Source of the DNA: Lachnospiraceae bacterium
GTDB taxonomy: Bacteria > Bacillota > Clostridia > Lachnospirales > Lachnospiraceae
Assembly: GCA_021771755.1 (NCBI GenBank)
Contig: JAETOL010000003.1
Span: 1-64,000 of the forward strand
Length of the DNA: 64,000 nucleotides
Reading direction: 5' to 3'
Part shown: positions 1-64,000 of the stretch, in pieces
Position numbering within the stretch: the first letter of the stretch is position 1
Layout: each line of letters starts with the position of its first letter
Notes under the pieces: generated by a model
Told to the model about the DNA's origin: nothing
Databases searched by the model: none
Seen by the model: only the letters and a program-made list of their open reading frames with translations
Position numbers and translations under genes: made by a program

Positions 1-442
1 ATCCGGGAGGATATCCTCCTGCTGTATATCGTCTGCTGCAGGAAGATCTTCTTGCAGCTTAGGAACTGATAGAATTTAGTGAGTTTTAACGACTACACTT
101 TTCTTGACAATTCCATATATAAAAGATTATTCTTTGCTAAGAGATTGAATAGTGGAAAACATATATAAAAATTTGGGGGATTTACATACTTTGGTAGATT
201 GATTTTATGTAGGAAAATTCTAAAAAGATATCGTACAGAGGTTTTCTAATGTACAATAACATCTACTATCACTATCCAGTAAACTGGGATAGTGATAGTA
301 GATGAGACTGAAATAAATCTAGCGTTGAATGATATATTTTGTTAGAAAAATGATTTGCTTTGCGACAACATTGGGATATGGAAGTATAACCAGAGAAGAA
401 CGTAAAGTGGTGGATTTACTGTCTTACGGGAGGTGTGTGAAT
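1..442. other. Gene-poor stretch at the window edge
   Basis: No convincing complete gene lies here. All three forward frames close within the first 80 bases, so at most the last residues of an upstream gene could be present, and I cannot say which frame. Two short perfect palindromes sit at the very start (GGAGGATATCCTCC at 6-19 and a BglII-like AGAAGATCTTCT-type element near 41-52). A TTGACA at 104-109 could be a -35 box, but no good -10 box lies at the right distance. The main structure is the long hairpin at 260-304, listed separately. Confidence 0.5.
260..304. repeat. 18-bp perfect inverted repeat (hairpin)
   Basis: The arm 260-277 is the exact reverse complement of 287-304, leaving a 9-base loop. 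The stem is A/T-rich with a CTATCACTATCC core. No run of T follows on either strand, so it does not look like an ordinary intrinsic terminator. It could be a transcript-stability element, an operator or a relic of a small mobile element. It lies about 140 bases before the start of the secreted-protein gene. Confidence 0.75.
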
Positions 443-1249
443 ATGAGAAAAAGTGTATTTTTAGCCGGTATTTTTATGTTACTGGCAAGTCCCTGGAAGG
501 TCAGCGGCAGTACCACCGGGATTACAATTAAAGCTTCGGAGAATATTGTAAAATATCAATTAGGCACAATCCGTACAAAGGTAATAAAGAAAGATCTTGA
601 AGAAATCCTGGAAGGGTTAGAAGGTGTAGTTCCTGTTGATTCTTCCGAGAAACTGGACAGAGGAGATGATTTTCTGTCGATCCTTCTAATTTACGAGGAT
701 AATAAGAAAGATAAATTTTATTTTTTTGAAAAAGAGAATGAATGGTATATGGAAACAGGAAATGGAGAATTTTACAGGAATGCTGATTTTATTACAGATA
801 TTATTCATGTGGAGGATCCCAGAGCTGATGGAACACCTTTTGCAGATATCAGTACAGGTGGAATTCGTTCTCTGATTACTAAGGATCAAAATAAAAAACT
901 TTATGCCTATGCAAAGAAGGAAGGGTTTTACCCCACAGATCAGGAATTGACAGAAGAGACTGAAAAATATATATCAGATTTCGTAGAATCTCCGAACTAT
1001 GAAGAATATAAAAAAATCTGTGATTTTGCAGGATATGAATTTGAGGATTTGATACACAGTCAAAATGACTGGGTGCTGAACCTGATGATAAATTTCCGTT
1101 TTGACAATTTACGAAGAGTAGAATATATGGAAGGCATCGATACGATAGACGGCGTAGTTTATGACGATTTTTCTGCCTATAAGGAGGCTTTTCGCAATAA
1201 GTATGTTTATGAAAAAGCTTATTTAAACGAGGCATACCAGGAACCATAA
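443..1249 (+). CDS. Secreted protein of unknown function
   Basis: This gene encodes 268 residues that I do not recognise. It opens with a classical signal peptide: MRKS, then a hydrophobic stretch (VFLAGIFMLLA) and a likely cleavage site near residues 20-24 (KVSGS). The mature part is acidic, rich in Glu, Asp, Tyr and Phe, with no Cys-rich or catalytic motif that I can name. I chose the ATG at 443 because a good ribosome site (GGGAGGTG) sits just upstream and the signal peptide begins there; the frame stays open back to 329, but the extra residues look unnatural. No operon partner is evident, as the next gene has its own TATAAT-like box at 1293-1298. A secreted or surface role is inferred from the signal peptide only. 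Confidence 0.75.
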   Translation: MRKSVFLAGIFMLLASPWKVSGSTTGITIKASENIVKYQLGTIRTKVIKKDLEEILEGLEGVVPVDSSEKLDRGDDFLSILLIYEDNKKDKFYFFEKENEWYMETGNGEFYRNADFITDIIHVEDPRADGTPFADISTGGIRSLITKDQNKKLYAYAKKEGFYPTDQELTEETEKYISDFVESPNYEEYKKICDFAGYEFEDLIHSQNDWVLNLMINFRFDNLRRVEYMEGIDTIDGVVYDDFSAYKEAFRNKYVYEKAYLNEAYQEP

Positions 1250-1334
1250 AGTTTGTCGAATGAAAAAGATAGAAGTTTAGGCAATGGCATGATATAATAG
1301 CCCTGTAGGATTCCTCTGCAGAACTGGAGGAAGA

Positions 1335-2213
1335 GTGAAGAAACGAAAAACATTACAGGACTTGACAATTAAGGATAATTTCATGTTTGGCGCGGTAATG
1401 AGTGTGGAAGAAAACTGTAAGGGTTTTCTGGAAATGGTGCTTGGTTTTCCGATTGCCCGTGTGGTGGTCAGCAAAGAAAAAAGTATGATCTACCATCCGG
1501 AGTACAAAGGTGTCCGCCTGGATATTTACGCGCAGGATGCCAATCACACTCACTATAATGTAGAAATGCAGGTGCGCAGGAAAAAAGCACTTGGGAAAAG
1601 AAGCCGGTATTACCACAGCCAGATTGTGATGGAGGCACTGGAGAGGGGAGAAGATTACGATGGGATTCCGTTTACTTTTGTGATCTTTGTATGTGACTTT
1701 GATCCTTTTGATCAGGAACTTTACTGCTATACCTTTAAAAATGTATGCAGCGAAAATCCGGATGTAAAACTGGAGGACGGAAGCTGTACGATCTTTTTGA
1801 ACACAAAGGAAAAGAATGATGCAGAGGTGCCGCCGGAACTGGTCAGGTTCTTAAAATTTGTAACGGCCGGTCTTGAGGAAAGTGAGAGGGATTTTCAGGA
1901 TGAACTGGTAAGGAGATTTCAGAAAACCATCCGTGAGATCAAGACAGACCGGGAAATGGGAGAGCGCTATATGATCTTTGAAGAAATGCTGCGTGAGGAA
2001 AAACAGGAAGGACGACTTGAGGCGACAAGAGAGAATATTTTGGAACTTCTGGAAGATCTGGGGGAGATCCCGGAAGACCTGCAGACAAAGCTTGAGGATC
2101 TTGAAGATCTGACAAAGCTGAGAGCTTTGCATAAAATAGCGGCTAAGGCAGAATCTCTGCGTGCATTTGAAGAAAAGGCAGAAATTTATTTTAATACAAA
2201 AGATAAAAAGTAA
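1335..2213 (+). CDS. Rpn/PD-(D/E)XK nuclease family protein
   Basis: The protein has 292 residues and resembles the Rpn family of recombination-promoting nucleases (PDDEXK_2, also annotated as a transposase-like nuclease family) common in Clostridia. The sequence shows the N-terminal 'DNFMFGAVM' opening, Asp63 in GVRLDIYA, and Glu77-x-Gln79 in YNVEMQ, which fit the D...ExQ form of the nuclease core. A charged, Glu-rich helical tail follows (about 190-290), typical of the family. The start is a GTG with CTGGAGG five to nine bases upstream. It stands alone. Family knowledge suggests DNA cleavage; whether it is active here is not shown by sequence. These genes often occur in many copies per genome. 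Confidence 0.85.
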   Translation: MKKRKTLQDLTIKDNFMFGAVMSVEENCKGFLEMVLGFPIARVVVSKEKSMIYHPEYKGVRLDIYAQDANHTHYNVEMQVRRKKALGKRSRYYHSQIVMEALERGEDYDGIPFTFVIFVCDFDPFDQELYCYTFKNVCSENPDVKLEDGSCTIFLNTKEKNDAEVPPELVRFLKFVTAGLEESERDFQDELVRRFQKTIREIKTDREMGERYMIFEEMLREEKQEGRLEATRENILELLEDLGEIPEDLQTKLEDLEDLTKLRALHKIAAKAESLRAFEEKAEIYFNTKDKK

Positions 2214-2441
2214 GAAAACGGCGGTCTGTCTGTATCGCCAGAATCATTCTGTCCCTGTGTCTTTTTTGGCGCAGGGGTCTGTAAAAGCTCTTAACAGAGC
2301 GTCTTACTGATTCAGTAAAATATCAATCAGGAAATTTTGACAGAGGAATTCTATATAAAAATCCACAAATTGATAAAAACGGCTTGCTATTTCCGGAGAA
2401 AGCTGTTAAAGTAGAATGAACAAACAGATACAAAAGAGTAC

Positions 2442-2706
2442 AGGATAGAGGTGCGGGTTTTATCAGTACCCGGAAACGGACGCAGTATGCGTCAGGCCAT
2501 GGCAGGCTGTTTCCGGTGAAAGGAAAAACCGCCGAAGGGTTTTCACCGCCAGGAGGCGAGACCCTGGGACGCAGGAGAATATTTTGCGTACTGTCACAGA
2601 TGTGGAGCGCTATCAGGACTGACAGATCAGATACATGAATTATATCGGACAAAGATCAGACGCCATGGAGGGCTCCCGAATGGGATGAATTCCATGGCTC
2701 TTTTTA
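2442..2706 (+). promoter_or_regulatory. Lysine riboswitch with terminator
   Basis: The gap between 2213 and 2726 holds a lysine (L-box) riboswitch. Conserved blocks appear in the right order: GATAGAGGTGCG (2444-2455), an AGTA block, GGTGAAAGG, CGCCGAAG, CTGGGACGCA, ACTGTC, and closing GGAGCGCTATC (to about 2615), whose CTATC pairs with the opening GATAG. An intrinsic terminator follows: GCCATGGA at 2662-2669 pairs with TCCATGGC at 2691-2698, then TCTTTTT. Binding of lysine should favour the terminator and shut off the transporter gene that starts at 2726. Bases 2214-2441 hold nothing else I can identify beyond a probable TAGAAT -10 box at 2412. Confidence 0.9.
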
Positions 2707-2725
2707 TATCAGAGGGAGGAAAGAA

Positions 2726-4369
2726 ATGAGAAACAAAAAAAGAGCGTTCATGGCAATTCTGACCATGGCAGTTCTGGGAATTCTGGCAAGTCCCCTGTGT
2801 GTATTTGCAGCAGAGGAGGAAGCCGCACAGCCGGCTCTTTACGCAACCTTCTGGGCGCTTGTACCGCCTGTAGTTGCCATTGGTCTGGCTCTTATCACAA
2901 AAGAGGTGTACAGTTCACTGTTCCTTGGAATTCTTATGGGAGGACTTCTGTATTCCGGCTTTGCTTTTGAAGGAACAGTTACCCATATTTTTCAGGATGG
3001 GATCATCGGTGTCCTTTCTGACAGCTACAATGTCGGAATCCTTATTTTCCTTGTAATCCTGGGGGCGATGGTCTGCATGATGAACAAGGCAGGCGGTTCC
3101 GCGGCATTTGGACGCTGGGCCAGCAAAAGGATCAAAACAAGAGTTGGTGCGGAGCTTGCTACAGTTGTTCTGGGTGTGCTGATCTTTATTGACGATTATT
3201 TTAACTGCCTGACGGTAGGAAGCGTTATGCGTCCGGTCACAGACAAGCATCATGTATCAAGGGCTAAACTTGCATATCTGATCGACGCAACAGCTGCTCC
3301 GGTATGTATCATTGCCCCGATTTCTTCCTGGGCCGCTGCTGTCAGTGGATTTGTAGAGGGAGAGGATGGCCTTTCTATTTTTGTCCGTGCTATTCCGTAT
3401 AATTTTTATGCATTGCTTACCATTGTCATGATGGTTGGTATGGTTCTGATGAAAACCGAGTTCGGAAGTATGAGGACTCATGAAGTGAATGCGCTGAAGG
3501 GAGATCTTTATACAACGGCGGGAAGACCTTATGCAGATGCAGCAAAAGAGGATAAGGTAAATCCCAGAGGCCGTGTGATCGACCTGGTATTTCCGATCAT
3601 CTGTCTTGTAGTATTCTGTGTGATTGGTATGATCTACACCGGCGGATTTTTCAGTGGAACAGATTTTGTAACCGCTTTTTCACAGAGTGACGCCTCTGTA
3701 GGCCTGACTCTGGGAAGCGCTTTTGCCTTTGTATTAACGGTTGCTTTTTATATGCTGAGAAAAGTTCTTTCTTTCAGAGAGTGCATGAATTCTCTTCCGG
3801 AAGGATTTAAGGCGATGGTTCCGGCTATTCTGATTCTTGTATTTGCATGGTCTTTAAAGGCTATGACAGACAGCCTTGGAGCAGCAGCTTTTGTAGAAAA
3901 CGCGATGCGTTCTGCAGCAGGCGGTCTGATGAATATTCTTCCGGCTATTATTTTCCTGGTTGGATGCGGACTTGCTTTTGCGACAGGAACCTCCTGGGGA
4001 ACCTTTGGTATCCTGATCCCGATCGTTGTTGCGGTATTTGAAAACTCTGATCCTGAGCTTATGATCATTTCTATTTCTGCATGTATGGCAGGCGCTGTAT
4101 GCGGAGACCACTGCTCACCGATTTCGGATACTACGATCATGGCATCTGCAGGTGCTCAGTGCGATCATGTAAACCATGTTTCCACCCAGCTTCCCTATGC
4201 AATTCTTGCAGCCGCAGTTTCTTTCGTGACATATCTGGTTGCCGGATTTGTAAAAACAGCATGGATCGCGCTTCCGGTGGGAATTGTATTGATGCTTATT
4301 ACGCTGTTTGTGATTCGTCATCTGAATCCAACGCTTGAGGAGCATCTGGAGAATGAAAAAAATAAATAA
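2726..4369 (+). CDS. NhaC-family transporter under lysine control
   Basis: The 547-residue membrane protein belongs to the NhaC Na+/H+ antiporter superfamily. It begins with a signal-like segment (residues 1-28) and continues with about a dozen hydrophobic helices; the GxxWGTFGI and CGDHCSPISDTT segments are hallmarks of this family. NhaC relatives found behind lysine riboswitches have been proposed as lysine transporters (LysW type). Here the riboswitch and its terminator lie directly upstream, so lysine uptake, or sodium-coupled lysine exchange, is the best guess. The ribosome site GGGAGGAAAG precedes the ATG. The gene is monocistronic, with a terminator 23 bases after its stop. The substrate is inferred from the riboswitch and not from the protein itself. 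Confidence 0.9.
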   Translation: MRNKKRAFMAILTMAVLGILASPLCVFAAEEEAAQPALYATFWALVPPVVAIGLALITKEVYSSLFLGILMGGLLYSGFAFEGTVTHIFQDGIIGVLSDSYNVGILIFLVILGAMVCMMNKAGGSAAFGRWASKRIKTRVGAELATVVLGVLIFIDDYFNCLTVGSVMRPVTDKHHVSRAKLAYLIDATAAPVCIIAPISSWAAAVSGFVEGEDGLSIFVRAIPYNFYALLTIVMMVGMVLMKTEFGSMRTHEVNALKGDLYTTAGRPYADAAKEDKVNPRGRVIDLVFPIICLVVFCVIGMIYTGGFFSGTDFVTAFSQSDASVGLTLGSAFAFVLTVAFYMLRKVLSFRECMNSLPEGFKAMVPAILILVFAWSLKAMTDSLGAAAFVENAMRSAAGGLMNILPAIIFLVGCGLAFATGTSWGTFGILIPIVVAVFENSDPELMIISISACMAGAVCGDHCSPISDTTIMASAGAQCDHVNHVSTQLPYAILAAAVSFVTYLVAGFVKTAWIALPVGIVLMLITLFVIRHLNPTLEEHLENEKNK

Positions 4370-4391
4370 TCTATATTTCTAAAAAAGAGAG

Positions 4392-4430
4392 ATGCAGGAC
4401 TGGAACAGAAGAATTTGGTCCTGCATTTTC
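4392..4430 (+). terminator. Intrinsic terminator after the NhaC-family gene
   Basis: ATGCAGGAC (4392-4400) pairs with GTCCTGCAT (4418-4426) and is followed by TTTTC. It closes the riboswitch-controlled transcript. Confidence 0.85.
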
Positions 4431-4448
4431 TTATGAGGAGGGGTTGGC

Positions 4449-5047
4449 ATGAATGAAGAAGCCTGGGACAGACTTTTAAAAATCCGTACATTCGGCAGAG
4501 ATGATACCGGCTCAAACCAGTATAAATACCCTTATGAGCCTACTCCGTATTCCGTTCTGGAACGTCTGGGAAACAGCGGAGAGATCGGGAAAAAGAATAC
4601 ACTTCTGGATTATGGCTGTGGAAAAGGGCGTGTGGATTTCTTTTTATCCTATCAGACCGGATGCAGGTCAATGGGGATGGAATACAATGAAAGAATCTAT
4701 CAAATGGCTCTTAAAAATAAAGAAAAATCAGTTTCCGGGCGAAAAGTGAGATTTGAACTGGCAGATGCATCTGTATACCAGGTTCCGGCGGAGATTGACA
4801 GGTGCTTTTTTTCAATCCTTTTTGCGTGGAAATCCTGAAAAAAGCAATGGCACGGATTCTGGAATCCTATTATGAAAATCCGCGGGAGATACGCTTGTAT
4901 TTTTATTATCCTTCAGAAGAATATGTGCGGTATCTGACAGATCTGGATGAACTTGATGCAAGGGGGATGATCAGCTGCAGAGATCTGTTTCCGGGGGAGA
5001 ATGAAAGAGAGAAAATACTTATTTTTTCTGTTGGAGAAAGTAAGTGA
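4449..5047 (+). pseudogene. Class I SAM methyltransferase, frameshifted
   Basis: One methyltransferase gene is split between two frames. The first part starts with ATG at 4449 after GAGGAGGGG and carries the SAM-binding motif LLDYGCGKGRVDFF and an acidic strand end (GMEYNERI). That frame stops at 4838 shortly after a T7 run at 4806-4812. The next frame continues the same fold (FFNPFCVEILKKAMARI, the motif-IV-like region) to 5047. Adding one T to the run restores a continuous product of about 199 residues reading CFFFNPFCVE. It may be a genuine null mutation, a slippery phase-variable tract, or a sequencing error in a homopolymer. The target of methylation is unknown. Confidence 0.8.
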
Positions 5048-5054
5048 AAACGTA

Positions 5055-5107
5055 TTGACATTTTCGGAAATATCAGGTAAGATATAGTTGTTAGATATAA
5101 CTAACAA
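5055..5107 (+). promoter_or_regulatory. Sigma-A promoter with a DtxR-like operator
   Basis: TTGACA (5055-5060) and TAAGAT (5078-5083) are separated by exactly 17 bases. Immediately downstream, over the expected transcription start, lies the inverted repeat TTGTTAG-6 bases-CTAACAA (5088-5107). Paired TTAG/CTAA half-sites are the pattern bound by DtxR/IdeR/MntR-type metal-dependent repressors, so iron or manganese repression of the following DUF2325-DUF3793 genes is a reasonable inference. Confidence 0.75.
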
Positions 5108-5117
5108 AAGCATATGA

Positions 5118-5143
5118 AGCGCCGTACAGGCGCTTTCTTTTAC
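5118..5143 (+). terminator. Terminator in the 5' leader of the DUF2325 gene
   Basis: AGCGCC (5118-5123) pairs with GGCGCT (5129-5134) around a five-base loop, followed by TTCTTTTA. It lies between the operator-promoter and the first gene of its own transcript, so it would release an RNA of about 50 bases unless read through. It could be an attenuator or produce a tiny RNA. Confidence 0.6.
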
Positions 5144-5184
5144 AATGGAAGTTAGCCGAAACTAATTTGAAAGAAGCGGTATTT

Positions 5185-5475
5185 ATGAGTGTAGTGATCA
5201 TCGGAGGAAATGAATGTATGGTACGACGTTATAAGGATCTGTGCCGTGCATATCGATGTAATGCAAAAGTATTTCCGAAACAGAACAGCAGCCTTAAGGG
5301 AATTGGAAGTCCGGATCTGATGGTGCTTTTTACAGGAACTGTATCCCATAAAATGGTGCGTAATGCTTTAAATGAGACAAAAGGGCAGAATGTGCGGGTG
5401 GTTCGTTCCAATACCAGTTCTATGTCGGCTTTGAAAAATATACTGGAAGAAAATGTGGAGGTGGCTTATGTCTGA
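5185..5475 (+). CDS. DUF2325 family protein
   Basis: This is a 96-residue protein of the DUF2325 family: a small single-domain fold beginning with a beta strand and glycine turn (MSVVIIGGNECM) and ending near VEVAYV. Function is not established. I prefer the ATG at 5185, since the family begins with the strand; a TTG at 5167 is an alternative. The gene overlaps the DUF3793 gene by 8 bases, and the two form an operon behind the DtxR-like operator at 5088. In other Clostridia such pairs often sit near flavodoxin or iron-uptake genes, which agrees with a role under metal limitation, but no such gene is adjacent here. Confidence 0.8.
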   Translation: MSVVIIGGNECMVRRYKDLCRAYRCNAKVFPKQNSSLKGIGSPDLMVLFTGTVSHKMVRNALNETKGQNVRVVRSNTSSMSALKNILEENVEVAYV

Positions 5476-6019
5476 TGAAATGGTGATCTGTCACGGCTCT
5501 CCTACACTTGCCGGGCTGAAGACCGGAAATCTTTTCAGCTGTACATATACAGGGAAAACACAGCTGCAGAAAGCGCTTCGTTCTTTGAATCGCAGACTTG
5601 CCTCCAAGGGAGTCCGTATCGTTCCTTTGCGTGTGACAGAAAAAACAGCGCTTCTTTATTTATACAGACCGGGAAAATTAAAGGAAGACTTTGCTGTAAA
5701 GGAGACGGCAGAGATTCTGAAGCAATATGGATACTTTTCGGACACCCCGGATAAATGTATCGTCCGTCTGAGCAGACGTCTGAAGGAGTCTGAAGAATTC
5801 CCTCATGAAATTGGATTGTTTCTGGGATATCCTCCGGAGGATGTAAAAGGATTTATTGAAAACAGGGCCGAAGGGTACAAATGCAGCGGGTGCTGGAAGG
5901 TATATGGAAATGAACAGGAGGCAAAGTGTAGATTTGAACGCTTCCGGAAATGTACCAGCATCTACTGCAGTCAATGGAACAGAGGAAAAAGTATTGAGTG
6001 TCTGACGGTAGCAGTCTGA
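5468..6019 (+). CDS. DUF3793 family protein
   Basis: The 183-residue product matches DUF3793, a cytosolic Firmicute family of unknown activity. The N-terminal half contains paired strands and a helix (TQLQKALRSLNRRL), and the LGYPPEDVKGFI segment is the most recognisable family signature. The C-terminal third has four to five cysteines (KCSGCWKVYG, then AKCRFERFRKCT and SIYC), which could bind a metal, though this is only a guess. I take the ATG at 5468, preceded by GGAGGTGG; upstream in-frame residues are unlikely. It is translationally coupled to the DUF2325 gene and followed by a terminator at 6058. Confidence 0.85.
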   Translation: MSDEMVICHGSPTLAGLKTGNLFSCTYTGKTQLQKALRSLNRRLASKGVRIVPLRVTEKTALLYLYRPGKLKEDFAVKETAEILKQYGYFSDTPDKCIVRLSRRLKESEEFPHEIGLFLGYPPEDVKGFIENRAEGYKCSGCWKVYGNEQEAKCRFERFRKCTSIYCSQWNRGKSIECLTVAV

Positions 6020-6057
6020 CACCGGGACATTTTGCGATGTTGAAAAATAACAGGATC

Positions 6058-6097
6058 AGGACCATCAGATAAGAATATATCCGGATGGTCCTTTTTG
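6058..6097 (+). terminator. Intrinsic terminator after the DUF3793 gene
   Basis: AGGACCATC (6058-6066) pairs exactly with GATGGTCCT (6084-6092), followed by TTTTTG. Confidence 0.85.
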
Positions 6098-6131
6098 TAT
6101 GGGTTCTTGTTTCTGTAAAAATACAATAAAT

Positions 6132-6232
6132 AAAAAACAACAAAAAACACATGAAAAACAAAAGGAAAACCGCATGCATATATGTTAGATTGTGTTGATT
6201 TCATTGACACATATCAGGAAATACGATATAAT
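6132..6232 (+). promoter_or_regulatory. Promoter of the glycyl-radical dehydratase with ACAAAAA-rich boxes
   Basis: TTGACA (6204-6209) and TATAAT (6227-6232) have a perfect 17-base spacer. The -10 box lies inside a CGATAT-A-ATATCG palindrome (6224-6236). About 50-70 bases upstream is an A/C-rich tract (6132-6168) with repeated ACAAAAA and AAAACA units, including ACAAAAAACACATGAA at 6140-6155. A close match, ACAAAAACAACATGAA, occurs upstream of the microcompartment promoter. Direct A-rich repeats of this sort are typical of DeoR-family operators, and a DeoR gene is in the locus (17757). Confidence 0.8.
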
Positions 6233-6288
6233 ATCGCTTATATGAACCATGGCATCTGAAGATGCCGGGAGAAAGGAGAAGCGTGGAG

Positions 6289-8808
6289 ATGTTTAATACC
6301 ACAGACATTCCAAAGTCATCCAGGATCACAAGACTGGTTGACCATCTGTATGAGAAAATGCCGGTGATCGAATCTGCAAGAGCGAAGCTGCTTACGGAGT
6401 CCTATAAGGAAACGGAAGGACAGCCCATGATCACCAGGCGTGCGGAGGCATTTGCTCATATCCTGCGTCATATTCCCATCATTATCCGTGATGAGGAACT
6501 GATCGTGGGAAGCAGTACCATAGCGCCAAGAGGCTGTCAGACCTATCCGGAATTTTCTTATCAGTGGCTGGAGGATGAACTGGATACGGTTGAAACGAGG
6601 AGCGCGGACCCGTTTTACATCGCCGAAGAGACCAAACAGGAGTTAAGAGAGGTACATAAATACTGGAAAGGAAGAACAACCAGTGAACTTGCTACTTCCT
6701 ACATGGCGCCGGAGGCTGTTCGGGCGATCGAACATAATATTTTTACACCGGGAAATTATTTCTATAATGGTGTAGGACATGTAACAGTAAAATACGAAGA
6801 GGTTCTTGCAATTGGCTATGAAGGGATTATGGCAAAGGCTCGGGCGGAGCTGGACAATTGTCAGGTAGGCGACGGCGATTATGCAAGACGTTCTCATTTT
6901 CTGAATGCAGTGATCTTGAGCTGTCAGGCAGTGATCGAGTATGCACAGCGTTATGCGGCGCTGGCTGAGAAGATGGCGGCAGAGTGCAGCGATCCGGTAA
7001 GAAAAGAAGAACTGCAGATTATAGCACTGAACTGCAGCCGTGTTCCGGCAAAAGGAGCAAATGGATTTTATGAGGCATGCCAGTCATTCTGGTTTGTCCA
7101 GCAGCTGATCCAGCTGGAATCCAGCGGACATTCCATTTCTCCGGGACGTTTTGACCAGTATATGTATCCGTATTATAAGAAGGATCTGGACAATGGAAAT
7201 ATCACCAGAGAATTTGCACAGGAGCTGATGGACTGCATCTGGGTGAAGCTTAATGACCTGAATAAATGCCGTGATGCTGCTTCGGCAGAAGGCTTTGCGG
7301 GATACAGCCTGTTTCAGAACCTGATCGCAGGAGGACAGAATAAGGATGGAGAAGATGTGACCAATGATCTTTCCATTATGTCCATTCAGGCATCCATGCA
7401 TGTGCACCTGCCGCAGCCGTCTCTTTCCGTAAGGGTCTGGAACGGTTCACCGCATGAGTTTCTGATCAAGGCGGCAGAGCTTACCAGAACCGGAATCGGA
7501 CTTCCTGCTTATTACAATGATGAGGTGATCATTCCCTCTTTGCAGAACCGGGGGCTTTCTCTGGAGGATGCCAGAGAATATAACATCATCGGCTGCGTGG
7601 AGCCGCAGAAGGCAGGAAAAACAGACGGATGGCATGATGCGGCCTTCTTTAATATGTGCCGGCCTCTGGAACTTGTATTTTCCAATGGCATGGATAAGGG
7701 AGAACTGGTAGGTGTTCAGACAGGTGATGTTGCCGGGATGAAGACCTTTGAGGAATTTTATGATGCTTATAAAAAACAAATGGAATACTGTATTTCTCTT
7801 CTTGTGAATGCAGACAATGCCATTGATGTGGCGCATGCAGAAAGATGTCCGCTGCCGTTCCTGTCCTGTATGGTGGACGACTGCATGAAGAGAGGCCTGT
7901 CTGTGCAGGAGGGCGGAGCCGTATATAACTTTACCGGACCGCAGGGCTTTGGAATCGCCAATATGGCGGATTCACTCTATGCGGTGCGCCAGCTGGTATA
8001 CAGAGACAAAAAGATATCCATGGAAGAACTGAAGGAGGCTCTTGCATGGAATTACGGCAAAGGCATCGATTCGCAGACAGCGGCAGATATGACAGCCTCT
8101 GTTTTGAAGGAAATGGAGCGTCAGGGCCAGGCGATCGACGAAAAGACAGCGGCATCTGTTCTTCAGGCAGTCCTGAACATGAAACCCACAGAACAGCAGA
8201 AGGCAAGATATGAGGAAATCCATCATCTGATCGATGAGGTACCGAAGTTCGGAAATGATATTCCGGAGGTGGATTATTTTGCCAGAGACGTGGCCTATAC
8301 ATATACCAGACCTCTTCAGAATTACAGAAATCCAAGAGGCGGTCAGTTCCAGGCGGGACTTTATCCGGTGTCTGCAAACGTTCCTCTTGGCGGGCAGACA
8401 GGAGCAACTCCGGACGGACGTTATGCCCATACACCAGTAGCAGACGGCGTATCTCCATCTGCCGGCAAGGATGTAAAAGGGCCGACTGCTGCAGCGACTT
8501 CTGTTTCCAGACTGGATCATTTTATTGTGTCAAACGGAACGCTGTTCAATCAGAAATTTCATCCTTCCGCACTTGCCGGAAGAGCGGGGCTGGAAAAATT
8601 TGTGGCGCTGATCCGTTCCTATTTTGACCAGAAAGGCATGCATGTACAGTTTAACGTGGTTGACAGAGATACGCTTCTGGATGCCCAGAAGAATCCTGAG
8701 AAATATAAGCATCTGGTTGTCCGTGTGGCCGGTTACAGCGCTTTGTTTACCACCCTTTCCAGATCTCTTCAGGACGATATTATCAGAAGAACCGAGCAGG
8801 GCTTCTGA
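6289..8808 (+). CDS. Glycyl-radical 1,2-propanediol dehydratase
   Basis: This 839-residue enzyme is a glycyl radical enzyme of the glycerol/diol dehydratase group and should convert 1,2-propanediol to propionaldehyde without B12. The active-site cysteine is Cys436 in GCVEPQ, with Glu438 as the partner typical of dehydratases, and the radical glycine is Gly815 in RVAGYSAL, 24 residues from the end. The FNQKFHP segment also fits this group. I start at the ATG at 6289, ten bases after AAGGAG; an upstream ATG at 6262 adds nine unlikely residues. Its activase follows after 50 bases. Unlike the other cargo enzymes here, it shows no amphipathic encapsulation peptide at either end. Choline lyase or hydroxyproline dehydratase activity is less likely given the propanediol context. 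Confidence 0.9.
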   Translation: MFNTTDIPKSSRITRLVDHLYEKMPVIESARAKLLTESYKETEGQPMITRRAEAFAHILRHIPIIIRDEELIVGSSTIAPRGCQTYPEFSYQWLEDELDTVETRSADPFYIAEETKQELREVHKYWKGRTTSELATSYMAPEAVRAIEHNIFTPGNYFYNGVGHVTVKYEEVLAIGYEGIMAKARAELDNCQVGDGDYARRSHFLNAVILSCQAVIEYAQRYAALAEKMAAECSDPVRKEELQIIALNCSRVPAKGANGFYEACQSFWFVQQLIQLESSGHSISPGRFDQYMYPYYKKDLDNGNITREFAQELMDCIWVKLNDLNKCRDAASAEGFAGYSLFQNLIAGGQNKDGEDVTNDLSIMSIQASMHVHLPQPSLSVRVWNGSPHEFLIKAAELTRTGIGLPAYYNDEVIIPSLQNRGLSLEDAREYNIIGCVEPQKAGKTDGWHDAAFFNMCRPLELVFSNGMDKGELVGVQTGDVAGMKTFEEFYDAYKKQMEYCISLLVNADNAIDVAHAERCPLPFLSCMVDDCMKRGLSVQEGGAVYNFTGPQGFGIANMADSLYAVRQLVYRDKKISMEELKEALAWNYGKGIDSQTAADMTASVLKEMERQGQAIDEKTAASVLQAVLNMKPTEQQKARYEEIHHLIDEVPKFGNDIPEVDYFARDVAYTYTRPLQNYRNPRGGQFQAGLYPVSANVPLGGQTGATPDGRYAHTPVADGVSPSAGKDVKGPTAAATSVSRLDHFIVSNGTLFNQKFHPSALAGRAGLEKFVALIRSYFDQKGMHVQFNVVDRDTLLDAQKNPEKYKHLVVRVAGYSALFTTLSRSLQDDIIRRTEQGF

Positions 8809-8858
8809 CAGGGCTGACGGAAGAAAAGGACCAGATGTTGATACAGGAAAGGCATACT

Positions 8859-9650
8859 ATGGATTATTTAAATACAAAGGGGAGGATATTTGATATCCAG
8901 AGATATTCCGTTCACGACGGACCGGGGATCCGTACCATTGTTTTTTTGAAGGGATGTGTACTCCGGTGCCGCTGGTGCTGTAATCCGGAATCACAGGAAT
9001 ACCGGATTCAGACCATGAAGGTCATGGGTGAGGAAAAAGTAATCGGAAGAGATACCACAGTGGCAGAGATGATCGCAGAGGTGGAAAAGGACAGACCTTA
9101 TTACTACCGATCGGGAGGAGGAATGACTCTTTCCGGAGGGGAATGCCTCTGCCAGCCGGAGTTTTCCAGAGATCTTCTCCGGGCGGCAAAGGAAAGAGGG
9201 ATCAATACTGCCATAGAAAGTATGGCCTGCGCGGATTTTGAAAAAATCCGCCGGCTGCTTCCTTATCTGGATCTTTATCTTATGGATATCAAGCATACCA
9301 ATCCTGAAAAACATAAAATGTTTACCGGCCGGTCTAACGAGCTGATGATGGAAAACGCCCGTAAGGTGGCTCTGTCAGGACAGACCAGGCTGATCATCCG
9401 TGTTCCGGTGATCCCTTCCTTTAATGATACCGTGGAAGAAATTCGCGGGATCGCGGCATTTGCAGATACGCTTCCGGGTGTGGAGGAACTGCATTTGCTG
9501 CCTTACCACAGACTGGGGCAGGATAAATACGAAGGTCTGGGACGGGAGTATCTGATGGAAGGAATCCTTCCGCCGGAGCCGGAGAAGATGAAAACCCTGA
9601 AGATGGCGGCGGAGAGCAGCTCTTCCCTTCGGGTACAGATCGGGGGATGA
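8859..9650 (+). CDS. Glycyl-radical enzyme activase (radical SAM)
   Basis: The 263-residue protein installs the glycyl radical on the preceding dehydratase using SAM and a [4Fe-4S] cluster. The cluster motif is CVLRCRWC (CX3CX2C) near residue 35, preceded by the family's SVHDGPGIRT, with GGGMTLSGGE further on. Most activases of diol dehydratases and choline lyase carry an extra two-cluster ferredoxin insert after the radical SAM motif; here the sequence passes straight from CCNPESQEY to VMGEEKVIG without cysteines, giving a compact PFL-activase-like form. I prefer the ATG at 8859, after CAGGAAAGG; the ATG at 8835 is also possible. I see no obvious terminator after it. Confidence 0.9.
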   Translation: MDYLNTKGRIFDIQRYSVHDGPGIRTIVFLKGCVLRCRWCCNPESQEYRIQTMKVMGEEKVIGRDTTVAEMIAEVEKDRPYYYRSGGGMTLSGGECLCQPEFSRDLLRAAKERGINTAIESMACADFEKIRRLLPYLDLYLMDIKHTNPEKHKMFTGRSNELMMENARKVALSGQTRLIIRVPVIPSFNDTVEEIRGIAAFADTLPGVEELHLLPYHRLGQDKYEGLGREYLMEGILPPEPEKMKTLKMAAESSSSLRVQIGG

Positions 9651-9723
9651 CTGTTTTTGCACAATACAAATGTGGTTTTTAAAAATACAGAAAAAACGCA
9701 GAATTCCCCCATTTACAAGGGTT

Positions 9724-9852
9724 TATACAATTGTATATTTTTTCAGAAAATGACAAAAAATAGAAACACAACAAAAACAACAACATAAAACCGACAAAAA
9801 CAACATGAATCAACAAGATTCCCTTGACAATCCTGTGAATAAGGAGTAGAAT
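9724..9852 (+). promoter_or_regulatory. Main promoter of the microcompartment operon with operator-like sequences
   Basis: TTGACA (9824-9829) and TAGAAT (9847-9852) are spaced by 17 bases. Upstream is a tract of ACAAAAA/AACAAC repeats (about 9752-9817), including ACAAAAACAACATGAA at 9794-9809, which nearly matches the tract before the glycyl-radical gene. A perfect 14-base palindrome TATACAATTGTATA lies at 9724-9737, followed by six T. The repeats are candidate sites for the DeoR-family protein encoded at 17757; the palindrome could serve a second regulator. Confidence 0.8.
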
Positions 9853-9900
9853 CTCCTTATAAATAAAAAAGAAACCAAATTGCTTAAGGAGGAAAAAAGC

Positions 9901-10707
9901 ATGGTAAACGAGTTTGAAATCAAAAAACAGATTTGTGACATCGGAAGACGTATCTACAATCGCAACATGGTTGCTGCAAATGACGGAAATATTTCCGTAA
10001 AACTGAATGACAATGAATTCCTCTGCACACCAACTGGTGTATCCAAAGGATTCATGACACCGGAGTACATCTGTAAAGTAGACGCAGAAGGTAATGTGAT
10101 CCAGGCAAATCCGGGATTCAAGCCATCTTCTGAGATCAAAATGCATATGAGAGTATATCAGAAGAGACCGGATGTTGGATCTGTTGTACATGCTCATCCT
10201 GTATATGCTACTTCTTTTGCAATTGCAGGTATTCCGCTGACACAGCCGATCATGCCTGAGGCAGTTATCGCACTTGGATGTGTTCCGATCGCTGAGTATG
10301 GTACACCTTCTACTATGGAGATTCCGGACAGACTTGAGAAATACCTTCCATACTTTGACGCAGTTCTTCTTGAGAGCCACGGTGCACTGACATGGTCTAC
10401 AGACCTGAACGCTGCTTACATGAAGATGGAATCTGTTGAGTTCTACGCACAGCTTCTGTATCAGAGCAAACTTCTTGGCGGACCGAAGGAATTCGACAAA
10501 GAGACCATCGAAAAACTGTATGAGATCAGAAGAAAAATGGGTCTTCCGGGCAAACATCCGGCAGATCTGTGCCTGAATAAAGACGGCCTCAACTGCCACA
10601 ACTGCGGCGGATGTATGGTAGCACATGCTCCGGAAGCACAGGAAGCAGATGCTGAGCTTATCGCAAACATCACAAAACAGGTAATGGCACAGCTTGGAAT
10701 GAAATAA
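9901..10707 (+). CDS. fucA: L-fuculose-1-phosphate aldolase with encapsulation tail
   Basis: The 268-residue class II aldolase cleaves L-fuculose 1-phosphate, and probably L-rhamnulose 1-phosphate, to dihydroxyacetone phosphate and L-lactaldehyde. Zinc-site residues correspond to Glu78, His97, His99 (VVHAHP) and His160 (ESHGAL), as in E. coli FucA. The enzyme is longer than FucA at its C-terminus: a cysteine-rich linker CHNCGGC (232-238) leads to an amphipathic helix (about 248-266, ELIANITKQVMAQLG) of the type that directs cargo into microcompartments. The ATG at 9901 follows AAGGAGGAAAA. As the first gene of the operon it fits the GRM5-type fucose/rhamnose compartment, in which lactaldehyde is formed inside the shell. 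Confidence 0.93.
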   Translation: MVNEFEIKKQICDIGRRIYNRNMVAANDGNISVKLNDNEFLCTPTGVSKGFMTPEYICKVDAEGNVIQANPGFKPSSEIKMHMRVYQKRPDVGSVVHAHPVYATSFAIAGIPLTQPIMPEAVIALGCVPIAEYGTPSTMEIPDRLEKYLPYFDAVLLESHGALTWSTDLNAAYMKMESVEFYAQLLYQSKLLGGPKEFDKETIEKLYEIRRKMGLPGKHPADLCLNKDGLNCHNCGGCMVAHAPEAQEADAELIANITKQVMAQLGMK

Positions 10708-10741
10708 TCTTTTGACGGAATGAATTAAGGAGGTCAATCTC

Positions 10742-12130
10742 ATGCCAATAAGTGAGAATATGGTACAGGAAATTGTACAGGAAGTTATGGCAAAAATGCA
10801 GATTGCAGAAGCTCCGGCCGGAAAACATGGCGTTTTTAAGGATATGAACGATGCGATCGAGGCAGCGAAGAAGTCTGAACTGATCGTAAAGAAAATGTCC
10901 ATGGATCAGAGAGAAAAGATCATTACCTGCATTCGTAAAAAAATCAAAGAAAATGCAGAAGTTCTGGCCCGTATGGGTGTGGAAGAGACCGGAATGGGTA
11001 ATGTTGGTGACAAGATCCTGAAACATCATCTTGTTGCAGACAAAACTCCGGGTACTGAAGACATCACTACTACAGCATGGTCCGGAGATAGAGGTCTTAC
11101 TCTGATCGAGATGGGACCATTCGGAGTGATCGGTGCGATCACACCATGTACAAACCCAAGTGAAACAGTTCTCTGCAACACCATCGGTATGCTGGCTGGC
11201 GGTAATACAGTTGTATTCAACCCTCATCCGGCTGCAATCAAAACTTCAATCTATGCGATCAACCTGCTGAATGAGGCTTCTCTGGAAGTGGGTGGTCCGG
11301 ATAATATCGCAGTTACCGTAGAGAAACCTACTCTGGAAACAAGTGATATTATGATGAAACATAAAGATATCCCGCTGATCGCTGCAACAGGTGGTCCGGG
11401 TGTTGTAACAGCAGTCCTTTCCTCTGGAAAGAGAGGAATCGGAGCAGGAGCAGGAAATCCTCCTGCACTTGTAGATGAGACTGCTGATATCCGCAAGGCT
11501 GCAAGAGACATCGTAAACGGATGTACATTTGACAACAATCTTCCCTGCATCGCAGAGAAAGAGATCGTTGCAGTATCTTCTGTTGTAGATGAGCTGATGC
11601 ACTACATGGTTACAGAAAATGACTGCTATCTGGCTTCCAAGGAAGAACAGGACAAACTGACAGAGGTTGTTCTGGCAGGCGGCAGACTGAACCGTAAATG
11701 TGTAGGAAGGGATGCAAGAACACTTCTTTCCATGATCGGGGTAAATGTACCGGCAAATATCCGCTGCATTACCTTTGAGGGACCGAAGGAGCATCCGCTG
11801 ATCGCAGAAGAGCTTATGATGCCGATCCTTGGTGTTGTAAGAGCAAAAGATTTTGACGACGCTGTTGAGCAGGCAGTATGGCTGGAGCACGGCAACCGCC
11901 ACTCCGCACATATCCACTCCAAGAACGTTGACAACATCACAAAATATGCAAAAGCAATCGACACTGCGATCCTTGTAAAGAACGGTCCGTCCTATTCCGC
12001 ACTTGGATTCGGAGGAGAGGGCTACTGTACATTTACCATTGCAAGCCGTACAGGAGAAGGTCTTACAAGCGCAAGCACATTCACCAAGAGAAGACGCTGC
12101 GTAATGTCTGACAGCCTTTGCATTCGTTAA
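10742..12130 (+). CDS. pduP: CoA-acylating propionaldehyde dehydrogenase PduP
   Basis: This 462-residue aldehyde dehydrogenase of the PduP/EutE family oxidises propionaldehyde with NAD+ and CoA to propionyl-CoA in the compartment lumen. Catalytic Cys269 lies in NNLPCIAEKE, the GGNTVVFNPHP and ATGGPGVV segments belong to the nucleotide site, and length matches the family. The first 20 residues (MPISENMVQEIVQEVMAKMQ) form an amphipathic encapsulation helix, as in Salmonella PduP. It starts 34 bases after the aldolase, behind AAGGAGGTC. It regenerates NADH, which the alcohol dehydrogenases use, and its product goes to PduL. Confidence 0.95.
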   Translation: MPISENMVQEIVQEVMAKMQIAEAPAGKHGVFKDMNDAIEAAKKSELIVKKMSMDQREKIITCIRKKIKENAEVLARMGVEETGMGNVGDKILKHHLVADKTPGTEDITTTAWSGDRGLTLIEMGPFGVIGAITPCTNPSETVLCNTIGMLAGGNTVVFNPHPAAIKTSIYAINLLNEASLEVGGPDNIAVTVEKPTLETSDIMMKHKDIPLIAATGGPGVVTAVLSSGKRGIGAGAGNPPALVDETADIRKAARDIVNGCTFDNNLPCIAEKEIVAVSSVVDELMHYMVTENDCYLASKEEQDKLTEVVLAGGRLNRKCVGRDARTLLSMIGVNVPANIRCITFEGPKEHPLIAEELMMPILGVVRAKDFDDAVEQAVWLEHGNRHSAHIHSKNVDNITKYAKAIDTAILVKNGPSYSALGFGGEGYCTFTIASRTGEGLTSASTFTKRRRCVMSDSLCIR

Positions 12131-12147
12131 TCAGGAGGAATAGAACA

Positions 12148-13380
12148 ATGGATATGAACAATGTAAATATTGAAGAAATCGTAAAACAGGTTCTTTCCGG
12201 CATGACAGGAAAAGGAGCTGCTCCGGCAGCAGCTTCTGCTCCGGCGGCTCCGGCAGCAAACGGCGGAATCCCGAAAACTGCAAGAGTTGCAATGATGACC
12301 GAGAAAAAACATTTTGAGCTTCAGGAATATCCGCTTCCGGAACTGGGAGACGACGACATCCTTGTTAAAGTAGAAGGATGCGGTGTCTGCGGAACAGATG
12401 CTCATGAATACAAAAACGATCCGTTTGGTCTGATCCCGGTAGTCCTTGGACACGAGGGAACAGGTGAGATCGTTGCAATGGGTAAAAACGTCAAGGCTGA
12501 TACAGCCGGCAAACCGGTTCAGGTAGGCGATAAGGTTGTTACCTGCATGATCTTCAAGGATGATCCGGAGATCACAATGTTTGACCTGAACAAGAAAAAC
12601 GTAGGCGGAGCAGATGTATATGGACTTCTTCCGGATGATGATGTAAAATTCAATGGATGGTTCGCTGACTACATCTTTATCAGAGGCGGAAAATTCGGTT
12701 CTACTTTCTTTAATGTAAGTGACCTGGATCTGGATTCCCGTATTCTGATCGAGCCATGTGCGGTTCTGATCCATGCGGTAGAGAGAGCAAAAACAACAGG
12801 TATCCTGAAATTCAACAGTAGAGTTGTTGTTCAGGGCTGCGGACCGATCGGTCTTATCTGTATTGCAGTTCTCCGTACCATGGGTATCGAAAATATCTGT
12901 GCAGTAGACGGAAATGAGCAGCGCCTTGAATTTGCAAAGAAAATGGGCGCATCTGTATCTGTAAACTTTATGGAGCATCAGGGAATTGAAGCCCTGACAG
13001 CTGCTGTAGAGGCTGCGTTTGGCGGACATCTTGCAGATTTTGCATTCCAGTGCACAGGTAATCCGAAAGCACATGCAAATATCTATAAATTTATCCGCAA
13101 CGGCGGTGGTCTTTGTGAACTTGGCTTCTTCATCAATGGTGGAGATGCACAGATCAACCCGCATTTTGACCTTTGCTCCAAAGAAATCAATCTGGTTGGC
13201 TCCTGGGTATACAACCTGAGAGATTACGCAACTACATTTGATTTCCTTAAGAGAGCAAAAGCAATCGGACTTCCGATGTCTGAGCTGATCACTCATAAAT
13301 ATCCTCTTGAGGAGATTAATGAAGCGCTTGAGACAAACCTTGCAATGACAGGTCTGAAGATTGCGATTGTTAATAAATAA
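12148..13380 (+). CDS. Zinc-type alcohol dehydrogenase with encapsulation peptide
   Basis: The 410-residue protein is a medium-chain (MDR) alcohol dehydrogenase. Catalytic zinc ligands are visible as Cys81 in GCGVCGTD and His102-Glu103 in GHEG, and VVQGCGPIGLI is the NAD(P) fold. It lacks the four-cysteine structural zinc loop of many relatives. It opens with an amphipathic helix (NIEEIVKQVLSGM) followed by an Ala/Pro linker (23-40), a clear cargo tag. Since lactaldehyde is made inside the shell by the tagged aldolase, lactaldehyde reduction to 1,2-propanediol is the role I favour; propanol formation is then left to the iron enzyme PduQ encoded at 18547. The ATG at 12148 follows CAGGAGGAA. 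Confidence 0.88.
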   Translation: MDMNNVNIEEIVKQVLSGMTGKGAAPAAASAPAAPAANGGIPKTARVAMMTEKKHFELQEYPLPELGDDDILVKVEGCGVCGTDAHEYKNDPFGLIPVVLGHEGTGEIVAMGKNVKADTAGKPVQVGDKVVTCMIFKDDPEITMFDLNKKNVGGADVYGLLPDDDVKFNGWFADYIFIRGGKFGSTFFNVSDLDLDSRILIEPCAVLIHAVERAKTTGILKFNSRVVVQGCGPIGLICIAVLRTMGIENICAVDGNEQRLEFAKKMGASVSVNFMEHQGIEALTAAVEAAFGGHLADFAFQCTGNPKAHANIYKFIRNGGGLCELGFFINGGDAQINPHFDLCSKEINLVGSWVYNLRDYATTFDFLKRAKAIGLPMSELITHKYPLEEINEALETNLAMTGLKIAIVNK

Positions 13381-13404
13381 TCCGGATAATAAAGGAGAAG
13401 CAAA

Positions 13405-13719
13405 ATGGCAGAAGCTGTAGGAATTCTGGAAGTATTTGGGCTGGCCACAGCCTTTGTAGCGGCAGATGCCGGCTGTAAGGCAGCCAATGTCCGCCTGGAG
13501 GTTTTCGATAAGAATAAGCCTGCCAATGCAGACAGCCTGCCAGTACCGCTTCTGGTATGCATTAAATTCCGCGGAAGTGTGACGGATGTAACAGCAGCCG
13601 TTGAAACCGGAATGGAAGTAGCGAACCGGATGACTGGTGTGGTACAGCACTATATTATTCCGAACCCTGAAGAGGGAACGGAAAAAATGCTGAAGATCAG
13701 TGCCCTGGATAAGGACTGA
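13405..13719 (+). CDS. BMC-H shell protein, divergent
   Basis: This 104-residue protein is one BMC domain, starting AVGILEVFGLATAFVAADAGCKAANV and ending with the conserved HYIIPNPEEG. It is a hexamer-forming shell tile. Between strands 2 and 3, where PduA-like proteins have the KIGSG pore loop, it carries a longer, proline-rich stretch (DKNKPANADSLPVPL), so its pore must differ from its neighbours. The start is an ATG after AAAGGAG, 25 bases behind the alcohol dehydrogenase gene. It is the first of four BMC-H genes in a row. It could be a minor tile with specialised permeability; this is inference. Confidence 0.9.
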   Translation: MAEAVGILEVFGLATAFVAADAGCKAANVRLEVFDKNKPANADSLPVPLLVCIKFRGSVTDVTAAVETGMEVANRMTGVVQHYIIPNPEEGTEKMLKISALDKD

Positions 13720-13767
13720 CAAAGCATAAATCCAATGATAGAAACTTGATTCAGGAGGAGAAATAAA

Positions 13768-14043
13768 ATGGCACAGGAAGCATTAGGAATGGTAGAGACA
13801 AGAGGACTTACCGCTGCAATCGAGGCAGCAGATGCTATGACAAAAGCAGCAGAGGTTGCACTTGTAGGAACAGAGAAGATCGGATCCGGTCTTGTAACTG
13901 TTATGGTTCGCGGAGATGTTGGAGCTGTAAAAGCAGCAGTAGAAAGCGGAAGCGCAGCAGCATCCAGACTTGGAGAGCTGGTAGCTACACATGTGATCCC
14001 GAGACCTCACACAGACGTAGAAAAAATTCTGCCGACTATCTGA
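13768..14043 (+). CDS. pduA: BMC-H shell protein, PduA-like copy 1
   Basis: The 91-residue product is a canonical BMC-H hexamer tile of the PduA/PduJ/EutM kind, with [19 protein letters not shown], the pore loop [10 protein letters not shown] and [13 protein letters not shown]. It should form much of the shell facet and allow passage of small polar metabolites such as propanediol. It is about 94 percent identical to the BMC-H encoded at 14452, differing mainly at residues 2, 23, 25, 29 and 56 and at the C-terminus. The ribosome site CAGGAGGAG precedes the ATG. A strong site and a simple tile suggest a major shell component. Confidence 0.95.
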
Positions 14044-14068
14044 TCATCAAATATAAAGGAGTTCGCTC

Positions 14069-14401
14069 GTGAATAAAGCATATGGTTTTATCGAAATCAC
14101 AGGTGTCGTAGCGGCTATGGATGCCCTTGACATTATGTGTAAAACTGCAGACGTTGAGCTGGCGTCCTGGGAACGTAAGCTGGGCGGGCGACTGGTAACT
14201 CTTATTGTACAGGGTGATGTGTCGGCTGTCACCGAAGCTGTTGAAACAGCGGCAGCCAAGGCAATTAAGAAACCGGCAAGCTATGCAGTGATCGCTCGGC
14301 CTCACGAGGAGATCGTCAAGCTTGTGGAGCTCAGCGCAAGCCGATGGAAAAAGAAATCTGCTCAGCAGACAGACGAAGCGGCTGAACAGCCGGAAAAATA
14401 A
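14069..14401 (+). CDS. BMC-H shell protein with charged C-terminal tail
   Basis: One BMC domain (AYGFIEITGVVAAMDALDIM, pore loop RKLGGRLVTLIV, ending VIARPHEEIVKL) is followed by a 20-residue Lys/Gln/Glu-rich tail. The tail is much shorter than the extension of PduK and has no cluster-binding cysteines. The pore shows GGR in place of GSG, putting an arginine at or near the opening. The start is a GTG at 14069, eight bases after AAAGGAG. It is flanked by the two nearly identical PduA-like genes, so the trio may reflect a duplication with this gene in between. Confidence 0.9.
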   Translation: MNKAYGFIEITGVVAAMDALDIMCKTADVELASWERKLGGRLVTLIVQGDVSAVTEAVETAAAKAIKKPASYAVIARPHEEIVKLVELSASRWKKKSAQQTDEAAEQPEK

Positions 14402-14451
14402 TCCGGTAAGAATCACCGGATCAGGATTATCCATATAAGGAGGAAAAAATC

Positions 14452-14730
14452 ATGACACAGGAAGCATTAGGAATGGTTGAGACCAGAGGACTTACAGCAG
14501 CAATCGAAGCTGCAGACCAGATGTGCAAGGCAGCTAACGTTGCTCTTGTTGGAACAGAGAAAATCGGTTCCGGTCTTGTAACTGTTATGGTACGTGGAGA
14601 TGTAGGTGCAGTTAAATCTGCAGTAGAGAGCGGAAGCGCAGCAGCATCCAGACTTGGAGAGCTGGTAGCTACACATGTAATTCCGAGACCTCATACAGAT
14701 GTTGAGAAGATCCTTCCGGTTCTTAAATAA
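14452..14730 (+). CDS. pduJ: BMC-H shell protein, PduA-like copy 2
   Basis: The 92-residue protein is a second canonical hexamer tile, nearly identical to the one encoded at 13768 and with the same KIGSG pore. It has Gln23 and Cys25 where copy 1 has Ala and Thr. The symbol follows the Salmonella convention of PduA and PduJ paralogues; sequence alone does not say which copy plays which role. The start follows AAGGAGGAAA. The nucleotide sequences of the two copies differ at many third positions, so the duplication is not recent or the copies have been recoded. Confidence 0.93.
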
Positions 14731-14803
14731 TTCAGTATCCGTATGATACATTCATATTTGCCCGGCAGATAAGAATGTACCTCGTACAGAAAGCAGGTGT
14801 ATC

Positions 14804-15448
14804 TTGGAAACGAATAATATTGAACTGATCACAAAAATGGTCATTGATGCCATTAATCAGAAAGAGGACAAAAGCGACGGCTTTATGGTCCCCATCGGAG
14901 TTTCCGCAAGGCACATCCATCTGACACAGGAGCATGTAGAGGCATTGTTCGGTCCCGGATATCAGCTTACAAAAAAGAAAGAGCTGATGGGCGGTCAGTT
15001 TGCATCAAACGAAACAGTGACCATTGTCGGTCTCAAACTTCGTGCAATCGAGAACGTGAGAATCCTTGGACCGGTTCGTAAAGCATCCCAGGTTGAGGTA
15101 TCAGCAACAGATGCCATTAAGCTTGGAATGAAAGTACCGGTTCGTGAATCCGGAGATGTAAAAGGAAGTGCCCCTGTTGCCATTGTAGGACCGAAGGGCG
15201 CCATTTATCTGAAAGAGGGATGTATTGTGGCTATGCGCCATATTCACATGGCTCCGAAGGATGCACAGGCTGCAGGTGTGAAGGATGGAGATATCGTTTC
15301 TGTTAAGGCGGACAATGAGCGCGGAACCATCTTTAATCATGTAAAGATCCGCGTGGATGACAGCTTTACACTGGAAATGCATATTGACACCGATGAGGCA
15401 AATGCAGCAAAGATTGCCACAGGCAATACAGTTACCATTATAAAATAA
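14804..15448 (+). CDS. pduL: Phosphate propanoyltransferase PduL
   Basis: This 214-residue PduL-type phosphotransacylase converts propionyl-CoA to propionyl phosphate, recycling CoA inside the shell; acetate/propionate kinase then yields ATP outside. Two zinc-site histidine clusters are visible, VSARHIHLTQEH and AMRHIHMAPKDAQ, each within one of the two duplicated half domains. The first 17 residues (NIELITKMVIDAINQK) form an encapsulation helix. That helix supports the TTG start at 14804, preceded by CAGGTG; an internal ATG at 14837 would remove it. The position among shell genes fits pdu and GRM loci. Confidence 0.93.
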   Translation: METNNIELITKMVIDAINQKEDKSDGFMVPIGVSARHIHLTQEHVEALFGPGYQLTKKKELMGGQFASNETVTIVGLKLRAIENVRILGPVRKASQVEVSATDAIKLGMKVPVRESGDVKGSAPVAIVGPKGAIYLKEGCIVAMRHIHMAPKDAQAAGVKDGDIVSVKADNERGTIFNHVKIRVDDSFTLEMHIDTDEANAAKIATGNTVTIIK

Positions 15449-15554
15449 TATTCCTCCGAAAATCAGGGGATGCAGCACATGACAGGATCTTATGAGATTT
15501 ATTGGGCCGCATCCCCATAGGAGGATTAAGAAGAATATTTATGCGGAGGCTCAC

Positions 15555-15821
15555 ATGATTGTAGGCAAAGTAGTTGGAAGCGTGGTTTCCACGCGGAAAA
15601 GTGACAAATTGATCGGACAGAAATTTATGATTGTAGAGCCGGTGCATCACATGAAATCAGACCTCAGCCAGATCGTTGCGATCGATATCATCGGAGCAGG
15701 GATCGGGGAGTATGTATTGGTGGCACAAGGAAGCGCAGCAAGAATTGGCTGCGGCGAAGAAACAGCACCTATTGATGCGGCGATAGTCGGTATCATCGAT
15801 GACGGTGCAGGATTGGAGTAA
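15555..15821 (+). CDS. pduN: BMC-P pentameric vertex protein (PduN/EutN type)
   Basis: The 88-residue protein belongs to the CcmL/EutN/PduN family that caps the twelve vertices of the shell. It opens with MIVGKVVGSVVSTRKSD and contains the GAGIGEYVLVAQGSAAR signature. I choose the ATG at 15555 because GCGGAGGC stands just upstream and family members start at this strand; the frame runs open back to 15492. It is the only BMC-P gene in the locus, so all vertices would be of one kind. It lies 4 bases before the PduS gene. Confidence 0.94.
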   Translation: MIVGKVVGSVVSTRKSDKLIGQKFMIVEPVHHMKSDLSQIVAIDIIGAGIGEYVLVAQGSAARIGCGEETAPIDAAIVGIIDDGAGLE

Positions 15822-15825
15822 CGCC

Positions 15826-17154
15826 ATGGAAATCAAAGAATTACAGAAAATAATGCAGGACAATGGTGTGGCAGGTGCCGGCGGCGCCGGATTTCCTACC
15901 TATGCAAAGCTGACAGACAAAGCGGACACCATTCTCATGAACTGTGCAGAGTGCGAACCATTACTGAAGTTACACAGACAGTTACTGGAAAAGCATGCAT
16001 ATGAGATCATGAAAACCTTCAGCCTTGTTGCAGAGACTGTTGGTGCTCAGGATGCCATCATCGGAATCAAAAAATCTTATGTGCAGACAATCAAAGCACT
16101 TCAGCAGCATATTGAGGAATTCCCAAAGGTAAAGATCCATCTTCTTGATGAGGTTTATCCTATGGGTGATGAGGTTGTGCTGATCTATGAAGCTACCGGA
16201 CGTGTGGTAAGACCAGGCGGACTTCCCATCGAGCAGGGAGTCATCGTGTTCAACGTAGAGACTATCTATAATGTATATCGTGCCCTGGAAAAACAGATGC
16301 CTGTCACAGATAAATACGTATCTGTTGTTGCGGAAGTAAGCAAGCCGGTAACCGTTCGTGTACCGATTGGATGTACACTGGATCAGGTGGTGGAACAGGC
16401 AGGCGAAATTACCACAAAGGATGCCGTATATTTTGTCGGCGGACCAATGATGGGCCGTATCGGCAGCGGTTCCGATCCTGTAACAAAGACAACAAATGCA
16501 ATCCTGGTCCTTCCGAAGGATCATTGCATTGTAATGAAGAAGCAGAGAACTTCTTCCATAGATTTAAAAAGGGCAGCATCTATCTGCTGTCAGTGTAATT
16601 CCTGTACGGATCTCTGCCCGAGAAATAATCTGGGACATCCCATTGACCCGGCCCGTTTCATGAGAGCGGCAGCCAATGGTGATTTCAGAGACCTGAATCC
16701 GTATCTGGATTCTCATTTCTGCTGTTCCTGCGGCGTATGTGAAATGTATGCATGCCCACAGAGTCTGGCACCCAGAACACTTCTTCTGGATATGAAAAAC
16801 GGACTCCGTAAAGCAGGAGTCAGACCGGCACAGGGAGTAGAGCCGGTACCGGTACAGCCTTCCAGAGAGTATCGTAAGGTTCCGGAGGAGCGCCTGATGG
16901 CCCGCCTTGGTCTTACAAAATACGATAAGGATGCACCGCTGGATGAAACTCTGGTATCTATTCCGAAGGTTAAGATCCTTCTGAGTCAGCATATCGGTGC
17001 TCCGGCACAGGCAATTGTGAAAACAGGCGATGAAGTAACAAGAGGACAGATGATTGCCAAACCTGCCGACGGATTAAGCGTTGGCATCCACGCAAGTATC
17101 TGTGGTAAAGTAACTGAAGTAACAGACCGCTACATCATAATTGCAGCAAAGTAG
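15826..17154 (+). CDS. pduS: PduS-like RnfC-type flavin/iron-sulfur oxidoreductase
   Basis: The 442-residue protein is related to PduS and the RnfC subunit. It has the glycine-rich GVAGAGGAGFPTYAKL nucleotide/FMN site, an SLBB-like middle domain, and two ferredoxin-like [4Fe-4S] motifs, CCQCNSCTDLCP (254-265) and CCSCGVCEMYACP (299-311). In pdu systems PduS reduces cob(III/II)alamin so that PduO can adenosylate it; in glycyl-radical compartments it may instead pass electrons across the shell or regenerate NAD+. Both roles are open here, as PduO and a cluster-type PduT are both encoded. The ATG at 15826 overlaps no neighbour and follows GGATTGGAG. Confidence 0.92.
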   Translation: MEIKELQKIMQDNGVAGAGGAGFPTYAKLTDKADTILMNCAECEPLLKLHRQLLEKHAYEIMKTFSLVAETVGAQDAIIGIKKSYVQTIKALQQHIEEFPKVKIHLLDEVYPMGDEVVLIYEATGRVVRPGGLPIEQGVIVFNVETIYNVYRALEKQMPVTDKYVSVVAEVSKPVTVRVPIGCTLDQVVEQAGEITTKDAVYFVGGPMMGRIGSGSDPVTKTTNAILVLPKDHCIVMKKQRTSSIDLKRAASICCQCNSCTDLCPRNNLGHPIDPARFMRAAANGDFRDLNPYLDSHFCCSCGVCEMYACPQSLAPRTLLLDMKNGLRKAGVRPAQGVEPVPVQPSREYRKVPEERLMARLGLTKYDKDAPLDETLVSIPKVKILLSQHIGAPAQAIVKTGDEVTRGQMIAKPADGLSVGIHASICGKVTEVTDRYIIIAAK

Positions 17155-17170
17155 AAAGGACGTGCAGAAA

Positions 17171-17719
17171 ATGAGTAAAGCAATCGGAATGATTGAATTT
17201 AAAACAACTGCCACAGGCATCACAGCAGCAGATGCCATGGTAAAAACCTCTGACGTAGAAATCGTTGAGGCGCAGACCGTATGTCCGGGCAAATATATTG
17301 CAATTATCACTGGTGATCTCAGTGCGGTAAAGGCGGCTGTTGACGCAGCGGTTACAACTTACGAGGACAAATGTATTGACAGCTTTGTGCTTGGAAATCC
17401 TCATGAATCTCTGTTCCCGGCAATGTACGGAACTACAGTGATTGAGGACATCAGCGCACTTGGTATTTTAGAGACTTACGATGCGGCATCTATCATTGAG
17501 GCTGCAGATCAGGCTGCAAAAACAGCTATCGTAGATGTGATCGAGCTGCGCATTGCAAAAGGAATGTGCGGCAAATCCTTTATGCTGATTACCGGAGAGG
17601 TTTCCGCTGTGGAAGCATCCATCCAGAAGGCGAAAGAGCATGTTGCCGAAAAGGGCATGTATCTGGATTCTTCTGTGATCGCTCATCCGGACAGACGCAT
17701 GATCGATTCTATTTTATAA
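17171..17719 (+). CDS. pduT: BMC-T shell protein PduT
   Basis: The 182-residue protein holds two BMC domains in tandem (about 3-90 and 95-182), forming a trimeric pseudo-hexameric tile. Cys38, in AQTVCPGKY, occupies the position at which PduT binds a central [4Fe-4S] cluster at the trimer pore, so an electron relay through the shell is likely. It sits 16 bases after the PduS gene, its presumed redox partner. The start is the ATG at 17171, behind AGAAAGGACG. It is the only BMC-T gene in the window. Confidence 0.93.
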   Translation: MSKAIGMIEFKTTATGITAADAMVKTSDVEIVEAQTVCPGKYIAIITGDLSAVKAAVDAAVTTYEDKCIDSFVLGNPHESLFPAMYGTTVIEDISALGILETYDAASIIEAADQAAKTAIVDVIELRIAKGMCGKSFMLITGEVSAVEASIQKAKEHVAEKGMYLDSSVIAHPDRRMIDSIL

Positions 17720-17756
17720 TTTATAAAAATAAAGTTCTCAAAAGGGGGCGGGAAAA

Positions 17757-18530
17757 ATGCTGGCATTAGAAAGACGGAATCTTATCCTTGAGAAGCTTCA
17801 AACAGAAAAAAGAGTGGTGGTCAGTGAATTGAGCCAGCTCTATGATGTTTCAGAGGAGACCATACGCCGTGATCTGGATAAGCTTGAAAAAGAAGGGCTT
17901 GCCACAAAAAGCTACGGTGGAGCTGTCATTAATGAAAATGTGAGTATTGACCTGCCCTTTAATATTCGAAAAAACCAGAATGTGGCCGGGAAACAGAAAA
18001 TGGCAGAGATCGTTGCATCACTGGTTCAGGACGGAGATCATATTTTTCTGGATGCAAGCACCACGGCAGTATTTATCGCCAAGGCGCTGAAAGAAAAAGA
18101 AAGACTGACGGTGATCACGAATTCTATGGAGATCCTGATCGAGCTTTCCGATGTATCCGGCTGGAATATAATTTCCACAGGCGGTGTAATGAAGGAAGGG
18201 TATCTTGCTTTTCTGGGATCCAGAACAGAAGAAGCAATCCGGTCCTATTATGTGGACAAGGTGTTCTTTTCCTGTAAGGCGCTGGATCAGGAATGGGGGA
18301 TTATGGAATCCCAGGAGGCTTTTGGCACCACCAAAAAAGCCATGCTTGCCTCCGGACGCCGGAAGATTCTGGTTGTTGACAGTACAAAATTTGATCAGAC
18401 CGCTTTTTCCGTATCCGGAAAACTGCGGGATTTAGATATGGTTGTAACAGACAAAAAGCCTTCTGAAAAGTGGCTTGCATGTTTTACAGATGCGGGGATC
18501 GAATGTCGTTATCCCCAGATACAGCCATAG
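17757..18530 (+). CDS. DeoR-family transcriptional regulator
   Basis: This 257-residue repressor has an N-terminal winged helix-turn-helix (MLALERRNLILEKL...VSEETIRRDLDKLEKEG) and a sugar-phosphate-isomerase-like effector domain (FLDASTTAVFIAKAL, TNSMEIL, VVDSTKFDQTAF). Members usually sense phosphorylated sugars; here a fuculose or rhamnulose phosphate, or dihydroxyacetone phosphate, is plausible. It lies inside the operon between pduT and pduQ, so it likely controls its own expression. The ACAAAAA-rich tracts before the glycyl-radical and aldolase promoters are its likeliest sites. The ribosome site AAAGGGGGCGGG is strong. Confidence 0.93.
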   Translation: MLALERRNLILEKLQTEKRVVVSELSQLYDVSEETIRRDLDKLEKEGLATKSYGGAVINENVSIDLPFNIRKNQNVAGKQKMAEIVASLVQDGDHIFLDASTTAVFIAKALKEKERLTVITNSMEILIELSDVSGWNIISTGGVMKEGYLAFLGSRTEEAIRSYYVDKVFFSCKALDQEWGIMESQEAFGTTKKAMLASGRRKILVVDSTKFDQTAFSVSGKLRDLDMVVTDKKPSEKWLACFTDAGIECRYPQIQP

Positions 18531-18546
18531 AAAAGGAGCATCATAT

Positions 18547-19698
18547 ATGAAGACTTTTGAGATGAAGACAGTCATCCATTTTGGTGAGAATTCACTGGAC
18601 AGGCTGAGAGATATTCCATATCAGAGAGTTCTGATCATCACAGATCCTTTTGTGGTTCAGAGCGATATGATCCATCTGATCACAGAGCCGCTGAATAAAG
18701 GCGGTAAGGACTATGATATTTTTCATAATGTAGTTCCGGATGCACCTGTAGATAAGATCGCAGACGGTGTTAAGAAGTTTTTGAGCTTTCAGCCGGATGT
18801 GGTCGTAGCAGTAGGCGGCGGTTCCGCGATTGACTCTTCCAAGGCGATCCGTGAATTTGCCCTGAAGATCAATCACTATGCAGATGTAGGACTGATTGCA
18901 ATCCCTACGACCAGCGGTACCGGTTCGGAAGTCACTTCTTTTGCAGTTGTCAATGATACGGAGGCAAAGGTTAAATATCCTCTCGTTTCTGACAGTCTGA
19001 CAGCAGATGAGGCAATTCTTGACGCAGAGTTGGTAAAAAGTGTTCCGCCTTCTATTACAGCGGATACCGGTATGGACGTGTTTACGCATGCGCTGGAATC
19101 TTATGTCAGCCTTGATCACAATGAGTTTTCTTCTGCACTGGCAGAAAAATCCATTGAGATCTGCGGTGTGTTCCTCCTGAGAGCTTATCTGGACGGAACA
19201 GATATGCATGCCCGTCAGAAAATGCATGTGGCATCCTGCCTTGCAGGACTTTCCTTCAATACGGCAGGACTTGGAATTACGCACAGTATGGCACATCAGC
19301 TTGGAGCGATGTTCCATATTCCTCATGGAAGAGCAAATGCGATGCTGCTTCCTCATATTGTAGAGTTTAACTCAAATATCAACAAACACAGCAGAAGTCA
19401 GAAAGAATATCTTCCGGCAGTGAAGAGATATGCAAATATCGCCCATATCCTGGGACTGAGTAATTACAATAAGGTAATGAGCGTCCGTTCTCTTGTAAAC
19501 TGGATTCAGTTTATGCTGAAAGAGATGAACATTCCTCTTACTATTCAGGAAATCGGGACAATTACACCGGATGCATACTTTGCGGCAGTAGATAAAATGG
19601 CAGAGGCAGCTCTTGCAGATGCATGTACACCTACGAACCCCAGAGTACCGACCAAGGAAGATATTATCAGGATCTACACAAAACTGTGGTCCTTCTGA
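18547..19698 (+). CDS. pduQ: Iron-type alcohol dehydrogenase PduQ
   Basis: The 383-residue group III alcohol dehydrogenase resembles PduQ, which reduces propionaldehyde to 1-propanol and regenerates NAD+ in the compartment. The NAD site GGGSAID, the family signature region TTSGTGSEVT and iron ligands in HSMAHQLGAMFHIPHG are visible. Lactaldehyde reductase (FucO) is a related alternative. No encapsulation peptide is obvious; PduQ is held in other systems by binding the shell. The ATG at 18547, after AAAAGGAG, gives the family's usual N-terminus. It directly precedes the B12-dependent dehydratase genes. Confidence 0.9.
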   Translation: MKTFEMKTVIHFGENSLDRLRDIPYQRVLIITDPFVVQSDMIHLITEPLNKGGKDYDIFHNVVPDAPVDKIADGVKKFLSFQPDVVVAVGGGSAIDSSKAIREFALKINHYADVGLIAIPTTSGTGSEVTSFAVVNDTEAKVKYPLVSDSLTADEAILDAELVKSVPPSITADTGMDVFTHALESYVSLDHNEFSSALAEKSIEICGVFLLRAYLDGTDMHARQKMHVASCLAGLSFNTAGLGITHSMAHQLGAMFHIPHGRANAMLLPHIVEFNSNINKHSRSQKEYLPAVKRYANIAHILGLSNYNKVMSVRSLVNWIQFMLKEMNIPLTIQEIGTITPDAYFAAVDKMAEAALADACTPTNPRVPTKEDIIRIYTKLWSF

Positions 19699-19746
19699 TA
19701 AAGGAGAACAGAAGCTGTGAAAGACTTTTCTGAAAAGGTAGACACT

Positions 19747-21411
19747 ATGAAAAGATCGAAAAGAATAGAGGCGCTGGATCGCCGGGCAGTGAATAAAGAC
19801 GGTTTTATTGACGAATGGCCGGAGATGGGATTTGTGGCTATGCACAGCCCATATGATCCGGAGCCTTCCATAAAAATTGAAGATGGTGTGATCACAGAAC
19901 TGGACGGAAAGAAGAGAGAAGACTTTGACTTCCTGGATCAGTTTATTGCAGATTACGCGATCCGTACAGACAGAGCAGAGGCGTCTATGGCGGTTTCTTC
20001 TCTGGAAATAGCCAGAAAGATTGTGGATATCCATGTTTCCCGTAAGGAAATCCTGGAGATTGTATCCGGCATCACACCGGCGAAGATGGCAGAAGTTATC
20101 AACTGCCTGAACGTGGTGGAGATGATGATGGGTATGCAGAAAATGCGTGCCAGAAAGGTGCCGGGCAACCAGGCACATATCACCAATCTGAAAGATGATC
20201 CGGTACAGATCGCAGCAGATGCTGCAGAGGGAGCATTAAGAGGCTTCAGTGAAGAAGAGACTACCATGGGCGTGGCACGTTATGCACCGTTCAGTGCAAT
20301 GGCTCTTCTGATCGGCTCTCAGGTTGGACGCCCGGGTGTCCTTACACAGTGCTCTGCAGAAGAAGCAACGGAACTGGAACTGGGAATCCGCGGTCTTACA
20401 ACATATGCAGAAACTCTTTCTGTATATGGTACAGAAAAAGTATTTATCGACGGAGATGATACTCCGTATTCCAAAGCATTTCTGAATTCCGCTTATGCTT
20501 CCAGAGGACTGAAGGTTCGCTTTACTTCAGGCGCAGGCAGCGAGGTGCTTATGGGAAGCAGTGAGATGAAATCCATGCTTTATCTTGAGTGCCGCTGTCT
20601 CTATGTGACCAAGGGTGCAGGAAGCCAGGGAATCCAGAATGGTTCTGTAAGCTGCGTTGGTGTAGCTGCCGGAGTTCCTGCAGGAATCCGTGAGATCATT
20701 GGTGAAAACCTTGTGGCAGCTCTTCTTGGTCTGGAATGTGCTTCCTCCAATGACCAGAGCTTTTCCAACTCAGATATGAGAAGGACTGCAAGGACTATGC
20801 TGCAGTTTATGCCGGGAACAGATTTTATCTTCTCCGGATATGCGGCAGAGCCAAACTATGACAACATGTTTGCAGGCTCCAACTTTGATGCAGAGGATTT
20901 TGACGACTATAATGTGATGCAGAGAGATATGCAGGTAGACGGAGGTCTTCGCCCGGTTACGGAAGAGGACGTGATCCGTGTACGCCGTACCGCAGGAAAA
21001 GCAGTTCAGGCAGTCTTTAAATATCTTGGACTTACCGAGGTGACAGATGAACAGGTGGAGGCAGTTACCTACGCGCACGGAAGCAAGGATACGCTGAAAC
21101 GTGATGCGGCAGCAGATCTGATGTCTGCAGACGATATGATGAAACGCGGCATTACAGGAGTTGATGTGGTAAAAGCTCTGGCAGAAAGCGGTTATACAGA
21201 GCTTGCGGAAAACATCCTGAACATGCTGAAACAGAGAGTGATCGGAGATTATATGCATACAGCGGCGATCCTGGACGAGCATTTTCAGGTAATGTCCGGC
21301 GTAAATACTCCGAACGATTATATGGGACCGGGAACCGGGTATCGTGTTTCCGGCAAGCGCTGGGAGGAGATCAAAGCGATTCCTCACAGGATCAATGTAA
21401 ACGAATTTTAG
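19747..21411 (+). CDS. pduC: B12-dependent propanediol dehydratase large subunit
   Basis: This is the catalytic alpha subunit of adenosylcobalamin-dependent diol dehydratase, which turns 1,2-propanediol into propionaldehyde. From the ATG at 19747 it has 554 residues, the same as Salmonella PduC, and begins MKRSKRIEALDRRAVNKDGF as the family does. Recognisable blocks include MGVARYAPFSAMALLIGSQVG, LECASSNDQSFSNSDMRR and the FSGYAAEPNYDNMFAG region. A GTG at 19717 with a good AAAGGAG ribosome site would add ten residues and cannot be excluded. It is the second, mechanistically unrelated diol dehydratase of the locus. Confidence 0.95.
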   Translation: MKRSKRIEALDRRAVNKDGFIDEWPEMGFVAMHSPYDPEPSIKIEDGVITELDGKKREDFDFLDQFIADYAIRTDRAEASMAVSSLEIARKIVDIHVSRKEILEIVSGITPAKMAEVINCLNVVEMMMGMQKMRARKVPGNQAHITNLKDDPVQIAADAAEGALRGFSEEETTMGVARYAPFSAMALLIGSQVGRPGVLTQCSAEEATELELGIRGLTTYAETLSVYGTEKVFIDGDDTPYSKAFLNSAYASRGLKVRFTSGAGSEVLMGSSEMKSMLYLECRCLYVTKGAGSQGIQNGSVSCVGVAAGVPAGIREIIGENLVAALLGLECASSNDQSFSNSDMRRTARTMLQFMPGTDFIFSGYAAEPNYDNMFAGSNFDAEDFDDYNVMQRDMQVDGGLRPVTEEDVIRVRRTAGKAVQAVFKYLGLTEVTDEQVEAVTYAHGSKDTLKRDAAADLMSADDMMKRGITGVDVVKALAESGYTELAENILNMLKQRVIGDYMHTAAILDEHFQVMSGVNTPNDYMGPGTGYRVSGKRWEEIKAIPHRINVNEF

Positions 21412-21421
21412 GAGGTGCGCC

Positions 21422-22108
21422 ATGGAAGTAAATGAACAGCTGATACGAGCCATTACTCAGGCAGTGGTGGAGCAGTTGCATAAGAATGGTGCACAGCCCC
21501 AGACACAGGCAGAAATGCAGCAGCCTTCCGGTACACAGGAACTTGCAGGCAGAACAAGAATGCGTCCGAAACATTCTTATGAGGGCGCGGCAAGGGCTGC
21601 CCAGGGAACCGATCCCAAGGAGATCGTGATCGGTGTGGGCGCAGCATTTCAGACAGAGATCAATAAGACCATGGGAGGAATTCCTCTGGATGAGGTACTT
21701 CGCAATGTAAAAGCAGGTATTGAGGAAGAGGGAATGACTTCTCGTGTAGTAAAGGTGCTGGATACCTCTGATGTGTGCTTTATGGCCCTTCAGGCAGCGA
21801 AGCTTTCCGGTTCCGGAATCGGAATCGGTATTCAGTCAAAGGGGACGACTGTGATCCATCAGAAGGATCTGTATCCTCTTTCTAATCTGGAGCTTTTTCC
21901 ACAGGCACCGCTTATGGATCTGGAAACCTATCGTAAGATCGGACGTAATGCAGCCAGATATGTAAAGGGAGAGAAGGTAACTCCGATCGAGTGTACCAAC
22001 GATCCTATGGTACGTGCAAAATATCAGGTGAAGGCAGCTCTTATGCACATAGTAGAAACTGAGCAGCTGGATCCGGAAAAAGGCATGATCGAATGGGAGG
22101 GAAGATAA
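21422..22108 (+). CDS. pduD: Propanediol dehydratase medium subunit
   Basis: The 228-residue beta subunit begins with an amphipathic helix, VNEQLIRAITQAVVEQL, followed by a Gln/Pro-rich linker to about residue 45. In Salmonella the equivalent segment of PduD targets the whole dehydratase to the compartment. The globular part contributes to cobalamin binding (IVIGVGAAFQTEI, GIGIGIQSKGTTVIHQKDL). It starts behind AGGAGGTGC, 10 bases after pduC, and its TAA overlaps the ATG of pduE by one base. The tag shows that the B12 enzyme is meant to be encapsulated. Confidence 0.95.
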   Translation: MEVNEQLIRAITQAVVEQLHKNGAQPQTQAEMQQPSGTQELAGRTRMRPKHSYEGAARAAQGTDPKEIVIGVGAAFQTEINKTMGGIPLDEVLRNVKAGIEEEGMTSRVVKVLDTSDVCFMALQAAKLSGSGIGIGIQSKGTTVIHQKDLYPLSNLELFPQAPLMDLETYRKIGRNAARYVKGEKVTPIECTNDPMVRAKYQVKAALMHIVETEQLDPEKGMIEWEGR

Positions 22109-22503
22109 TGAGCAGCTATCCTTTAGGACAGAATGAAGCGGATACCATTACCTCCAAAACTGGCAAAAAACTTTCTGATATTACGCTGGATGAGGTAAAA
22201 AGAGGCAACGTACAGGCCGAGGATATCAAGATATCCCCGGAAATGCTGAAACGTCAGGGACAGGTGGCAAAAGAAGCGGATAATCCTCAGATGGAGGCGA
22301 ACTTCCAGAGAGCTTCTGAACTTGCCAATGTGCCGGATGAAGTGATTTTAACAATGTATAACAAGCTGAGACCAAACCGTTCCACCAAAAAAGAACTTGT
22401 GCTCATGGCACAGGAACTTCTTGAAAAATACAGTGCACCGCACTGTGCAAAGCTGGTTTTGGAAGCGGCTGAAATTTATGAAAAAAGGGGAATTCTTCTT
22501 TGA
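22108..22503 (+). CDS. pduE: Propanediol dehydratase small subunit
   Basis: The 131-residue gamma subunit completes the diol dehydratase heterohexamer. It opens SSYPLGQNEADTITSKTGKKL, and LRPNRSTKKELVLMAQELLE near residue 90 is the strongest family block. It is smaller than the roughly 170 residues of enteric PduE, mostly through a shorter N-terminus. I take the ATG at 22108 (overlapping the pduD stop); an in-frame ATG at 22093 is less likely. Its own stop overlaps the TTG of pduG. Confidence 0.94.
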   Translation: MSSYPLGQNEADTITSKTGKKLSDITLDEVKRGNVQAEDIKISPEMLKRQGQVAKEADNPQMEANFQRASELANVPDEVILTMYNKLRPNRSTKKELVLMAQELLEKYSAPHCAKLVLEAAEIYEKRGILL

Positions 22504-24314
22504 AACTGATTGCTGGTGTTGACATAGGAAATTCCACAACTGAAGTATGTATCGGCAGCGTGGGAGAGGATGGAAGCTTTCATTTCCTCTCCTCCGCTTC
22601 CCGTATCACCACCGGAACTAAGGGAACACTTCCGAATGTTCACGGTATTAAAGCGGCTCTTATGGAGGCCATGGATCGAATCCGGCAGCCTTTGGAAGCC
22701 CTTGATTTAGTGCGCTTAAATGAGGCTGCACCTGTAATCGGTGATACGGCAATGGAGACCATTACGGAAACCATTATCACGGAATCTTCCATGATCGGCC
22801 ATAATCCTTCTACTCCGGCAGGAGCAGGAGAGGCTGCAGGTTATCTGATTCATCTGGAAAATATCTGGAAAGGAAAACCAGGCGTGCCCTACATAGCAGT
22901 GGCGGCAAATAAGTTTTCCTATGAAGAAGTGGCAGCCAGGCTGAACCAGCATATTCCGGAATTGGATATCCGGGGACTGATCCTCCAGGCAGATGAGGCT
23001 GTTCTGGTGGAAAATCGCCTGAACAGGCAGATTCCGATCATTGATGAAGTACGGCATATAGAAAGGGTACCGGAGGAAAAGCTGGCAGCGATCGAGGTTG
23101 CTCTTCCGGGAACAGGGATCCGTATGCTGAGCAATCCTTATGGGATTGCTACTCTTCTGGGACTGGATGCAGAGGAGACAAAGGCAGTTACCCCTATTGC
23201 CAAAAGTCTGATCGGAAAAAGAAGTGCGGTAGTGATCCGCACACCAAATGGAAATATCAGAGAAAACGTTCTTCCTGCAGGTGAGATCAATTTTCACGGC
23301 ACGCAGGAAATCCGTGTGAATATCGATACTGGAGCAGATACGATCATGGACAGCCTCCAAAAAGCAGGCGAGATCAGGGATATTGACGGACAGCAGGACA
23401 CCAATGTGGGAAATATGCTGAACCGTATCAAAAAAAGCATGACGGATGTAGCAGCGGAAGCAGACCATGAAGCAAGGATCACAGATATCCTGGCAGTGGA
23501 TACCATGGCTCCGGTAGAAATTTCAGGTTCACTGGCAGGTGAGACCTGTATGGAAAAAGCAGTGGGGATCGCTGCAATGGTAAAAACAAAGCATCTTCCT
23601 ATGCAGAAGATCGCAGAAAGACTGGAGCAGGAGCTTCATATAAAAGCAGTGGTAGCCGGTGTGGAAGCGGTAATGGCAGCCTTAGGTTCCCTGACGACAC
23701 CGGGAACAAGACTTCCTCTTGCCATCCTTGATATGGGAGGCGGATCTACAGATGCTGCAGTGCTGGAAGCAGACGGCGGTGTCCGCACGACACATCAGGC
23801 AGGAGCGGGAGAGCTTGTGACCATGCTGATCCAGACGGAGCTTGGACTGGGCAGCCGTACTACGGCAGAACAGATCAAGAAATATCCGATGGGAAAGGTA
23901 GAAAGCCTTTTTCATATGAGACTGGAAAATGGTTCCATGCAGTTTTTTGAAGAATCCATAGATCCCAGATATTATGGACATGTGGTACTTCTTGCACCAG
24001 GCGAAATGCTGAAGGTGGAGGAAGATATCCCAATGGAAAAGATCCTGGAGGTGCGAAGGGAAGCCAAGCGTAAGGTGTTTGTGCGAAATGCCATCCGCGC
24101 TCTGGAAAAAGTGGCTCCGGATCATGATTTAAGAAAGATACCAAACGTGGTGCTGGTGGGAGGTTCGGCAGAGGATTTTGAAATCCCGGAGATGCTGACA
24201 GAAGCTCTGGCAGAGTACCGGATCGTCTGTGGACGGGGAAATATCCGGGGAACCGAGGGCCCGAGAAATGCAGTTGCCACAGGTTTGTTAATGTCATATT
24301 TAAGCAGCAGATAA
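22500..24314 (+). CDS. pduG: Diol dehydratase reactivase large subunit
   Basis: The 604-residue chaperone-like ATPase, with its small partner PduH, exchanges inactivated cobalamin from the dehydratase. Actin/Hsp70-type nucleotide motifs are visible: GVDIGNSTTEVCIG at the start, DMGGGSTDAAVL near 410, and VLVGGSAEDFEIP near 555. The length is near that of Salmonella PduG (610). It begins with TTG, in a four-base overlap with the pduE stop, so translation is probably coupled. Its presence argues that the B12 dehydratase is functional. Confidence 0.95.
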   Translation: MKLIAGVDIGNSTTEVCIGSVGEDGSFHFLSSASRITTGTKGTLPNVHGIKAALMEAMDRIRQPLEALDLVRLNEAAPVIGDTAMETITETIITESSMIGHNPSTPAGAGEAAGYLIHLENIWKGKPGVPYIAVAANKFSYEEVAARLNQHIPELDIRGLILQADEAVLVENRLNRQIPIIDEVRHIERVPEEKLAAIEVALPGTGIRMLSNPYGIATLLGLDAEETKAVTPIAKSLIGKRSAVVIRTPNGNIRENVLPAGEINFHGTQEIRVNIDTGADTIMDSLQKAGEIRDIDGQQDTNVGNMLNRIKKSMTDVAAEADHEARITDILAVDTMAPVEISGSLAGETCMEKAVGIAAMVKTKHLPMQKIAERLEQELHIKAVVAGVEAVMAALGSLTTPGTRLPLAILDMGGGSTDAAVLEADGGVRTTHQAGAGELVTMLIQTELGLGSRTTAEQIKKYPMGKVESLFHMRLENGSMQFFEESIDPRYYGHVVLLAPGEMLKVEEDIPMEKILEVRREAKRKVFVRNAIRALEKVAPDHDLRKIPNVVLVGGSAEDFEIPEMLTEALAEYRIVCGRGNIRGTEGPRNAVATGLLMSYLSSR

Positions 24315-24324
24315 CGGAGGGAAC

Positions 24325-24684
24325 ATGATTGTAAATAAGCCAACTGTTATCATTTATACAAGAGATCCTGATGAGGATCTTCTTCGGGAGATCTGCGCAG
24401 GAATTGAGGAAGAGGGTGTCCTTTACGAAGTACATTCCGGAAAAGGAGACATGGATACACTTGCTTATGAAGCAGCCAAAGATTCCATGCTGGGTTCCGG
24501 GATCGGAATGGAGGGCAGGAGGATCGCCATGCAGATGGCAAGACTTCCAAAAGGAAAAAATGTATTTGAATTGAATGATCCCCGTTTCTGGCAGTGCAGG
24601 AATCTGGGGAGCAACAGTGCGAGAGCGGTAAAGAAAATGCCGTTTAAACCGATTTATACAGAAAATGGGGAGATGTCGTTATGA
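24325..24684 (+). CDS. pduH: Diol dehydratase reactivase small subunit
   Basis: This 119-residue protein is the small subunit of the reactivase. Family features include GIEEEGVLYEVH, the SMLGSGIGMEGRRIAMQMARLP block and FELNDPRFWQCRNLGSNSARAVKKMPF. It follows pduG by 10 bases, with ACGGAGGGAA ahead of the ATG, and overlaps pduO by four bases (ATGA). No unusual features were seen. Confidence 0.94.
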   Translation: MIVNKPTVIIYTRDPDEDLLREICAGIEEEGVLYEVHSGKGDMDTLAYEAAKDSMLGSGIGMEGRRIAMQMARLPKGKNVFELNDPRFWQCRNLGSNSARAVKKMPFKPIYTENGEMSL

Positions 24685-25724
24685 GCATTTATACAAAAGG
24701 CGGTGACAGAGGCACGACCAGTCTGGTCCGCACAAAAAATGTTTCCAAGTCAGACGACCGTATTCAGCTGGTAGGAACTATTGACGAGCTGACAAGCCAT
24801 CTGGGACTGGTAAAAACAATGATCGAAGATGAAGAAAACATCCGTATGCTGGAAAACATCCAGCGTATTCTGATCACGGTCATGGCAGGTGTGGCAGATC
24901 CTTATAACAAAGAATATAAGCTTGATGAACATGCAGCGGAATTTCTGGAACAGGAGATCGACCGTATGGAAGGGCTTTTCCATAGACCGAAGGAATTTAT
25001 CCTTCCCGGCCAGTGCCGGCTTTCCGCAGAATTGGATATTGCCCGTACAGTCTCAAGGAGAGCAGAACGCGCCCTTGCAGCAGTCAGTGTGAAATTTGGT
25101 GCAGATAACGGTGCAAAGATCTTTATGAACCGTCTGGCAGATTATCTGTATGTACTTGCAAGATATACGGACGCAAAGATGGAAAAGAAGGTGGATAATA
25201 CAGCTTCAGAAGCTGTTAATGGTGGAAAAGAGGAAAAATCCATGGAACAGAATCAGAATCCTGCAGCCAGTGAGGCTGTCATTCAGGAAGTATTAAAAAG
25301 AATGGGCGTACAGGGCAGGATTACTCTGGACAGTGCCAAGCGCCTGATCGAAAAGATTGAAGAAGAGGCCAGGCGCAGAGGAAAAAAGGCAGTGATCGCC
25401 ATCTGCGGACCGGAAGGAAACCCGGTCGCAGTCCATGTGATGGATGGAGCTTTTCTGGTCAGCTTTGATGTGGCTACAAAAAAAGCATATACTTCCGTGG
25501 CAGTAAAAATGTCTACCATGGAATTGTCGAAGCTTGCACAGCCGGGAGGTACCTTCTACGGTGTGGATAAAATGGACAATGGAAAGATTGTGATCTTTGC
25601 AGGAGGAGTACCTCTTAAAGTTGGTGATACTATCATCGGCGGACTGGGAATCAGTGGAGGAACAGGAGAAGAGGATCACAGCCTGGCAGAGTATGGACTG
25701 TCTGTTTTGAATGAAGTATTATAG
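24681..25724 (+). CDS. pduO: Cobalamin adenosyltransferase PduO, two-domain
   Basis: The 347-residue protein joins an ATP:cob(I)alamin adenosyltransferase (about 1-170; TKGGDRGTTSLV ATP loop, DELTSHLG, and LPGQCRLSAELDIARTVSRRAERA) through a Glu/Asn/Gln-rich linker to a GlcG/HbpS-like C-terminal domain (about 205-347; AIEKIEEEARRRGK-like helix, then AVHVMDGAFLVS and GGVPLKVGDTIIGGLGISGG). It makes the adenosylcobalamin cofactor of PduCDE, probably from cobalamin reduced by PduS. The C-terminal domain binds haem in some relatives; its function here is unproven. It is the last gene of the operon, with a terminator 11 bases downstream. Confidence 0.94.
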   Translation: MSIYTKGGDRGTTSLVRTKNVSKSDDRIQLVGTIDELTSHLGLVKTMIEDEENIRMLENIQRILITVMAGVADPYNKEYKLDEHAAEFLEQEIDRMEGLFHRPKEFILPGQCRLSAELDIARTVSRRAERALAAVSVKFGADNGAKIFMNRLADYLYVLARYTDAKMEKKVDNTASEAVNGGKEEKSMEQNQNPAASEAVIQEVLKRMGVQGRITLDSAKRLIEKIEEEARRRGKKAVIAICGPEGNPVAVHVMDGAFLVSFDVATKKAYTSVAVKMSTMELSKLAQPGGTFYGVDKMDNGKIVIFAGGVPLKVGDTIIGGLGISGGTGEEDHSLAEYGLSVLNEVL

Positions 25725-25735
25725 ATGAAGAAAAC

Positions 25736-25767
25736 AAAAATCAGGTGATGCTTGCACCTGATTTTTG
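25736..25767 (+). terminator. Terminator of the microcompartment operon
   Basis: AAAAATCAGGTG (25736-25747) pairs perfectly with CACCTGATTTTT (25755-25766) around a seven-base loop. The A and T runs make it effective in either direction. Confidence 0.93.
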
Positions 25768-25806
25768 TTTTTTATACAGGGAAAAGCAGGTGAAGGAGGA
25801 AATAAA

Positions 25807-26044
25807 ATGATTAAAAGAAAAAACAGCAGAAATCGTATGTGCAGCTGTGATGCTTGCGATGGCAGTACCATTTACCGTATGGGCACAGGAAGAAGAATTT
25901 TCCAGTTTCCGAAATGAAGAAGAGGAAGGTGCGGGGGCAGAAGAATCTGCAATTGACGCGGAGCTGGCAGAGCAGGAGTCCAGAGAAGCAGAGCATGTTT
26001 TGCAAAGCGAATTATTGATTGAGTTAAAAAATCAAATTTTATAA
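25807..26044 (+). pseudogene. Small secreted acidic protein, frameshifted at an A6 run
   Basis: A strong ribosome site (AAGGAGGAAATAAA) precedes the ATG at 25807, but that frame soon reads nonsense and stops near 25915. Removing one A from the run at about 25818-25823 gives a textbook signal peptide, MIKRKTAEIVCAAVMLAMAV with cleavage after VWA, then a Glu-rich mature part of about 50 residues ending at 26044. The gene thus appears broken, switchable by slippage, or misread. The following secreted-protein gene (26218) has a similar layout (signal peptide, then QAQEE and an acidic stretch), so this may be a decayed relative. Confidence 0.7.
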
Positions 26045-26217
26045 GTTGATTACTTTATAATCAGTGCTTCGGCATGCCATATTGTGAAACGGTCAATAAG
26101 AGCAGCCACTTCCTCCACAGACAGAAATTCACAGTGCAATTTACGGCAGAAATTTCTTGTAAAAATTTACCGGGGGGTATAATGAAACCATAAAAATTTT
26201 ATGGAGGAAGGATGCCT

Positions 26218-26835
26218 ATGAAAAAGCGTTTGTTATGTATGCTGTGCGCAGGGTTACTTGTAACTGGAGCAGTGCCATGTCAGGCACAGGAAGAGAAGGC
26301 GGGAACAGAAACAAAAGCAGAAAGTGAAGCAGTTTCCCAGGACGTGGAAGCCAGGTATGGCATAACAGAGGAACAGCTTCAGATTTTTGAGGACAATGTG
26401 AAGGAAGCGGTGACGAAGGAATATCTGGAACCAAATGGTATCGATCCGGCTACTTTTGTACTGCCGGAGTTGTATGCATCATCCGGACAGGAGATAAGTT
26501 CATTTTGGGGTATGCTCATGGATCCATGGTTGTTCTCATTTAATATGAACTTGATGGGTGCGTATTATGTGCCGGAGATCACTTCTATATGGGGGAACGG
26601 TGAGGGTGAGACGCCTGAGCCTGAGCCGGCTGAAGTAGAAGGCGTTGCCGATGCATACAATCTGATAGATATCCTGTACGTAGAATTTGTAAACTGGTAT
26701 CGTGAGGTTGTGTGTGCGGATGAGGTTGTGACAGAACCATGGGAGTTAATTATTGGAGCTGGAGAAGGGGTAACAGATAAGGAGCTTTTGAGTAATTTTG
26801 TTAACTTCTATATCGAAAATATTTCATTTCAATAG
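26218..26835 (+). CDS. Secreted protein of unknown function
   Basis: The 205-residue protein has a signal peptide (MKKRLLCMLCAGLLVTGAVP, cleavage near CQAQ) and an acidic mature part containing YGITEEQLQIFEDNVKEAVTKEYLEP and two tryptophan-rich segments. A short PEPEPAE linker lies near residue 140. I recognise no family. I prefer the ATG at 26218; an ATG six bases earlier also follows GGAGGAAGG but leaves too little spacing. A TATAAT lies at 26178-26183. The 170 bases before the gene otherwise hold only a possible decayed reading frame on the other strand. Confidence 0.75.
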   Translation: MKKRLLCMLCAGLLVTGAVPCQAQEEKAGTETKAESEAVSQDVEARYGITEEQLQIFEDNVKEAVTKEYLEPNGIDPATFVLPELYASSGQEISSFWGMLMDPWLFSFNMNLMGAYYVPEITSIWGNGEGETPEPEPAEVEGVADAYNLIDILYVEFVNWYREVVCADEVVTEPWELIIGAGEGVTDKELLSNFVNFYIENISFQ

Positions 26836-26874
26836 AAGATGGGGAGCAGAAGGGAGCTGATATGCTCCCTTTTT

Positions 26875-27723
26875 TCAGATCCTCTTATATTTCCCGGGGG
26901 TGATTCCCTTATATTTTTTAAAGGTCCGGATAAAGTAGCTGAGATCGTTAAAGCCATTGCGGTAGGCGATCTCTGTGATGGAATCATCGGTAGTGGACAG
27001 TTCATAGCAGGCCTGTTCGATACGCTGATGATTCAGATAATCCATGGGAGTCTGATGGGTCATCTCCGAGAAAAATCTGCAGAAATATTTAGGGGACATG
27101 GACACAGACTCAGACAACTGCTGCAGTGTCAGTGGTGAGGCATAGTTGTGTTCGATAAATTCCAGCACCTGCTTCAGCTGCAGAATTCTTTTGTAATCTC
27201 TCCGGGCCTTGCGGACACCTTTCAGATAGTAATGTTTACTAAAAACAATGCCAAAAAAGTGGTAAAATTGTCCAATCACAGTCAGTTCGTAGCCTTCCGG
27301 TTTCTGCCAGACTGCATCGAAAATACTGTTTACAGTATCCTGGATCTCCCTGTGCTCTCTGGTAAAATGATGGTAGACCAGAATCTCCTGATGGATGATC
27401 TTCTGCATATATCCCGCACAGACCGAATTATGCTTTAAAAATGTATTTCCGTCAAATACAAGACACTGATAGACACAATCCTGAGGCATTCCGCTGTGAA
27501 GAATCCCACTATGTACAAAAATGATATCTCCTGCTCTGGCTGTGAAACTTTTTTCGTCTAAAGTGACGGTAAGAGAGCCCTCCAGAATCCTCATAAGTTC
27601 ATACTCTACATGCCAGTGGTAAGACATAACATACCGGGGATGGGTGGGATCAATATGATGGAATTCAAAAGGAAATTCATAAGTTCCTCTTTTTCGGTTT
27701 TCATTTCGATCAAGATCATGCAA
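26875..27723 (-). CDS. AraC-family regulator with cupin sensor
   Basis: This 282-residue regulator has an N-terminal cupin-like sugar-sensing domain (SYHWHVEYELMRILEG, VHSGILHSG) and a C-terminal double helix-turn-helix (PLTLQQLSESVSMSPKYFCRFFSEM and SITEIAYRNGFNDLSYFIRTFKKYKGITPGKYK). It is divergent from fucI across a 195-base A/T-rich gap, so activation of fucI in response to L-fucose or a product is the simplest reading. The cupin histidines suggest direct ligand binding. It belongs to the same layout as RhaS/RhaR-like activators. Confidence 0.9.
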   Translation of the reverse strand: MHDLDRNENRKRGTYEFPFEFHHIDPTHPRYVMSYHWHVEYELMRILEGSLTVTLDEKSFTARAGDIIFVHSGILHSGMPQDCVYQCLVFDGNTFLKHNSVCAGYMQKIIHQEILVYHHFTREHREIQDTVNSIFDAVWQKPEGYELTVIGQFYHFFGIVFSKHYYLKGVRKARRDYKRILQLKQVLEFIEHNYASPLTLQQLSESVSMSPKYFCRFFSEMTHQTPMDYLNHQRIEQACYELSTTDDSITEIAYRNGFNDLSYFIRTFKKYKGITPGKYKRI

Positions 27724-27797
27724 AGCGGCGCCCCCCTTTTACTAAATTTATAGAATTTTTATAGATAATACTGAAAAAGTGAATATTATACTATTTT

Positions 27798-27842
27798 TTG
27801 CCATTATATCACAAGTATTTACCATATTGCAATTGTTATAAT
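27798..27842 (+). promoter_or_regulatory. Probable fucI promoter, activator-dependent
   Basis: A TATAAT stands at 27837-27842, 75 bases before the fucI start, with no good -35 box at 16-18 bases. A weak -35 is what an AraC-type activator usually compensates for, and such a gene lies divergently. Confidence 0.5.
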
Positions 27843-27917
27843 AGAATCATGAGCGGCGAGGGCAGGAAGTGCCTGAGCAGACAAACAAATATGATAAAAA
27901 TGGAGGTATTTGTTATT

Positions 27918-29714
27918 ATGGCAAAGAGCAGATTAATCGGAAGCTACCCAGTAATCGGTATCAGACCTACGATCGATGGCCGTAGAGGAGCACTTGATGT
28001 AAGAGGATCTCTGGAAGAACAGACCATGAACATGGCTAAGTCTGCAGCTAAATTATTAGAAGAAAACTTAAGATATTCCAACGGTGAGCCGGTTAAGGTT
28101 GTTATTGCTGACACAACAATCGGACGTGTTGGTGAGTCTGCAGCATGTGCAGATAAATTCAGAAAAGAAGGCGTTGATATTACTCTTACAGTAACACCTT
28201 GCTGGTGCTACGGCTCTGAGACAATGGATATGGATCCTCAGACAATCAAAGCTGTATGGGGCTTCAATGCAACTGAGAGACCTGGTGCAGTTTATCTTGC
28301 ATCCGTTCTGGCTACACATGCACAGAAAGGACTTCCGGCATTTGGTATCTACGGACATGAAGTTCAGGATGCTGATGACACAACAATTCCGGAAGACGTT
28401 AAGGAAAAAATCCTCAGATTCGGTCGTGCAGCAGTTGCAGCAGCTTCCATGAGAGGCAAATCCTGGCTGCAGATCGGTTCCATTTGTATGGGTATCGGCG
28501 GATCTATCGTAGATTCCGACTTTATCGAGTCCTATCTTGGAATGCGTGTAGAATCTGTTGACGAGGTAGAGATCATCCGTCGTATGACAGAGGGCATCTA
28601 TGATCACGAAGAGTTCGAAAAAGCTCTTGCATGGGCTAAGAAGACCTGCACAATCGGCTTTGACAAGAACCCGGAAGAACTTCAGATGTCAGAAGAGAAA
28701 AAAGAAGAGCAGTTTGAATTTGTTGTTAAGATGGCAGTTATCATCAAAGAGCTGATGAATGGCTGTGACAAACTTGATCCGAAATTCTCTGAGGAAGCAA
28801 TCGGTCACAATGCGATCGCCGCTGGTTTCCAGGGACAGAGACAGTGGACAGACTTCTATCCGAACGGCGACTTTGCAGAGGCAGTACTGAACACTTCCTT
28901 CGACTGGAATGGCGCAAGAGAGCCATACATCCTGGCTACAGAGAACGACGTACTCAATGGTCTTGGCATGCTGTTTATGAAACTCCTTACCAACCGTGCA
29001 CAGATGTTTGCAGATGTTCGTACATACTGGAGCCCGGATGCTGTTAAGAGAGTAACAGATTATGATCTTGAAGGCGTTGCAAAAGAGAATGGTGGAATCA
29101 TCCATCTGATCAACTCCGGCGCTTGCTGCCTTGATGCAAACGGCGGTGCAAAAGACGAAAACGGCAATGCTGTTATGAAAGAATGGTGGAATGTTACAGA
29201 AGAAGATCAGAAAGCGATCATGGAGGCAACTACATGGAACGCAGCTGACAACGGATACTTCCGTGGCGGCGGATTCTCTTCCAGATTTGAGACAAAAGAC
29301 CAGATGCCTGCAACTATGATCCGTCTGAACCTTGTAAAAGGCCTTGGACCGGTTCTTCAGATCGCAGAGGGCTGGACGGTAGCTCTTCCGGAAGAAGTAT
29401 CTGATACTCTTTGGAAACGTACAGACTACACATGGCCATGTACATGGTTTGCTCCAAGATGCGATGGTAAAGAAGGCGCATTCAAGGATGCTTACAGCGT
29501 AATGAACAACTGGGGTGCCAACCACGGTGCAATCTCCTACGGACACATTGGTGCAGACCTGATCACAATGTGCTCTATGCTGAGAATTCCGGTTTGCATG
29601 CACAACGTTCCGGAAGAGAAGATCTTCCGTCCGGCAGCATGGAATGCATTCGGAATGGACAAAGAGGGCGCTGATTTCCGTGCTTGCAAGAACTACGGAC
29701 CTCTTTACAAATAA
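27918..29714 (+). CDS. fucI: L-fucose isomerase
   Basis: The 598-residue enzyme isomerises L-fucose to L-fuculose and matches E. coli FucI in length and throughout, for example [20 protein letters not shown] near the N-terminus, [50 protein letters not shown] and the C-terminal [19 protein letters not shown]. Manganese-site Glu, Asp and His should lie in the middle and last of these regions. I start at the ATG at 27918, where the family begins ([14 protein letters not shown]); ATGGAGG is 11 bases upstream. Fuculose then needs a kinase, for which the RhaB-like protein encoded at 53296 is the only candidate in the window, before FucA. Confidence 0.96.
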
Positions 29715-29764
29715 TTATTATATGGGTTGTTGTAAAATGCCATGATAGATGGGGCTGTTGCAAA

Positions 29765-29803
29765 GGCAGATGAATGATCTGCCGGAGCAATGGCTCCTTC
29801 TTT
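29765..29803 (+). terminator. Probable terminator after fucI
   Basis: Two hairpins stand side by side: GGCAGAT (29765-29771) with ATCTGCC (29777-29783), and GGAGC (29784-29788) with GCTCC (29793-29797), followed by TTCTTT. The T run is imperfect, so termination may be partial and let the next gene be read. Confidence 0.55.
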
Positions 29804-29823
29804 ATCTGTGAAAGGGGGATCTT

Positions 29824-30723
29824 GTGAAAGAATGTAACTTGTGCCCGCGAAAATGCGGTGCGGATCGGAAAAATGGAAAAGCCGGAATCTGCGGAGTATC
29901 CGGAAAAAACATACTGGCAGCCCGGGCAGCGCTTCATTTCTGGGAAGAACCCTGTATTTCCGGGCAAAGAGGATCCGGGACTGTGTTTTTTTCCGGCTGT
30001 CCGCTTCGTTGTGTATACTGCCAGAACTATCGGATTGCCAATACAGAGGTGGGAATGGAGATCAGTGAAAAACGTCTGGGAGAAATTTTTCTGGAACTGC
30101 AGGAAAAAGGCGCTCATAATATCAATCTGGTCACCCCCACACATTATACTCCGGAGATTGTCCGGGCAGTCACAAAAGCAAAGGAGCAGGGACTGAGACT
30201 TCCGATTGTCTATAACTGCAGTGGCTACGAAAAAGTGGAAACTCTGAAAATGCTGAGAGGGATCGTGGATATTTATCTTACGGATTTTAAATATATGGAA
30301 AGAGAACCGGCAGCCCGTTATTCAAAGGCGCCTGATTATCCGGAAATCGTCCGGGCAGCATTGGAAGAAATGGTGGATCAGACAGGAGAGGCAGAATTTG
30401 ACGAAGAAGGAATGATGAAGTCCGGTGTGATCGTAAGACATCTATTACTGCCCGGCCATGTAAAAAATGCCCGGGCAGTGGTGAAGTATGTTTATGAAAC
30501 TTATGGAGATCGGGTATATTTCAGTCTTATGAATCAGTATACCCCTCTTCCGCAGGTGAAGAAAGATTTTCCGGAACTGGATCGAAAAGTAACCCGCAGA
30601 GAATATCAGAGGCTTGTCTCCTATGCACTTGAGCTGGGTGTGGAAAATGCTTTTATCCAGGAAGGAAAAACTGCAGAAGAAAGTTTTATCCCCATGTTTG
30701 ATTACGAAGGAGTCAGGAATTAA
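29824..30723 (+). CDS. PflX-like radical SAM protein
   Basis: The 299-residue protein resembles PflX/COG1313, a homologue of pyruvate formate-lyase activase without a known substrate. It has an N-terminal cysteine cluster (CNLCPRKCGADRKNGKAGIC) and the radical SAM motif CPLRCVYCQNYRIAN (CX3CX2C). It is a second activase-like protein in a window with a glycyl-radical dehydratase, but that enzyme already has its own adjacent activase. The start is GTG at 29824 after GAAAGGGGG. The stop overlaps the convergent FMN reductase gene by 11 bases. Its location directly behind fucI may be chance. Confidence 0.85.
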   Translation: MKECNLCPRKCGADRKNGKAGICGVSGKNILAARAALHFWEEPCISGQRGSGTVFFSGCPLRCVYCQNYRIANTEVGMEISEKRLGEIFLELQEKGAHNINLVTPTHYTPEIVRAVTKAKEQGLRLPIVYNCSGYEKVETLKMLRGIVDIYLTDFKYMEREPAARYSKAPDYPEIVRAALEEMVDQTGEAEFDEEGMMKSGVIVRHLLLPGHVKNARAVVKYVYETYGDRVYFSLMNQYTPLPQVKKDFPELDRKVTRREYQRLVSYALELGVENAFIQEGKTAEESFIPMFDYEGVRN

Positions 30724-31261
30724 AAAAGTCACAAAGCTCTTCCAGCTTTTGCAGCATTTCAGGGTCCTCGGCTACGACAGAATCATCTGTTCCATGATAA
30801 GAAATCAGAGGAAAAAGATTTGTGGCGTGGATATCGCGAAGAAGAATCTGTGCAGTGTCGAACGCTTTTTCCATGCTGCCTTTTCCTCCTCCAACCAGAA
30901 GTACGCCCGCTTTTTTTTCTTTTGTTATGGGCATATCCTTTCGGAAAAATTTTGCGCAGAAGTAGGTCTGCAGGCGGCTTCCCAGATCCAGAAGCTTTCC
31001 GGTCAGCTCTGAAAAATAAATGGGTGAGGCAATGAGAACATTATCACATTCTTCAATGTAGGAGTAGATCTCCTGCATTTCATCTTTGACGCAGCAGCCG
31101 GGATTTTTCCAACAATAGCGGCAGTCTACGCAAGGAGCAACATTGCAGTAATAAGCATCTACCATTTTGACCTCTCCCCGGAGGTTTTTCTTTAAAATTT
31201 TTAAAAGACTTACGGTATCTCCGTTTTTCCGCGGAGAACCATTCAGGATCAGTGTTTTCAA
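30713..31261 (-). CDS. NAD(P)H-dependent FMN reductase/flavodoxin-like protein
   Basis: This 182-residue flavoprotein of the NADPH-dependent FMN reductase family begins KTLILNGSPRKNGDTVSLL, the FMN phosphate loop. It then shows a cysteine-rich stretch, CVDCRYCWKNPGCCVKDEM, seen in the iron-sulfur flavoprotein (Isf)-like branch, and ASPIYFSELTG. A [4Fe-4S] cluster is therefore possible. I choose the TTG at 31261, ten bases after AAAGGA, because the family starts at this strand; the frame stays open back to 31312. It is monocistronic and convergent with the PflX-like gene. The electron acceptor is unknown. Confidence 0.85.
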   Translation of the reverse strand: MKTLILNGSPRKNGDTVSLLKILKKNLRGEVKMVDAYYCNVAPCVDCRYCWKNPGCCVKDEMQEIYSYIEECDNVLIASPIYFSELTGKLLDLGSRLQTYFCAKFFRKDMPITKEKKAGVLLVGGGKGSMEKAFDTAQILLRDIHATNLFPLISYHGTDDSVVAEDPEMLQKLEELCDFFNS

Positions 31262-31420
31262 GACAAATCGTTTCCTTTCGTTATTTTTACTGCCATTATT
31301 ATAGCAATTCATAGGATGGTTTACAATGAAAAACAGGAAAGAAAAGGTCTGTTATGGAAAAGGTTCTTATGATAAAATATAAAAAACAAAACCTATATTG
31401 GAAAAGAGGATACGGAATAT

Positions 31421-32266
31421 ATGATACATGAAAAAATCATCATTGAATCAGAAAAAAAAGATCAGCCGGAAGCCTGTATGATGACCTATTTCTGGGAAGA
31501 ATCACAGGAGCTTTATCCGGGACAGGTACGTCCTGTGATCCTGATCTGTCCCGGAGGAGCCTACCGTATGACCTCGGACAGGGAGGCAGAGGCGGTTGCA
31601 GTGAAATTTATGAGTATGGGATATCATACGGCAGTTCTTCGCTACAGTGTTGCTCCGGCAGTCTATCCCACAGCCCTTCATCAGCTGGCAAAGGCGGTAA
31701 GCATCCTGCGAAACAGAAGCGCTCAGTGGCTGATCGATCCGGAAAAAATCATTGTCATGGGATTTTCGGCAGGAGGACACCTGGCAGCGTCACTTGGAAC
31801 CTTCTGGAATAAGGGAGAGATCACAGAGGCGCTGAAGCTCCGTGCAGAAGAGATACGCCCCAATGGAATGATCCTCTGCTATCCGGTGATCTCATCCGGT
31901 CAGTTTGGACATGAAGAAAGCTTCCGAAATCTTCTGGGAGAACGATACGGGGAACTGAAGGAAAAAATGTCCCTGGAAAACCAGGTGGATCAGGATACAC
32001 CCAGAACGTTTCTGTGGCATACATTTGAGGACACTACCGTACTTCCGGAAAACTCTCTGAGTTTTGTCCGGGCAATGGTCAAAAATGGGAATCCTGTGGA
32101 ATATCATCTGTTTCCGGAGGGAATCCATGGGATCGGACTTGGAAACGAGCTCACGGCGAATCCGAATGGCAGGGGAATTGTGAGAGCCTGTGAAGAGTGG
32201 AGCAGTCTCTGTGAAAAATGGCTGAACCGGGAATTCCCCTGGTGGAATCCGGAAGATCAGAAATAG
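31421..32266 (+). CDS. Alpha/beta hydrolase (esterase)
   Basis: The 281-residue hydrolase is related to the bacterial acetyl-xylan-esterase-like / BD-FAE group. The oxyanion-hole CPGGAYRMTSDREAE block, the nucleophile Ser116 in MGFSAGGHLA, and a late histidine in PEGIHGIG are visible, with an Asp/Glu near FEDTTVLPENS. There is no signal peptide, so it acts in the cytosol, perhaps removing acetyl groups from imported oligosaccharides. The gene has a TATGAT box at 31368 and starts at the ATG after AAAAGAGGATA. Substrate unknown. Confidence 0.88.
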   Translation: MIHEKIIIESEKKDQPEACMMTYFWEESQELYPGQVRPVILICPGGAYRMTSDREAEAVAVKFMSMGYHTAVLRYSVAPAVYPTALHQLAKAVSILRNRSAQWLIDPEKIIVMGFSAGGHLAASLGTFWNKGEITEALKLRAEEIRPNGMILCYPVISSGQFGHEESFRNLLGERYGELKEKMSLENQVDQDTPRTFLWHTFEDTTVLPENSLSFVRAMVKNGNPVEYHLFPEGIHGIGLGNELTANPNGRGIVRACEEWSSLCEKWLNREFPWWNPEDQK

Positions 32267-32391
32267 AAAATGTCTTTTTACGTCAAAATATCTGGAAAAA
32301 AACAGAACGAATAGGGATTATCAAACAGAAGAAACTGTGCTATGATAAAACATAAGAAATCTACATAAAATACTAAGGGGAGCATAGAAAA

Positions 32392-33414
32392 ATGAAAAAA
32401 ACAGGTATGATCTGGCTGATCGCGTTGATGTGTATGTTTTTTTCTGTGAATGTATGGGCAGATGTGTCGGAGAAAAAGACAGAACCTGACATTAAAACAG
32501 ATTACTACATGATCGTGGAATCGAAACAGGGCGGCATAGATATTTATTCTCATCCGGATCTGGAATCCACGAAATTAAACGAGGAGTTGATTCCCAATGG
32601 AACAGCTCTGCATATTGAAGGGGAAGTGGAGGATAAAGAAAATTCACGAACCTGGGGATATGTGCAGTATCATGGAATGTATGGATATGTTCCTTTAGAT
32701 GACTGCCGTCCGGCACAGTCGAGAAAAGAGGCGATTGATTCTGAATTGTATATTGCGGGGCGGGATCATGTAAATTATAATGCAGATTATGATGTAAAGG
32801 CATATACCAGTGAAGGAAAACAAAAGCTTTATCAGGGACCGGGAGAAAAGTATGGGACAGTTCCAGGTGTTCGTGATATCGAAAATGGAGAAACGCTTCA
32901 CATTACCCAGGATGCAGAAATGGTAGACGGAAGTCACTGGGGTGTTACAACGATAGACGGCAGGCAAGGATGGGTCAATCTGGATGATACAGAAGAGGCT
33001 GCCAGAGAAAGAGGCGAGTTTTCAGATAAAGCTTCTGGTGCATCGGAAGAATATGTAACGATGGTGACATCAGATTCTCAAAATCCTTCGCAGACACCTG
33101 CGGTAACAGAAACACCGGAGTTAACTGCGACAGCAGTGCCAACTGCAACAGAAACACCGGAACCAACTGCGACAGCAGTGCCAACTGCAACAGGAACACC
33201 GGAACCAACCGCGACAGCAGTGCCAACTGCTACAGAAAAGCTGGAAGCAACGGATTCGGTCACTGCAGAGCCCACAGTAACTACAGAAGAAAAACCGGCT
33301 TCAGCATCTGCTGCAGAAAAAGAGTCTTCGATTCCAGCTCCTTTTATATGGATTGCAATGATAGCGGTGATTGCAGTGGCAAGTCTTTTGATTTATCATT
33401 ACAAAAAGAGATAA
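32392..33414 (+). CDS. Membrane-anchored protein with SH3-like domains
   Basis: The 340-residue product has a signal peptide (MKKTGMIWLIALMCMFFSVN, cleavage after WA), two SH3b-like modules (about 40-105, GIDIYSHPDLESTKLNEELI...GYVPLDDC; and 135-205, KQKLYQGPGEKYGTVPGV...QGWVNLDD), a Thr/Pro/Ala-rich stalk (225-305) with three 14-residue repeats, and a C-terminal membrane helix ending in Lys-Lys-Arg. This is a wall-spanning surface protein; the SH3 parts may bind peptidoglycan. A -10 box TATGAT at 32341 precedes it. It is convergent with the large papain-like protease gene, which has similar T-A-T-P repeats. Confidence 0.88.
   Translation: MKKTGMIWLIALMCMFFSVNVWADVSEKKTEPDIKTDYYMIVESKQGGIDIYSHPDLESTKLNEELIPNGTALHIEGEVEDKENSRTWGYVQYHGMYGYVPLDDCRPAQSRKEAIDSELYIAGRDHVNYNADYDVKAYTSEGKQKLYQGPGEKYGTVPGVRDIENGETLHITQDAEMVDGSHWGVTTIDGRQGWVNLDDTEEAARERGEFSDKASGASEEYVTMVTSDSQNPSQTPAVTETPELTATAVPTATETPEPTATAVPTATGTPEPTATAVPTATEKLEATDSVTAEPTVTTEEKPASASAAEKESSIPAPFIWIAMIAVIAVASLLIYHYKKR
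33112..33237 (+). repeat. Three 42-bp coding tandem repeats
   Basis: Three units of 42 bases encode TPE(L/P)TATAVPTATE-type blocks in the stalk of the SH3 protein. Units 2 and 3 differ at only a few positions, so copy-number change by slippage or recombination is likely between strains. Confidence 0.9.
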
Positions 33415-33477
33415 CCGATGGAAGCATTAAGCGGGCAAGTTCGTTTTGAATCCGCGAAATTCTTCAAGGATGGAGAA

Positions 33478-33508
33478 AAGGAATGTATCCCTGAAAGGGG
33501 ACACATTC
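33478..33508. terminator. Bidirectional terminator between convergent genes
   Basis: AAAGGAATGT-A-TCCC pairs with GGGGA-C-ACATTCCTTTTTTT; it ends the SH3 gene on the + strand and, via the AAAAG run on the other side, can end the protease gene on the - strand. Confidence 0.85.
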
Positions 33509-33514
33509 CTTTTT

Positions 33515-36133
33515 TTAATAGCTTTTCACAGTAATTGTTCTTGATCTTGCAGTGAATAGCCGTCGATATTGACTGAGCTTTCGTTTTGGAACCCGAATTG
33601 TCATTTTTGAGGTACCATAGTCGATCTTACCAGTGATTTTGGTCAATTGTGTGCTGTTTATTTTTATGATACAGCCGCTTTTTACTCTTCCAAAGGCATA
33701 AGCGTTGATCTGCTTCAGGCCGGTACCGATGGTAATACGATTCAGATTTCGACAATTATAAAAAGCTTTGGAACCAATGACGGAAACATGATTCCCAATA
33801 ACGGCATTGGTAAGCCTGCTCTTTCCGTTGAATGCGTTGGTCCATACAGAGGTGACACGATAGGTAATTCCCATGTAGCGGATGCTTGATGGAATTACTA
33901 CTTTTTTTATGTTTGGATTTGTAGTTCCATAGCAGGTGACCGTTTGTTTTCCTGTAACACGATAAATCAGTTTCGTAGAGGGGATACAGTTGAATCCCCA
34001 TTTTGCATAAAGGGTGATGTTTCCTTTTATGGTAATTACCTTTCCTGGAAAATAAGTGACCCCTGTTCCATCTGCTTTTGTGTTCCAGCCAAGGAAAAAG
34101 CGGGAGGTACAGTAAGGTGCATTTTTTATTTTTACGGACTGACCGGAGGTATATTTTGTTTTGTCGGAAGGCATATTTCCAGTTGTCAGGCGGGTGTTGG
34201 ATTTGTAAACCACCTGATAGGTTCGAGGCCGTGGAGTAGCAGTAGGCCGTGGAGTAGCAGTAGGCCGTGGAGTAGCAGTAGGCCGTGGAGTGGCAGTAGG
34301 CCGTGGAGTAGCAGTAGGCTGTGGAGTGGCAGTGGGTCGTGGAGTGGCAGTAGGTTGTGGTGTGATGACAGCCGGCGCATCCAGTGTTCGGGTATGAGCT
34401 TTGATACAAAAACAAAAACTGGATTTTGAAGTAGCACAATCGGTCCATTTTGTCCCGTTGGAAGAAGAAAAACTTTGTCCTGGAGACAGCCCTGCAATCG
34501 TTCTGAACCAGGTTCCGGAAGCTGCAGTGGTATTGGTTTCCACGTAATATTTGGTTTCATATGGGAAGGTGAGGACAATCGAATATTTACTTCCCTGCAC
34601 AAGTTTTACCGGAGTATCAAGTTTTAAAGTATGGATACCAGCAACCGGCTGGGTATATTCCAGAGGAGTCTGAAAAGCAGGCGTTCCGCTGACCGGGTTC
34701 ATGGGATCGGAAAGGTTGGTATAGACCTGAATCTGGTAGCTGGTAAAATCCTGTTTGCTGGAAAGAACGATTTCTCCAAGTTCTTCAGCGTTGCCATTTC
34801 CGGCAGATACAGGAAAGATATTGGCAATGGAACTGCCTTTTTTCAGGGTGATGCTTGTGGTTCCGGAAGCTGCCCCGTCATAAAAGTAATTGTTGGGATA
34901 TTGTGGGTCAGTGATTGCTGTACTGCACACAAGATTGGAAATGGAAGCATCCTCGTAGGAAAGGAAAAAATATCCATCTTTTCCCCAGGATGGTCCATAG
35001 CTGTTTTTTACAATCCAGGCGCCGTCATTTTTTACCATGGAGGCAGCAGGAAAATTTGTTTTGGAATAGCTGTCATCCCAGCCTACAATGGTGACTGCAT
35101 GATTGACCTTTCCTGAAGTGGGACAACAGGCAGCTGCTGTTTCCGCCCGATAATAAGTTCCTGCATTATCCATCAGGATCATGGCAGAGACAGAACCGTA
35201 TTCCATGATCAGCTGCTTCATTCGCTCTTCTGAGTAGGCGGAAAATACAGCATCTTCCAGATAGGCATCTGTGTCATAGGCGAGGGAAGGATCCAGTGGC
35301 TGGGACAGGTCGGAAATATGTGAGGAATCTGTTGGCAAGGGTGCTTTTTCTTCAGATACCATACCGGACCAGGTGCTTAAAAAGAAAGAAGCAACCATTC
35401 CATTCCCGCTGTCATGATAAGTTTTACCCAGGTGTTCGATTTTGTCATTCGGAGTATTCCCAAGAGGATCGTTGACTCGGTTGGCAAAAAAATACGCCAG
35501 ATGTTCTTCTGATAAATCCCGGCTTCCCAGTCCCTGTTTCAGAAGTGAGGTTTCAAAATTGGAAGCAAGACTGAAAGCCCAGCAGATATTAAATGGATTC
35601 TGATTTTTTACAGAAGATATGATTCCGGACTGTCGGGAATCATAGTAGGAGGGCAGCAATCCATACTTTCGTACACTAAGATCGCTGTCCGGATCTTCCA
35701 ACGGAGAGACTGCAGGCATATTGTCCATAAGAGCCAGCTGCGCCTGGATTTCTTCTTCGGTCATAGGACGTCCAAGAATGTAATCTTCTGCTTCTGGTGA
35801 ATCTCCGGAAGAAAAAAGATCTTCCTGCTCAACTCCGGAAGAAAAATCTGCTGTTTCTTCTGCTTCTTCAGAGAGTGAGGAATCTTCGTCCGGATTGGAT
35901 GGAGCCGGCGTTTCTGTGATTTCCTGAGATGGAAGCTCTTCCTGGCTGGTCTGGTCGGAAAAAGTGTCTTCCGGATCCAGGAGAATGAGATCATCCCCAG
36001 AGGAATTCTCTTCTGAAAAAGTTTCTGCCGCGTCTGTACCGGAGGAAAATTCTGCAGCGGAGACTGCAGAAGACCCTAGGACAAGAGTCGTGCTCAGAAG
36101 AAGAGAAAATATCTGTTTTTTGCAAAATTTCAT
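33515..36133 (-). CDS. Secreted papain-like cysteine protease with surface repeats
   Basis: The 872-residue protein has a signal peptide (cleavage near SAVSA, residue 26), an acidic Ser/Glu-rich propeptide to about 150, and a C1A papain-like domain (160-400): Cys184 in ICWAFSLAS, His345 in VNHAVTIVGWDD and Asn377 in WIVKNSYGPSWG. A second beta-rich domain (400-585), a TATPRP repeat linker (591-636), an InlB-type B-repeat (about 638-708, RFFLGWNTKADGTG) and BspA-like leucine-rich repeats (about 740-820) follow. There is no LPXTG anchor. I take the ATG at 36133, after AGGAGGATT on its strand; upstream in-frame residues do not fit. It probably attacks host or dietary proteins outside the cell. 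Confidence 0.9.
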   Translation of the reverse strand: MKFCKKQIFSLLLSTTLVLGSSAVSAAEFSSGTDAAETFSEENSSGDDLILLDPEDTFSDQTSQEELPSQEITETPAPSNPDEDSSLSEEAEETADFSSGVEQEDLFSSGDSPEAEDYILGRPMTEEEIQAQLALMDNMPAVSPLEDPDSDLSVRKYGLLPSYYDSRQSGIISSVKNQNPFNICWAFSLASNFETSLLKQGLGSRDLSEEHLAYFFANRVNDPLGNTPNDKIEHLGKTYHDSGNGMVASFFLSTWSGMVSEEKAPLPTDSSHISDLSQPLDPSLAYDTDAYLEDAVFSAYSEERMKQLIMEYGSVSAMILMDNAGTYYRAETAAACCPTSGKVNHAVTIVGWDDSYSKTNFPAASMVKNDGAWIVKNSYGPSWGKDGYFFLSYEDASISNLVCSTAITDPQYPNNYFYDGAASGTTSITLKKGSSIANIFPVSAGNGNAEELGEIVLSSKQDFTSYQIQVYTNLSDPMNPVSGTPAFQTPLEYTQPVAGIHTLKLDTPVKLVQGSKYSIVLTFPYETKYYVETNTTAASGTWFRTIAGLSPGQSFSSSNGTKWTDCATSKSSFCFCIKAHTRTLDAPAVITPQPTATPRPTATPQPTATPRPTATPRPTATPRPTATPRPTATPRPRTYQVVYKSNTRLTTGNMPSDKTKYTSGQSVKIKNAPYCTSRFFLGWNTKADGTGVTYFPGKVITIKGNITLYAKWGFNCIPSTKLIYRVTGKQTVTCYGTTNPNIKKVVIPSSIRYMGITYRVTSVWTNAFNGKSRLTNAVIGNHVSVIGSKAFYNCRNLNRITIGTGLKQINAYAFGRVKSGCIIKINSTQLTKITGKIDYGTSKMTIRVPKRKLSQYRRLFTARSRTITVKSY
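34227..34360 (-). repeat. 18-bp tandem repeat in the protease linker
   Basis: About seven units of GGCCGTGGAGTAGCAGTA (+ strand) encode the TATPRP linker. Several units are identical, others differ by one or two bases. It is a coding minisatellite, not a CRISPR array, and likely varies in copy number. Confidence 0.92.
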
Positions 36134-36249
36134 AAGAATCCTCCTTTGCGTTTGGTGTGAATATAAAAAACAGCCAGGTTTTCTGCTATAAGAAACAAAT
36201 CTTACTTTATATTCAATATAGCGGCTTTTAAAAATGATGTCAATGAGAG

Positions 36250-36296
36250 ATAAAAACAAAAACAGCATAAATCCCAAAGAGGGAATTTATGCTGTT
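36250..36296 (-). terminator. Terminator of fucU (minus strand)
   Basis: On the minus strand the hairpin AACAGCATAAAT-CCC / GGG-ATTTATGCTGTT (one bulged base) is followed by TTTGTTTTTA. It separates fucU from the protease gene downstream on the same strand. Confidence 0.8.
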
Positions 36297-36363
36297 CTGA
36301 ACATTTATCATGTGACGTTGATCTGCTGCACCCCATAGCGGACCGGTCATATACCTTCAACAA

Positions 36364-36807
36364 TTAGTCGTTGATCACAACGCCCTTCTGAAGCATTACG
36401 TTTGCGTAGAGCGCTTTTTCACCGGTGGAGATGATACAGTAGGAAGTCTTTGCTTCGTCGTAGAATTTAAAACGTTCAATATTTCCTACAACTGCATCGC
36501 CTCTGTCATCGTATTTGCGGATGATCTCTTTGTAAGTATCCCAGATAGGTGTTTCCACGTTATCGCCAGGCATAACCTCCATCAGGTTTACAGGATGTTC
36601 TACATAGGTATCCAGTGGGAAAACTTTCAGGATCGCTTCCAGGATCTCCGGAACGCCGTGACCGTCGCAACGGATTGTGATGGCATTCTTTCCCATGGAT
36701 TCAACCGGGAAGTTACCGTCTGCAATAACAAGACGATCACTGTGACCCATTTCACATAATACTTTTAATAATTCCGGTGACAAAATTTCAGGAATTCCTT
36801 TTAACAT
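36364..36807 (-). CDS. fucU: L-fucose mutarotase FucU
   Basis: The 147-residue protein of the RbsD/FucU family interconverts alpha and beta anomers of L-fucose, feeding the isomerase. It begins MLKGIPEILSPELLKVLCEMGHSD, nearly parallel to E. coli FucU, with the catalytic-region histidine at GHSD and the conserved FKFYDEAKTSYCIISTGEKALYANVMLQKGV near the end; the YANV segment also fits. I start at 36807, where CGGAGG lies seven bases upstream on its strand. It is divergent from the aldolase operon at 37049 and about 7 kb from fucI, so the fucose genes are scattered. A general sugar mutarotase role cannot be excluded. Confidence 0.93.
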   Translation of the reverse strand: MLKGIPEILSPELLKVLCEMGHSDRLVIADGNFPVESMGKNAITIRCDGHGVPEILEAILKVFPLDTYVEHPVNLMEVMPGDNVETPIWDTYKEIIRKYDDRGDAVVGNIERFKFYDEAKTSYCIISTGEKALYANVMLQKGVVIND

Positions 36808-36942
36808 ATCAATACCTCCGATCAATTTTCTTCTACTATACAATTTACCTGTATCTGTGACAGATGACAAGAGAATATTTTCCTGTAAAAGATGAATATT
36901 TTACGCAGTGCATACTTCCGTTTAGGAAGCAGGATTTTACTA

Positions 36943-36992
36943 TTGACAGAAACGTTTCGGAGAGGTATGATAAACACGAACAGAAACGTTTC
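36943..36992 (+). promoter_or_regulatory. Promoter with two LacI-type operators
   Basis: TTGACA (36943-36948) and TATGAT (36966-36971) have a 17-base spacer. The palindrome GAAACGTTTC occurs between them (36949-36958) and again after the -10 box (36983-36992), each within CAGAAACGTTTCGG. Centres are 34 bases apart, about three helix turns. Binding by the LacI-family protein of the same operon (37925) would block initiation. A CcpA (cre) site is a less likely alternative. Confidence 0.88.
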
Positions 36993-37048
36993 GGTTTTAA
37001 AAACCAGACGCGGACAACATTTATAATTTACATGGGGAGGATACAGTC

Positions 37049-37897
37049 ATGCCACTTGTTACATCAAAAGAAATGCTGCTGAAAGCACAGCAGGGCGGAT
37101 ATGCAGTAGGCGCTTTTAATGCGGAAAATATGGAAATGGTAAAAGCTATCATTGAAGCTGCGGAGGAACTGAAGGCTCCGGTAATGATCCAGACAACACC
37201 ATCTACGATCAAATATGGAACGGTGGAAACTTATGGAGCAATTGTAGCAGCAGAGGCAAAAAAAGCCAGTGTTCCGGTATGTCTGCATCTGGATCATGGC
37301 AGCAGCTTTGAGCTGGCTTTACAGGCAATGAAAGCAGGCTATACATCTGTGATGATCGATGGTTCAAAATATGATTTTGAAGGAAACATTGAGATCACAA
37401 AGAAGACGGCAGATGCAGCACGTGCACTGGATATTCCCTGTGAAGCAGAGCTTGGCAAAGTAGGCGGAAAAGAAGATGATCTGGAAGCAGAGGCGGATAC
37501 CAATACAGATCCGCAGGAAGCAAAGGAGTTTGCTGAGAGAACGGGAGTTACGTCTCTGGCTGTTGCAATCGGAACCGCACATGGCTTTTATGTAGGAACA
37601 CCGGTGCTTGATAAAGAGCGTCTCAGTGAGATACGTAAGGTTGTAGATATTCCATTGGTTCTTCATGGTGCTTCCGGATTAAGTGATGAAGAAGTAAAGG
37701 ACTGCGTCAGACGAGGAATCTGTAAGGTGAATTTTGCAACAGAACTTCGTGAAGCATATTCAAAAGCAGTAAAAGCAACCTTTGCAGAAAAAGAAAACAC
37801 CATTGATCCAAAAACGTATGGCCGCGCTGCGATTCAGGCAGTAAAGGAACTGGTAAAATACCGTATGCAGGTTTGCGGATGTGATGGAAAAGCCTGA
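37049..37897 (+). CDS. Class II ketose-bisphosphate aldolase (tagatose-bisphosphate type)
   Basis: The 282-residue zinc aldolase cleaves a ketose 1,6-bisphosphate to dihydroxyacetone phosphate and glyceraldehyde 3-phosphate. The active-site Asp-His lies in CLHLDHGSS; other zinc ligands fall in CEAELGKVGG, TAHGFYVG and LHGASGL. The length and the SLAVAIGTAHG block favour the GatY/KbaY tagatose-bisphosphate aldolases over long fructose-bisphosphate aldolases. No GatZ/KbaZ stabilising partner is present. It is the first gene behind the LacI-operator promoter, followed by the regulator, kinase, GatD-like dehydrogenase and PfkB kinase, which makes a galactitol/tagatose pathway coherent. Fructose bisphosphate remains possible. 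Confidence 0.88.
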   Translation: MPLVTSKEMLLKAQQGGYAVGAFNAENMEMVKAIIEAAEELKAPVMIQTTPSTIKYGTVETYGAIVAAEAKKASVPVCLHLDHGSSFELALQAMKAGYTSVMIDGSKYDFEGNIEITKKTADAARALDIPCEAELGKVGGKEDDLEAEADTNTDPQEAKEFAERTGVTSLAVAIGTAHGFYVGTPVLDKERLSEIRKVVDIPLVLHGASGLSDEEVKDCVRRGICKVNFATELREAYSKAVKATFAEKENTIDPKTYGRAAIQAVKELVKYRMQVCGCDGKA

Positions 37898-37924
37898 AAA
37901 ATGTAACTGACAGGGGTGATTTCT

Positions 37925-38932
37925 ATGGCGGCGACAATGAAAGACATTGCGAAGCTTACCGGATTAGGACTTGCGACAATCTCTTCTTATTTTAACGGAG
38001 GCAATGTAAGAGAAAAAAACAGAAAAAAGATTGAAGAGGCTATTGAAGAACTTCATTATGAAGTAAATGAGGTTGCCAGAAATTTAAAGACAAATGCAAC
38101 AAAGACGATCGGCGTTGTCATTCCGGAACTGAACAATATTTTTTGTGCAGAGATCATTACCGGGATGGAGGATATTCTCAGAAATCATGGATATGCCACG
38201 ATGATCTGCGACTGCCGTACAGACAAGAAACTTGAGCGCGAAGCAGTGGAGTTTTTATGCCGAAAAAGAGTAGATGGGATTATCAATATGCCGGTAGATG
38301 CGGAAGGCGGTCACCTGAAGGCATTTCAGAAAACAGGCAAACCGATTGTACTGATCGACCGTAAGATACAGGGCGTTTCCTGTGATAGTGTCTTAGTGGA
38401 TAACGAGCAGGCTGCAGCAGATGCGGTAAAACTCCTTTATGAAAATGGACATCGGAATATTGGGATCATCGGTGGTCCGAAAGAAATTTCCACAGCCCAG
38501 GAGAGAATGAAAGGCTACTTCAGTGAACTGAAAAATCTGGATATTCCTGTAAGAGAATCTCTGGTGGTACATGGAGATTATACAATTCAGGGAGGTGTCC
38601 GTGCCATGGAAGAACTGGTGGAGAAAAATCCCGAAATGACAGCTGTCTTTGTAACAAACTACGAGATGACTATGGGAGCCGTGATTGGAAGCAATGAACT
38701 TGGAATACAGATTCCAGATCAGATCTCCATGGTGGGTTTTGATAACCTTCCCTTTGCCAGGGCATGTAATCCTAAGCTGACGATCGTATCTCAGCCTACG
38801 GAAAAGATTGCAGAGAAAGCAGCTGGTATTATGCTGGCACGCCTGGAAGACAGGGACGGCGCATCCCCTTACCAGACAGAAAAACTGGAGACAGCCATAA
38901 TTCCTGGAAAATCAATTGCTCAGATCAGATGA
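37925..38932 (+). CDS. LacI-family transcriptional repressor
   Basis: This 335-residue regulator has the LacI helix-turn-helix (MKDIAKLTGLGLATISSYFNGG) and a periplasmic-binding-protein-like effector domain (KTIGVVIPELNNIFCAEII, then VDGIINMP, GIIGGPKEISTAQERMKGY). The usual hinge helix region is AIEELHYEVNEVARNL. The second gene of the operon, it most likely binds the paired GAAACGTTTC sites upstream and is released by a sugar or sugar phosphate of the pathway. I take the ATG at 37925, behind AGGGG; a GTG at 37916 is an alternative. Confidence 0.92.
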   Translation: MAATMKDIAKLTGLGLATISSYFNGGNVREKNRKKIEEAIEELHYEVNEVARNLKTNATKTIGVVIPELNNIFCAEIITGMEDILRNHGYATMICDCRTDKKLEREAVEFLCRKRVDGIINMPVDAEGGHLKAFQKTGKPIVLIDRKIQGVSCDSVLVDNEQAAADAVKLLYENGHRNIGIIGGPKEISTAQERMKGYFSELKNLDIPVRESLVVHGDYTIQGGVRAMEELVEKNPEMTAVFVTNYEMTMGAVIGSNELGIQIPDQISMVGFDNLPFARACNPKLTIVSQPTEKIAEKAAGIMLARLEDRDGASPYQTEKLETAIIPGKSIAQIR

Positions 38933-38946
38933 GGAGAAAAAGAAAA

Positions 38947-40461
38947 ATGAAACAGTCATATTTGATGGGAATCGATATAGGAACAAGTGCCTGTAAAGTA
39001 GCTGTTTTTGACAGGCAGGGACAGGTACTGGCAGCCGCAAGCGGCGATTATCCGGTATATTATCCCCGGGAAGGCTGGGCAGAACAGGATCCGGAGGAAT
39101 GGTGGAGCGCCGTCTGCGGAGCTGTCCGTCAGGTGCTCCAAAAGGCGGATGTCCGTCCGGAGGAGATTGCCGGAGTGGGAATTGATGGTCAGAGCTGGTC
39201 CGCCATTGCCATTGATAAGGACGGAAAAGTGCTTACGAACACACCCATCTGGATGGATACCAGGGCACAGTCCATCTGTGACCGCCTCAATGAAGAAATC
39301 GGAGCAGATGAGATTTTCCGTGTTGCAGGCAACTCCCTGCAGCCTTCCTATACTACGGCAAAAATCCTCTGGTACAAAGAGAATCTTCCGGAAGTATACA
39401 GAAAAACCCATAAGATCCTTCAGTCCAACAGCTATATTGCCTTTAAGCTGACCGGGCAGATCTCTCAGGATCTTTCACAGGGTTATGGACTTCACTGTTT
39501 TGATATGCGTACCGGACAGTGGGACGAAGAAATGTGTAAAAAACTGGGAATCCCCAGAGAATTTCTTCCGGAAATCGTACCAAGTGATCAGATTATAGGA
39601 ACAGTGACAAAAAAAGCAGCAGAAGAATCCGGACTTGCAGAAGGAACGCCTGTGGCAGCAGGTGGTCTGGATGCTGCCTGCGGTACTCTGGGAGCAGGTG
39701 TGATCCATGCCGGAGAGACGCAGGAACAGGGCGGTCAGGCTGGCGGGATGAGTATCTGCATGGAACAATATCAGGCGGATCCTCGCCTGATTCTGGGATT
39801 CCATGTGATTCCGGGCAAATGGCTTCTTCAGGGAGGGACCACAGGCGGAGGCGGCGTTATGCGCTGGTTTGAGAGAGAGTTTGCTGATTACGAGCGTCTG
39901 ATGAAAGAACAGACAGGAGTTTCCTCTCTGGATCAGCTGAATGAAATTGCCGAAAAAGTGGATCCGGGATGTGACGGACTGGTATTTCTGCCCTATATGG
40001 CCGGAGAACGATCTCCGATATGGGATCCGCATGCGAAAGGTGTGTTTTACGGACTTGATTTTTCAAAAACAAAAGGTCATATGGTGCGCGCCTGTATGGA
40101 AGGAGTGGCATTTTCGCTTCGCCATAATCTGGAAACAGCAGAAAAAGCCGGCGCAGAAGCAGATATTCTCCGCGCCATGGGAGGCTCTGCCAACTCTCTG
40201 CTCTGGACGCAGATCAAATCAGACATTACCGGAAAAACAATGGCAGTTCCTGCGTCAGATACAGCCACCACACTGGGAGCTGCGCTTCTGGCAGGCGTGG
40301 GAACCGGATTTTATGAGGATTATGAAGAGGCAGTCTCTCAGACGGTGAAGGTGACCAGAACCCATCATCCGGATCCGGAGAAAAAAGCAGTTTATGACAA
40401 AAATTATGAAACCTATCTGGAATTATACCGGTCTTTATCCGGTCTGATGAAAAAATCATAA
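38947..40461 (+). CDS. FGGY-family carbohydrate kinase (XylB-like)
   Basis: The 504-residue sugar kinase has the actin-fold ATP motif MGIDIGTSACKVAVFD, the substrate region GVGIDGQSWSAIAID and WMDTRAQ, GGTTGGGGVMRWF, and the late LRAMGGSANSLLWTQIKSDI. It resembles xylulokinases. In this operon, between an aldolase of tagatose-bisphosphate type and a galactitol-phosphate dehydrogenase, the likely substrate is galactitol or D-tagatose rather than xylulose. It starts at 38947 after GAGGAGAAA; an ATG overlapping the lacI stop (38929) is less good. Without PTS genes in the operon, this enzyme would supply the first phosphorylation. Confidence 0.9.
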   Translation: MKQSYLMGIDIGTSACKVAVFDRQGQVLAAASGDYPVYYPREGWAEQDPEEWWSAVCGAVRQVLQKADVRPEEIAGVGIDGQSWSAIAIDKDGKVLTNTPIWMDTRAQSICDRLNEEIGADEIFRVAGNSLQPSYTTAKILWYKENLPEVYRKTHKILQSNSYIAFKLTGQISQDLSQGYGLHCFDMRTGQWDEEMCKKLGIPREFLPEIVPSDQIIGTVTKKAAEESGLAEGTPVAAGGLDAACGTLGAGVIHAGETQEQGGQAGGMSICMEQYQADPRLILGFHVIPGKWLLQGGTTGGGGVMRWFEREFADYERLMKEQTGVSSLDQLNEIAEKVDPGCDGLVFLPYMAGERSPIWDPHAKGVFYGLDFSKTKGHMVRACMEGVAFSLRHNLETAEKAGAEADILRAMGGSANSLLWTQIKSDITGKTMAVPASDTATTLGAALLAGVGTGFYEDYEEAVSQTVKVTRTHHPDPEKKAVYDKNYETYLELYRSLSGLMKKS

Positions 40462-40485
40462 AGAAATGGAAGGAGTATTTGGATA

Positions 40486-41538
40486 ATGAAAGCAGCAGTT
40501 GTTGTGGCAAATGAAGATGTGCAGTATCAGGAAATCCCGGAACCGCAGGTAAAACCGGGGTATGTGAAGATCAAGGTCAGGTATTCCGGAATCTGTGGCT
40601 CAGATATTCCCCGTGTACTGAATCATGGTGTACATTTTTACCCGATTGTCCTGGGACATGAATTTTCCGGTGATGTAGTGGAGATCGGAGAGGGTGTTAC
40701 AAAGGTAAAGGTGGGAGACCGGGTATCCGGAGCACCGCTTGTTCCATGTATGAAATGTGAGGACTGTCAGAAAGGAAATTATTCTCTTTGTAAGCACTAC
40801 AGCTTTATCGGATCCAGAGAACAGGGCAGCAATGCGGATTATGTGGTAGTTCCGGAGCAGAATGCCGTTCCCTTTGACGCATCCATTCCCTATGAGCAGG
40901 GGGCAATGTTTGAGCCTTCTACCGTGGCTCTTCATGGTCTTCTGCAGAACGATTATCAGGGCGGTGAATGTGTGGCAATCCTCGGCGGCGGTACCATTGG
41001 TATGTTCACCATGCAGTGGGCAAAAATCTTTGGTTCCAGAAAGGTGGTCGTTTTTGATATCAGCGACGAGCGTCTGGAACTGGCGAAACGCCTTGGTGCA
41101 GACGAAGTAGTAAATACCACAAAAGAAGATTATATGAAAACTGCCATGAAGTATACCGGAAACAAAGGTTATGGCTATGTATTTGAGACAGCAGGACAGA
41201 TCCCAACCATGCATATGGCATTTGAGCTGGCGGCAAATAAAGCTCACGTATGTTTTATCGGAACGCCTCATCAGGAACTGTCCTTCACTCCGGCACAGTG
41301 GGAGAACATGAACCGCAAGGAGTTTAAGCTGACCGGTTCCTGGATGTCCTACAGCGCACCTTTCCCGGGAAAAGAGTGGGAGCTTACAGCTCATTACTTT
41401 GCAACAGGACAGCTGAAATTTGATCCCGGATTTATTTACAAAAAGGTTCCTATGAGTCAGGCACAGGAAGCCTTCCAGCTTTACAAAACACCGGGACTTG
41501 TAAAGGGAAAGATTCTTTTATCAAACGAGGAAAACTGA
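40486..41538 (+). CDS. gatD: Galactitol-1-phosphate 5-dehydrogenase-like enzyme
   Basis: The 350-residue MDR dehydrogenase resembles E. coli GatD along its whole length: GICGSDIPRVLNHGVHFYPI, VPCMKCEDCQKGNYSLC, HYSFIGSREQG and GSWMSYSAPFPGKEWE all have close GatD counterparts. Catalytic zinc ligands include Cys37 and His58-Glu59; structural zinc cysteines are 88, 91, 94 and 102. GatD oxidises galactitol 1-phosphate to D-tagatose 6-phosphate, which suits the PfkB kinase two bases downstream and the aldolase at 37049. Sorbitol-type substrates are possible. The ATG follows GGAAGGAG. Confidence 0.85.
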   Translation: MKAAVVVANEDVQYQEIPEPQVKPGYVKIKVRYSGICGSDIPRVLNHGVHFYPIVLGHEFSGDVVEIGEGVTKVKVGDRVSGAPLVPCMKCEDCQKGNYSLCKHYSFIGSREQGSNADYVVVPEQNAVPFDASIPYEQGAMFEPSTVALHGLLQNDYQGGECVAILGGGTIGMFTMQWAKIFGSRKVVVFDISDERLELAKRLGADEVVNTTKEDYMKTAMKYTGNKGYGYVFETAGQIPTMHMAFELAANKAHVCFIGTPHQELSFTPAQWENMNRKEFKLTGSWMSYSAPFPGKEWELTAHYFATGQLKFDPGFIYKKVPMSQAQEAFQLYKTPGLVKGKILLSNEEN

Positions 41539-41539
41539 A

Positions 41540-42469
41540 ATGATACTGACAGTAACTTTAAATGCCGCCATAGATAAGCGGTATGTGGTGGAAGGTTATC
41601 AGGTGGGACAGGTCAACCGGGTAAAAGAATGTTCTTACGTTCCCGGCGGCAAAGGCCTGAATGTTTCTAAGCCGGCGGCTATATACGGAGCAGAGGTTGT
41701 GGCAACCGGATTTGTGGGCGGTCATTCAGGAAACTATATTGAGGATTCCCTGAAACCATTCGGGATCAAAAGCGAATTCTATCATGTGGAGGCAGAAAGC
41801 CGTTCCTGTATTAATATCTGGGATGAAGTAAATCATGTGCAGACAGAATTTCTGGAACCGGGCTTTACCCTTACTGAAAAGGAATTTGAGGGATTTGAGG
41901 AAAAATTCCGTACGCTTGTAACAGATGCAAAAGTTGTGGCAATGTCCGGAAGCGTACCAAAAGGACTGGATGGAACCGCTTATCAGCGTCTGGTAAAAAT
42001 CGGGAAGAAAGCAGGAAAACAGGTGATCCTGGATACCAGCGGGAAGCTTCTGGAAATGGGAATCCAGGCTTCGCCTACTCTGATCAAACCAAATATTGAC
42101 GAAATCCGGATGCTCACTGGAAAAACCTGCAATGATATCGCGGAGATTATTGATGCCGCAAAGGAAATCCACAAAAATGGAGTGAAAATAGTGGCAGTAT
42201 CTCTTGGCGCAGACGGATCCCTTGCGGTAGGAGAAGAGGGGACATTCCGGGCAGAGGTACCGAAGATTGACGCAGTAAATACAGTAGGCTGCGGTGATTC
42301 CATGATCGCAGGCTTTGCTGTCGGAATGGAGGAAGGACTTTCTCTTCCGGAGATGCTGAAAAAGGCAAGCGCCATTTCCGCGGCAGCTGCCATGCGGGAG
42401 GAAACAGGTTTTTTTGTGATGCAGGATATGGAAAAACTGCTTCCTGAGATTAAGATCACGAAACTGTAA
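41540..42469 (+). CDS. PfkB-family sugar-phosphate kinase (tagatose-6-P/fructose-1-P kinase)
   Basis: The 309-residue kinase of the LacC/FruK/PfkB branch starts MILTVTLNAAIDKRYVVEGY and contains the GGKGLNVSK sugar-binding loop and a NTVGCGDSMIAGF anion hole with catalytic Asp; the usual GAGDS reads GCGDS here. It would convert tagatose 6-phosphate to tagatose 1,6-bisphosphate for the aldolase. Fructose 1-phosphate is the main alternative, but no fructose PTS is nearby. It begins two bases after the dehydrogenase stop, so translation is probably coupled. Confidence 0.9.
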   Translation: MILTVTLNAAIDKRYVVEGYQVGQVNRVKECSYVPGGKGLNVSKPAAIYGAEVVATGFVGGHSGNYIEDSLKPFGIKSEFYHVEAESRSCINIWDEVNHVQTEFLEPGFTLTEKEFEGFEEKFRTLVTDAKVVAMSGSVPKGLDGTAYQRLVKIGKKAGKQVILDTSGKLLEMGIQASPTLIKPNIDEIRMLTGKTCNDIAEIIDAAKEIHKNGVKIVAVSLGADGSLAVGEEGTFRAEVPKIDAVNTVGCGDSMIAGFAVGMEEGLSLPEMLKKASAISAAAAMREETGFFVMQDMEKLLPEIKITKL

Positions 42470-42534
42470 TGGATATCTGCCTGCAAAGAGCAGAAATTCC
42501 CTGTAAAATATAAATAAGAAAAGGAGACGAAAAA

Positions 42535-43536
42535 ATGGCAGAATTTATTGATCCGGCACTTGTGCCGAAGGTAACACTTCCTTCCGGAGAGCAGGTTCCC
42601 TGTGTGGGAATGGGAACCTTTGGCTCCGACCGTGTTTCCGCAGAAGATGTTTCCGCAGCAGTTGCCGGTGCAGTACGGTGCGGCTACCGTATGTTTGACT
42701 GTGCTGCCTGCTATGGAAATGAGGCAGAAATCGGTCAGGTGTTCCAGGAGGCTTTTGAAGAGGGCGTAGTGGAGAGAAAAGATCTCTTCATTATAACAAA
42801 GGTATGGAATGACATGCACAGAGATGTAGAAAAAGCCTGCAGAAAGAGCATTGAGGATCTGAAATGCGACTATGTGGATCTTTATTTTATTCACTGGCCG
42901 TTCCCGAATTATCATGCACCGGGATGTGATGTGGATTCCAGAAATCCGGATTCCAGACCGTTCAGTGTAGAAGAATTTATGGATACCTACCGTCAGTGTG
43001 AGGAGCTTGTGGAAAAAGGTGTGATTCGCTATATCGGTATCTCCAACATGACCATTCCGAAGCTGGAGGCAGTACTTCCGCTTATGAAGATCAAACCGGC
43101 AGCCTGTGAACTGGAGCTTCACGTATGCTTCCAGCAGAAGGAGCTGTATGATTATCTGGTGGCTCACAATATCCAGCCGGTAGGCTACATGCCTCTTGGA
43201 TCACCGAGAAGACCGGAAAGAGATATCTGTCCGGAGGATGTGGCAGACCTTCAGCTTCCGGAAATGAAAGCCATTGCAGAGGCTCACGGCGTACATCCGG
43301 CGCTGATTGCTCTGAAATGGGCGCATCAGAGAGGGGAAATCTCCATTCCGTTCTCTGTACATAATTTTGTCTCCAATCTGAAATGCGTGACAGAAGATCC
43401 TCTGACAGAAGAGGAAATGCAAATCATCTCCACTCTGGAAAAAGGAAACCGCCTTGTAAAAGGTCAGGTATTCCTCTGGGAAGGCGCCAACGACTGGCAT
43501 GATCTCTGGGACGAGGATGGAGTAATCGTGAAATAA
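42535..43536 (+). CDS. Aldo/keto reductase
   Basis: The 333-residue NAD(P)H reductase shows the tetrad Asp55 and Tyr60 (FDCAACYGNE), Lys89 (ITKVWND) and His120 (FIHWP), and the phosphate-binding region IPFSVHNFVSN near the end. It is the last gene of the LacI-controlled operon, followed by a terminator. Aldose reductases of this fold reduce hexoses to hexitols; reduction of galactose to galactitol ahead of the kinase and GatD would link the operon to galactose. It may also act on lactaldehyde or other carbonyls. The ATG follows AAGGAGACG. Confidence 0.87.
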   Translation: MAEFIDPALVPKVTLPSGEQVPCVGMGTFGSDRVSAEDVSAAVAGAVRCGYRMFDCAACYGNEAEIGQVFQEAFEEGVVERKDLFIITKVWNDMHRDVEKACRKSIEDLKCDYVDLYFIHWPFPNYHAPGCDVDSRNPDSRPFSVEEFMDTYRQCEELVEKGVIRYIGISNMTIPKLEAVLPLMKIKPAACELELHVCFQQKELYDYLVAHNIQPVGYMPLGSPRRPERDICPEDVADLQLPEMKAIAEAHGVHPALIALKWAHQRGEISIPFSVHNFVSNLKCVTEDPLTEEEMQIISTLEKGNRLVKGQVFLWEGANDWHDLWDEDGVIVK

Positions 43537-43558
43537 AAATATATATAATATAGAAAGA

Positions 43559-43599
43559 ATCCGTCAGACTTTGTAAAAAGAGAGGCTGACGGATTTTTT
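43559..43599 (+). terminator. Terminator of the galactitol-type operon
   Basis: ATCCGTCAG (43559-43567) pairs with CTGACGGAT (43586-43594), followed by TTTTTG. It separates the operon from the YesN/YesM genes. Confidence 0.9.
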
Positions 43600-43737
43600 G
43601 TCTGTTATTATGCTTTTTTGAATACATTTTTTTTATTGATTTTACAGGAGATGACATATTCCATATTGCGCTGATTTGTGGTAAGATACATTCTAGGAAA
43701 ATTTTATAAAGATCTAAAATGGGGGATTTTTACATTT

Positions 43738-45357
43738 ATGTATCGTGTACTGCTTGTTGATGATGAGATTCTGGTAAGGGATGCCATTAAAGAAAATATT
43801 GACTGGAAAGGACTGGACTGCGAACTGGTAGGAGACTGTGAAAACGGACAGCAGGCTGCAGAATTTGTAAAGACGCATCCGGTGGATATTGTTCTGACAG
43901 ATATCCTGATGCCTTATATGGATGGCATGGAGCTAAGCCATTTTCTTCACGACAATTATCCGGATGTTGTGATCGTGATCTTCAGTGGATTTGGAGAATT
44001 TGAATATGCAAAAAAGGCTATTCAGTATAATGTCAGCGAATATTTGCTAAAGCCGGTAACGGCAGTAGAATTAACGGCTGTGATCAATAAAATGAAAGAA
44101 AAAGTGGATCAGACCCGAAAAGAAAAGGTAAAGATGGAAAAACTGACCAAGGCTTCGGAAAACTATCGTAAAAATGCGCAGGTCATTCGTTCCAAGGCGA
44201 TTGAAGCTCTTGTAAACTGCACCACTAATGTAGAGGAAAGTGTGGAAAGACTGCAGGGTATGGGAATTGAGCTTTCCGCAGTAAGATATCGGGTAGCCAT
44301 GTTTGATATAGACCTTTATTCGGATATGTATCAGGTGGATATGGAAAAAAGGCAGGAAAGCGCTTTGATGGCGTTTGTTCTTTATAATATCAGCAATGAG
44401 ATCGTGACAAGGGAACAGGCTGGCATTGCATATCAGGAAGGCGGCAACAGAGTCTGCATTCTGTTCATGGAGAAATGGAGCCGTGATTTTACGGCAAAGA
44501 CCAGAGCAATCTGCAAAGAAATCCAGGAAAAGATAAAAGAAGTCATGGGAATCGATGTATCTATGGGAATCGGGGCCTGGGTGAAGACTCCTGGCGAATT
44601 GATTCTTTCTCATGACATGGCATCCCAGGTCATGCAGTACCGCTACCTTTTAGGAGGGAAACTTCTGATCGATATGTCGGAGCAGAAAACAGGACAGAAT
44701 GTTCCGATCGATGCGCTTCTGGATAAGCTGACCTGTGCTTTGAAAAACGGAAAACGGGAAAATGTGGAGAAGATTTTCAGAGAAATGGAAGCATCTATAA
44801 AATGCAGTCTGGTAGAAAAAAGCCGCGCATGTATGTATTTGCAGCAGATTGTCAGAACTCTGGATCGAGTCTGCGAGGACGTTTCAGCAGATATGGACTG
44901 CGTACTGAAAGGGCGTGACGAACTTTTGCACCGGATCACGGAGCAGAAGTCCTTTGACAGTGCCTGCAGGGTGGTAGAAAATTATATTCTGAAGATATTT
45001 AAGATGCTTTCTGATATGAACAGTTCCAGCGGACAGAAGCAGGCGCGTCTGGCGATGGACTATATTCAGAAAAATTATATGGATCCGGATCTCAGTCTGA
45101 ATGATATCTGTTCTTATTTAAATATCAGCACCAGTTACTTCAGCACGATATTTAAAGAGATGACAGGCGAGACTTTTACAGAGGTACTGATCCGTACCAG
45201 AATGGAAAAGGCAAAGGATCTGTTGGAAAATACTACAATGAAAAATTATGAAATTGCAGAAAAAGTGGGATTTTCAGATCCCCATTATTTTGGTATTTCC
45301 TTTAAAAAGATGACGGGTGTCACACCTACTGAATATGCCAGGGAGAAGAGACGATGA
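43738..45357 (+). CDS. YesN-type response regulator
   Basis: The 539-residue regulator has an N-terminal receiver domain (phosphorylated Asp55 in VLTDILMPYMDG), a long helical middle part, and a C-terminal AraC-type double helix-turn-helix (SLNDICSYLNISTSYFSTIFKEMTGETF and EIAEKVGFSDPHYFGISFKKMTGVTPTEY). It should activate transport genes such as the permease-ATPase-permease set that follows. It is overlapped by four bases with the kinase gene. I start at the ATG at 43738, where receivers begin (MYRVLLVDDE). Confidence 0.93.
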   Translation: MYRVLLVDDEILVRDAIKENIDWKGLDCELVGDCENGQQAAEFVKTHPVDIVLTDILMPYMDGMELSHFLHDNYPDVVIVIFSGFGEFEYAKKAIQYNVSEYLLKPVTAVELTAVINKMKEKVDQTRKEKVKMEKLTKASENYRKNAQVIRSKAIEALVNCTTNVEESVERLQGMGIELSAVRYRVAMFDIDLYSDMYQVDMEKRQESALMAFVLYNISNEIVTREQAGIAYQEGGNRVCILFMEKWSRDFTAKTRAICKEIQEKIKEVMGIDVSMGIGAWVKTPGELILSHDMASQVMQYRYLLGGKLLIDMSEQKTGQNVPIDALLDKLTCALKNGKRENVEKIFREMEASIKCSLVEKSRACMYLQQIVRTLDRVCEDVSADMDCVLKGRDELLHRITEQKSFDSACRVVENYILKIFKMLSDMNSSSGQKQARLAMDYIQKNYMDPDLSLNDICSYLNISTSYFSTIFKEMTGETFTEVLIRTRMEKAKDLLENTTMKNYEIAEKVGFSDPHYFGISFKKMTGVTPTEYAREKRR

Positions 45358-47150
45358 AGAAAAAATTCAGTCCGGGAGCAATGTTTCTGGGAAGATTTAA
45401 CAGCATTCAAAGTGTTATTTTTGCCATGGTATCCATGCTTCTCCTGGGGGCAGTGGCTATTGTCACAGTGATTTCTATGAATTATACAAGAACTTCGGTG
45501 TTCGATAATTCTTCTCTGTATACGCAGACGATCATCCAGCAGATGAATCAGAACATTGATTCTTATATTGATTACATGGAAAACATTTCCTATCTGGTAT
45601 CCAGCAATGAAGATGTACAGTCGTATCTTTTTGGGGAAGAGACAGATCCGGAAGCCAGAGGGCGTATCCTGAATCAGTTTAAGACGATTCTGGACAGCCG
45701 AAATGATATTTTGAATCTGGGTATCATAGGGGAAAATGGAAGGATGCTGATCAATAATGCGCAGAGGCTGACCAATCCGGATCTGGATATTCACACCCAG
45801 GAATGGTATACCAATGCACTTGAGGGTTCCGCCAGTTCTTATCTTAGTTCCTCTCATGTTCAGCATATCATCAGCGGAGAACGTCCCTGGGTAATTACCC
45901 TGAGCCGGGGAATCCGGAACAAATCTTCAAAGTCCGAAAACCAGAAAGAGGGCGTGTTTTTTATTGACCTGAATTATAGCGCCATCAGTGAACTCTGCAA
46001 CCAGAGTGTGGTAGGAAATCAGGGATATGCGTTTATTTTGGATGCAGATGGAAATATTGTTTACCATCCGCAGCAGCAGCAGCTCTATAATGAACTCCAG
46101 ACAGAAAACATCAGCCTGATCATGGGGACAGATAAGGATACGGTCCTGTCAGGAAAGGGAAGTGCAGAGAAGCTTTACTCCATTTCCCGCTCTGAGAAAA
46201 CCGGATGGACGGTGGTAGACTGTGTCCGTGTGGAAGAACTTCTTCGCAAAAGTAACAAAGCCCAGAGCCTCTATGTGCTGGTGGCCATGGGACTGATGAT
46301 CGTTGCTTTGTTTTTCTCCAGATTTATTTCCAGAAGCATTACGCAGCCGATCCAACAGCTGTGTGATTCCATGGCAAGAGTGCAGGAAGGGGACTTTAGT
46401 GTTTCTGATGTTGTTGTGGATTCCAAAAATGAGATTGGAAGTCTGACAAAATCGTTTAATGTGATGACACACAGAATCCAGGACCTGATGGAACAGAATA
46501 TCCGGGAACAGGAAGCAAAAAGAAAAAGTGAGCTGAAAGCCCTGCAGTCACAGATCAATCCCCACTTTTTGTATAATACGCTGGATTCGATCATCTGGAT
46601 GGCAGAGGGAAAAAAGAATGAAGAGGTTGTTCTTATGACGGCTTCTCTTGCAAGGCTTCTCAGGCAGAGCATCAGTAATGAAGATGAAGTGGTTTCCATA
46701 GGCCAGGAAGTGGAATATGCCAGAGGCTACCTTACCATTCAGAAAATGCGCTACAAAGATAAAATGGAGTTTCAGATTGATGTAGATCCTTCTATATTAC
46801 ATATACCGTTAATTAAGCTGGTATTGCAGCCGGTGATTGAGAATGCCATTTACCATGGTCTGAAATACAAAGAAAGTAAGGGGCTTTTGATGGTAAAAGG
46901 TTTTAGAAAAAATGGAAATGCAGTGCTTCAGGTGATTGATAACGGAGTCGGAATGGATCAGGAGACGCTGGATCATATTTACGAAAAACATAAAGTGAAT
47001 TACCAGTCGAACGGAGTTGGAGTCTATAATGTGCAGAAACGCCTTCAGCTTTATTATGGAAGCGAATATGGCATTACCTATGAAAGTGAAAAAGGCGTAG
47101 GAACGACAGCAACCATTACCATACCGGGAAATCAGGAGGGACAGCAATGA
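45354..47150 (+). CDS. YesM-type sensor histidine kinase
   Basis: This 598-residue membrane kinase has two transmembrane helices (about 20-45 and 303-325) around an extracellular dCache-like sensor, then a HAMP linker (ITQPIQQLCDSMARVQEGDF), the His404 box SQINPHFLYNTLDSI and the ATP-binding N box VIENAIYHGL with DNGVGMD. It belongs to the LytS/YesM class. Its stop overlaps the start of the anchored sugar-binding protein by four bases, so the three sensor parts are made together. The ligand is most likely a sugar or polyol, given its neighbours. Confidence 0.93.
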   Translation: MKKKFSPGAMFLGRFNSIQSVIFAMVSMLLLGAVAIVTVISMNYTRTSVFDNSSLYTQTIIQQMNQNIDSYIDYMENISYLVSSNEDVQSYLFGEETDPEARGRILNQFKTILDSRNDILNLGIIGENGRMLINNAQRLTNPDLDIHTQEWYTNALEGSASSYLSSSHVQHIISGERPWVITLSRGIRNKSSKSENQKEGVFFIDLNYSAISELCNQSVVGNQGYAFILDADGNIVYHPQQQQLYNELQTENISLIMGTDKDTVLSGKGSAEKLYSISRSEKTGWTVVDCVRVEELLRKSNKAQSLYVLVAMGLMIVALFFSRFISRSITQPIQQLCDSMARVQEGDFSVSDVVVDSKNEIGSLTKSFNVMTHRIQDLMEQNIREQEAKRKSELKALQSQINPHFLYNTLDSIIWMAEGKKNEEVVLMTASLARLLRQSISNEDEVVSIGQEVEYARGYLTIQKMRYKDKMEFQIDVDPSILHIPLIKLVLQPVIENAIYHGLKYKESKGLLMVKGFRKNGNAVLQVIDNGVGMDQETLDHIYEKHKVNYQSNGVGVYNVQKRLQLYYGSEYGITYESEKGVGTTATITIPGNQEGQQ

Positions 47151-48169
47151 GAAAATACAGAAAGTGGATCGCTGCTTTTCTTATCATCTGTATCGCAGGC
47201 GCCGCTGCAGGTATGATCTATTACAGAAATGCCACCGGAGGGGAACGCCGTCTTTCCATGATCTATATCCCAAAGGTAGTTGACGGAACCAATGATTTCT
47301 GGACTTCGCTGATACTGGGAACCCAGATGGCGGCAAAAGAGTATAATACCGAAATTGAGGTTATGGCTCCGGAAGAAGAAAACGATATAGAGGGGCAGAA
47401 TCGTATTTTGAAGGAAGCAGTGGAAAAACAGCCGGATGCGATCTTGATTTCTCCTTCCAGTTTTACGGAATCAGACAGTCTGATCCAGGAGGCAAAAGAC
47501 AGAGGCATCAAAATCACTTATATTGATTCTTATACGGAACAGAATATTCAGGACATTACTGTCGCCACAGATAATGTAGAGGCCGGCCGGCAGCTGGGAA
47601 AATTTGCAGCTTCTATCTTAGAACCGGATGATCAGATCGCAATCGTGGCACATGTAAAAGGTGTTTCTACTGCAGTGGAAAGAGAACAGGGATTTCGTGA
47701 CGGACTGGGACAGATGGCAGACAATATCGTGGATGTAGTTTACTGTGATTCCAGTTATGAAAAGTCTTTTAAACTGACCACAGAGCTTATGGAAAAGTAT
47801 CCGGAGCTGAAAATGGTGGCAGGCATGAACGAATATTCTTCTGTAGGCGCAGCCAGAGCAGTTAAAACAGCAGGCGCAGAAAACCAGATCCAGGTAGTGG
47901 GGGTAGACAGCTCACAGGAAGCGGTACAGCTTATGGAAAAAGGCGTTTTTAAAGGAATCGTGGTCCAGAAGGCTTTTAAGATGGGATACCTGGGAGTGGA
48001 GGAAACCGCCCGGCTTTTAAGGGGGCAGAACTATGAGACGGAAATTGATTCGGGATGCCAGCTGGTTACACCGGATAATATGTATTCTAGTGAAATAGAA
48101 AAACTCCTTTTTCCATTTAATACGTTAAAAACACCAAAAACAAATGAAAAAGGGGAAGTATATCCGTAA
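47147..48169 (+). CDS. Membrane-anchored sugar-binding protein, likely co-sensor
   Basis: The 340-residue protein is a RbsB/XylF-type binding protein (Peripla_BP_4) held by an N-terminal helix (WIAAFLIICIAGAAAGMIYY) with neither a lipobox cysteine nor a clear cleavage site. The binding domain starts at RRLSMIYIPKVVDGTNDFW. It is translationally coupled to a YesM kinase and separated from the transport genes by a strong terminator, so it probably presents ligand to the kinase, as XylFII does for LytS in Clostridium, and is not the main transport component. The second binding protein (51920) would serve transport. Confidence 0.88.
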   Translation: MRKYRKWIAAFLIICIAGAAAGMIYYRNATGGERRLSMIYIPKVVDGTNDFWTSLILGTQMAAKEYNTEIEVMAPEEENDIEGQNRILKEAVEKQPDAILISPSSFTESDSLIQEAKDRGIKITYIDSYTEQNIQDITVATDNVEAGRQLGKFAASILEPDDQIAIVAHVKGVSTAVEREQGFRDGLGQMADNIVDVVYCDSSYEKSFKLTTELMEKYPELKMVAGMNEYSSVGAARAVKTAGAENQIQVVGVDSSQEAVQLMEKGVFKGIVVQKAFKMGYLGVEETARLLRGQNYETEIDSGCQLVTPDNMYSSEIEKLLFPFNTLKTPKTNEKGEVYP

Positions 48170-48182
48170 ATATTACAAGAAT

Positions 48183-48232
48183 AAAAAGGTTAAAAATTTA
48201 CACCACCGTAAATTTTTAACCTTTTTTTGTAA
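48183..48232. terminator. Perfect 19-bp hairpin terminator between sensor and transporter
   Basis: AAAAAGGTTAAAAATTTAC (48183-48201) is the exact reverse complement of 48208-48226, with a six-base loop and T on one side, A on the other, so it can stop transcription both ways. It divides the sensor genes from the transporter genes. Confidence 0.93.
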
Positions 48233-48317
48233 GATATTCCATTACAATTCAGGGGCAATCACGTTATTATTTATAAAGAAGCACAAAAGTGTGAAAAATA
48301 GTAGGAGGGTGAAGAAA

Positions 48318-49295
48318 TTGGAAAAGCTGAAACAAAATCCAATCGTGAAGAAGCTCGGCCTGAACAGGATCCTGCTCGTAGGTATCCTGATTCTTATGTT
48401 CGCAGTCTTCAAAGTAGTTCTTGGAAGTAAATTCCCAGTTGGGGACAGTATCAAGTCCACTTTGAACTATGTGTATTTCCTGGGCTTTTTGTCACTGGGC
48501 GTTACCTTTGTAATTGCGACCGGAGGAATTGATTTCTCCATCGGACCGGTTATGTTCTGTTGTGCACTTGTTTCCGGTTACTGCATGACAAGCTATGGTG
48601 TCCCTTGTGCAGTTGCTATGGTACTTTGTGTACTGATCGGTCTCTGCTTTGGTACTTTTAACGGATGGCTGGTATCTTATATGTCTGTTCCGCCATTCAT
48701 CGTATCTATGGCATCCATGAACATTGCAAAGGGTCTTGCTTCTGTATTTACAAAGACTCAGTCCGTAAGCTGGCCGCTGAGCAGCGACCCTGTAAACGGA
48801 TGGTTCAGAAACATTGTTTCTGTAAACGGATTCCCGGTAGGTATTCTGATCTTTTTAACAGTTGCAGTTATCTGTGGAATCGTTCTTTACAGAACAAAAC
48901 CAGGACGTTATATTCTCTGTCTTGGATCCAACAGCGAAGCAGTTCGTCTTTCCGGTGTTAATACAAGAAAATGGCGTATGCTTGCATATATGATCTGCGG
49001 ATCTCTGGTAGGAATCGCTGCGCTGTTCTTCGTAGCTACATATACAACTGTTCAGCCCGGATATGGTGATCAGTATAACAACGAGGCAATTGCAGGCTGC
49101 GTAATGGGTGGTACATCCATGGTTGGTGGACTTGCTTCCATCGGCGGTACTGTGATCGGTGTGTTTATCATCTCTCTTCTTCAGCAGGGAATCATGGCAT
49201 TCGGTCTTGGTAAAGGACAGCAGATGATCATCACAGGTATCATTGTAATCGTAGCTGTTTACGCTGACGTTTCTGCAAGACGCAGAAAGAACTGA
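48318..49295 (+). CDS. Sugar ABC transporter permease (RbsC-like) 1
   Basis: The 325-residue integral membrane protein of the ribose/galactose-type permease family has about nine to ten helices and the conserved FVIATGGIDFSIGPVM and GGTSMVGGLASIGGTVIG segments (the latter the ATPase-contact loop region). The start is TTG at 48318, eight bases after GGAGGGTG; the frame runs open back into the hairpin. It pairs with the permease at 50839 and the ATPase at 49316. Order permease-ATPase-permease-binding protein is less common than ATPase first. Confidence 0.92.
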   Translation: MEKLKQNPIVKKLGLNRILLVGILILMFAVFKVVLGSKFPVGDSIKSTLNYVYFLGFLSLGVTFVIATGGIDFSIGPVMFCCALVSGYCMTSYGVPCAVAMVLCVLIGLCFGTFNGWLVSYMSVPPFIVSMASMNIAKGLASVFTKTQSVSWPLSSDPVNGWFRNIVSVNGFPVGILIFLTVAVICGIVLYRTKPGRYILCLGSNSEAVRLSGVNTRKWRMLAYMICGSLVGIAALFFVATYTTVQPGYGDQYNNEAIAGCVMGGTSMVGGLASIGGTVIGVFIISLLQQGIMAFGLGKGQQMIITGIIVIVAVYADVSARRRKN

Positions 49296-49315
49296 TCTGA
49301 AGGGAGGATGTAACA

Positions 49316-50827
49316 ATGGGTGAAGTTATTTTAACTATGAAGGACATTGATAAGTCCTTTCCTGGAGTTCATGCTCTGGATCACGTTAATTTTGAAGTGA
49401 AACGCGGCGAAGTACATGCGCTTATGGGAGAAAACGGTGCCGGAAAGTCCACACTTATGAAGGTTCTTACCGGTATTTATCAGAAGGATTCAGGGTCTAT
49501 CGTTTACAAAGGAAAAGAGACTGAGTTCCATAACACAAGAGAAGCTCAGGATGCAGGTGTGGTAATCGTACATCAGGAGCTGAACATGGTAGGCGATCTT
49601 ACAGTTGCTCAGAACATCTTCATTGGCCGTGAGCCAAAAAAAGGATTCCGCATCGATGACAAAAAGATGATCGAAGAATCCAAGAAGCTGTTTCAGGAGC
49701 TGAACATTGAGATCGACCCAAGAGAAAAAATGCATAACCTGACAGTAGGTAAACAGCAGATGTGTGAGATCGCAAAAGCAATTTCCCACAAAGCAGAAGT
49801 TATCATCTTTGATGAGCCTTCCGCAGCTCTGACAGAAAAAGAAATCGCTGACCTGTTTGTCATTATCCGTGACCTTCGTGAAAAGGGTCTGGGAATTGTT
49901 TACATTTCCCATCGTATGGATGAGATCAAAGTCATCACAGACCGTGTAACTGTCATGCGAGACGGTGGTTATGTAGGAACTCTTATCACAAAAGACAGTA
50001 CAAAAGAAGATATCATCAACATGATGGTTGGTCGTGTTATTTATGAAGATCCGAAGCAGCACAGCATGGTTGCACCAGACGCTCCGGTAGTTCTTAAGGT
50101 GGAACACCTCAATGCCGGCAAGATGGTACAGGATGTAAGCTTTGAACTCCGCAAAGGTGAGATTCTTGGTTTCTCCGGACTTATGGGTGCGGGACGTACC
50201 GAGACAGCCAGAGCACTGTTCGGCGCAGATCCGAAACAGAGCGGAAAGATTTCCGTTATGGGCAAAGACGGACAGCTTCGTGAAGTTACGATCAACAGCC
50301 CGCAGGATGCTGTTAAATACGGTATCGGTTATCTGTCAGAGGACAGAAGAAGATATGGATGTGTTGTTCAGAAATCCTGTATCGAAAATACAACACTTGC
50401 AACTATGGAGCAGTTTACAAAAGGCTTCCTGATTGACTCAGCGAAAGAAAAAGAAGTAACTGAGAAATATATCAAAGAGCTTGCAACAAAGACTCCTACT
50501 GCAGATCAGCTTGTTGTAAACCTTTCCGGTGGTAACCAGCAGAAAGTCGTTATCGCTAAATGGCTTACAAGAGACAGTGATATCCTGATCTTCGATGAGC
50601 CGACCAGAGGTATCGACGTTGGTGCAAAAAATGAAATTTATAAACTGATGAACAAACTGGCAGCAGAAGGAAAATCGATTATCATGATCTCTTCTGAAAT
50701 GACAGAAGTTCTCCGTATGAGTGACCGTATCATCATCATGTGCGAGGGTAAAGTAACTGGAAATATTGATATTTCTGAAGCAACCCAGGAAAACATCATG
50801 GATAAGGCTACACGCAGTATTGATTAA
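49316..50827 (+). CDS. Sugar ABC transporter ATPase (two-domain)
   Basis: The 503-residue protein fuses two ABC domains, as in RbsA/MglA. The first has Walker A GENGAGKST and LTVGKQQMCEIAKA plus VIIFDEPSAAL; the second has a degenerate GLMGAGRTE and an intact LSGGNQQKVVIAKWL signature with ILIFDEPTRGID. It powers sugar uptake by the flanking permeases. It begins 20 bases after permease 1, behind GGGAGGATG. Such fused ATPases usually serve pentoses, deoxyhexoses or galactose-like substrates. Confidence 0.95.
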   Translation: MGEVILTMKDIDKSFPGVHALDHVNFEVKRGEVHALMGENGAGKSTLMKVLTGIYQKDSGSIVYKGKETEFHNTREAQDAGVVIVHQELNMVGDLTVAQNIFIGREPKKGFRIDDKKMIEESKKLFQELNIEIDPREKMHNLTVGKQQMCEIAKAISHKAEVIIFDEPSAALTEKEIADLFVIIRDLREKGLGIVYISHRMDEIKVITDRVTVMRDGGYVGTLITKDSTKEDIINMMVGRVIYEDPKQHSMVAPDAPVVLKVEHLNAGKMVQDVSFELRKGEILGFSGLMGAGRTETARALFGADPKQSGKISVMGKDGQLREVTINSPQDAVKYGIGYLSEDRRRYGCVVQKSCIENTTLATMEQFTKGFLIDSAKEKEVTEKYIKELATKTPTADQLVVNLSGGNQQKVVIAKWLTRDSDILIFDEPTRGIDVGAKNEIYKLMNKLAAEGKSIIMISSEMTEVLRMSDRIIIMCEGKVTGNIDISEATQENIMDKATRSID

Positions 50828-50838
50828 GGAGGACAGTC

Positions 50839-51819
50839 ATGACTAAGAAGAAAAAAAGTATATTAAGTGATCAGAGATTTATTGTTTTACTGGTTGTTAT
50901 TGCTCTGACAGCTATTTTCTCCTTTATGAGTAAGGAGTTCAGACAATATAACACTATGCTGAGTTTGCTGGATTTTTCATACTATGATCTTCTGATGGCA
51001 ATCGGTGTTACCTTCCCGCTTATTACCGGAGGTGTAGACCTTTCCATCGGTACTGGTATGGTATGCTACGCACTGATCGGCGGAACTCTGATAAGAAGCC
51101 ATGGCATGCCTGTTATCGTTGCTATGCTGGTTTGTGTGCTTCTCGGAGTCCTGATCGGAACCTTAAACGGTGTCCTCATCGGTGTGATGAACCTGCCGCC
51201 GTTCCTTGCAACTCTTTGTACCTGTATGATCACCCGTGGTGCCGGATCTCTTTGTACTGCTACACCATGGCCGGGTCTTACACAGGAAGGTGGATGGTTC
51301 CATTCTATCTTCAAGCTTACCATCGGTACAGGAAGAAGCGCAGATCGTTATCCGATCGGTTTCCTCTGGATGGTAATCCTGGTACTTCTGATGGAATTCG
51401 TTCTGAATCATACAAAATTCGGACGTTATACCATCGCTATCGGTTCCAACAAAGAAGCAGCAGCTCTTTCCGGAATCAACGTTAAATTCTACCATGTAAT
51501 GGTATATGTAGTATGTGGTCTTTTCACAGGTCTTGCAGCTATCGCTTACGCAGCTGTAACCCCGACCGTACAGCCTGGTACAGGTGCCGGTCTTGAGATG
51601 GATGCCATCGGCGGTGTATTCGTTGGTGGTGTTGCGGCTACCGGTGGATATGGATCTGTACTCGGAACCTTTGTTGGTATCTTTGTCATCATGCTTCTGA
51701 AAACCGGTCTTCCTTATATCGGACTTCAGGCAAACTGGCAGCAGATCATCACAGGTCTGGTTCTGATCGTTGCAGTTCTTATTGACATCATCAAAGAAAA
51801 GAAAGCAGCAGCATTATAA
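50839..51819 (+). CDS. Sugar ABC transporter permease (RbsC-like) 2
   Basis: This 326-residue permease is homologous to permease 1 (FPLITGGVDLSIGTGMV; GGVFVGGVAATGGYGSVLGTFVG). The two probably form a heterodimer with one copy of each. It starts 11 bases after the ATPase gene, after AAGGAGGAC. A short GC-rich hairpin lies between it and the binding-protein gene. Confidence 0.93.
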   Translation: MTKKKKSILSDQRFIVLLVVIALTAIFSFMSKEFRQYNTMLSLLDFSYYDLLMAIGVTFPLITGGVDLSIGTGMVCYALIGGTLIRSHGMPVIVAMLVCVLLGVLIGTLNGVLIGVMNLPPFLATLCTCMITRGAGSLCTATPWPGLTQEGGWFHSIFKLTIGTGRSADRYPIGFLWMVILVLLMEFVLNHTKFGRYTIAIGSNKEAAALSGINVKFYHVMVYVVCGLFTGLAAIAYAAVTPTVQPGTGAGLEMDAIGGVFVGGVAATGGYGSVLGTFVGIFVIMLLKTGLPYIGLQANWQQIITGLVLIVAVLIDIIKEKKAAAL

Positions 51820-51849
51820 GCATCCATTTATTATCCAAGTATGAGAACT

Positions 51850-51869
51850 GTCAGGCGATTACGCCTGAC
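51850..51869 (+). other. GC-rich hairpin before the binding-protein gene
   Basis: GTCAGGCG (51850-51857) pairs with CGCCTGAC (51862-51869) around ATTA, without a following T run. Hairpins here often protect or process mRNA so the binding protein is made in excess over the membrane parts. Confidence 0.65.
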
Positions 51870-51919
51870 GGATCATCATAAACCAAAAACTATATAATTT
51901 TTAAGGAGGAAGCAGTACA

Positions 51920-53044
51920 ATGACAATCAAAAAATTAGTAGCATTAGGTCTTTCCGCAGCAATGGTAGCATCTATGACAGCAGCTCCTGTTTTCGCAGCA
52001 GAGGAAGCAGATCCGGCAGCTCAGTTCGAGGGACTGAAAGCAAACGAAGCTTATGAGTTCCCGATGATGGTTAAATCCTTCCAGTCTACATACTGGCAGG
52101 CAGCAGTTGAAGGTATGCAGAAAGCAGCTGATGAGCTGGGCGTTACTTTCACACCACAGGGACCAAACAGTGAGTCTGATATCGCTGACCAGGTTAACAT
52201 GATCAACACAGCTATCGCAGCTAAACCGGTTGGTATGGGTCTTGCAGCATGCGATACTTCTTCTGTAACAGAAGCTCTTCAGAAATGTGTAGATGACGGA
52301 ATCCCGGTAGTAACATTTGATACTGGTGTTTCTGATGCTCCGGAAGGATCTGTAGTAGCAGAAGTTGTTACAGATAACGCTCAGGCTGGTTCTGTAGCAG
52401 CTGAGAATATGTATGCAGCAATCAAAGACGTTATCGCTAACGCTGAGGGACAGGTTATCATCGGTGAGATCAACCAGGATGCTACCGCTCAGAACATTCA
52501 GCTTCGTGGCGCTGGATTCATCAACAAAATGATCGAACTCATCAAAGCTGATGGCAAAACTGTAGCAGTTGCAGGTAACGAGTTCTATGTAAACGCAGCA
52601 GAAGGTGCTGACGCTGAAGAAGCTGATGCAGACGTTGTTATCCAGGTTGCAGTTCCGGCACAGACAACTGTAGAGCTTTGCTCCACAGAGGCTCAGGCTA
52701 TTCTTTCCAAAGAAAACTGCATCGCTGTTTTCGGTTCTAACCAGGTTGCAGCAGAGGGTGTTCTTGCAGCTAACGCTAACCTGAACGTTCTTGGTTCTGA
52801 CGCAGCAGCAGGCGATGTTATCGGTGTTGGTTTCGACGCTGGTTCTATCATCAAAGCAGCTGTACAGGATGGCACATTCCTTGGTGCTGTTACACAGTCT
52901 CCTCTTATGATGGGATACTATGCAATCTACGCTCTGACAGCAGCAGCTAACGGCGATGAAGTAGAAGACGTTCCGACAGCTGGTTACTGGTATGATTCCA
53001 CAAACATGGAAGACGAGAGCATCGCTCCAAACCTTTATGACTAA
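51920..53044 (+). CDS. Sugar ABC transporter substrate-binding protein
   Basis: The 374-residue RbsB-like binding protein has a signal peptide (MTIKKLVALGLSAAMVASMT) with signal peptidase I-type cleavage after APVFA. It has no lipobox cysteine, although binding proteins of Gram-positive bacteria are normally lipoproteins. The mature part contains FPMMVKSFQSTYWQAAVEGM and later NEFYVNAAEGAD. Use of a few codons (GCA, GTT, GAA) is strongly biased, consistent with high expression, and AAGGAGGAAG is a strong ribosome site. The ligand is unknown: galactitol/tagatose (upstream operon) or fucose/rhamnose (downstream genes). Confidence 0.92.
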   Translation: MTIKKLVALGLSAAMVASMTAAPVFAAEEADPAAQFEGLKANEAYEFPMMVKSFQSTYWQAAVEGMQKAADELGVTFTPQGPNSESDIADQVNMINTAIAAKPVGMGLAACDTSSVTEALQKCVDDGIPVVTFDTGVSDAPEGSVVAEVVTDNAQAGSVAAENMYAAIKDVIANAEGQVIIGEINQDATAQNIQLRGAGFINKMIELIKADGKTVAVAGNEFYVNAAEGADAEEADADVVIQVAVPAQTTVELCSTEAQAILSKENCIAVFGSNQVAAEGVLAANANLNVLGSDAAAGDVIGVGFDAGSIIKAAVQDGTFLGAVTQSPLMMGYYAIYALTAAANGDEVEDVPTAGYWYDSTNMEDESIAPNLYD

Positions 53045-53078
53045 TCTTTTAGCCATATAGTTTTACAACATATTCACT

Positions 53079-53111
53079 ATATCCCCAGAGGAACACTCTG
53101 GGGATATTTTA
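53079..53111 (+). terminator. Terminator of the first sugar ABC operon
   Basis: ATATCCCCAGAG (53079-53090) pairs perfectly with CTCTGGGGATAT (53096-53107) around GAACA, followed by TTTT. Confidence 0.93.
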
Positions 53112-53160
53112 GATTAGCAGTAAGAATGAATGGCATGTACTGCAAATAAGGACACTTTTT

Positions 53161-53213
53161 TTGACAAACAAGGTTCTTCCGACTTGAATAGATTTCGTGT
53201 AATATGATATTAT
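53161..53213 (+). promoter_or_regulatory. Probable promoter of the rhamnulokinase gene
   Basis: Possible -35 boxes are TTGACA (53161-53166) and TTGAAT (53184-53189); TATTAT (53208-53213) is 18 bases from the latter. Two overlapping promoters or a regulated one are possible. Confidence 0.45.
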
Positions 53214-53295
53214 CAAATATGGAAGAACCAATAAATACAGCGGATTGCACAAAAAATCCCTGTATGAAAATCTTACATATTTAGGAGGATTAACA

Positions 53296-54699
53296 ATGGC
53301 AACATATTATCTGGCAGTAGACATCGGAGCATCCAGCGGACGTCATATTCTGGGACATATGGAAGATGGAAAGATGATCCTGGAAGAAGTTTATCGTTTT
53401 GAAAATGGAATGGTAAAAAAAGGAGATGAGCTTTGCTGGGAATTTGACCGCCTGTTTAAAGAGGTGATCAATGGACTGAAAAAATGCAAAGAGATCGGTA
53501 AAATTCCGGTAAGCATGGGTGTGGATACCTGGGGTGTTGACTTTGTTCTTCTGGACAAAGACGGCAACGTTCTTGGAAATACCGTAGGATATCGTGACAG
53601 CCGTACAGAAGGCATGGATCAAGAAGTTTACAAAGTAATCTCTCAGGAAGATCTCTATGCAAGAACTGGTATTCAGAAGGCAATCTACAACACGATCTAT
53701 CAGCTGATGTCTGTTAAGACAAAACATCCGGAATATCTGGAGCAGGCAGAAACTCTTCTTCATGTACCGGATTATTTCCATTATCTCCTTACCGGCGTAA
53801 AATCCTGTGAATACACAGAAGCAACTACAAGTCAGCTGGTAAGCCCTGCTACAAAGGACTGGGATTTTGAACTGATCGACAAGCTTGGATATCCAAGAAA
53901 AATTTTCCAGAAACTGATCATGCCTGGAACAAGCATCGGACATTTCTCTGAGGCTGTGAAAAATGAAGTAGGATTTGATCTTGAAGTAGTTGCTCCGGCA
54001 ACTCATGATACTGGTTCTGCTGTTCTTGCAGTACCGGCAAACGATGATGACTTTATCTATATCAGTTCTGGAACATGGTCCCTGATGGGTCTGGAAAGAG
54101 AAACTGCAGACTGCTCCAAAGAGAGCTGTGCACTGAACCTTACAAATGAAGGTGGATATGCAGGCCGTTTCCGTTATCTGAAAAATATCATGGGACTTTG
54201 GATGATCCAGTCTGTACGTCATGAGATCAATGACAAATACGGATTTGCGGAAATCTGCGCAATGGCAGAGGAAGCAAAGGATTTCCCATCCAGAGTAGAT
54301 GCAAATGACGAGTGCTTCCTGGCACCGGCAAATATGACTGAGGAAGTGAAAGATTATTGCCGCAGAACCGGACAGAAGGTTCCGGAGACTCTCGGTGAGA
54401 TTGCAACTGTGATTTATACCAGCCTTGCAGAATGTTATGCAAAAACTGCAAAAGAACTGGAGGAGATCACAGGAAGAACCTATAGCCGCATTCATGTGGT
54501 AGGCGGCGGTTCCAATGCAGGATACCTCAATGAGCTTACTGCAAAGGCTACCGGCAAAGAGGTTCATGCAGGCCCGGGAGAAGCAACTGCTATTGGTAAT
54601 ATCACTGCCCAGATGTTGAAGGCAAAGGAATTTAAAACAATCGAAGAAGCGAGAACAGTAATCCACGAGTCCTTCAATATTAAAATTTATCACGCATAA
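53296..54699 (+). CDS. rhaB: Rhamnulokinase-type FGGY kinase
   Basis: The 467-residue kinase matches RhaB: AVDIGASSGRHI (ATP site), MGVDTWGVDFVLLD, RDSRTEGMDQEV, YISSGTWSLMGLE and VVGGGSNAGYLNELTA. It phosphorylates L-rhamnulose at C1, and related enzymes accept L-fuculose, which differs little. The window has fucose isomerase, mutarotase and aldolase but no separate FucK, so this kinase may serve both sugars. I start at the ATG at 53296 after TAGGAGGATT; the longer frame back to 53245 is unlikely. The isomerase at 54724 is 24 bases downstream. Confidence 0.9.
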   Translation: MATYYLAVDIGASSGRHILGHMEDGKMILEEVYRFENGMVKKGDELCWEFDRLFKEVINGLKKCKEIGKIPVSMGVDTWGVDFVLLDKDGNVLGNTVGYRDSRTEGMDQEVYKVISQEDLYARTGIQKAIYNTIYQLMSVKTKHPEYLEQAETLLHVPDYFHYLLTGVKSCEYTEATTSQLVSPATKDWDFELIDKLGYPRKIFQKLIMPGTSIGHFSEAVKNEVGFDLEVVAPATHDTGSAVLAVPANDDDFIYISSGTWSLMGLERETADCSKESCALNLTNEGGYAGRFRYLKNIMGLWMIQSVRHEINDKYGFAEICAMAEEAKDFPSRVDANDECFLAPANMTEEVKDYCRRTGQKVPETLGEIATVIYTSLAECYAKTAKELEEITGRTYSRIHVVGGGSNAGYLNELTAKATGKEVHAGPGEATAIGNITAQMLKAKEFKTIEEARTVIHESFNIKIYHA

Positions 54700-54723
54700 T
54701 TTACATTAATTGGAGGTTTTATC

Positions 54724-56142
54724 ATGTTAGTAAACACAAAGGCAAAAGTTGGTGTATTTTCAATTGCATTGGGAGCATATCTTCCGCAGTTTCCATCTCT
54801 GGTACCGGAATTTGAAGCGCAGTATGATGCATTCAAAAAAACAATTCCGGATACAGTAGAGATTGTTGACGGCGGAATGGTTACAACCAAAGAGCAGGCA
54901 ATGGAAGCTGGGGATAAATTTCGTTCCGCAGATGTAGATCTTGTATTTCTGCAGATGCTGACTTATGCAACCTCATACAACATGCTTCCGGCGATTCGAG
55001 ATCTGGATGTGCCGGTAGTACTGGTAAATGTTCAGAAACTGAAAGCTCTTGACTATGAACATACCGACATTGCCTCCTGGCTGGGAGAAGGATATGCATG
55101 CGGCGCCGTAGGCGAGGCAGTGGCAGATCTTGAGAGAGCCGGAAAGAGACATGCAGTAATCACCGGTGTGGTAGAAGGCGGAGATCCGGCTGTTCAGGCA
55201 GAGATCGAAGACTGGTGCAAAGCGGCTCAGGTCAGAAGAAGATTTCGTGATACGAATATTGCGCAGATCGGCAGACCTTATCCAGGTATGATGGATCTGT
55301 ATATTGATGAGACAAACCTCTACAACAGAATGTTCCTTTATACAAAACAGTTTGACTGGGAAAAAATGTGGGCGATTGCAGATGATATCACAGATGAAGA
55401 GGCTATCCGTGCAAAAGCACAGGATATTCTGGATACATTTGAGATTGAAGGCGGCGGCACGATTGAAAAAGTATGGGATATGGCAAAATATGTAGTTGCC
55501 TTTGAGCAGTGGGTCAAAGATGAAAAGCTGGGAATGATTGCTTCTCACTATGATGGATTTGCCCAGGGTAAGGCGGGTGTCCTTGACAGCATGCTGATAC
55601 CGGCATTTTCCATGCTGATCAAACAGGGAACTGCATGTGCGGTAGAAGGAGATATGAAGGTTGCCATGGCAATGAGTATCCTGAAGACAATTTCCGGAAC
55701 GGGACAGCTTTCTGAGATGTATTCCATTGATTTCAATGATGATATCTGTATCATTGGTCATTCAGGAAGCGGAGATGCAGACATCTCTGACAAGAAGCCT
55801 ACCATGAAGATTGTAAAAGTATTCCATGGAAAAACAGGAGGCGGATATCTGACTCAGTTTTATCCTTATACTGGCCCGGTTACTTATCTTGCAATCACAC
55901 AGGATAAAGATGGTCACTTTAAGTTTGTAGTGGCGGAAGGTGTGAATGAAGAAGGTCCGATTCTTTCCTTTGGAGATACCAACATGAGAACACGGTTTAC
56001 CTGTGGCGCAAGAGAATTTGTAAACCGCTGGAGCGAAGCCGGCCCTACTCATCATATGGCAGCTGCTACAGGCAGACATATTGATACAATCCTGAAAGTT
56101 GCAAAAATTTTCAACGTACCGGTTGAAATTGTAACAAGATAA
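54724..56142 (+). CDS. L-fucose/L-arabinose isomerase-family protein
   Basis: The 472-residue protein belongs to the fucose/arabinose isomerase fold: KVGVFSIALGAYLPQFPSLV at the start, FLQMLTYATSYNMLPAIRDLDVPVVLVNVQ, and the late GHSGSGDADISDKKP and HHMAAATGRH histidines that may bind metal. It is neither FucI (598 residues) nor a classical RhaA. Coupled to a RhaB-type kinase, it is a good candidate for the isomerase acting before it, for example on L-rhamnose or another deoxy or pentose sugar. The ATG follows TGGAGG. A terminator ends the pair. Confidence 0.85.
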   Translation: MLVNTKAKVGVFSIALGAYLPQFPSLVPEFEAQYDAFKKTIPDTVEIVDGGMVTTKEQAMEAGDKFRSADVDLVFLQMLTYATSYNMLPAIRDLDVPVVLVNVQKLKALDYEHTDIASWLGEGYACGAVGEAVADLERAGKRHAVITGVVEGGDPAVQAEIEDWCKAAQVRRRFRDTNIAQIGRPYPGMMDLYIDETNLYNRMFLYTKQFDWEKMWAIADDITDEEAIRAKAQDILDTFEIEGGGTIEKVWDMAKYVVAFEQWVKDEKLGMIASHYDGFAQGKAGVLDSMLIPAFSMLIKQGTACAVEGDMKVAMAMSILKTISGTGQLSEMYSIDFNDDICIIGHSGSGDADISDKKPTMKIVKVFHGKTGGGYLTQFYPYTGPVTYLAITQDKDGHFKFVVAEGVNEEGPILSFGDTNMRTRFTCGAREFVNRWSEAGPTHHMAAATGRHIDTILKVAKIFNVPVEIVTR

Positions 56143-56183
56143 AGGGATGTAAATTGTCAGTTTTATAAATTTATACATATTCA

Positions 56184-56227
56184 AAAAAAACACTCCGGAA
56201 CCCTTTGTGGTTTCGGAGTGTTTTTCT
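56184..56227. terminator. Bidirectional terminator between isomerase and DUF3783 genes
   Basis: AACACTCCGGAACC pairs with GGTTTCGGAGTGTT (one G-T pair) around CTTTGT, with A runs before and T runs after, serving both converging transcripts. Confidence 0.92.
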
Positions 56228-56240
56228 AAAGAAAAATGGT

Positions 56241-56672
56241 TCAGTCTTTTTTCATTGCCTGATGTTCGGCTGTCAGTTCTTTGTGAAGTTCCAGGGAATT
56301 CCAATGAGTGGTGACAGGAGTCAGAACAGACTTTAAGGCCACTGATTCCAGACCATTATCCCGGAAGAACTGCAGGAAGGCATTCAGCTGTGTACTGGAA
56401 AAATCTTTCATCACCATCATTTCATCAGAAAAGCTTTCTCCCATATTAAAACGAGGACAGGGCTCGAAGCCGGGCAGACCAAAAAGATATCCCAGCGGAT
56501 GAAGAAAATCTACAGGTGTTACTTCACGTATATCCACGCCGCTTTTTTGCAGATATCTGCGAATTTTATGGGTACGTTCCTCATTTTGAAAATTATAAAG
56601 AAGAATTACGGGGGGAGGGGGATACCCTCCGGGAATAGAAGTGTCCAAATTTAAAAAATTCATAGTATCCAT
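56241..56672 (-). CDS. DUF3783 family protein
   Basis: This 143-residue soluble protein matches DUF3783, of unknown function. After a short N-terminus with PGGYPPPPVILLYNF, the fold proceeds IRRYLQKSGVDIREVTPVDF and ends with KSVLTPVTTHWNSLELHKEL, the strongest family block. The ATG at 56672 follows AACAGGAGGAATT on its strand. It lies 62 bases downstream of the second YesM kinase gene on the same strand and might be its transcript's last gene. Confidence 0.85.
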   Translation of the reverse strand: MDTMNFLNLDTSIPGGYPPPPVILLYNFQNEERTHKIRRYLQKSGVDIREVTPVDFLHPLGYLFGLPGFEPCPRFNMGESFSDEMMVMKDFSSTQLNAFLQFFRDNGLESVALKSVLTPVTTHWNSLELHKELTAEHQAMKKD

Positions 56673-56734
56673 AACAATTCCTCCTGTTTTTTATAGAATG
56701 TTATTTTGTTTCAAAGAACCATGCCATCTGGATG

Positions 56735-58549
56735 TTATTTTCTTGCAGGGAGGCGGATCTGTACTTCGGTTCCCTGTCCCTGCTGACTGGTATAAGAAAG
56801 TCCGTAGCTGCTGCCATAAAGGATCTGAAGTCTGCGGTGTGTGTTGTATACGGCGATATTTGTTCCTTTTCCTGAACCAGCTCCTGAACCGGATATGATA
56901 TCAGAAAGCTTGTCCGGAGGGATTCCTACTCCATCATCGGAGATCAGTAGAACAACATCCTGATCCTCCATCCATCCTGTCAGTACGATAGTTCCGGATT
57001 TGCTGTCTTTTTCCAGGATTCCGTGAAGAACAGAATTCTCGATCACCGGCTGCAGGGTCAGTTTTGGAATCTGATATTCGGTCAGTTCATCTGGAATATC
57101 TGAAATGAAAGAAATATTGTCGTGGTAACGCATATTCTGGATCTGAAGATAGATTGAAACATGCTCTTCTTCATCTCCAATGGTACTGATACTGTTTTTT
57201 CGGCTTAATGTCAGTTTATAAAAACGTGACAATTTTTGGACAGCGCTTGAAATTTCAGAAGTCTGTCCCTGAAGAGCCATCCAGTTGATCATATCCATGG
57301 TGTTATAAAGAAAATGAGGATTGATCTGTGCCTGGAGAGAATTAAATTCTGCGATCCGAAGCTCCTCAGCAGATTTTCTCTGATCTTCCATCAACTGTTC
57401 CATTTTTCGGGTCATATAGTTGTAGGTATCGATCAGATCACCTACCTCGTCATGATAAATAGGACTGTCCATGGGAATCGGAGTTCCATGTCGGATCTGA
57501 TTCATCTGGCTGATGATAGAAGATAAGCGATTGGTTACGGAATGCGCCAGGGAATGTGCCATAAGGAAAGTAAGGAACAACATTCCAAGATAGACCAGGA
57601 TGTACTGCAGCATCAGAAGGTTTCCCTGATGGATCAGCGCATCAGCAGGGAGCACAGTTACCATAAACCAGCCGGGATGCCGGATATTATAAAAGCCTGC
57701 ATAAAATTTCTGACCAAGGATTTCTCTTTCGATAAATCCGTTGGAGGCCATAAAGGAATCCTGGATCACAGCGTAATCCAGATAATAAACGCCTGCACCA
57801 GAGCTGTCAGAGGAAGCAACGATCGCTTCACGGTCATTGATAATATAGGAAATACTTCCTTTTATCGTAAGATTATCTTTGAGCACCTCTGTAAGATGAT
57901 TGGTGGAGGAGTAGAGTGCGATATAGGCAGGATAGGCTGTTCCATGGTAATAAAAAGTTGTGGATGTGATATATGCCATATCCCCGAAGGTGTTTTTTTC
58001 ACGCTCTCCAAGATAAAAAGGAGGGCAGTAAAGCTCTGCGTTTCCGGTTCCCTGAAAAATACCGTACCAGTAGGTTCCCTGGGCCAGACTCATGGGAACA
58101 AAATAATCGTTGGTCAGTTCATCCTGGAACAGACTGAAGGAATCAGAAGGGAAGTCCATGTAAATCTGAAGTCCGGTGATCGTGTTCCCATCAATAAGAG
58201 AGGCTGTTTTTTCGCAGAATTCTCTTGCCTCAGCAGGGGCGAGAAAAAACTGGGACGGAGAGTTTACTGGTTTGTGGAACAGCGTTTTGTAAAAGTCCAG
58301 TTCTGTGATCTGCTTATAAGTATCCAGAATCTTTTGGATATTATTTTCGATCAAAGGAGCAGTCTGTGCAGAAGCATCCTGTTCCTGACGTATGGTATCA
58401 GAAATAACCATGTTATAAAAACGGCCATAAAAAAGAATAGCGATCATCAAAGCTGGAACGGTGACGGCGATCATCAGTACGATGGTGATCTTGGTCTGAA
58501 GCTTCAGATCCCCATAAGACTGACGGAGTTTTTTTAACAGAATGATCAT
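56735..58549 (-). CDS. YesM-type sensor histidine kinase 2
   Basis: The 604-residue membrane kinase has transmembrane helices at about 20-45 and 310-335, an extracellular dCache-like sensor, a HAMP-like linker, the phosphorylated His in QINPHFLYNTMDMINW, the N box PVIENSVLHGIL and SDDGVGIPPDKL. It overlaps the response regulator gene by four bases. Unlike the first set (45354), no anchored binding protein is linked. It is divergent from the second sugar ABC operon (60298), its likely target. Confidence 0.93.
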   Translation of the reverse strand: MIILLKKLRQSYGDLKLQTKITIVLMIAVTVPALMIAILFYGRFYNMVISDTIRQEQDASAQTAPLIENNIQKILDTYKQITELDFYKTLFHKPVNSPSQFFLAPAEAREFCEKTASLIDGNTITGLQIYMDFPSDSFSLFQDELTNDYFVPMSLAQGTYWYGIFQGTGNAELYCPPFYLGEREKNTFGDMAYITSTTFYYHGTAYPAYIALYSSTNHLTEVLKDNLTIKGSISYIINDREAIVASSDSSGAGVYYLDYAVIQDSFMASNGFIEREILGQKFYAGFYNIRHPGWFMVTVLPADALIHQGNLLMLQYILVYLGMLFLTFLMAHSLAHSVTNRLSSIISQMNQIRHGTPIPMDSPIYHDEVGDLIDTYNYMTRKMEQLMEDQRKSAEELRIAEFNSLQAQINPHFLYNTMDMINWMALQGQTSEISSAVQKLSRFYKLTLSRKNSISTIGDEEEHVSIYLQIQNMRYHDNISFISDIPDELTEYQIPKLTLQPVIENSVLHGILEKDSKSGTIVLTGWMEDQDVVLLISDDGVGIPPDKLSDIISGSGAGSGKGTNIAVYNTHRRLQILYGSSYGLSYTSQQGQGTEVQIRLPARK

Positions 58550-60093
58550 TTCAGATTCTGTTCCCGATATTCTGAGGGGGAAAGACCACAGTGCTTTTTG
58601 AAACTTTTTCCAAAGTAGTTGCCGTCACTGTATCCTACTCTGGAAGAAATATCTGTGATCCGGTATCTGGCATCCTTCAGGAGCAGCTTGGCTTTTTCCA
58701 TCCGGTATTCGGTCAGGTACTGATTCAGAGTCTGTCCGGTTTCATTTTTAAAAAATGTACATACATAGGAAGTGGATAGGAATACATGTTCGCTGATATC
58801 CTTTACCGAGAGAGTGTCATCCATGTAATGCTGGCTGATATAGCTGCGGATCAGATGAATCGTAGGGTGCTCCTGGACGCTTTCGCGGGAGTTCTTAAAA
58901 AAATCTTCTGTCTGCCGGACAAGTGCTTCGTGAAGTTCTGAAAAAGTAAAACATTGGTTGATAGTATCTGCAATGCTTTCCATGACCGGAGCCTCTGAAA
59001 CCAGATTGCGTTTACGTGCATTTTCTATGGAAAGAAAAAGCTTATAATAAAGGTCTTTTACAGAATTTTGAAAATAACAGGTGCTTTTGTAAAAGCATTT
59101 TTTTAACTGTTCCAGAAGTTCTTCTGCTGCAGTACGGTTTCCGTTTTCCAAAGCTTCTTTAAAATCTGTTTCGGGAGAAGCAGAAGAAAAATCAAAAGCT
59201 TCCGCAGAGGAATCAGCAGAACCTGGTGTCAGGATCATGTTTTCCGGAAAAAAGAAACTGCTCTGCAGGAGGATTACGGCAGAGGCGTAAGACTGATAAG
59301 CTTTGGAAATACCTGTGACAATATCTCCAAAAGCAATGGAATACTTGCCAAGAACAGAAAGCTTTTGGGAAAGAAATTCTTTCAGCTCATGTAAAGTCTG
59401 AGCGGAAGGCTTTCTGTCACTGAATAAAAAGCAGATCAGATTCTGTTGTTTTTTGTCAGTGTGGACAAAAGACATTTTTCGCTTTTTCAAAAAATCGGAA
59501 AGTTCTCTGTGAAATTCTTCCAGGATGGGAAGTTCCGGAAACAGATGCATCCGTATGATAAAGGATAGAAAACAGGAAGAGCTTTTGATAGAAAATCCCA
59601 GTTCCTGAGAAAAATCCTGGACGGTTTTTAAATCCGGAAAAGCAGGAAGTGTCAGGAGCAGAGCCATGCGGGAAGAGATTTCCATGGACTTTAAAGCTTC
59701 TCCTCTTTTGGAGTGGAGCTTTTGGATGTAAAGATTTCCTGCCTCGCGGACTGCTTCAGAAACTTCAGAAGGATTCAGAGGTTTTTCGATATAATTGACT
59801 GCTTTTAGGCGAATGGCTGCTTTTAGATATTCTTTATCAGAATAGCCGCTCATAAAAATAGGAACAGAATCCGGAAGAAGTTTTTCCAGACGCTCCAGCA
59901 TAGTGATTCCGTCCATGCGAGGCATCCGTACATCACAGAGAATGATCTCCGGTCTGTGGAGTCTGGCCTGTTCCAGACCGTTTACTCCGTCATCTGCCTG
60001 GAAAATTTCTTCGATTCCCAGAGTCGCCCAGTCTATGGAAGTCATAAGACCGGTCCTTGTCAGCTCTTCGTCATCTACGATCAGTAATTTCAT
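58546..60093 (-). CDS. YesN-type response regulator 2
   Basis: The 515-residue regulator starts with a receiver domain (MKLLIVDDEELTRTG; Asp54 in ILCDVRMPRMDG) and ends with an AraC-type DNA-binding domain (SVKDISEHVFLSTSYVCTFFKNETGQTLNQY, ITDISSRVGYSDGNYFGKSFKKHCGLSPSEY). With the YesM kinase it should control the divergent ABC transporter across the 204-base gap. The ATG follows AAGGAGAATCCT on its strand. Confidence 0.93.
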   Translation of the reverse strand: MKLLIVDDEELTRTGLMTSIDWATLGIEEIFQADDGVNGLEQARLHRPEIILCDVRMPRMDGITMLERLEKLLPDSVPIFMSGYSDKEYLKAAIRLKAVNYIEKPLNPSEVSEAVREAGNLYIQKLHSKRGEALKSMEISSRMALLLTLPAFPDLKTVQDFSQELGFSIKSSSCFLSFIIRMHLFPELPILEEFHRELSDFLKKRKMSFVHTDKKQQNLICFLFSDRKPSAQTLHELKEFLSQKLSVLGKYSIAFGDIVTGISKAYQSYASAVILLQSSFFFPENMILTPGSADSSAEAFDFSSASPETDFKEALENGNRTAAEELLEQLKKCFYKSTCYFQNSVKDLYYKLFLSIENARKRNLVSEAPVMESIADTINQCFTFSELHEALVRQTEDFFKNSRESVQEHPTIHLIRSYISQHYMDDTLSVKDISEHVFLSTSYVCTFFKNETGQTLNQYLTEYRMEKAKLLLKDARYRITDISSRVGYSDGNYFGKSFKKHCGLSPSEYREQNLK

Positions 60094-60297
60094 AGGATTC
60101 TCCTTTATGTTGACATTGTGAATCGAAACTATTTACAGTTTACCATATTTTCCACAGGAATACGAGGATAAATAAAATCGTTTTTGTGCAGAAAAATGGA
60201 AAATATTTTACCCTGATTCCAAATATATTGCGGTTTTTTTATAGAATGACCGATGATACAATAAGGACAGTTCAAAGAAAAGGGAGGAGAAAGAGCC

Positions 60298-61806
60298 GTG
60301 TCTGAATATGTTCTTGAATTAAAAGGCATTACTAAGATTTTCCCGGGCGTAAAGGCATTAAATAATGTACAGTTTCAGTTGAAACCCGGCGAAGTCCATG
60401 CGCTGATGGGCGAAAATGGTGCCGGAAAGTCAACTTTTATCAAGGTTATCACCGGTGTACATAAAGCAGAAGAAGGCGAAATGTTCCTAAACGGACAGAA
60501 AGTGGATTTTAAGGGACCAAAGGATGCGCAGGCAGCAGGGATTGCAGCCGTATATCAGCACCCTACCTCTTATCCGCATCTGACGGTTGCAGAAAATATT
60601 TTTATGGGACATGAGATTATCAAACATAAGATGATCCAGTGGAAAGCGATGAATACAGAGGCAAATAAGCTTCTTGCACAGCTGGATGCAGATTTTGATG
60701 CAACTGCAGAAATGGGTACTTTAAGTGTCGCGCAGCAGCAGATGGTAGAGATTGCCAAAGCCATGTCCACCAATGCAAAGATCATCATTCTGGATGAGCC
60801 TACTGCAGCGCTGACAAGATCGGAATCGGAAAAACTGTATACCCTGGTAGATAAATTAAAAGAAGAGGGCGTTTCCATTATCTTCATATCTCATCGTTTT
60901 GAGGATATGTACCGTCTGGCTTCCAGAGTTACGGTATTCCGCGATTCACAGTATATTGGAACCTATGATGTAAATGAAATTACAAATGCGGACCTGATCA
61001 AAGCTATGGTAGGCCGTGAGATCAAAGATCTGTTTCCGAAGCCGGAAGTAAAACTGGGGCAGGAAATGCTCCGGGTAGAAAATCTTTCCAGACTAGGATA
61101 TTTTAAGGATATTTCTTTCCATATAAAAGCGGGAGAAATCCTTGGACTTACCGGTCTGGTCGGCGCAGGCCGTACAGAAGTAGTAGAGGCAGTATGCGGA
61201 ATTACCCGTCCGGACTCCGGAAAGGTTTATCTGGAAGGGAAGGAGATCCATATCAAACAGCCGTCTGATGCAATGGAAAAAGGAATTATCCTTCTTCCGG
61301 AAGACCGTCAGAAAGAAGGTCTGATCATGAGCTGGGGACTGGGAAGAAATGTAACCCTTCCGACTATCAGCAAATATGCGAAGACCGGGCTGAATGATGA
61401 AAAAACAGAAAGAGACCTTGCAAAGAAACTTCTTGAGGAAGTAGATACCAAGGCAGTGGATATCTTTCAGCCGGCAAGTTCTCTGTCTGGCGGAAATCAG
61501 CAGAAAGTGGTAGTGGCCAAAGCGTTAAGCCAGGAAATGAAGGTTGTTATCATGGACGAACCGACAAAAGGTGTTGACGTAGGGGCAAAAGCAGAAATCT
61601 ACGCGATCATGGGAGATCTTGCAAAGAAAGGTTATGCGATTATCCTGATTTCCTCCGAAATGCCGGAGATTCTTGGTATGGCAGACCGTATTGTTGTTAT
61701 GTGTAATGGAAGAAAAACAGGTGAGCTTGGAAGAGAAGAGGCATCTCAGGAAAGAATTCTTGAGCTTGCCATGGAAAAAAGCGGCGGAAAGGAGGCTTCT
61801 GAATAA
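60298..61806 (+). CDS. Sugar ABC transporter ATPase 2 (two-domain)
   Basis: The 502-residue fused ATPase has Walker A GENGAGKST, LSVAQQQMVEIAKA and IILDEPTAALTRSE in the first half, GLVGAGRTE and LSGGNQQKVVVAKALS in the second. It resembles RhaT/LsrA/RbsA ATPases. With two separate permeases downstream it fits rhamnose (RhaTPQS) or AI-2 (LsrACDB) systems, and rhamnose suits the nearby rhamnulokinase. The start is GTG at 60298 after AGGGAGGAG. It overlaps permease 1 by one base. Confidence 0.93.
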   Translation: MSEYVLELKGITKIFPGVKALNNVQFQLKPGEVHALMGENGAGKSTFIKVITGVHKAEEGEMFLNGQKVDFKGPKDAQAAGIAAVYQHPTSYPHLTVAENIFMGHEIIKHKMIQWKAMNTEANKLLAQLDADFDATAEMGTLSVAQQQMVEIAKAMSTNAKIIILDEPTAALTRSESEKLYTLVDKLKEEGVSIIFISHRFEDMYRLASRVTVFRDSQYIGTYDVNEITNADLIKAMVGREIKDLFPKPEVKLGQEMLRVENLSRLGYFKDISFHIKAGEILGLTGLVGAGRTEVVEAVCGITRPDSGKVYLEGKEIHIKQPSDAMEKGIILLPEDRQKEGLIMSWGLGRNVTLPTISKYAKTGLNDEKTERDLAKKLLEEVDTKAVDIFQPASSLSGGNQQKVVVAKALSQEMKVVIMDEPTKGVDVGAKAEIYAIMGDLAKKGYAIILISSEMPEILGMADRIVVMCNGRKTGELGREEASQERILELAMEKSGGKEASE

Positions 61807-62801
61807 TGGAAAAGAAATCATTTATTAAGAAGCTGACAGGCTCTCGAGAGGCTCTGCTTGCAGCGGTTCTTCTTGTACTTTTTATAGTTGTCACGATTAT
61901 CAATCCATCGTTTCTGACTGTGAAATCTTTGATGGATATGCTGAAAAATAATGCTGTAACCATGGTTATGGCGCTGGGAATGCTGTGTGTGATGCTGGTA
62001 GGCGGAATTGATATATCCATTATGTCCACACTGGCATTATCCGGTATGTCCATTGGTATGCTGCTGAAAAATGATGTGATCGCAAGCACTCCACTGGCAT
62101 TTTTGATTGCCATTGCCATTGGTATTTGCTGTGGACTGGCAGTTGGTCTGGTGATCTCCAGAGCAGATGTACCGCCTATCATTGCGACAATGGGATTTAT
62201 GTATGTGTTCCGTGCCATGGGGTATCTGGTTTCCAATGGAGGACAGTGGGCAGGTGCGGCAGCACTTGGTGATTTTAAAAAGTTTGCAACTACAAAATTC
62301 CTGGGTATTAACTGTGTGATCTGGGTTGTAATCCTTTGTTATGCGTTCTTCTTCTGGTTTATGAAATGGACCAGAACCGGACGAATGATCTATGCGGTAG
62401 GAAGCAATCCGAGTGCAGCGCAGGTTTCCGGTATCAATGTAAAAAATATTAAGCTTCTTGTTTATGTGATCATGGGACTTCTTTCTGGTCTGGGCGGCGC
62501 TCTTCAGGTGTCTGTTTACGCATCGGCCATGCCGGATATGCAGTATGGCGGAGAGATGGATGTCATAGCAGCCTGCGTGATCGGTGGTGTCAGCATGAGC
62601 GGCGGACGCGGAAGTGTCCTGGGTGCTCTTCTGGGTTCCCTGATTCTTGCAACGATCGCAAAAGCCCTTCCGCTGATCCCGTTCTTCGATCAGTTATGGC
62701 TGAATACCATTAAGGGCGTGATTATTCTTGTAGTAGTAGTTATGAATGTGGTTCTTCAGCGTATAGCCGACAAAAATGCACTGAAAGGAAGGGAGATGTA
62801 A
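61806..62801 (+). CDS. Sugar ABC transporter permease 2a
   Basis: The 331-residue permease has about ten helices and LCVMLVGGIDISIMSTLALS and CVIGGVSMSGGRGSVLGALLGS as family marks. Its ATG overlaps the TAA of the ATPase by one base. It forms a pair with the following permease. Annotation as RhaP/LsrC-like is an inference. Confidence 0.9.
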   Translation: MEKKSFIKKLTGSREALLAAVLLVLFIVVTIINPSFLTVKSLMDMLKNNAVTMVMALGMLCVMLVGGIDISIMSTLALSGMSIGMLLKNDVIASTPLAFLIAIAIGICCGLAVGLVISRADVPPIIATMGFMYVFRAMGYLVSNGGQWAGAAALGDFKKFATTKFLGINCVIWVVILCYAFFFWFMKWTRTGRMIYAVGSNPSAAQVSGINVKNIKLLVYVIMGLLSGLGGALQVSVYASAMPDMQYGGEMDVIAACVIGGVSMSGGRGSVLGALLGSLILATIAKALPLIPFFDQLWLNTIKGVIILVVVVMNVVLQRIADKNALKGREM

Positions 62802-62803
62802 TC

Positions 62804-63805
62804 ATGGCTGGAAAATCTGGAAGAAGTATTAATAATGTGCCAGAAAGTTCAATAAAGCGGATGATCTTCTCCTGGGAGGGAATCCTGATCCTGATCTTTA
62901 TTGCGGTAAATATTTTCTGTGCAATGTTTTCGGAATTTTATAATGTGAGCAGTCTGCTCCGTCAGATGCCGGTTTATCTTGCGGAAGTATTCCTGATGCT
63001 GCCGATGGCCTATATTCTGGTTCTTGGCGAAATCGACATTTCCGTTGGCTCCATCGTGTGTCTGTCTGCAACTGTATGCTGTATTGTATGTAATATGAAC
63101 GCTCCGTTTATCGTAGTGGTACTTACCGGACTTCTTGTCGGAACTGCCTGCGGTGCGGTCAACGGATTTATTCTTACAAAATTTACAGAGCTTCCTCCAA
63201 TGATCGTGACTCTGGCGACACAGATCATTTTCCGTGGTATTGCAGAGATCACACTGGGAAGCGGCGGAAGTATCACAATGTCAAATCTTGATGGATTTAA
63301 CGCCATTGGAGGAAAGGTAGGTCAGGTTCCGTATATTCTGTTTCTGGTTGTGATCCTTGCAGTGGTCTTTGCCATTATCCTTGGCAAGAGTACTTTTGGA
63401 CGAAGAGTTTACGCCATTGGAACCAATCGTCTTACTGCATATTATTCCGGCGTTCATGTACAGAAGATCCGTATGATCATCTATACGGTTATGGGAACGG
63501 TTTCCGGTCTCTGTGCGATTTTCCTTTTGTCCTCTTCTTTTGGCGCAAATACGACCACAGGAAACGGATTTGAAATGGACGCTATTGCAATGGCAGTATT
63601 TGGAGGTATCTCCTCTACCGGCGGTAAGGGAAATATTGCCGGAGGTGTAATCGCAGCATTTATCATTGTCTGTCTCCGGGTTGGCCTGGGACAGCAGAAT
63701 GTACATGCCCAGGTGATTCTTCTGATCATTGGTGTACTTCTGATTGCAGCAGTTGCGCTTCCAAATATCATCGGACAGGTGAGAAGAGCAGTAAAAACAA
63801 AATAA
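62804..63805 (+). CDS. Sugar ABC transporter permease 2b
   Basis: The 333-residue permease follows the first after two bases, with AAGGGAGATG as ribosome site. It contains YILVLGEIDISVGSIVCLS and VFGGISSTGGKGNIAGGV. The ELPPMIVTLATQIIFRGIAE stretch resembles RhaQ/LsrD-type proteins. It completes a heterodimeric channel. Confidence 0.9.
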   Translation: MAGKSGRSINNVPESSIKRMIFSWEGILILIFIAVNIFCAMFSEFYNVSSLLRQMPVYLAEVFLMLPMAYILVLGEIDISVGSIVCLSATVCCIVCNMNAPFIVVVLTGLLVGTACGAVNGFILTKFTELPPMIVTLATQIIFRGIAEITLGSGGSITMSNLDGFNAIGGKVGQVPYILFLVVILAVVFAIILGKSTFGRRVYAIGTNRLTAYYSGVHVQKIRMIIYTVMGTVSGLCAIFLLSSSFGANTTTGNGFEMDAIAMAVFGGISSTGGKGNIAGGVIAAFIIVCLRVGLGQQNVHAQVILLIIGVLLIAAVALPNIIGQVRRAVKTK

Positions 63806-63887
63806 CATGAACAGGAAGGACGCTGCTTTTCCTGAGCGGAAGGCAGTTCCAAATAAAAACTATATTATTCCAAGGGAGGAAAACAAA

Positions 63888-64000
63888 ATGAACAAAAAAG
63901 TTATCAGCGCACTTCTTTGTGGAGCAATGGTTCTTGGTGCAGCTACTCCGGTCCTGGCTGAGGGCGCAGGAGACGGACAGAAGATTGCACTTGTTGGAAA
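63888..64000 (+). CDS. Sugar-binding protein, cut by the window end
   Basis: Only the first 37 or so residues are visible: a signal peptide (MNKKVISALLCGAMVLGAAT, cleavage after VLA) and the opening strand QKIALVG of a Peripla_BP_4-type protein. The ATG follows GGGAGGAAAA. The sole cysteine (ALLCGAM) sits in the hydrophobic core and does not fit a lipobox. It should be the binding protein of the second sugar ABC system (RhaS- or LsrB-like). Confidence 0.85.
   Translation, partial: MNKKVISALLCGAMVLGAATPVLAEGAGDGQKIALVG

Follow-up and report, generated by a model that had tools for sequence, protein, structure and literature searches.

The window, by which I mean the whole stretch of 64,000 nucleotides that was analysed, derives from Blautia and contains a GRM5-type fucose/rhamnose microcompartment locus, in which a glycyl-radical diol dehydratase, its activase, a fuculose aldolase, aldehyde and alcohol dehydrogenases, six shell genes, PduL, PduS and a DeoR regulator are followed by an intact pduCDEGHO block. 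My reading, with a probability of roughly 0.6, is that either of two enzymes can serve as the signature enzyme of this GRM5-type fucose/rhamnose compartment. An earlier note on this DNA had claimed that a glycyl-radical and a B12-dependent dehydratase system occupy one locus with a single set of shell genes, and domains and gene content confirm it. The features are as follows.

6100-6288, plus strand: predicted promoter region of the unit of glycyl-radical dehydratase (GRE) and activase; TTGACA-17-TATAAT at 6204-6232, 12/12 matches
6262-8808, plus strand: glycyl-radical 1,2-propanediol dehydratase, PFL-like and Gly_radical domains; start probably ATG 6289
8835-9650, plus strand: radical-SAM activase, ferredoxin-like insert not seen (a GRM5 trait)
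9700-9900, plus strand: predicted promoter region of the long unit; TTGACA-17-TAGAAT at 9824-9852, 11/12
9901-10707, plus strand: class II aldolase (fuculose/rhamnulose-1-phosphate aldolase, FucA), PF00596; no NCBIfam cut-off reached
10742-12130, plus strand: CoA-acylating aldehyde dehydrogenase (AldDH), PduP-like
12118-13380, plus strand: zinc alcohol dehydrogenase (ZnADH), GRM5 kind
13405-13719, plus strand: BMC-H shell protein 1
13768-14043, plus strand: BMC-H shell protein 2
14069-14401, plus strand: BMC-H shell protein 3
14452-14730, plus strand: BMC-H shell protein 4
14804-15448, plus strand: PduL phosphate propanoyltransferase
15492-15821, plus strand: BMC-P vertex protein
15799-17154, plus strand: PduS-like flavo/iron-sulphur oxidoreductase
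17141-17719, plus strand: PduT-like BMC-T, two BMC domains
17757-18530, plus strand: DeoR-family regulator
18475-19698, plus strand: iron alcohol dehydrogenase; start probably 18547
19717-21411, plus strand: PduC, large subunit of B12-dependent diol/glycerol dehydratase; start probably 19747
21422-22108, plus strand: PduD
22093-22503, plus strand: PduE
22500-24314, plus strand: PduG, reactivase large subunit
24325-24684, plus strand: PduH, reactivase small subunit, Dehydratase_MU domain
24681-25724, plus strand: PduO, adenosyltransferase plus HbpS-like domain
27798-29714, plus strand: L-fucose isomerase, upstream pathway
53245-54699, plus strand: rhamnulokinase, upstream pathway

The radical system is complete, as had been claimed, in that both GRE and activase are found. 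The GRE aligns without gaps to the solved diol dehydratase 5i2a over 837 residues (query 11-847, chain 4-840), and by this alignment it is of the 1,2-propanediol dehydratase kind with the internal insert. The Cys436/Gly815 numbering given before is correct when counted from ATG 6289, and the same residues are 445 and 824 from ATG 6262. The activase (271 amino acids) matches only Radical_SAM and Fer4_12 in Pfam, without a separate ferredoxin domain, and the lack of a ferredoxin-like insert is given as a GRM5 trait in PMC6325248. Two further features taken from that paper, a class II aldolase (PF00596) and a zinc alcohol dehydrogenase (PF00107, PF08240), are both present, as are PduS and PduT homologues. 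The aldolase at 9901-10707, a mark of GRM5 loci, was missing from the list in the earlier note.

The B12 system likewise proves complete, with PduCDE, the reactivase PduGH and the adenosyltransferase PduO all lying between 19717 and 25724. PduC, PduD, PduG and the N-terminal domain of PduO exceed the curated NCBIfam cut-offs, and PduE falls slightly below its closest one (178.2 vs 183 bits). PDU-type loci have pduAB before the dehydratase and shell genes after it. This order is not found here, as the shell genes precede pduC and stand behind aldolase and GRE. PduS had also been counted in the B12 set; it is present at 15799-17154, but it is not specific to that set because GRM5 loci without B12 enzymes also have it (57 of 57 in PMC6325248), and I rejected it as an unneeded mark.

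In the proposed pathway the encapsulated aldolase would cleave fuculose- or rhamnulose-1-phosphate to give lactaldehyde, which would be reduced to 1,2-propanediol; either the GRE, activated by its activase, or PduCDE, maintained by PduGH and PduO, would convert this to propionaldehyde, and the common dehydrogenases together with PduL would lead to propanol and propionate. Upstream genes for both fucose and rhamnose are present in the window. Judged from sequence, both dehydratases would act on propanediol, and the two unrelated enzymes probably perform the same chemical step. However, PduC reaches 854.6 bits with the glycerol dehydratase 1iwp but only 806.8 bits with the diol dehydratase 1dio, which makes equal substrates of the two dehydratases uncertain. 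This score would fit a division of labour within a common shell, the GRE acting on (S)-1,2-propanediol from fucose or rhamnose and PduCDE on glycerol or imported propanediol, as would the presence in the B12 set of a reactivase of its own, since dehydratases inactivated by glycerol depend on one. On the other hand, enzymes of the PduCDE family accept both glycerol and propanediol, a glycerol-specific gene was not seen among the locus genes scanned, and relatives with only the B12 enzyme retain the aldolase and the shell set, as if PduCDE had replaced the GRE on the same route; I regard separate substrates as rather unlikely.

One benefit proposed before, use of propanediol without B12, is weakened because the same genome carries CbiD, CbiG, CbiJ, CbiA-like and CbiK genes together with three cobalamin riboswitches and may thus have its own cobamide synthesis, although cobalt limitation would still permit such a benefit. 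The other, use under traces of oxygen, finds neither support nor contradiction in the sequence.

Whether both enzymes could share one compartment is addressed by encapsulation-like helices, which occur at the C-terminus of FucA, at the N-terminus of AldDH, ZnADH, PduL and PduD, and in the linker of PduO; that of PduD is found in 23 of 25 loci. Since the helix pattern is about as dense in 29 control proteins (7 matches in 11787 residues, in 3 proteins) as in the locus (6 in 7334), only the placement at ends or linker and the conservation count as support. The strict pattern is absent from the GRE of the window, and the case for targeting of this enzyme depends on the insert that PMC6325248 describes. 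Among stand-alone HbpS proteins, 1 of 17 has the fixed pattern, and an N-terminus resembling an encapsulation peptide is visible by eye in some. Taken together, the helices suggest that both dehydratases are placed in the same shell.

The promoters bear on when the two enzymes are made. A box AAAAACAACA is located at 6133, before the GRE-activase unit, and the same box AAAAACAACA at 9773 and 9796, before the unit of aldolase, shell and pdu genes. The best two of 31 promoter matches precede these two units, though the scan overall shows no gain (31 sites vs 28.0 expected). The box AAAA[AC]C[AC]ACA, which like the helix pattern was composed after viewing these same sequences, precedes GRE in 10 of 19 loci (shuffled mean 0.01 per sequence) and FucA in 47 of 65 (shuffled mean 0.04 per sequence). 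This common candidate box points to control of both units by one DeoR regulator. Alternatively, the two enzymes may be made at different times and never meet in one compartment, as a separate GRE-activase promoter would let the shell and PduCDE run alone. The strong promoter match of the GRE-activase unit and the pdu genes close behind the shell genes are in line with this, but the same candidate operator before both promoters in many loci is not, and I consider separation in time improbable.

Both dehydratases are under purifying selection. Between the window and B. caecimuris, dN/dS is 0.042 for GRE, 0.052 for the activase, 0.016 for PduC, 0.051 for PduD and 0.054 for PduG, similar to the common genes AldDH (0.033) and PduS (0.042). 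With open frames and such low values, I rejected the idea that either set has become a pseudogene in the window. In 14 named dual loci no broken GRE or PduC frame is present in the sequence covered, which includes the whole GRE in 5 and a GRE cut by the end of that sequence in 9; the activase of L045 is split across two frames. Stops are listed inside seven GRE matches of the genus; six of these alignments open at residue 1 or 2 of the query, ahead of its likely start (residue 10), and that of G056 opens at residue 4. A PduC stop is listed in G036 and in a cut piece of G052.

Among 64 genomes of the genus, both enzymes are found in one locus in 14, the radical enzyme only in 11 and PduC only in 11, after 7 GRE matches at 33-39% identity and the second partial matches of G013, G018 and G052 had been dropped. 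The rarity implied by the earlier note is weakened by such numbers, and also by earlier publications, which describe genomes with both forms, a single PDU/GRM fusion and a fucose microcompartment with a B12 enzyme. A chance neighbourhood of the two sets was rejected, given linkage in 14 of 80 named loci, which were found through PduS, and in those 14 genus genomes. The gene-order comparison proposed before shows the GRE ahead and pdu behind in 13 of the 14 dual named loci, and in other Lachnospiraceae the two modules are joined in different orders.

On the core-gene tree the dual state is ancestral in a clade of 32 rows, inside which, by parsimony, PduC was lost three times and the radical enzyme once. 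Parsimony also places two gains of PduC, one in the common ancestor of 39 rows and an independent one in Mobilisporobacter. If gain and loss are given equal costs, this 39-row ancestor is reconstructed without the GRE, so that re-insertion of the GRE into a B12-only locus is possible. Distances of both enzymes follow those of the core genes (Mantel r over 9 dual rows, 0.96 for GRE and 0.95 for PduC; 0.89 over 27 GRE rows and 0.80 over 23 PduC rows). The trees depart from the core tree where, for PduC, L042 groups with L025 and L081 and, for GRE with low support, L028 groups with L027 and L029, which makes some exchange between loci likely. Parsimony suggests that a GRM5 locus acquired the pdu block in a Lachnospiraceae ancestor, the descendants of which kept both enzymes or dropped one. 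The earlier proposal of a pduCDEGHO block appended to the end of a GRM5-type operon fits the position and the parsimony, but the addition is not recent.

Six relatives without pduCDEGH retain a full PduO, with the iron alcohol dehydrogenase as its neighbour. No convincing pduCDEGH remnants were found in the gaps of these six loci (a PduC-like stretch in L026 has E 0.03), nor did six B12-only loci show convincing GRE or activase remnants ahead of the aldolase. The adenosyltransferase domain is not clearly relaxed without pduCDEGH (dN/dS 0.08-0.21 in 5 pairs vs 0.08-0.17 in 4 pairs with PduCDE).

The two-enzyme state would be one way for such a shell to switch from one signature enzyme to another. 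I tentatively propose that this exchange passes through a stable state with two unrelated radical dehydratases in one shell: the dual locus would be ancestral in a Blautia-centred clade and maintained by selection in many species, and separate losses would have given radical-only and B12-only loci on the same shell, PduO being left in some since its HbpS-like part became resident cargo. Alternatively, the dual state may be a mere transient of enzyme exchange, without a benefit of its own and with one set always departing; the occurrence of both single-enzyme kinds of relative on the same chassis and the split activase in one dual locus speak for this. It is doubtful, as dN/dS is low for either set in comparisons of species with dS near 1, the dual loci are scattered through the clade instead of being confined to one corner, and so many genomes of the genus retain both enzymes.

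The PDU1 locus of Salmonella resembles the window in PduCDE, PduGH, PduO, PduS, PduT, PduL and the PduP-like AldDH, but the aldolase, the zinc alcohol dehydrogenase, the DeoR regulator and the gene order of the window are GRM5-like; the pdu regulator of Salmonella is PocR. The GRM5 loci of Roseburia inulinivorans and Clostridium phytofermentans share GRE, activase, class II aldolase, AldDH, zinc alcohol dehydrogenase, BMC-H set, PduL, BMC-P, PduS, PduT and DeoR in similar order (PMC3557285). These two loci, from which the absence of a B12-dependent dehydratase as a GRM5 feature is taken, are described there without pduCDE and pduGH, whereas the window adds pduCDEGH and a full PduO with the adenosyltransferase domain. 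Axen et al. 2014 (PMC4207490) describe a single PDU/GRM fusion with both kinds in one locus, and the fucose/rhamnose microcompartment of Clostridium methylpentosum also has a B12-dependent enzyme, passages on it in PMC6620236 making no mention of a radical one. Sutter et al. 2021 (PMC8217296) infer an exchange of signature enzyme from PDU1AB to GRM4, with the same shell and a common substrate, from two end states; the window adds the dual state, on a GRM5 chassis. The present arrangement and its loss series were not found in the literature search.

The signature enzyme defines the class of a microcompartment, and the question addressed here is how a shell takes on another one. The locus seems to preserve, in living bacteria, a record of the exchange of the key enzyme in compartments. 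As the dual (Blautia caecimuris DSM 29492), radical-only (B. massiliensis GD8, B. schinkii MSK.6.26) and B12-only states occur on the same shell set in one genus, partly in named strains, the exchange is directly testable, as are the cost of two radical chemistries and whether a shell holds two unrelated signature enzymes, and this is relevant to the formation of propionate in the gut from host and plant deoxysugars.

The gene content of positions 6262-25724 confirms the earlier note's claim that two unrelated diol dehydratases stand in one microcompartment locus. The window's genome, G000, is 99.98% complete, and a genome-wide search finds in it one close glycyl-radical diol dehydratase (GRE) and one close PduC, the large subunit of the B12-dependent diol/glycerol dehydratase; its remaining GRE matches are partial, at 23-46% identity, and lie in other loci. 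The nearest named locus is that of a Blautia MAG (L008), and the nearest named isolate with GRE and PduC in one locus (dual locus) is Blautia caecimuris DSM 29492 (L010).

6262-25724, + strand: dual locus, all genes on this strand
Front of the locus, in order, + strand: GRE, activase, class II aldolase, acylating aldehyde dehydrogenase (AldDH), zinc alcohol dehydrogenase (Zn-ADH)
Middle of the locus, in order, + strand: four BMC-H, PduL, BMC-P, PduS, PduT, DeoR regulator, iron alcohol dehydrogenase
End of the locus, in order, + strand: PduC, D, E, G, H, O
From 27798, downstream of the locus: fucose isomerase
From 53245: rhamnulokinase

A lysine riboswitch (2438-2620) lies immediately upstream of an NhaC/ArcD-like antiporter gene (2726-4369), which probably encodes a lysine transporter, and the two short frames overlapping at 4449-5047 look like a frame-shifted or truncated gene; they are 129 and 81 aa long, and the first resembles methyltransferases weakly, over part of its length and at scores under the cut-offs. 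Between pduO and the fucose isomerase gene (26212-27438) lie ORFs of 207, 99 and 96 aa, all three without a match in Pfam or NCBIfam; the latter two recur, at 31-64% identity, downstream of PduO in many loci of both the dual and the single-enzyme kind, and these small proteins appear tied to the fucose region. A papain-family protease with lectin-like and BspA-type leucine-rich repeats (33515-36277, - strand) adjoins a fucose mutarotase-like gene (36364-36870).

The GRE aligns without gaps over 837 residues with the solved diol dehydratase 5i2a, presumably the Roseburia inulinivorans enzyme, and has both the catalytic Cys and the catalytic Gly; the domains matched in the activase are all of the radical-SAM type. 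According to PMC6325248, the enzyme of R. inulinivorans GRM5 (the fucose/rhamnose compartment type with GRE) converts 1,2-propanediol, and only GRM5 activases lack a ferredoxin-like insert. In the B12 set, PduC, PduD, PduG and the PduO N-domain score above curated cut-offs and PduE narrowly below its nearest one; PduH has the Dehydratase_MU domain, and PduO an adenosyltransferase and an HbpS-like domain. Since PduC scores closer to the glycerol dehydratase 1iwp than to the diol dehydratase 1dio, its substrates may include glycerol.

Six proteins carry a short helix pattern: the aldolase at its C-end, AldDH, Zn-ADH, PduL and PduD each near the N-end, and PduO in its linker; on PduD it occurs in 23 of 25 loci. 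Fan and Bobik, in 2011, reportedly found that the B12 enzyme is packaged into the Pdu compartment via the N-terminus of PduD. As the pattern was defined post hoc from the six locus proteins showing it, and its density in controls (7 in 11787 residues) is similar to that in the locus (6 in 7334; 1.11 in shuffled locus proteins), the argument is one of place and conservation, not of number. The strict pattern was not found in the window's GRE; an internal insert of GRE is predicted as an encapsulation element in PMC6325248. The helix between the two domains of PduO (gene at 24681-25724) is encapsulation-like and, in a loose pattern, recurs in 24 of 30 full PduO proteins, whereas PMC6325248 states that on PduO no encapsulation peptide had been identified.

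Promoter-like sites show no excess in the scan (31 vs. 28.0 expected), and the best two matches lie upstream of GRE (12/12, 6204-6232) and of the aldolase (11/12, 9824-9852). Because the same scan gives no match of equal strength upstream of pduC, GRE-activase probably forms one transcription unit and aldolase-shell-pduCDEGHO another. The sequence AAAAACAACA has five copies in the window vs. 0.26 expected, three of them within the GRE and aldolase promoter regions; a looser box precedes GRE in 10 of 19 loci (mean of 0.01 per shuffled sequence) and the aldolase in 47 of 65 (mean of 0.04). This box is a candidate operator, to which the DeoR regulator would bind.

Among 64 genomes of the genus, counted without GRE matches below 40% identity, 14 have GRE and PduC on the same contig, 13.3-14.6 kb apart, and five on separate contigs; PduC alone and GRE alone occur in 11 each, only a more distant GRE (68-71%) in seven, PduC with such a GRE in three, and neither dehydratase in 13. 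The 80 named loci found through PduS, many of whose sequences end short of the relevant position so that absence means "not visible", comprise 14 with both, 12 with PduC and no visible GRE, 33 with GRE and no visible PduC, and 21 with neither visible. In a genome-wide check of 25 genomes of named loci, PduC (E up to 1e-50) was not found for the radical-only L021, L022, L027 and L029, nor GRE (E up to 1e-150) for the B12-only L011, L013, L014, L044 and L081; however, PduC lies on a different contig in L023 and L034, whose loci look radical-only, and GRE on a different contig in L025, L031 and L066, whose loci look PduC-only.

On a core tree built by a quick method from six core proteins of 68 of the 80 named loci and the window, parsimony under three cost settings places one PduC gain in a 39-row ancestor and one in L075, and four losses, three of them within a 32-row clade whose ancestor has GRE and PduC under all three settings; in the 39-row ancestor GRE is present when a gain costs two or three times a loss and absent at equal cost. 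Over the nine of 15 dual rows with nearly full GRE, the distances of GRE and PduC track those of the core genes at r 0.96 and 0.95 respectively, and over all rows at r 0.89 (27 GRE rows) and 0.80 (23 PduC rows), but at some points (L042, L028) the gene trees are discordant with the core tree. Between the window and B. caecimuris (dS 0.5-1.4; saturated or undefined in some other pairs), the dN/dS of GRE (0.042), PduC (0.016) and PduG (0.054) resembles that of AldDH (0.033) and PduS (0.042). In the dual locus L045 the activase is broken across two frames, either an assembly error or a dual locus shedding its radical set. Between L015 and L016, MAGs with similar isolate names, PduS and PduD are identical in nucleotide sequence (dN and dS 0) and several neighbouring genes have dS of about 1, a pattern of recombination or mixed assembly.

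Six loci without pduCDEGH keep a full PduO after the iron alcohol dehydrogenase (L021, L022, L023, L026, L027, L029); GRE is visible in five, and the sequence of L026 begins downstream of its position. Also without PduC, L047 and L071 keep the HbpS part alone, and no PduO is visible in L032-L035, L037, L038, L040 and L041, some with short downstream sequence. Across 18 aligned PduO proteins, the motif GT(I/V)DEL retains its T in all 12 with PduCDE and has another residue there in all six without, where D has become E in four, three of these being close kin; overall dN/dS is nevertheless not clearly raised in loci without PduCDE. Many GRM5 relatives outside the clade encode the HbpS part separately, in a gene next to the aldolase, and I infer that PduO stayed after the loss of pduCDEGH because it had taken over this part.

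A sample of 298 genomes from the window's family, at least 90% complete, has PduC in 21, GRE in 57 and both in 17 (Fisher p 2e-10), where GRE counts matches with E up to 1e-250, the lowest at 53% identity; without the window's genus, both occur in 16, out of 20 with PduC and 55 with GRE. The two lie within 25 kb in five of the 17, namely the window, G170, G100, G372 and G286. The order in G170 (Mobilisporobacter, L075) is shell genes, pduCDEGHO, GRE; GRE and activase directly follow pduCDEGHO in G100 and G372, and in G286 they lie about 6 kb upstream of pduC. No shell homologues were found in the 20, 34 and 28 kb examined in G100, G372 and G286. The two-dehydratase block of G100:C60 and G372:C2 (L104, L107, L108) is apparently distant from shell genes, no GRM5 shell homologue being found within 20 and 34 kb examined. 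In Bilifractor porci (L067, coordinates identical to G288), HbpS-pduCDEGH-adenosyltransferase stands upstream of the aldolase, at GRE's position. On more than one occasion, the fuculose shell set appears to have acquired dehydratase modules, at one end or the other.

By the features tested, the window locus is of GRM5 type with a pdu module added. This much of the earlier interpretation is borne out; one benefit it proposed, propanediol use without B12, is weakened, because the genome has corrin-ring genes. One cluster holds CbiD, CbiG, CbiJ, a CbiA-like amidase and corrin methylases, with a cobalamin riboswitch and then an ABC transporter upstream, and CbiK and a periplasmic binding protein lie downstream of another riboswitch. 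The dual state may still pay where cobalt is short or because B12 is costly.

PMC4207490 describes one fusion of GRM with PDU (the B12-type propanediol compartment), termed a new locus type, PMC6620236 a B12 enzyme with a fucose/rhamnose compartment in C. methylpentosum, PMC9403272 both enzyme forms in 28 Clostridiales genomes, and PMC8217296 shells common to PDU1AB and GRM4 with the signature enzyme interchanged. GRM5 is described with GRE in PMC8156839 and PMC6325248, and pduCDE and pduGH, present here, are absent from two GRM5 loci in PMC3557285. A literature search covering listings and abstract beginnings, with subscription papers mostly outside it, found no paper on a Blautia dual locus or on the loss series. 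Most likely, the window's system works as a GRM5 compartment does, with the B12-dependent dehydratase as an additional signature enzyme.
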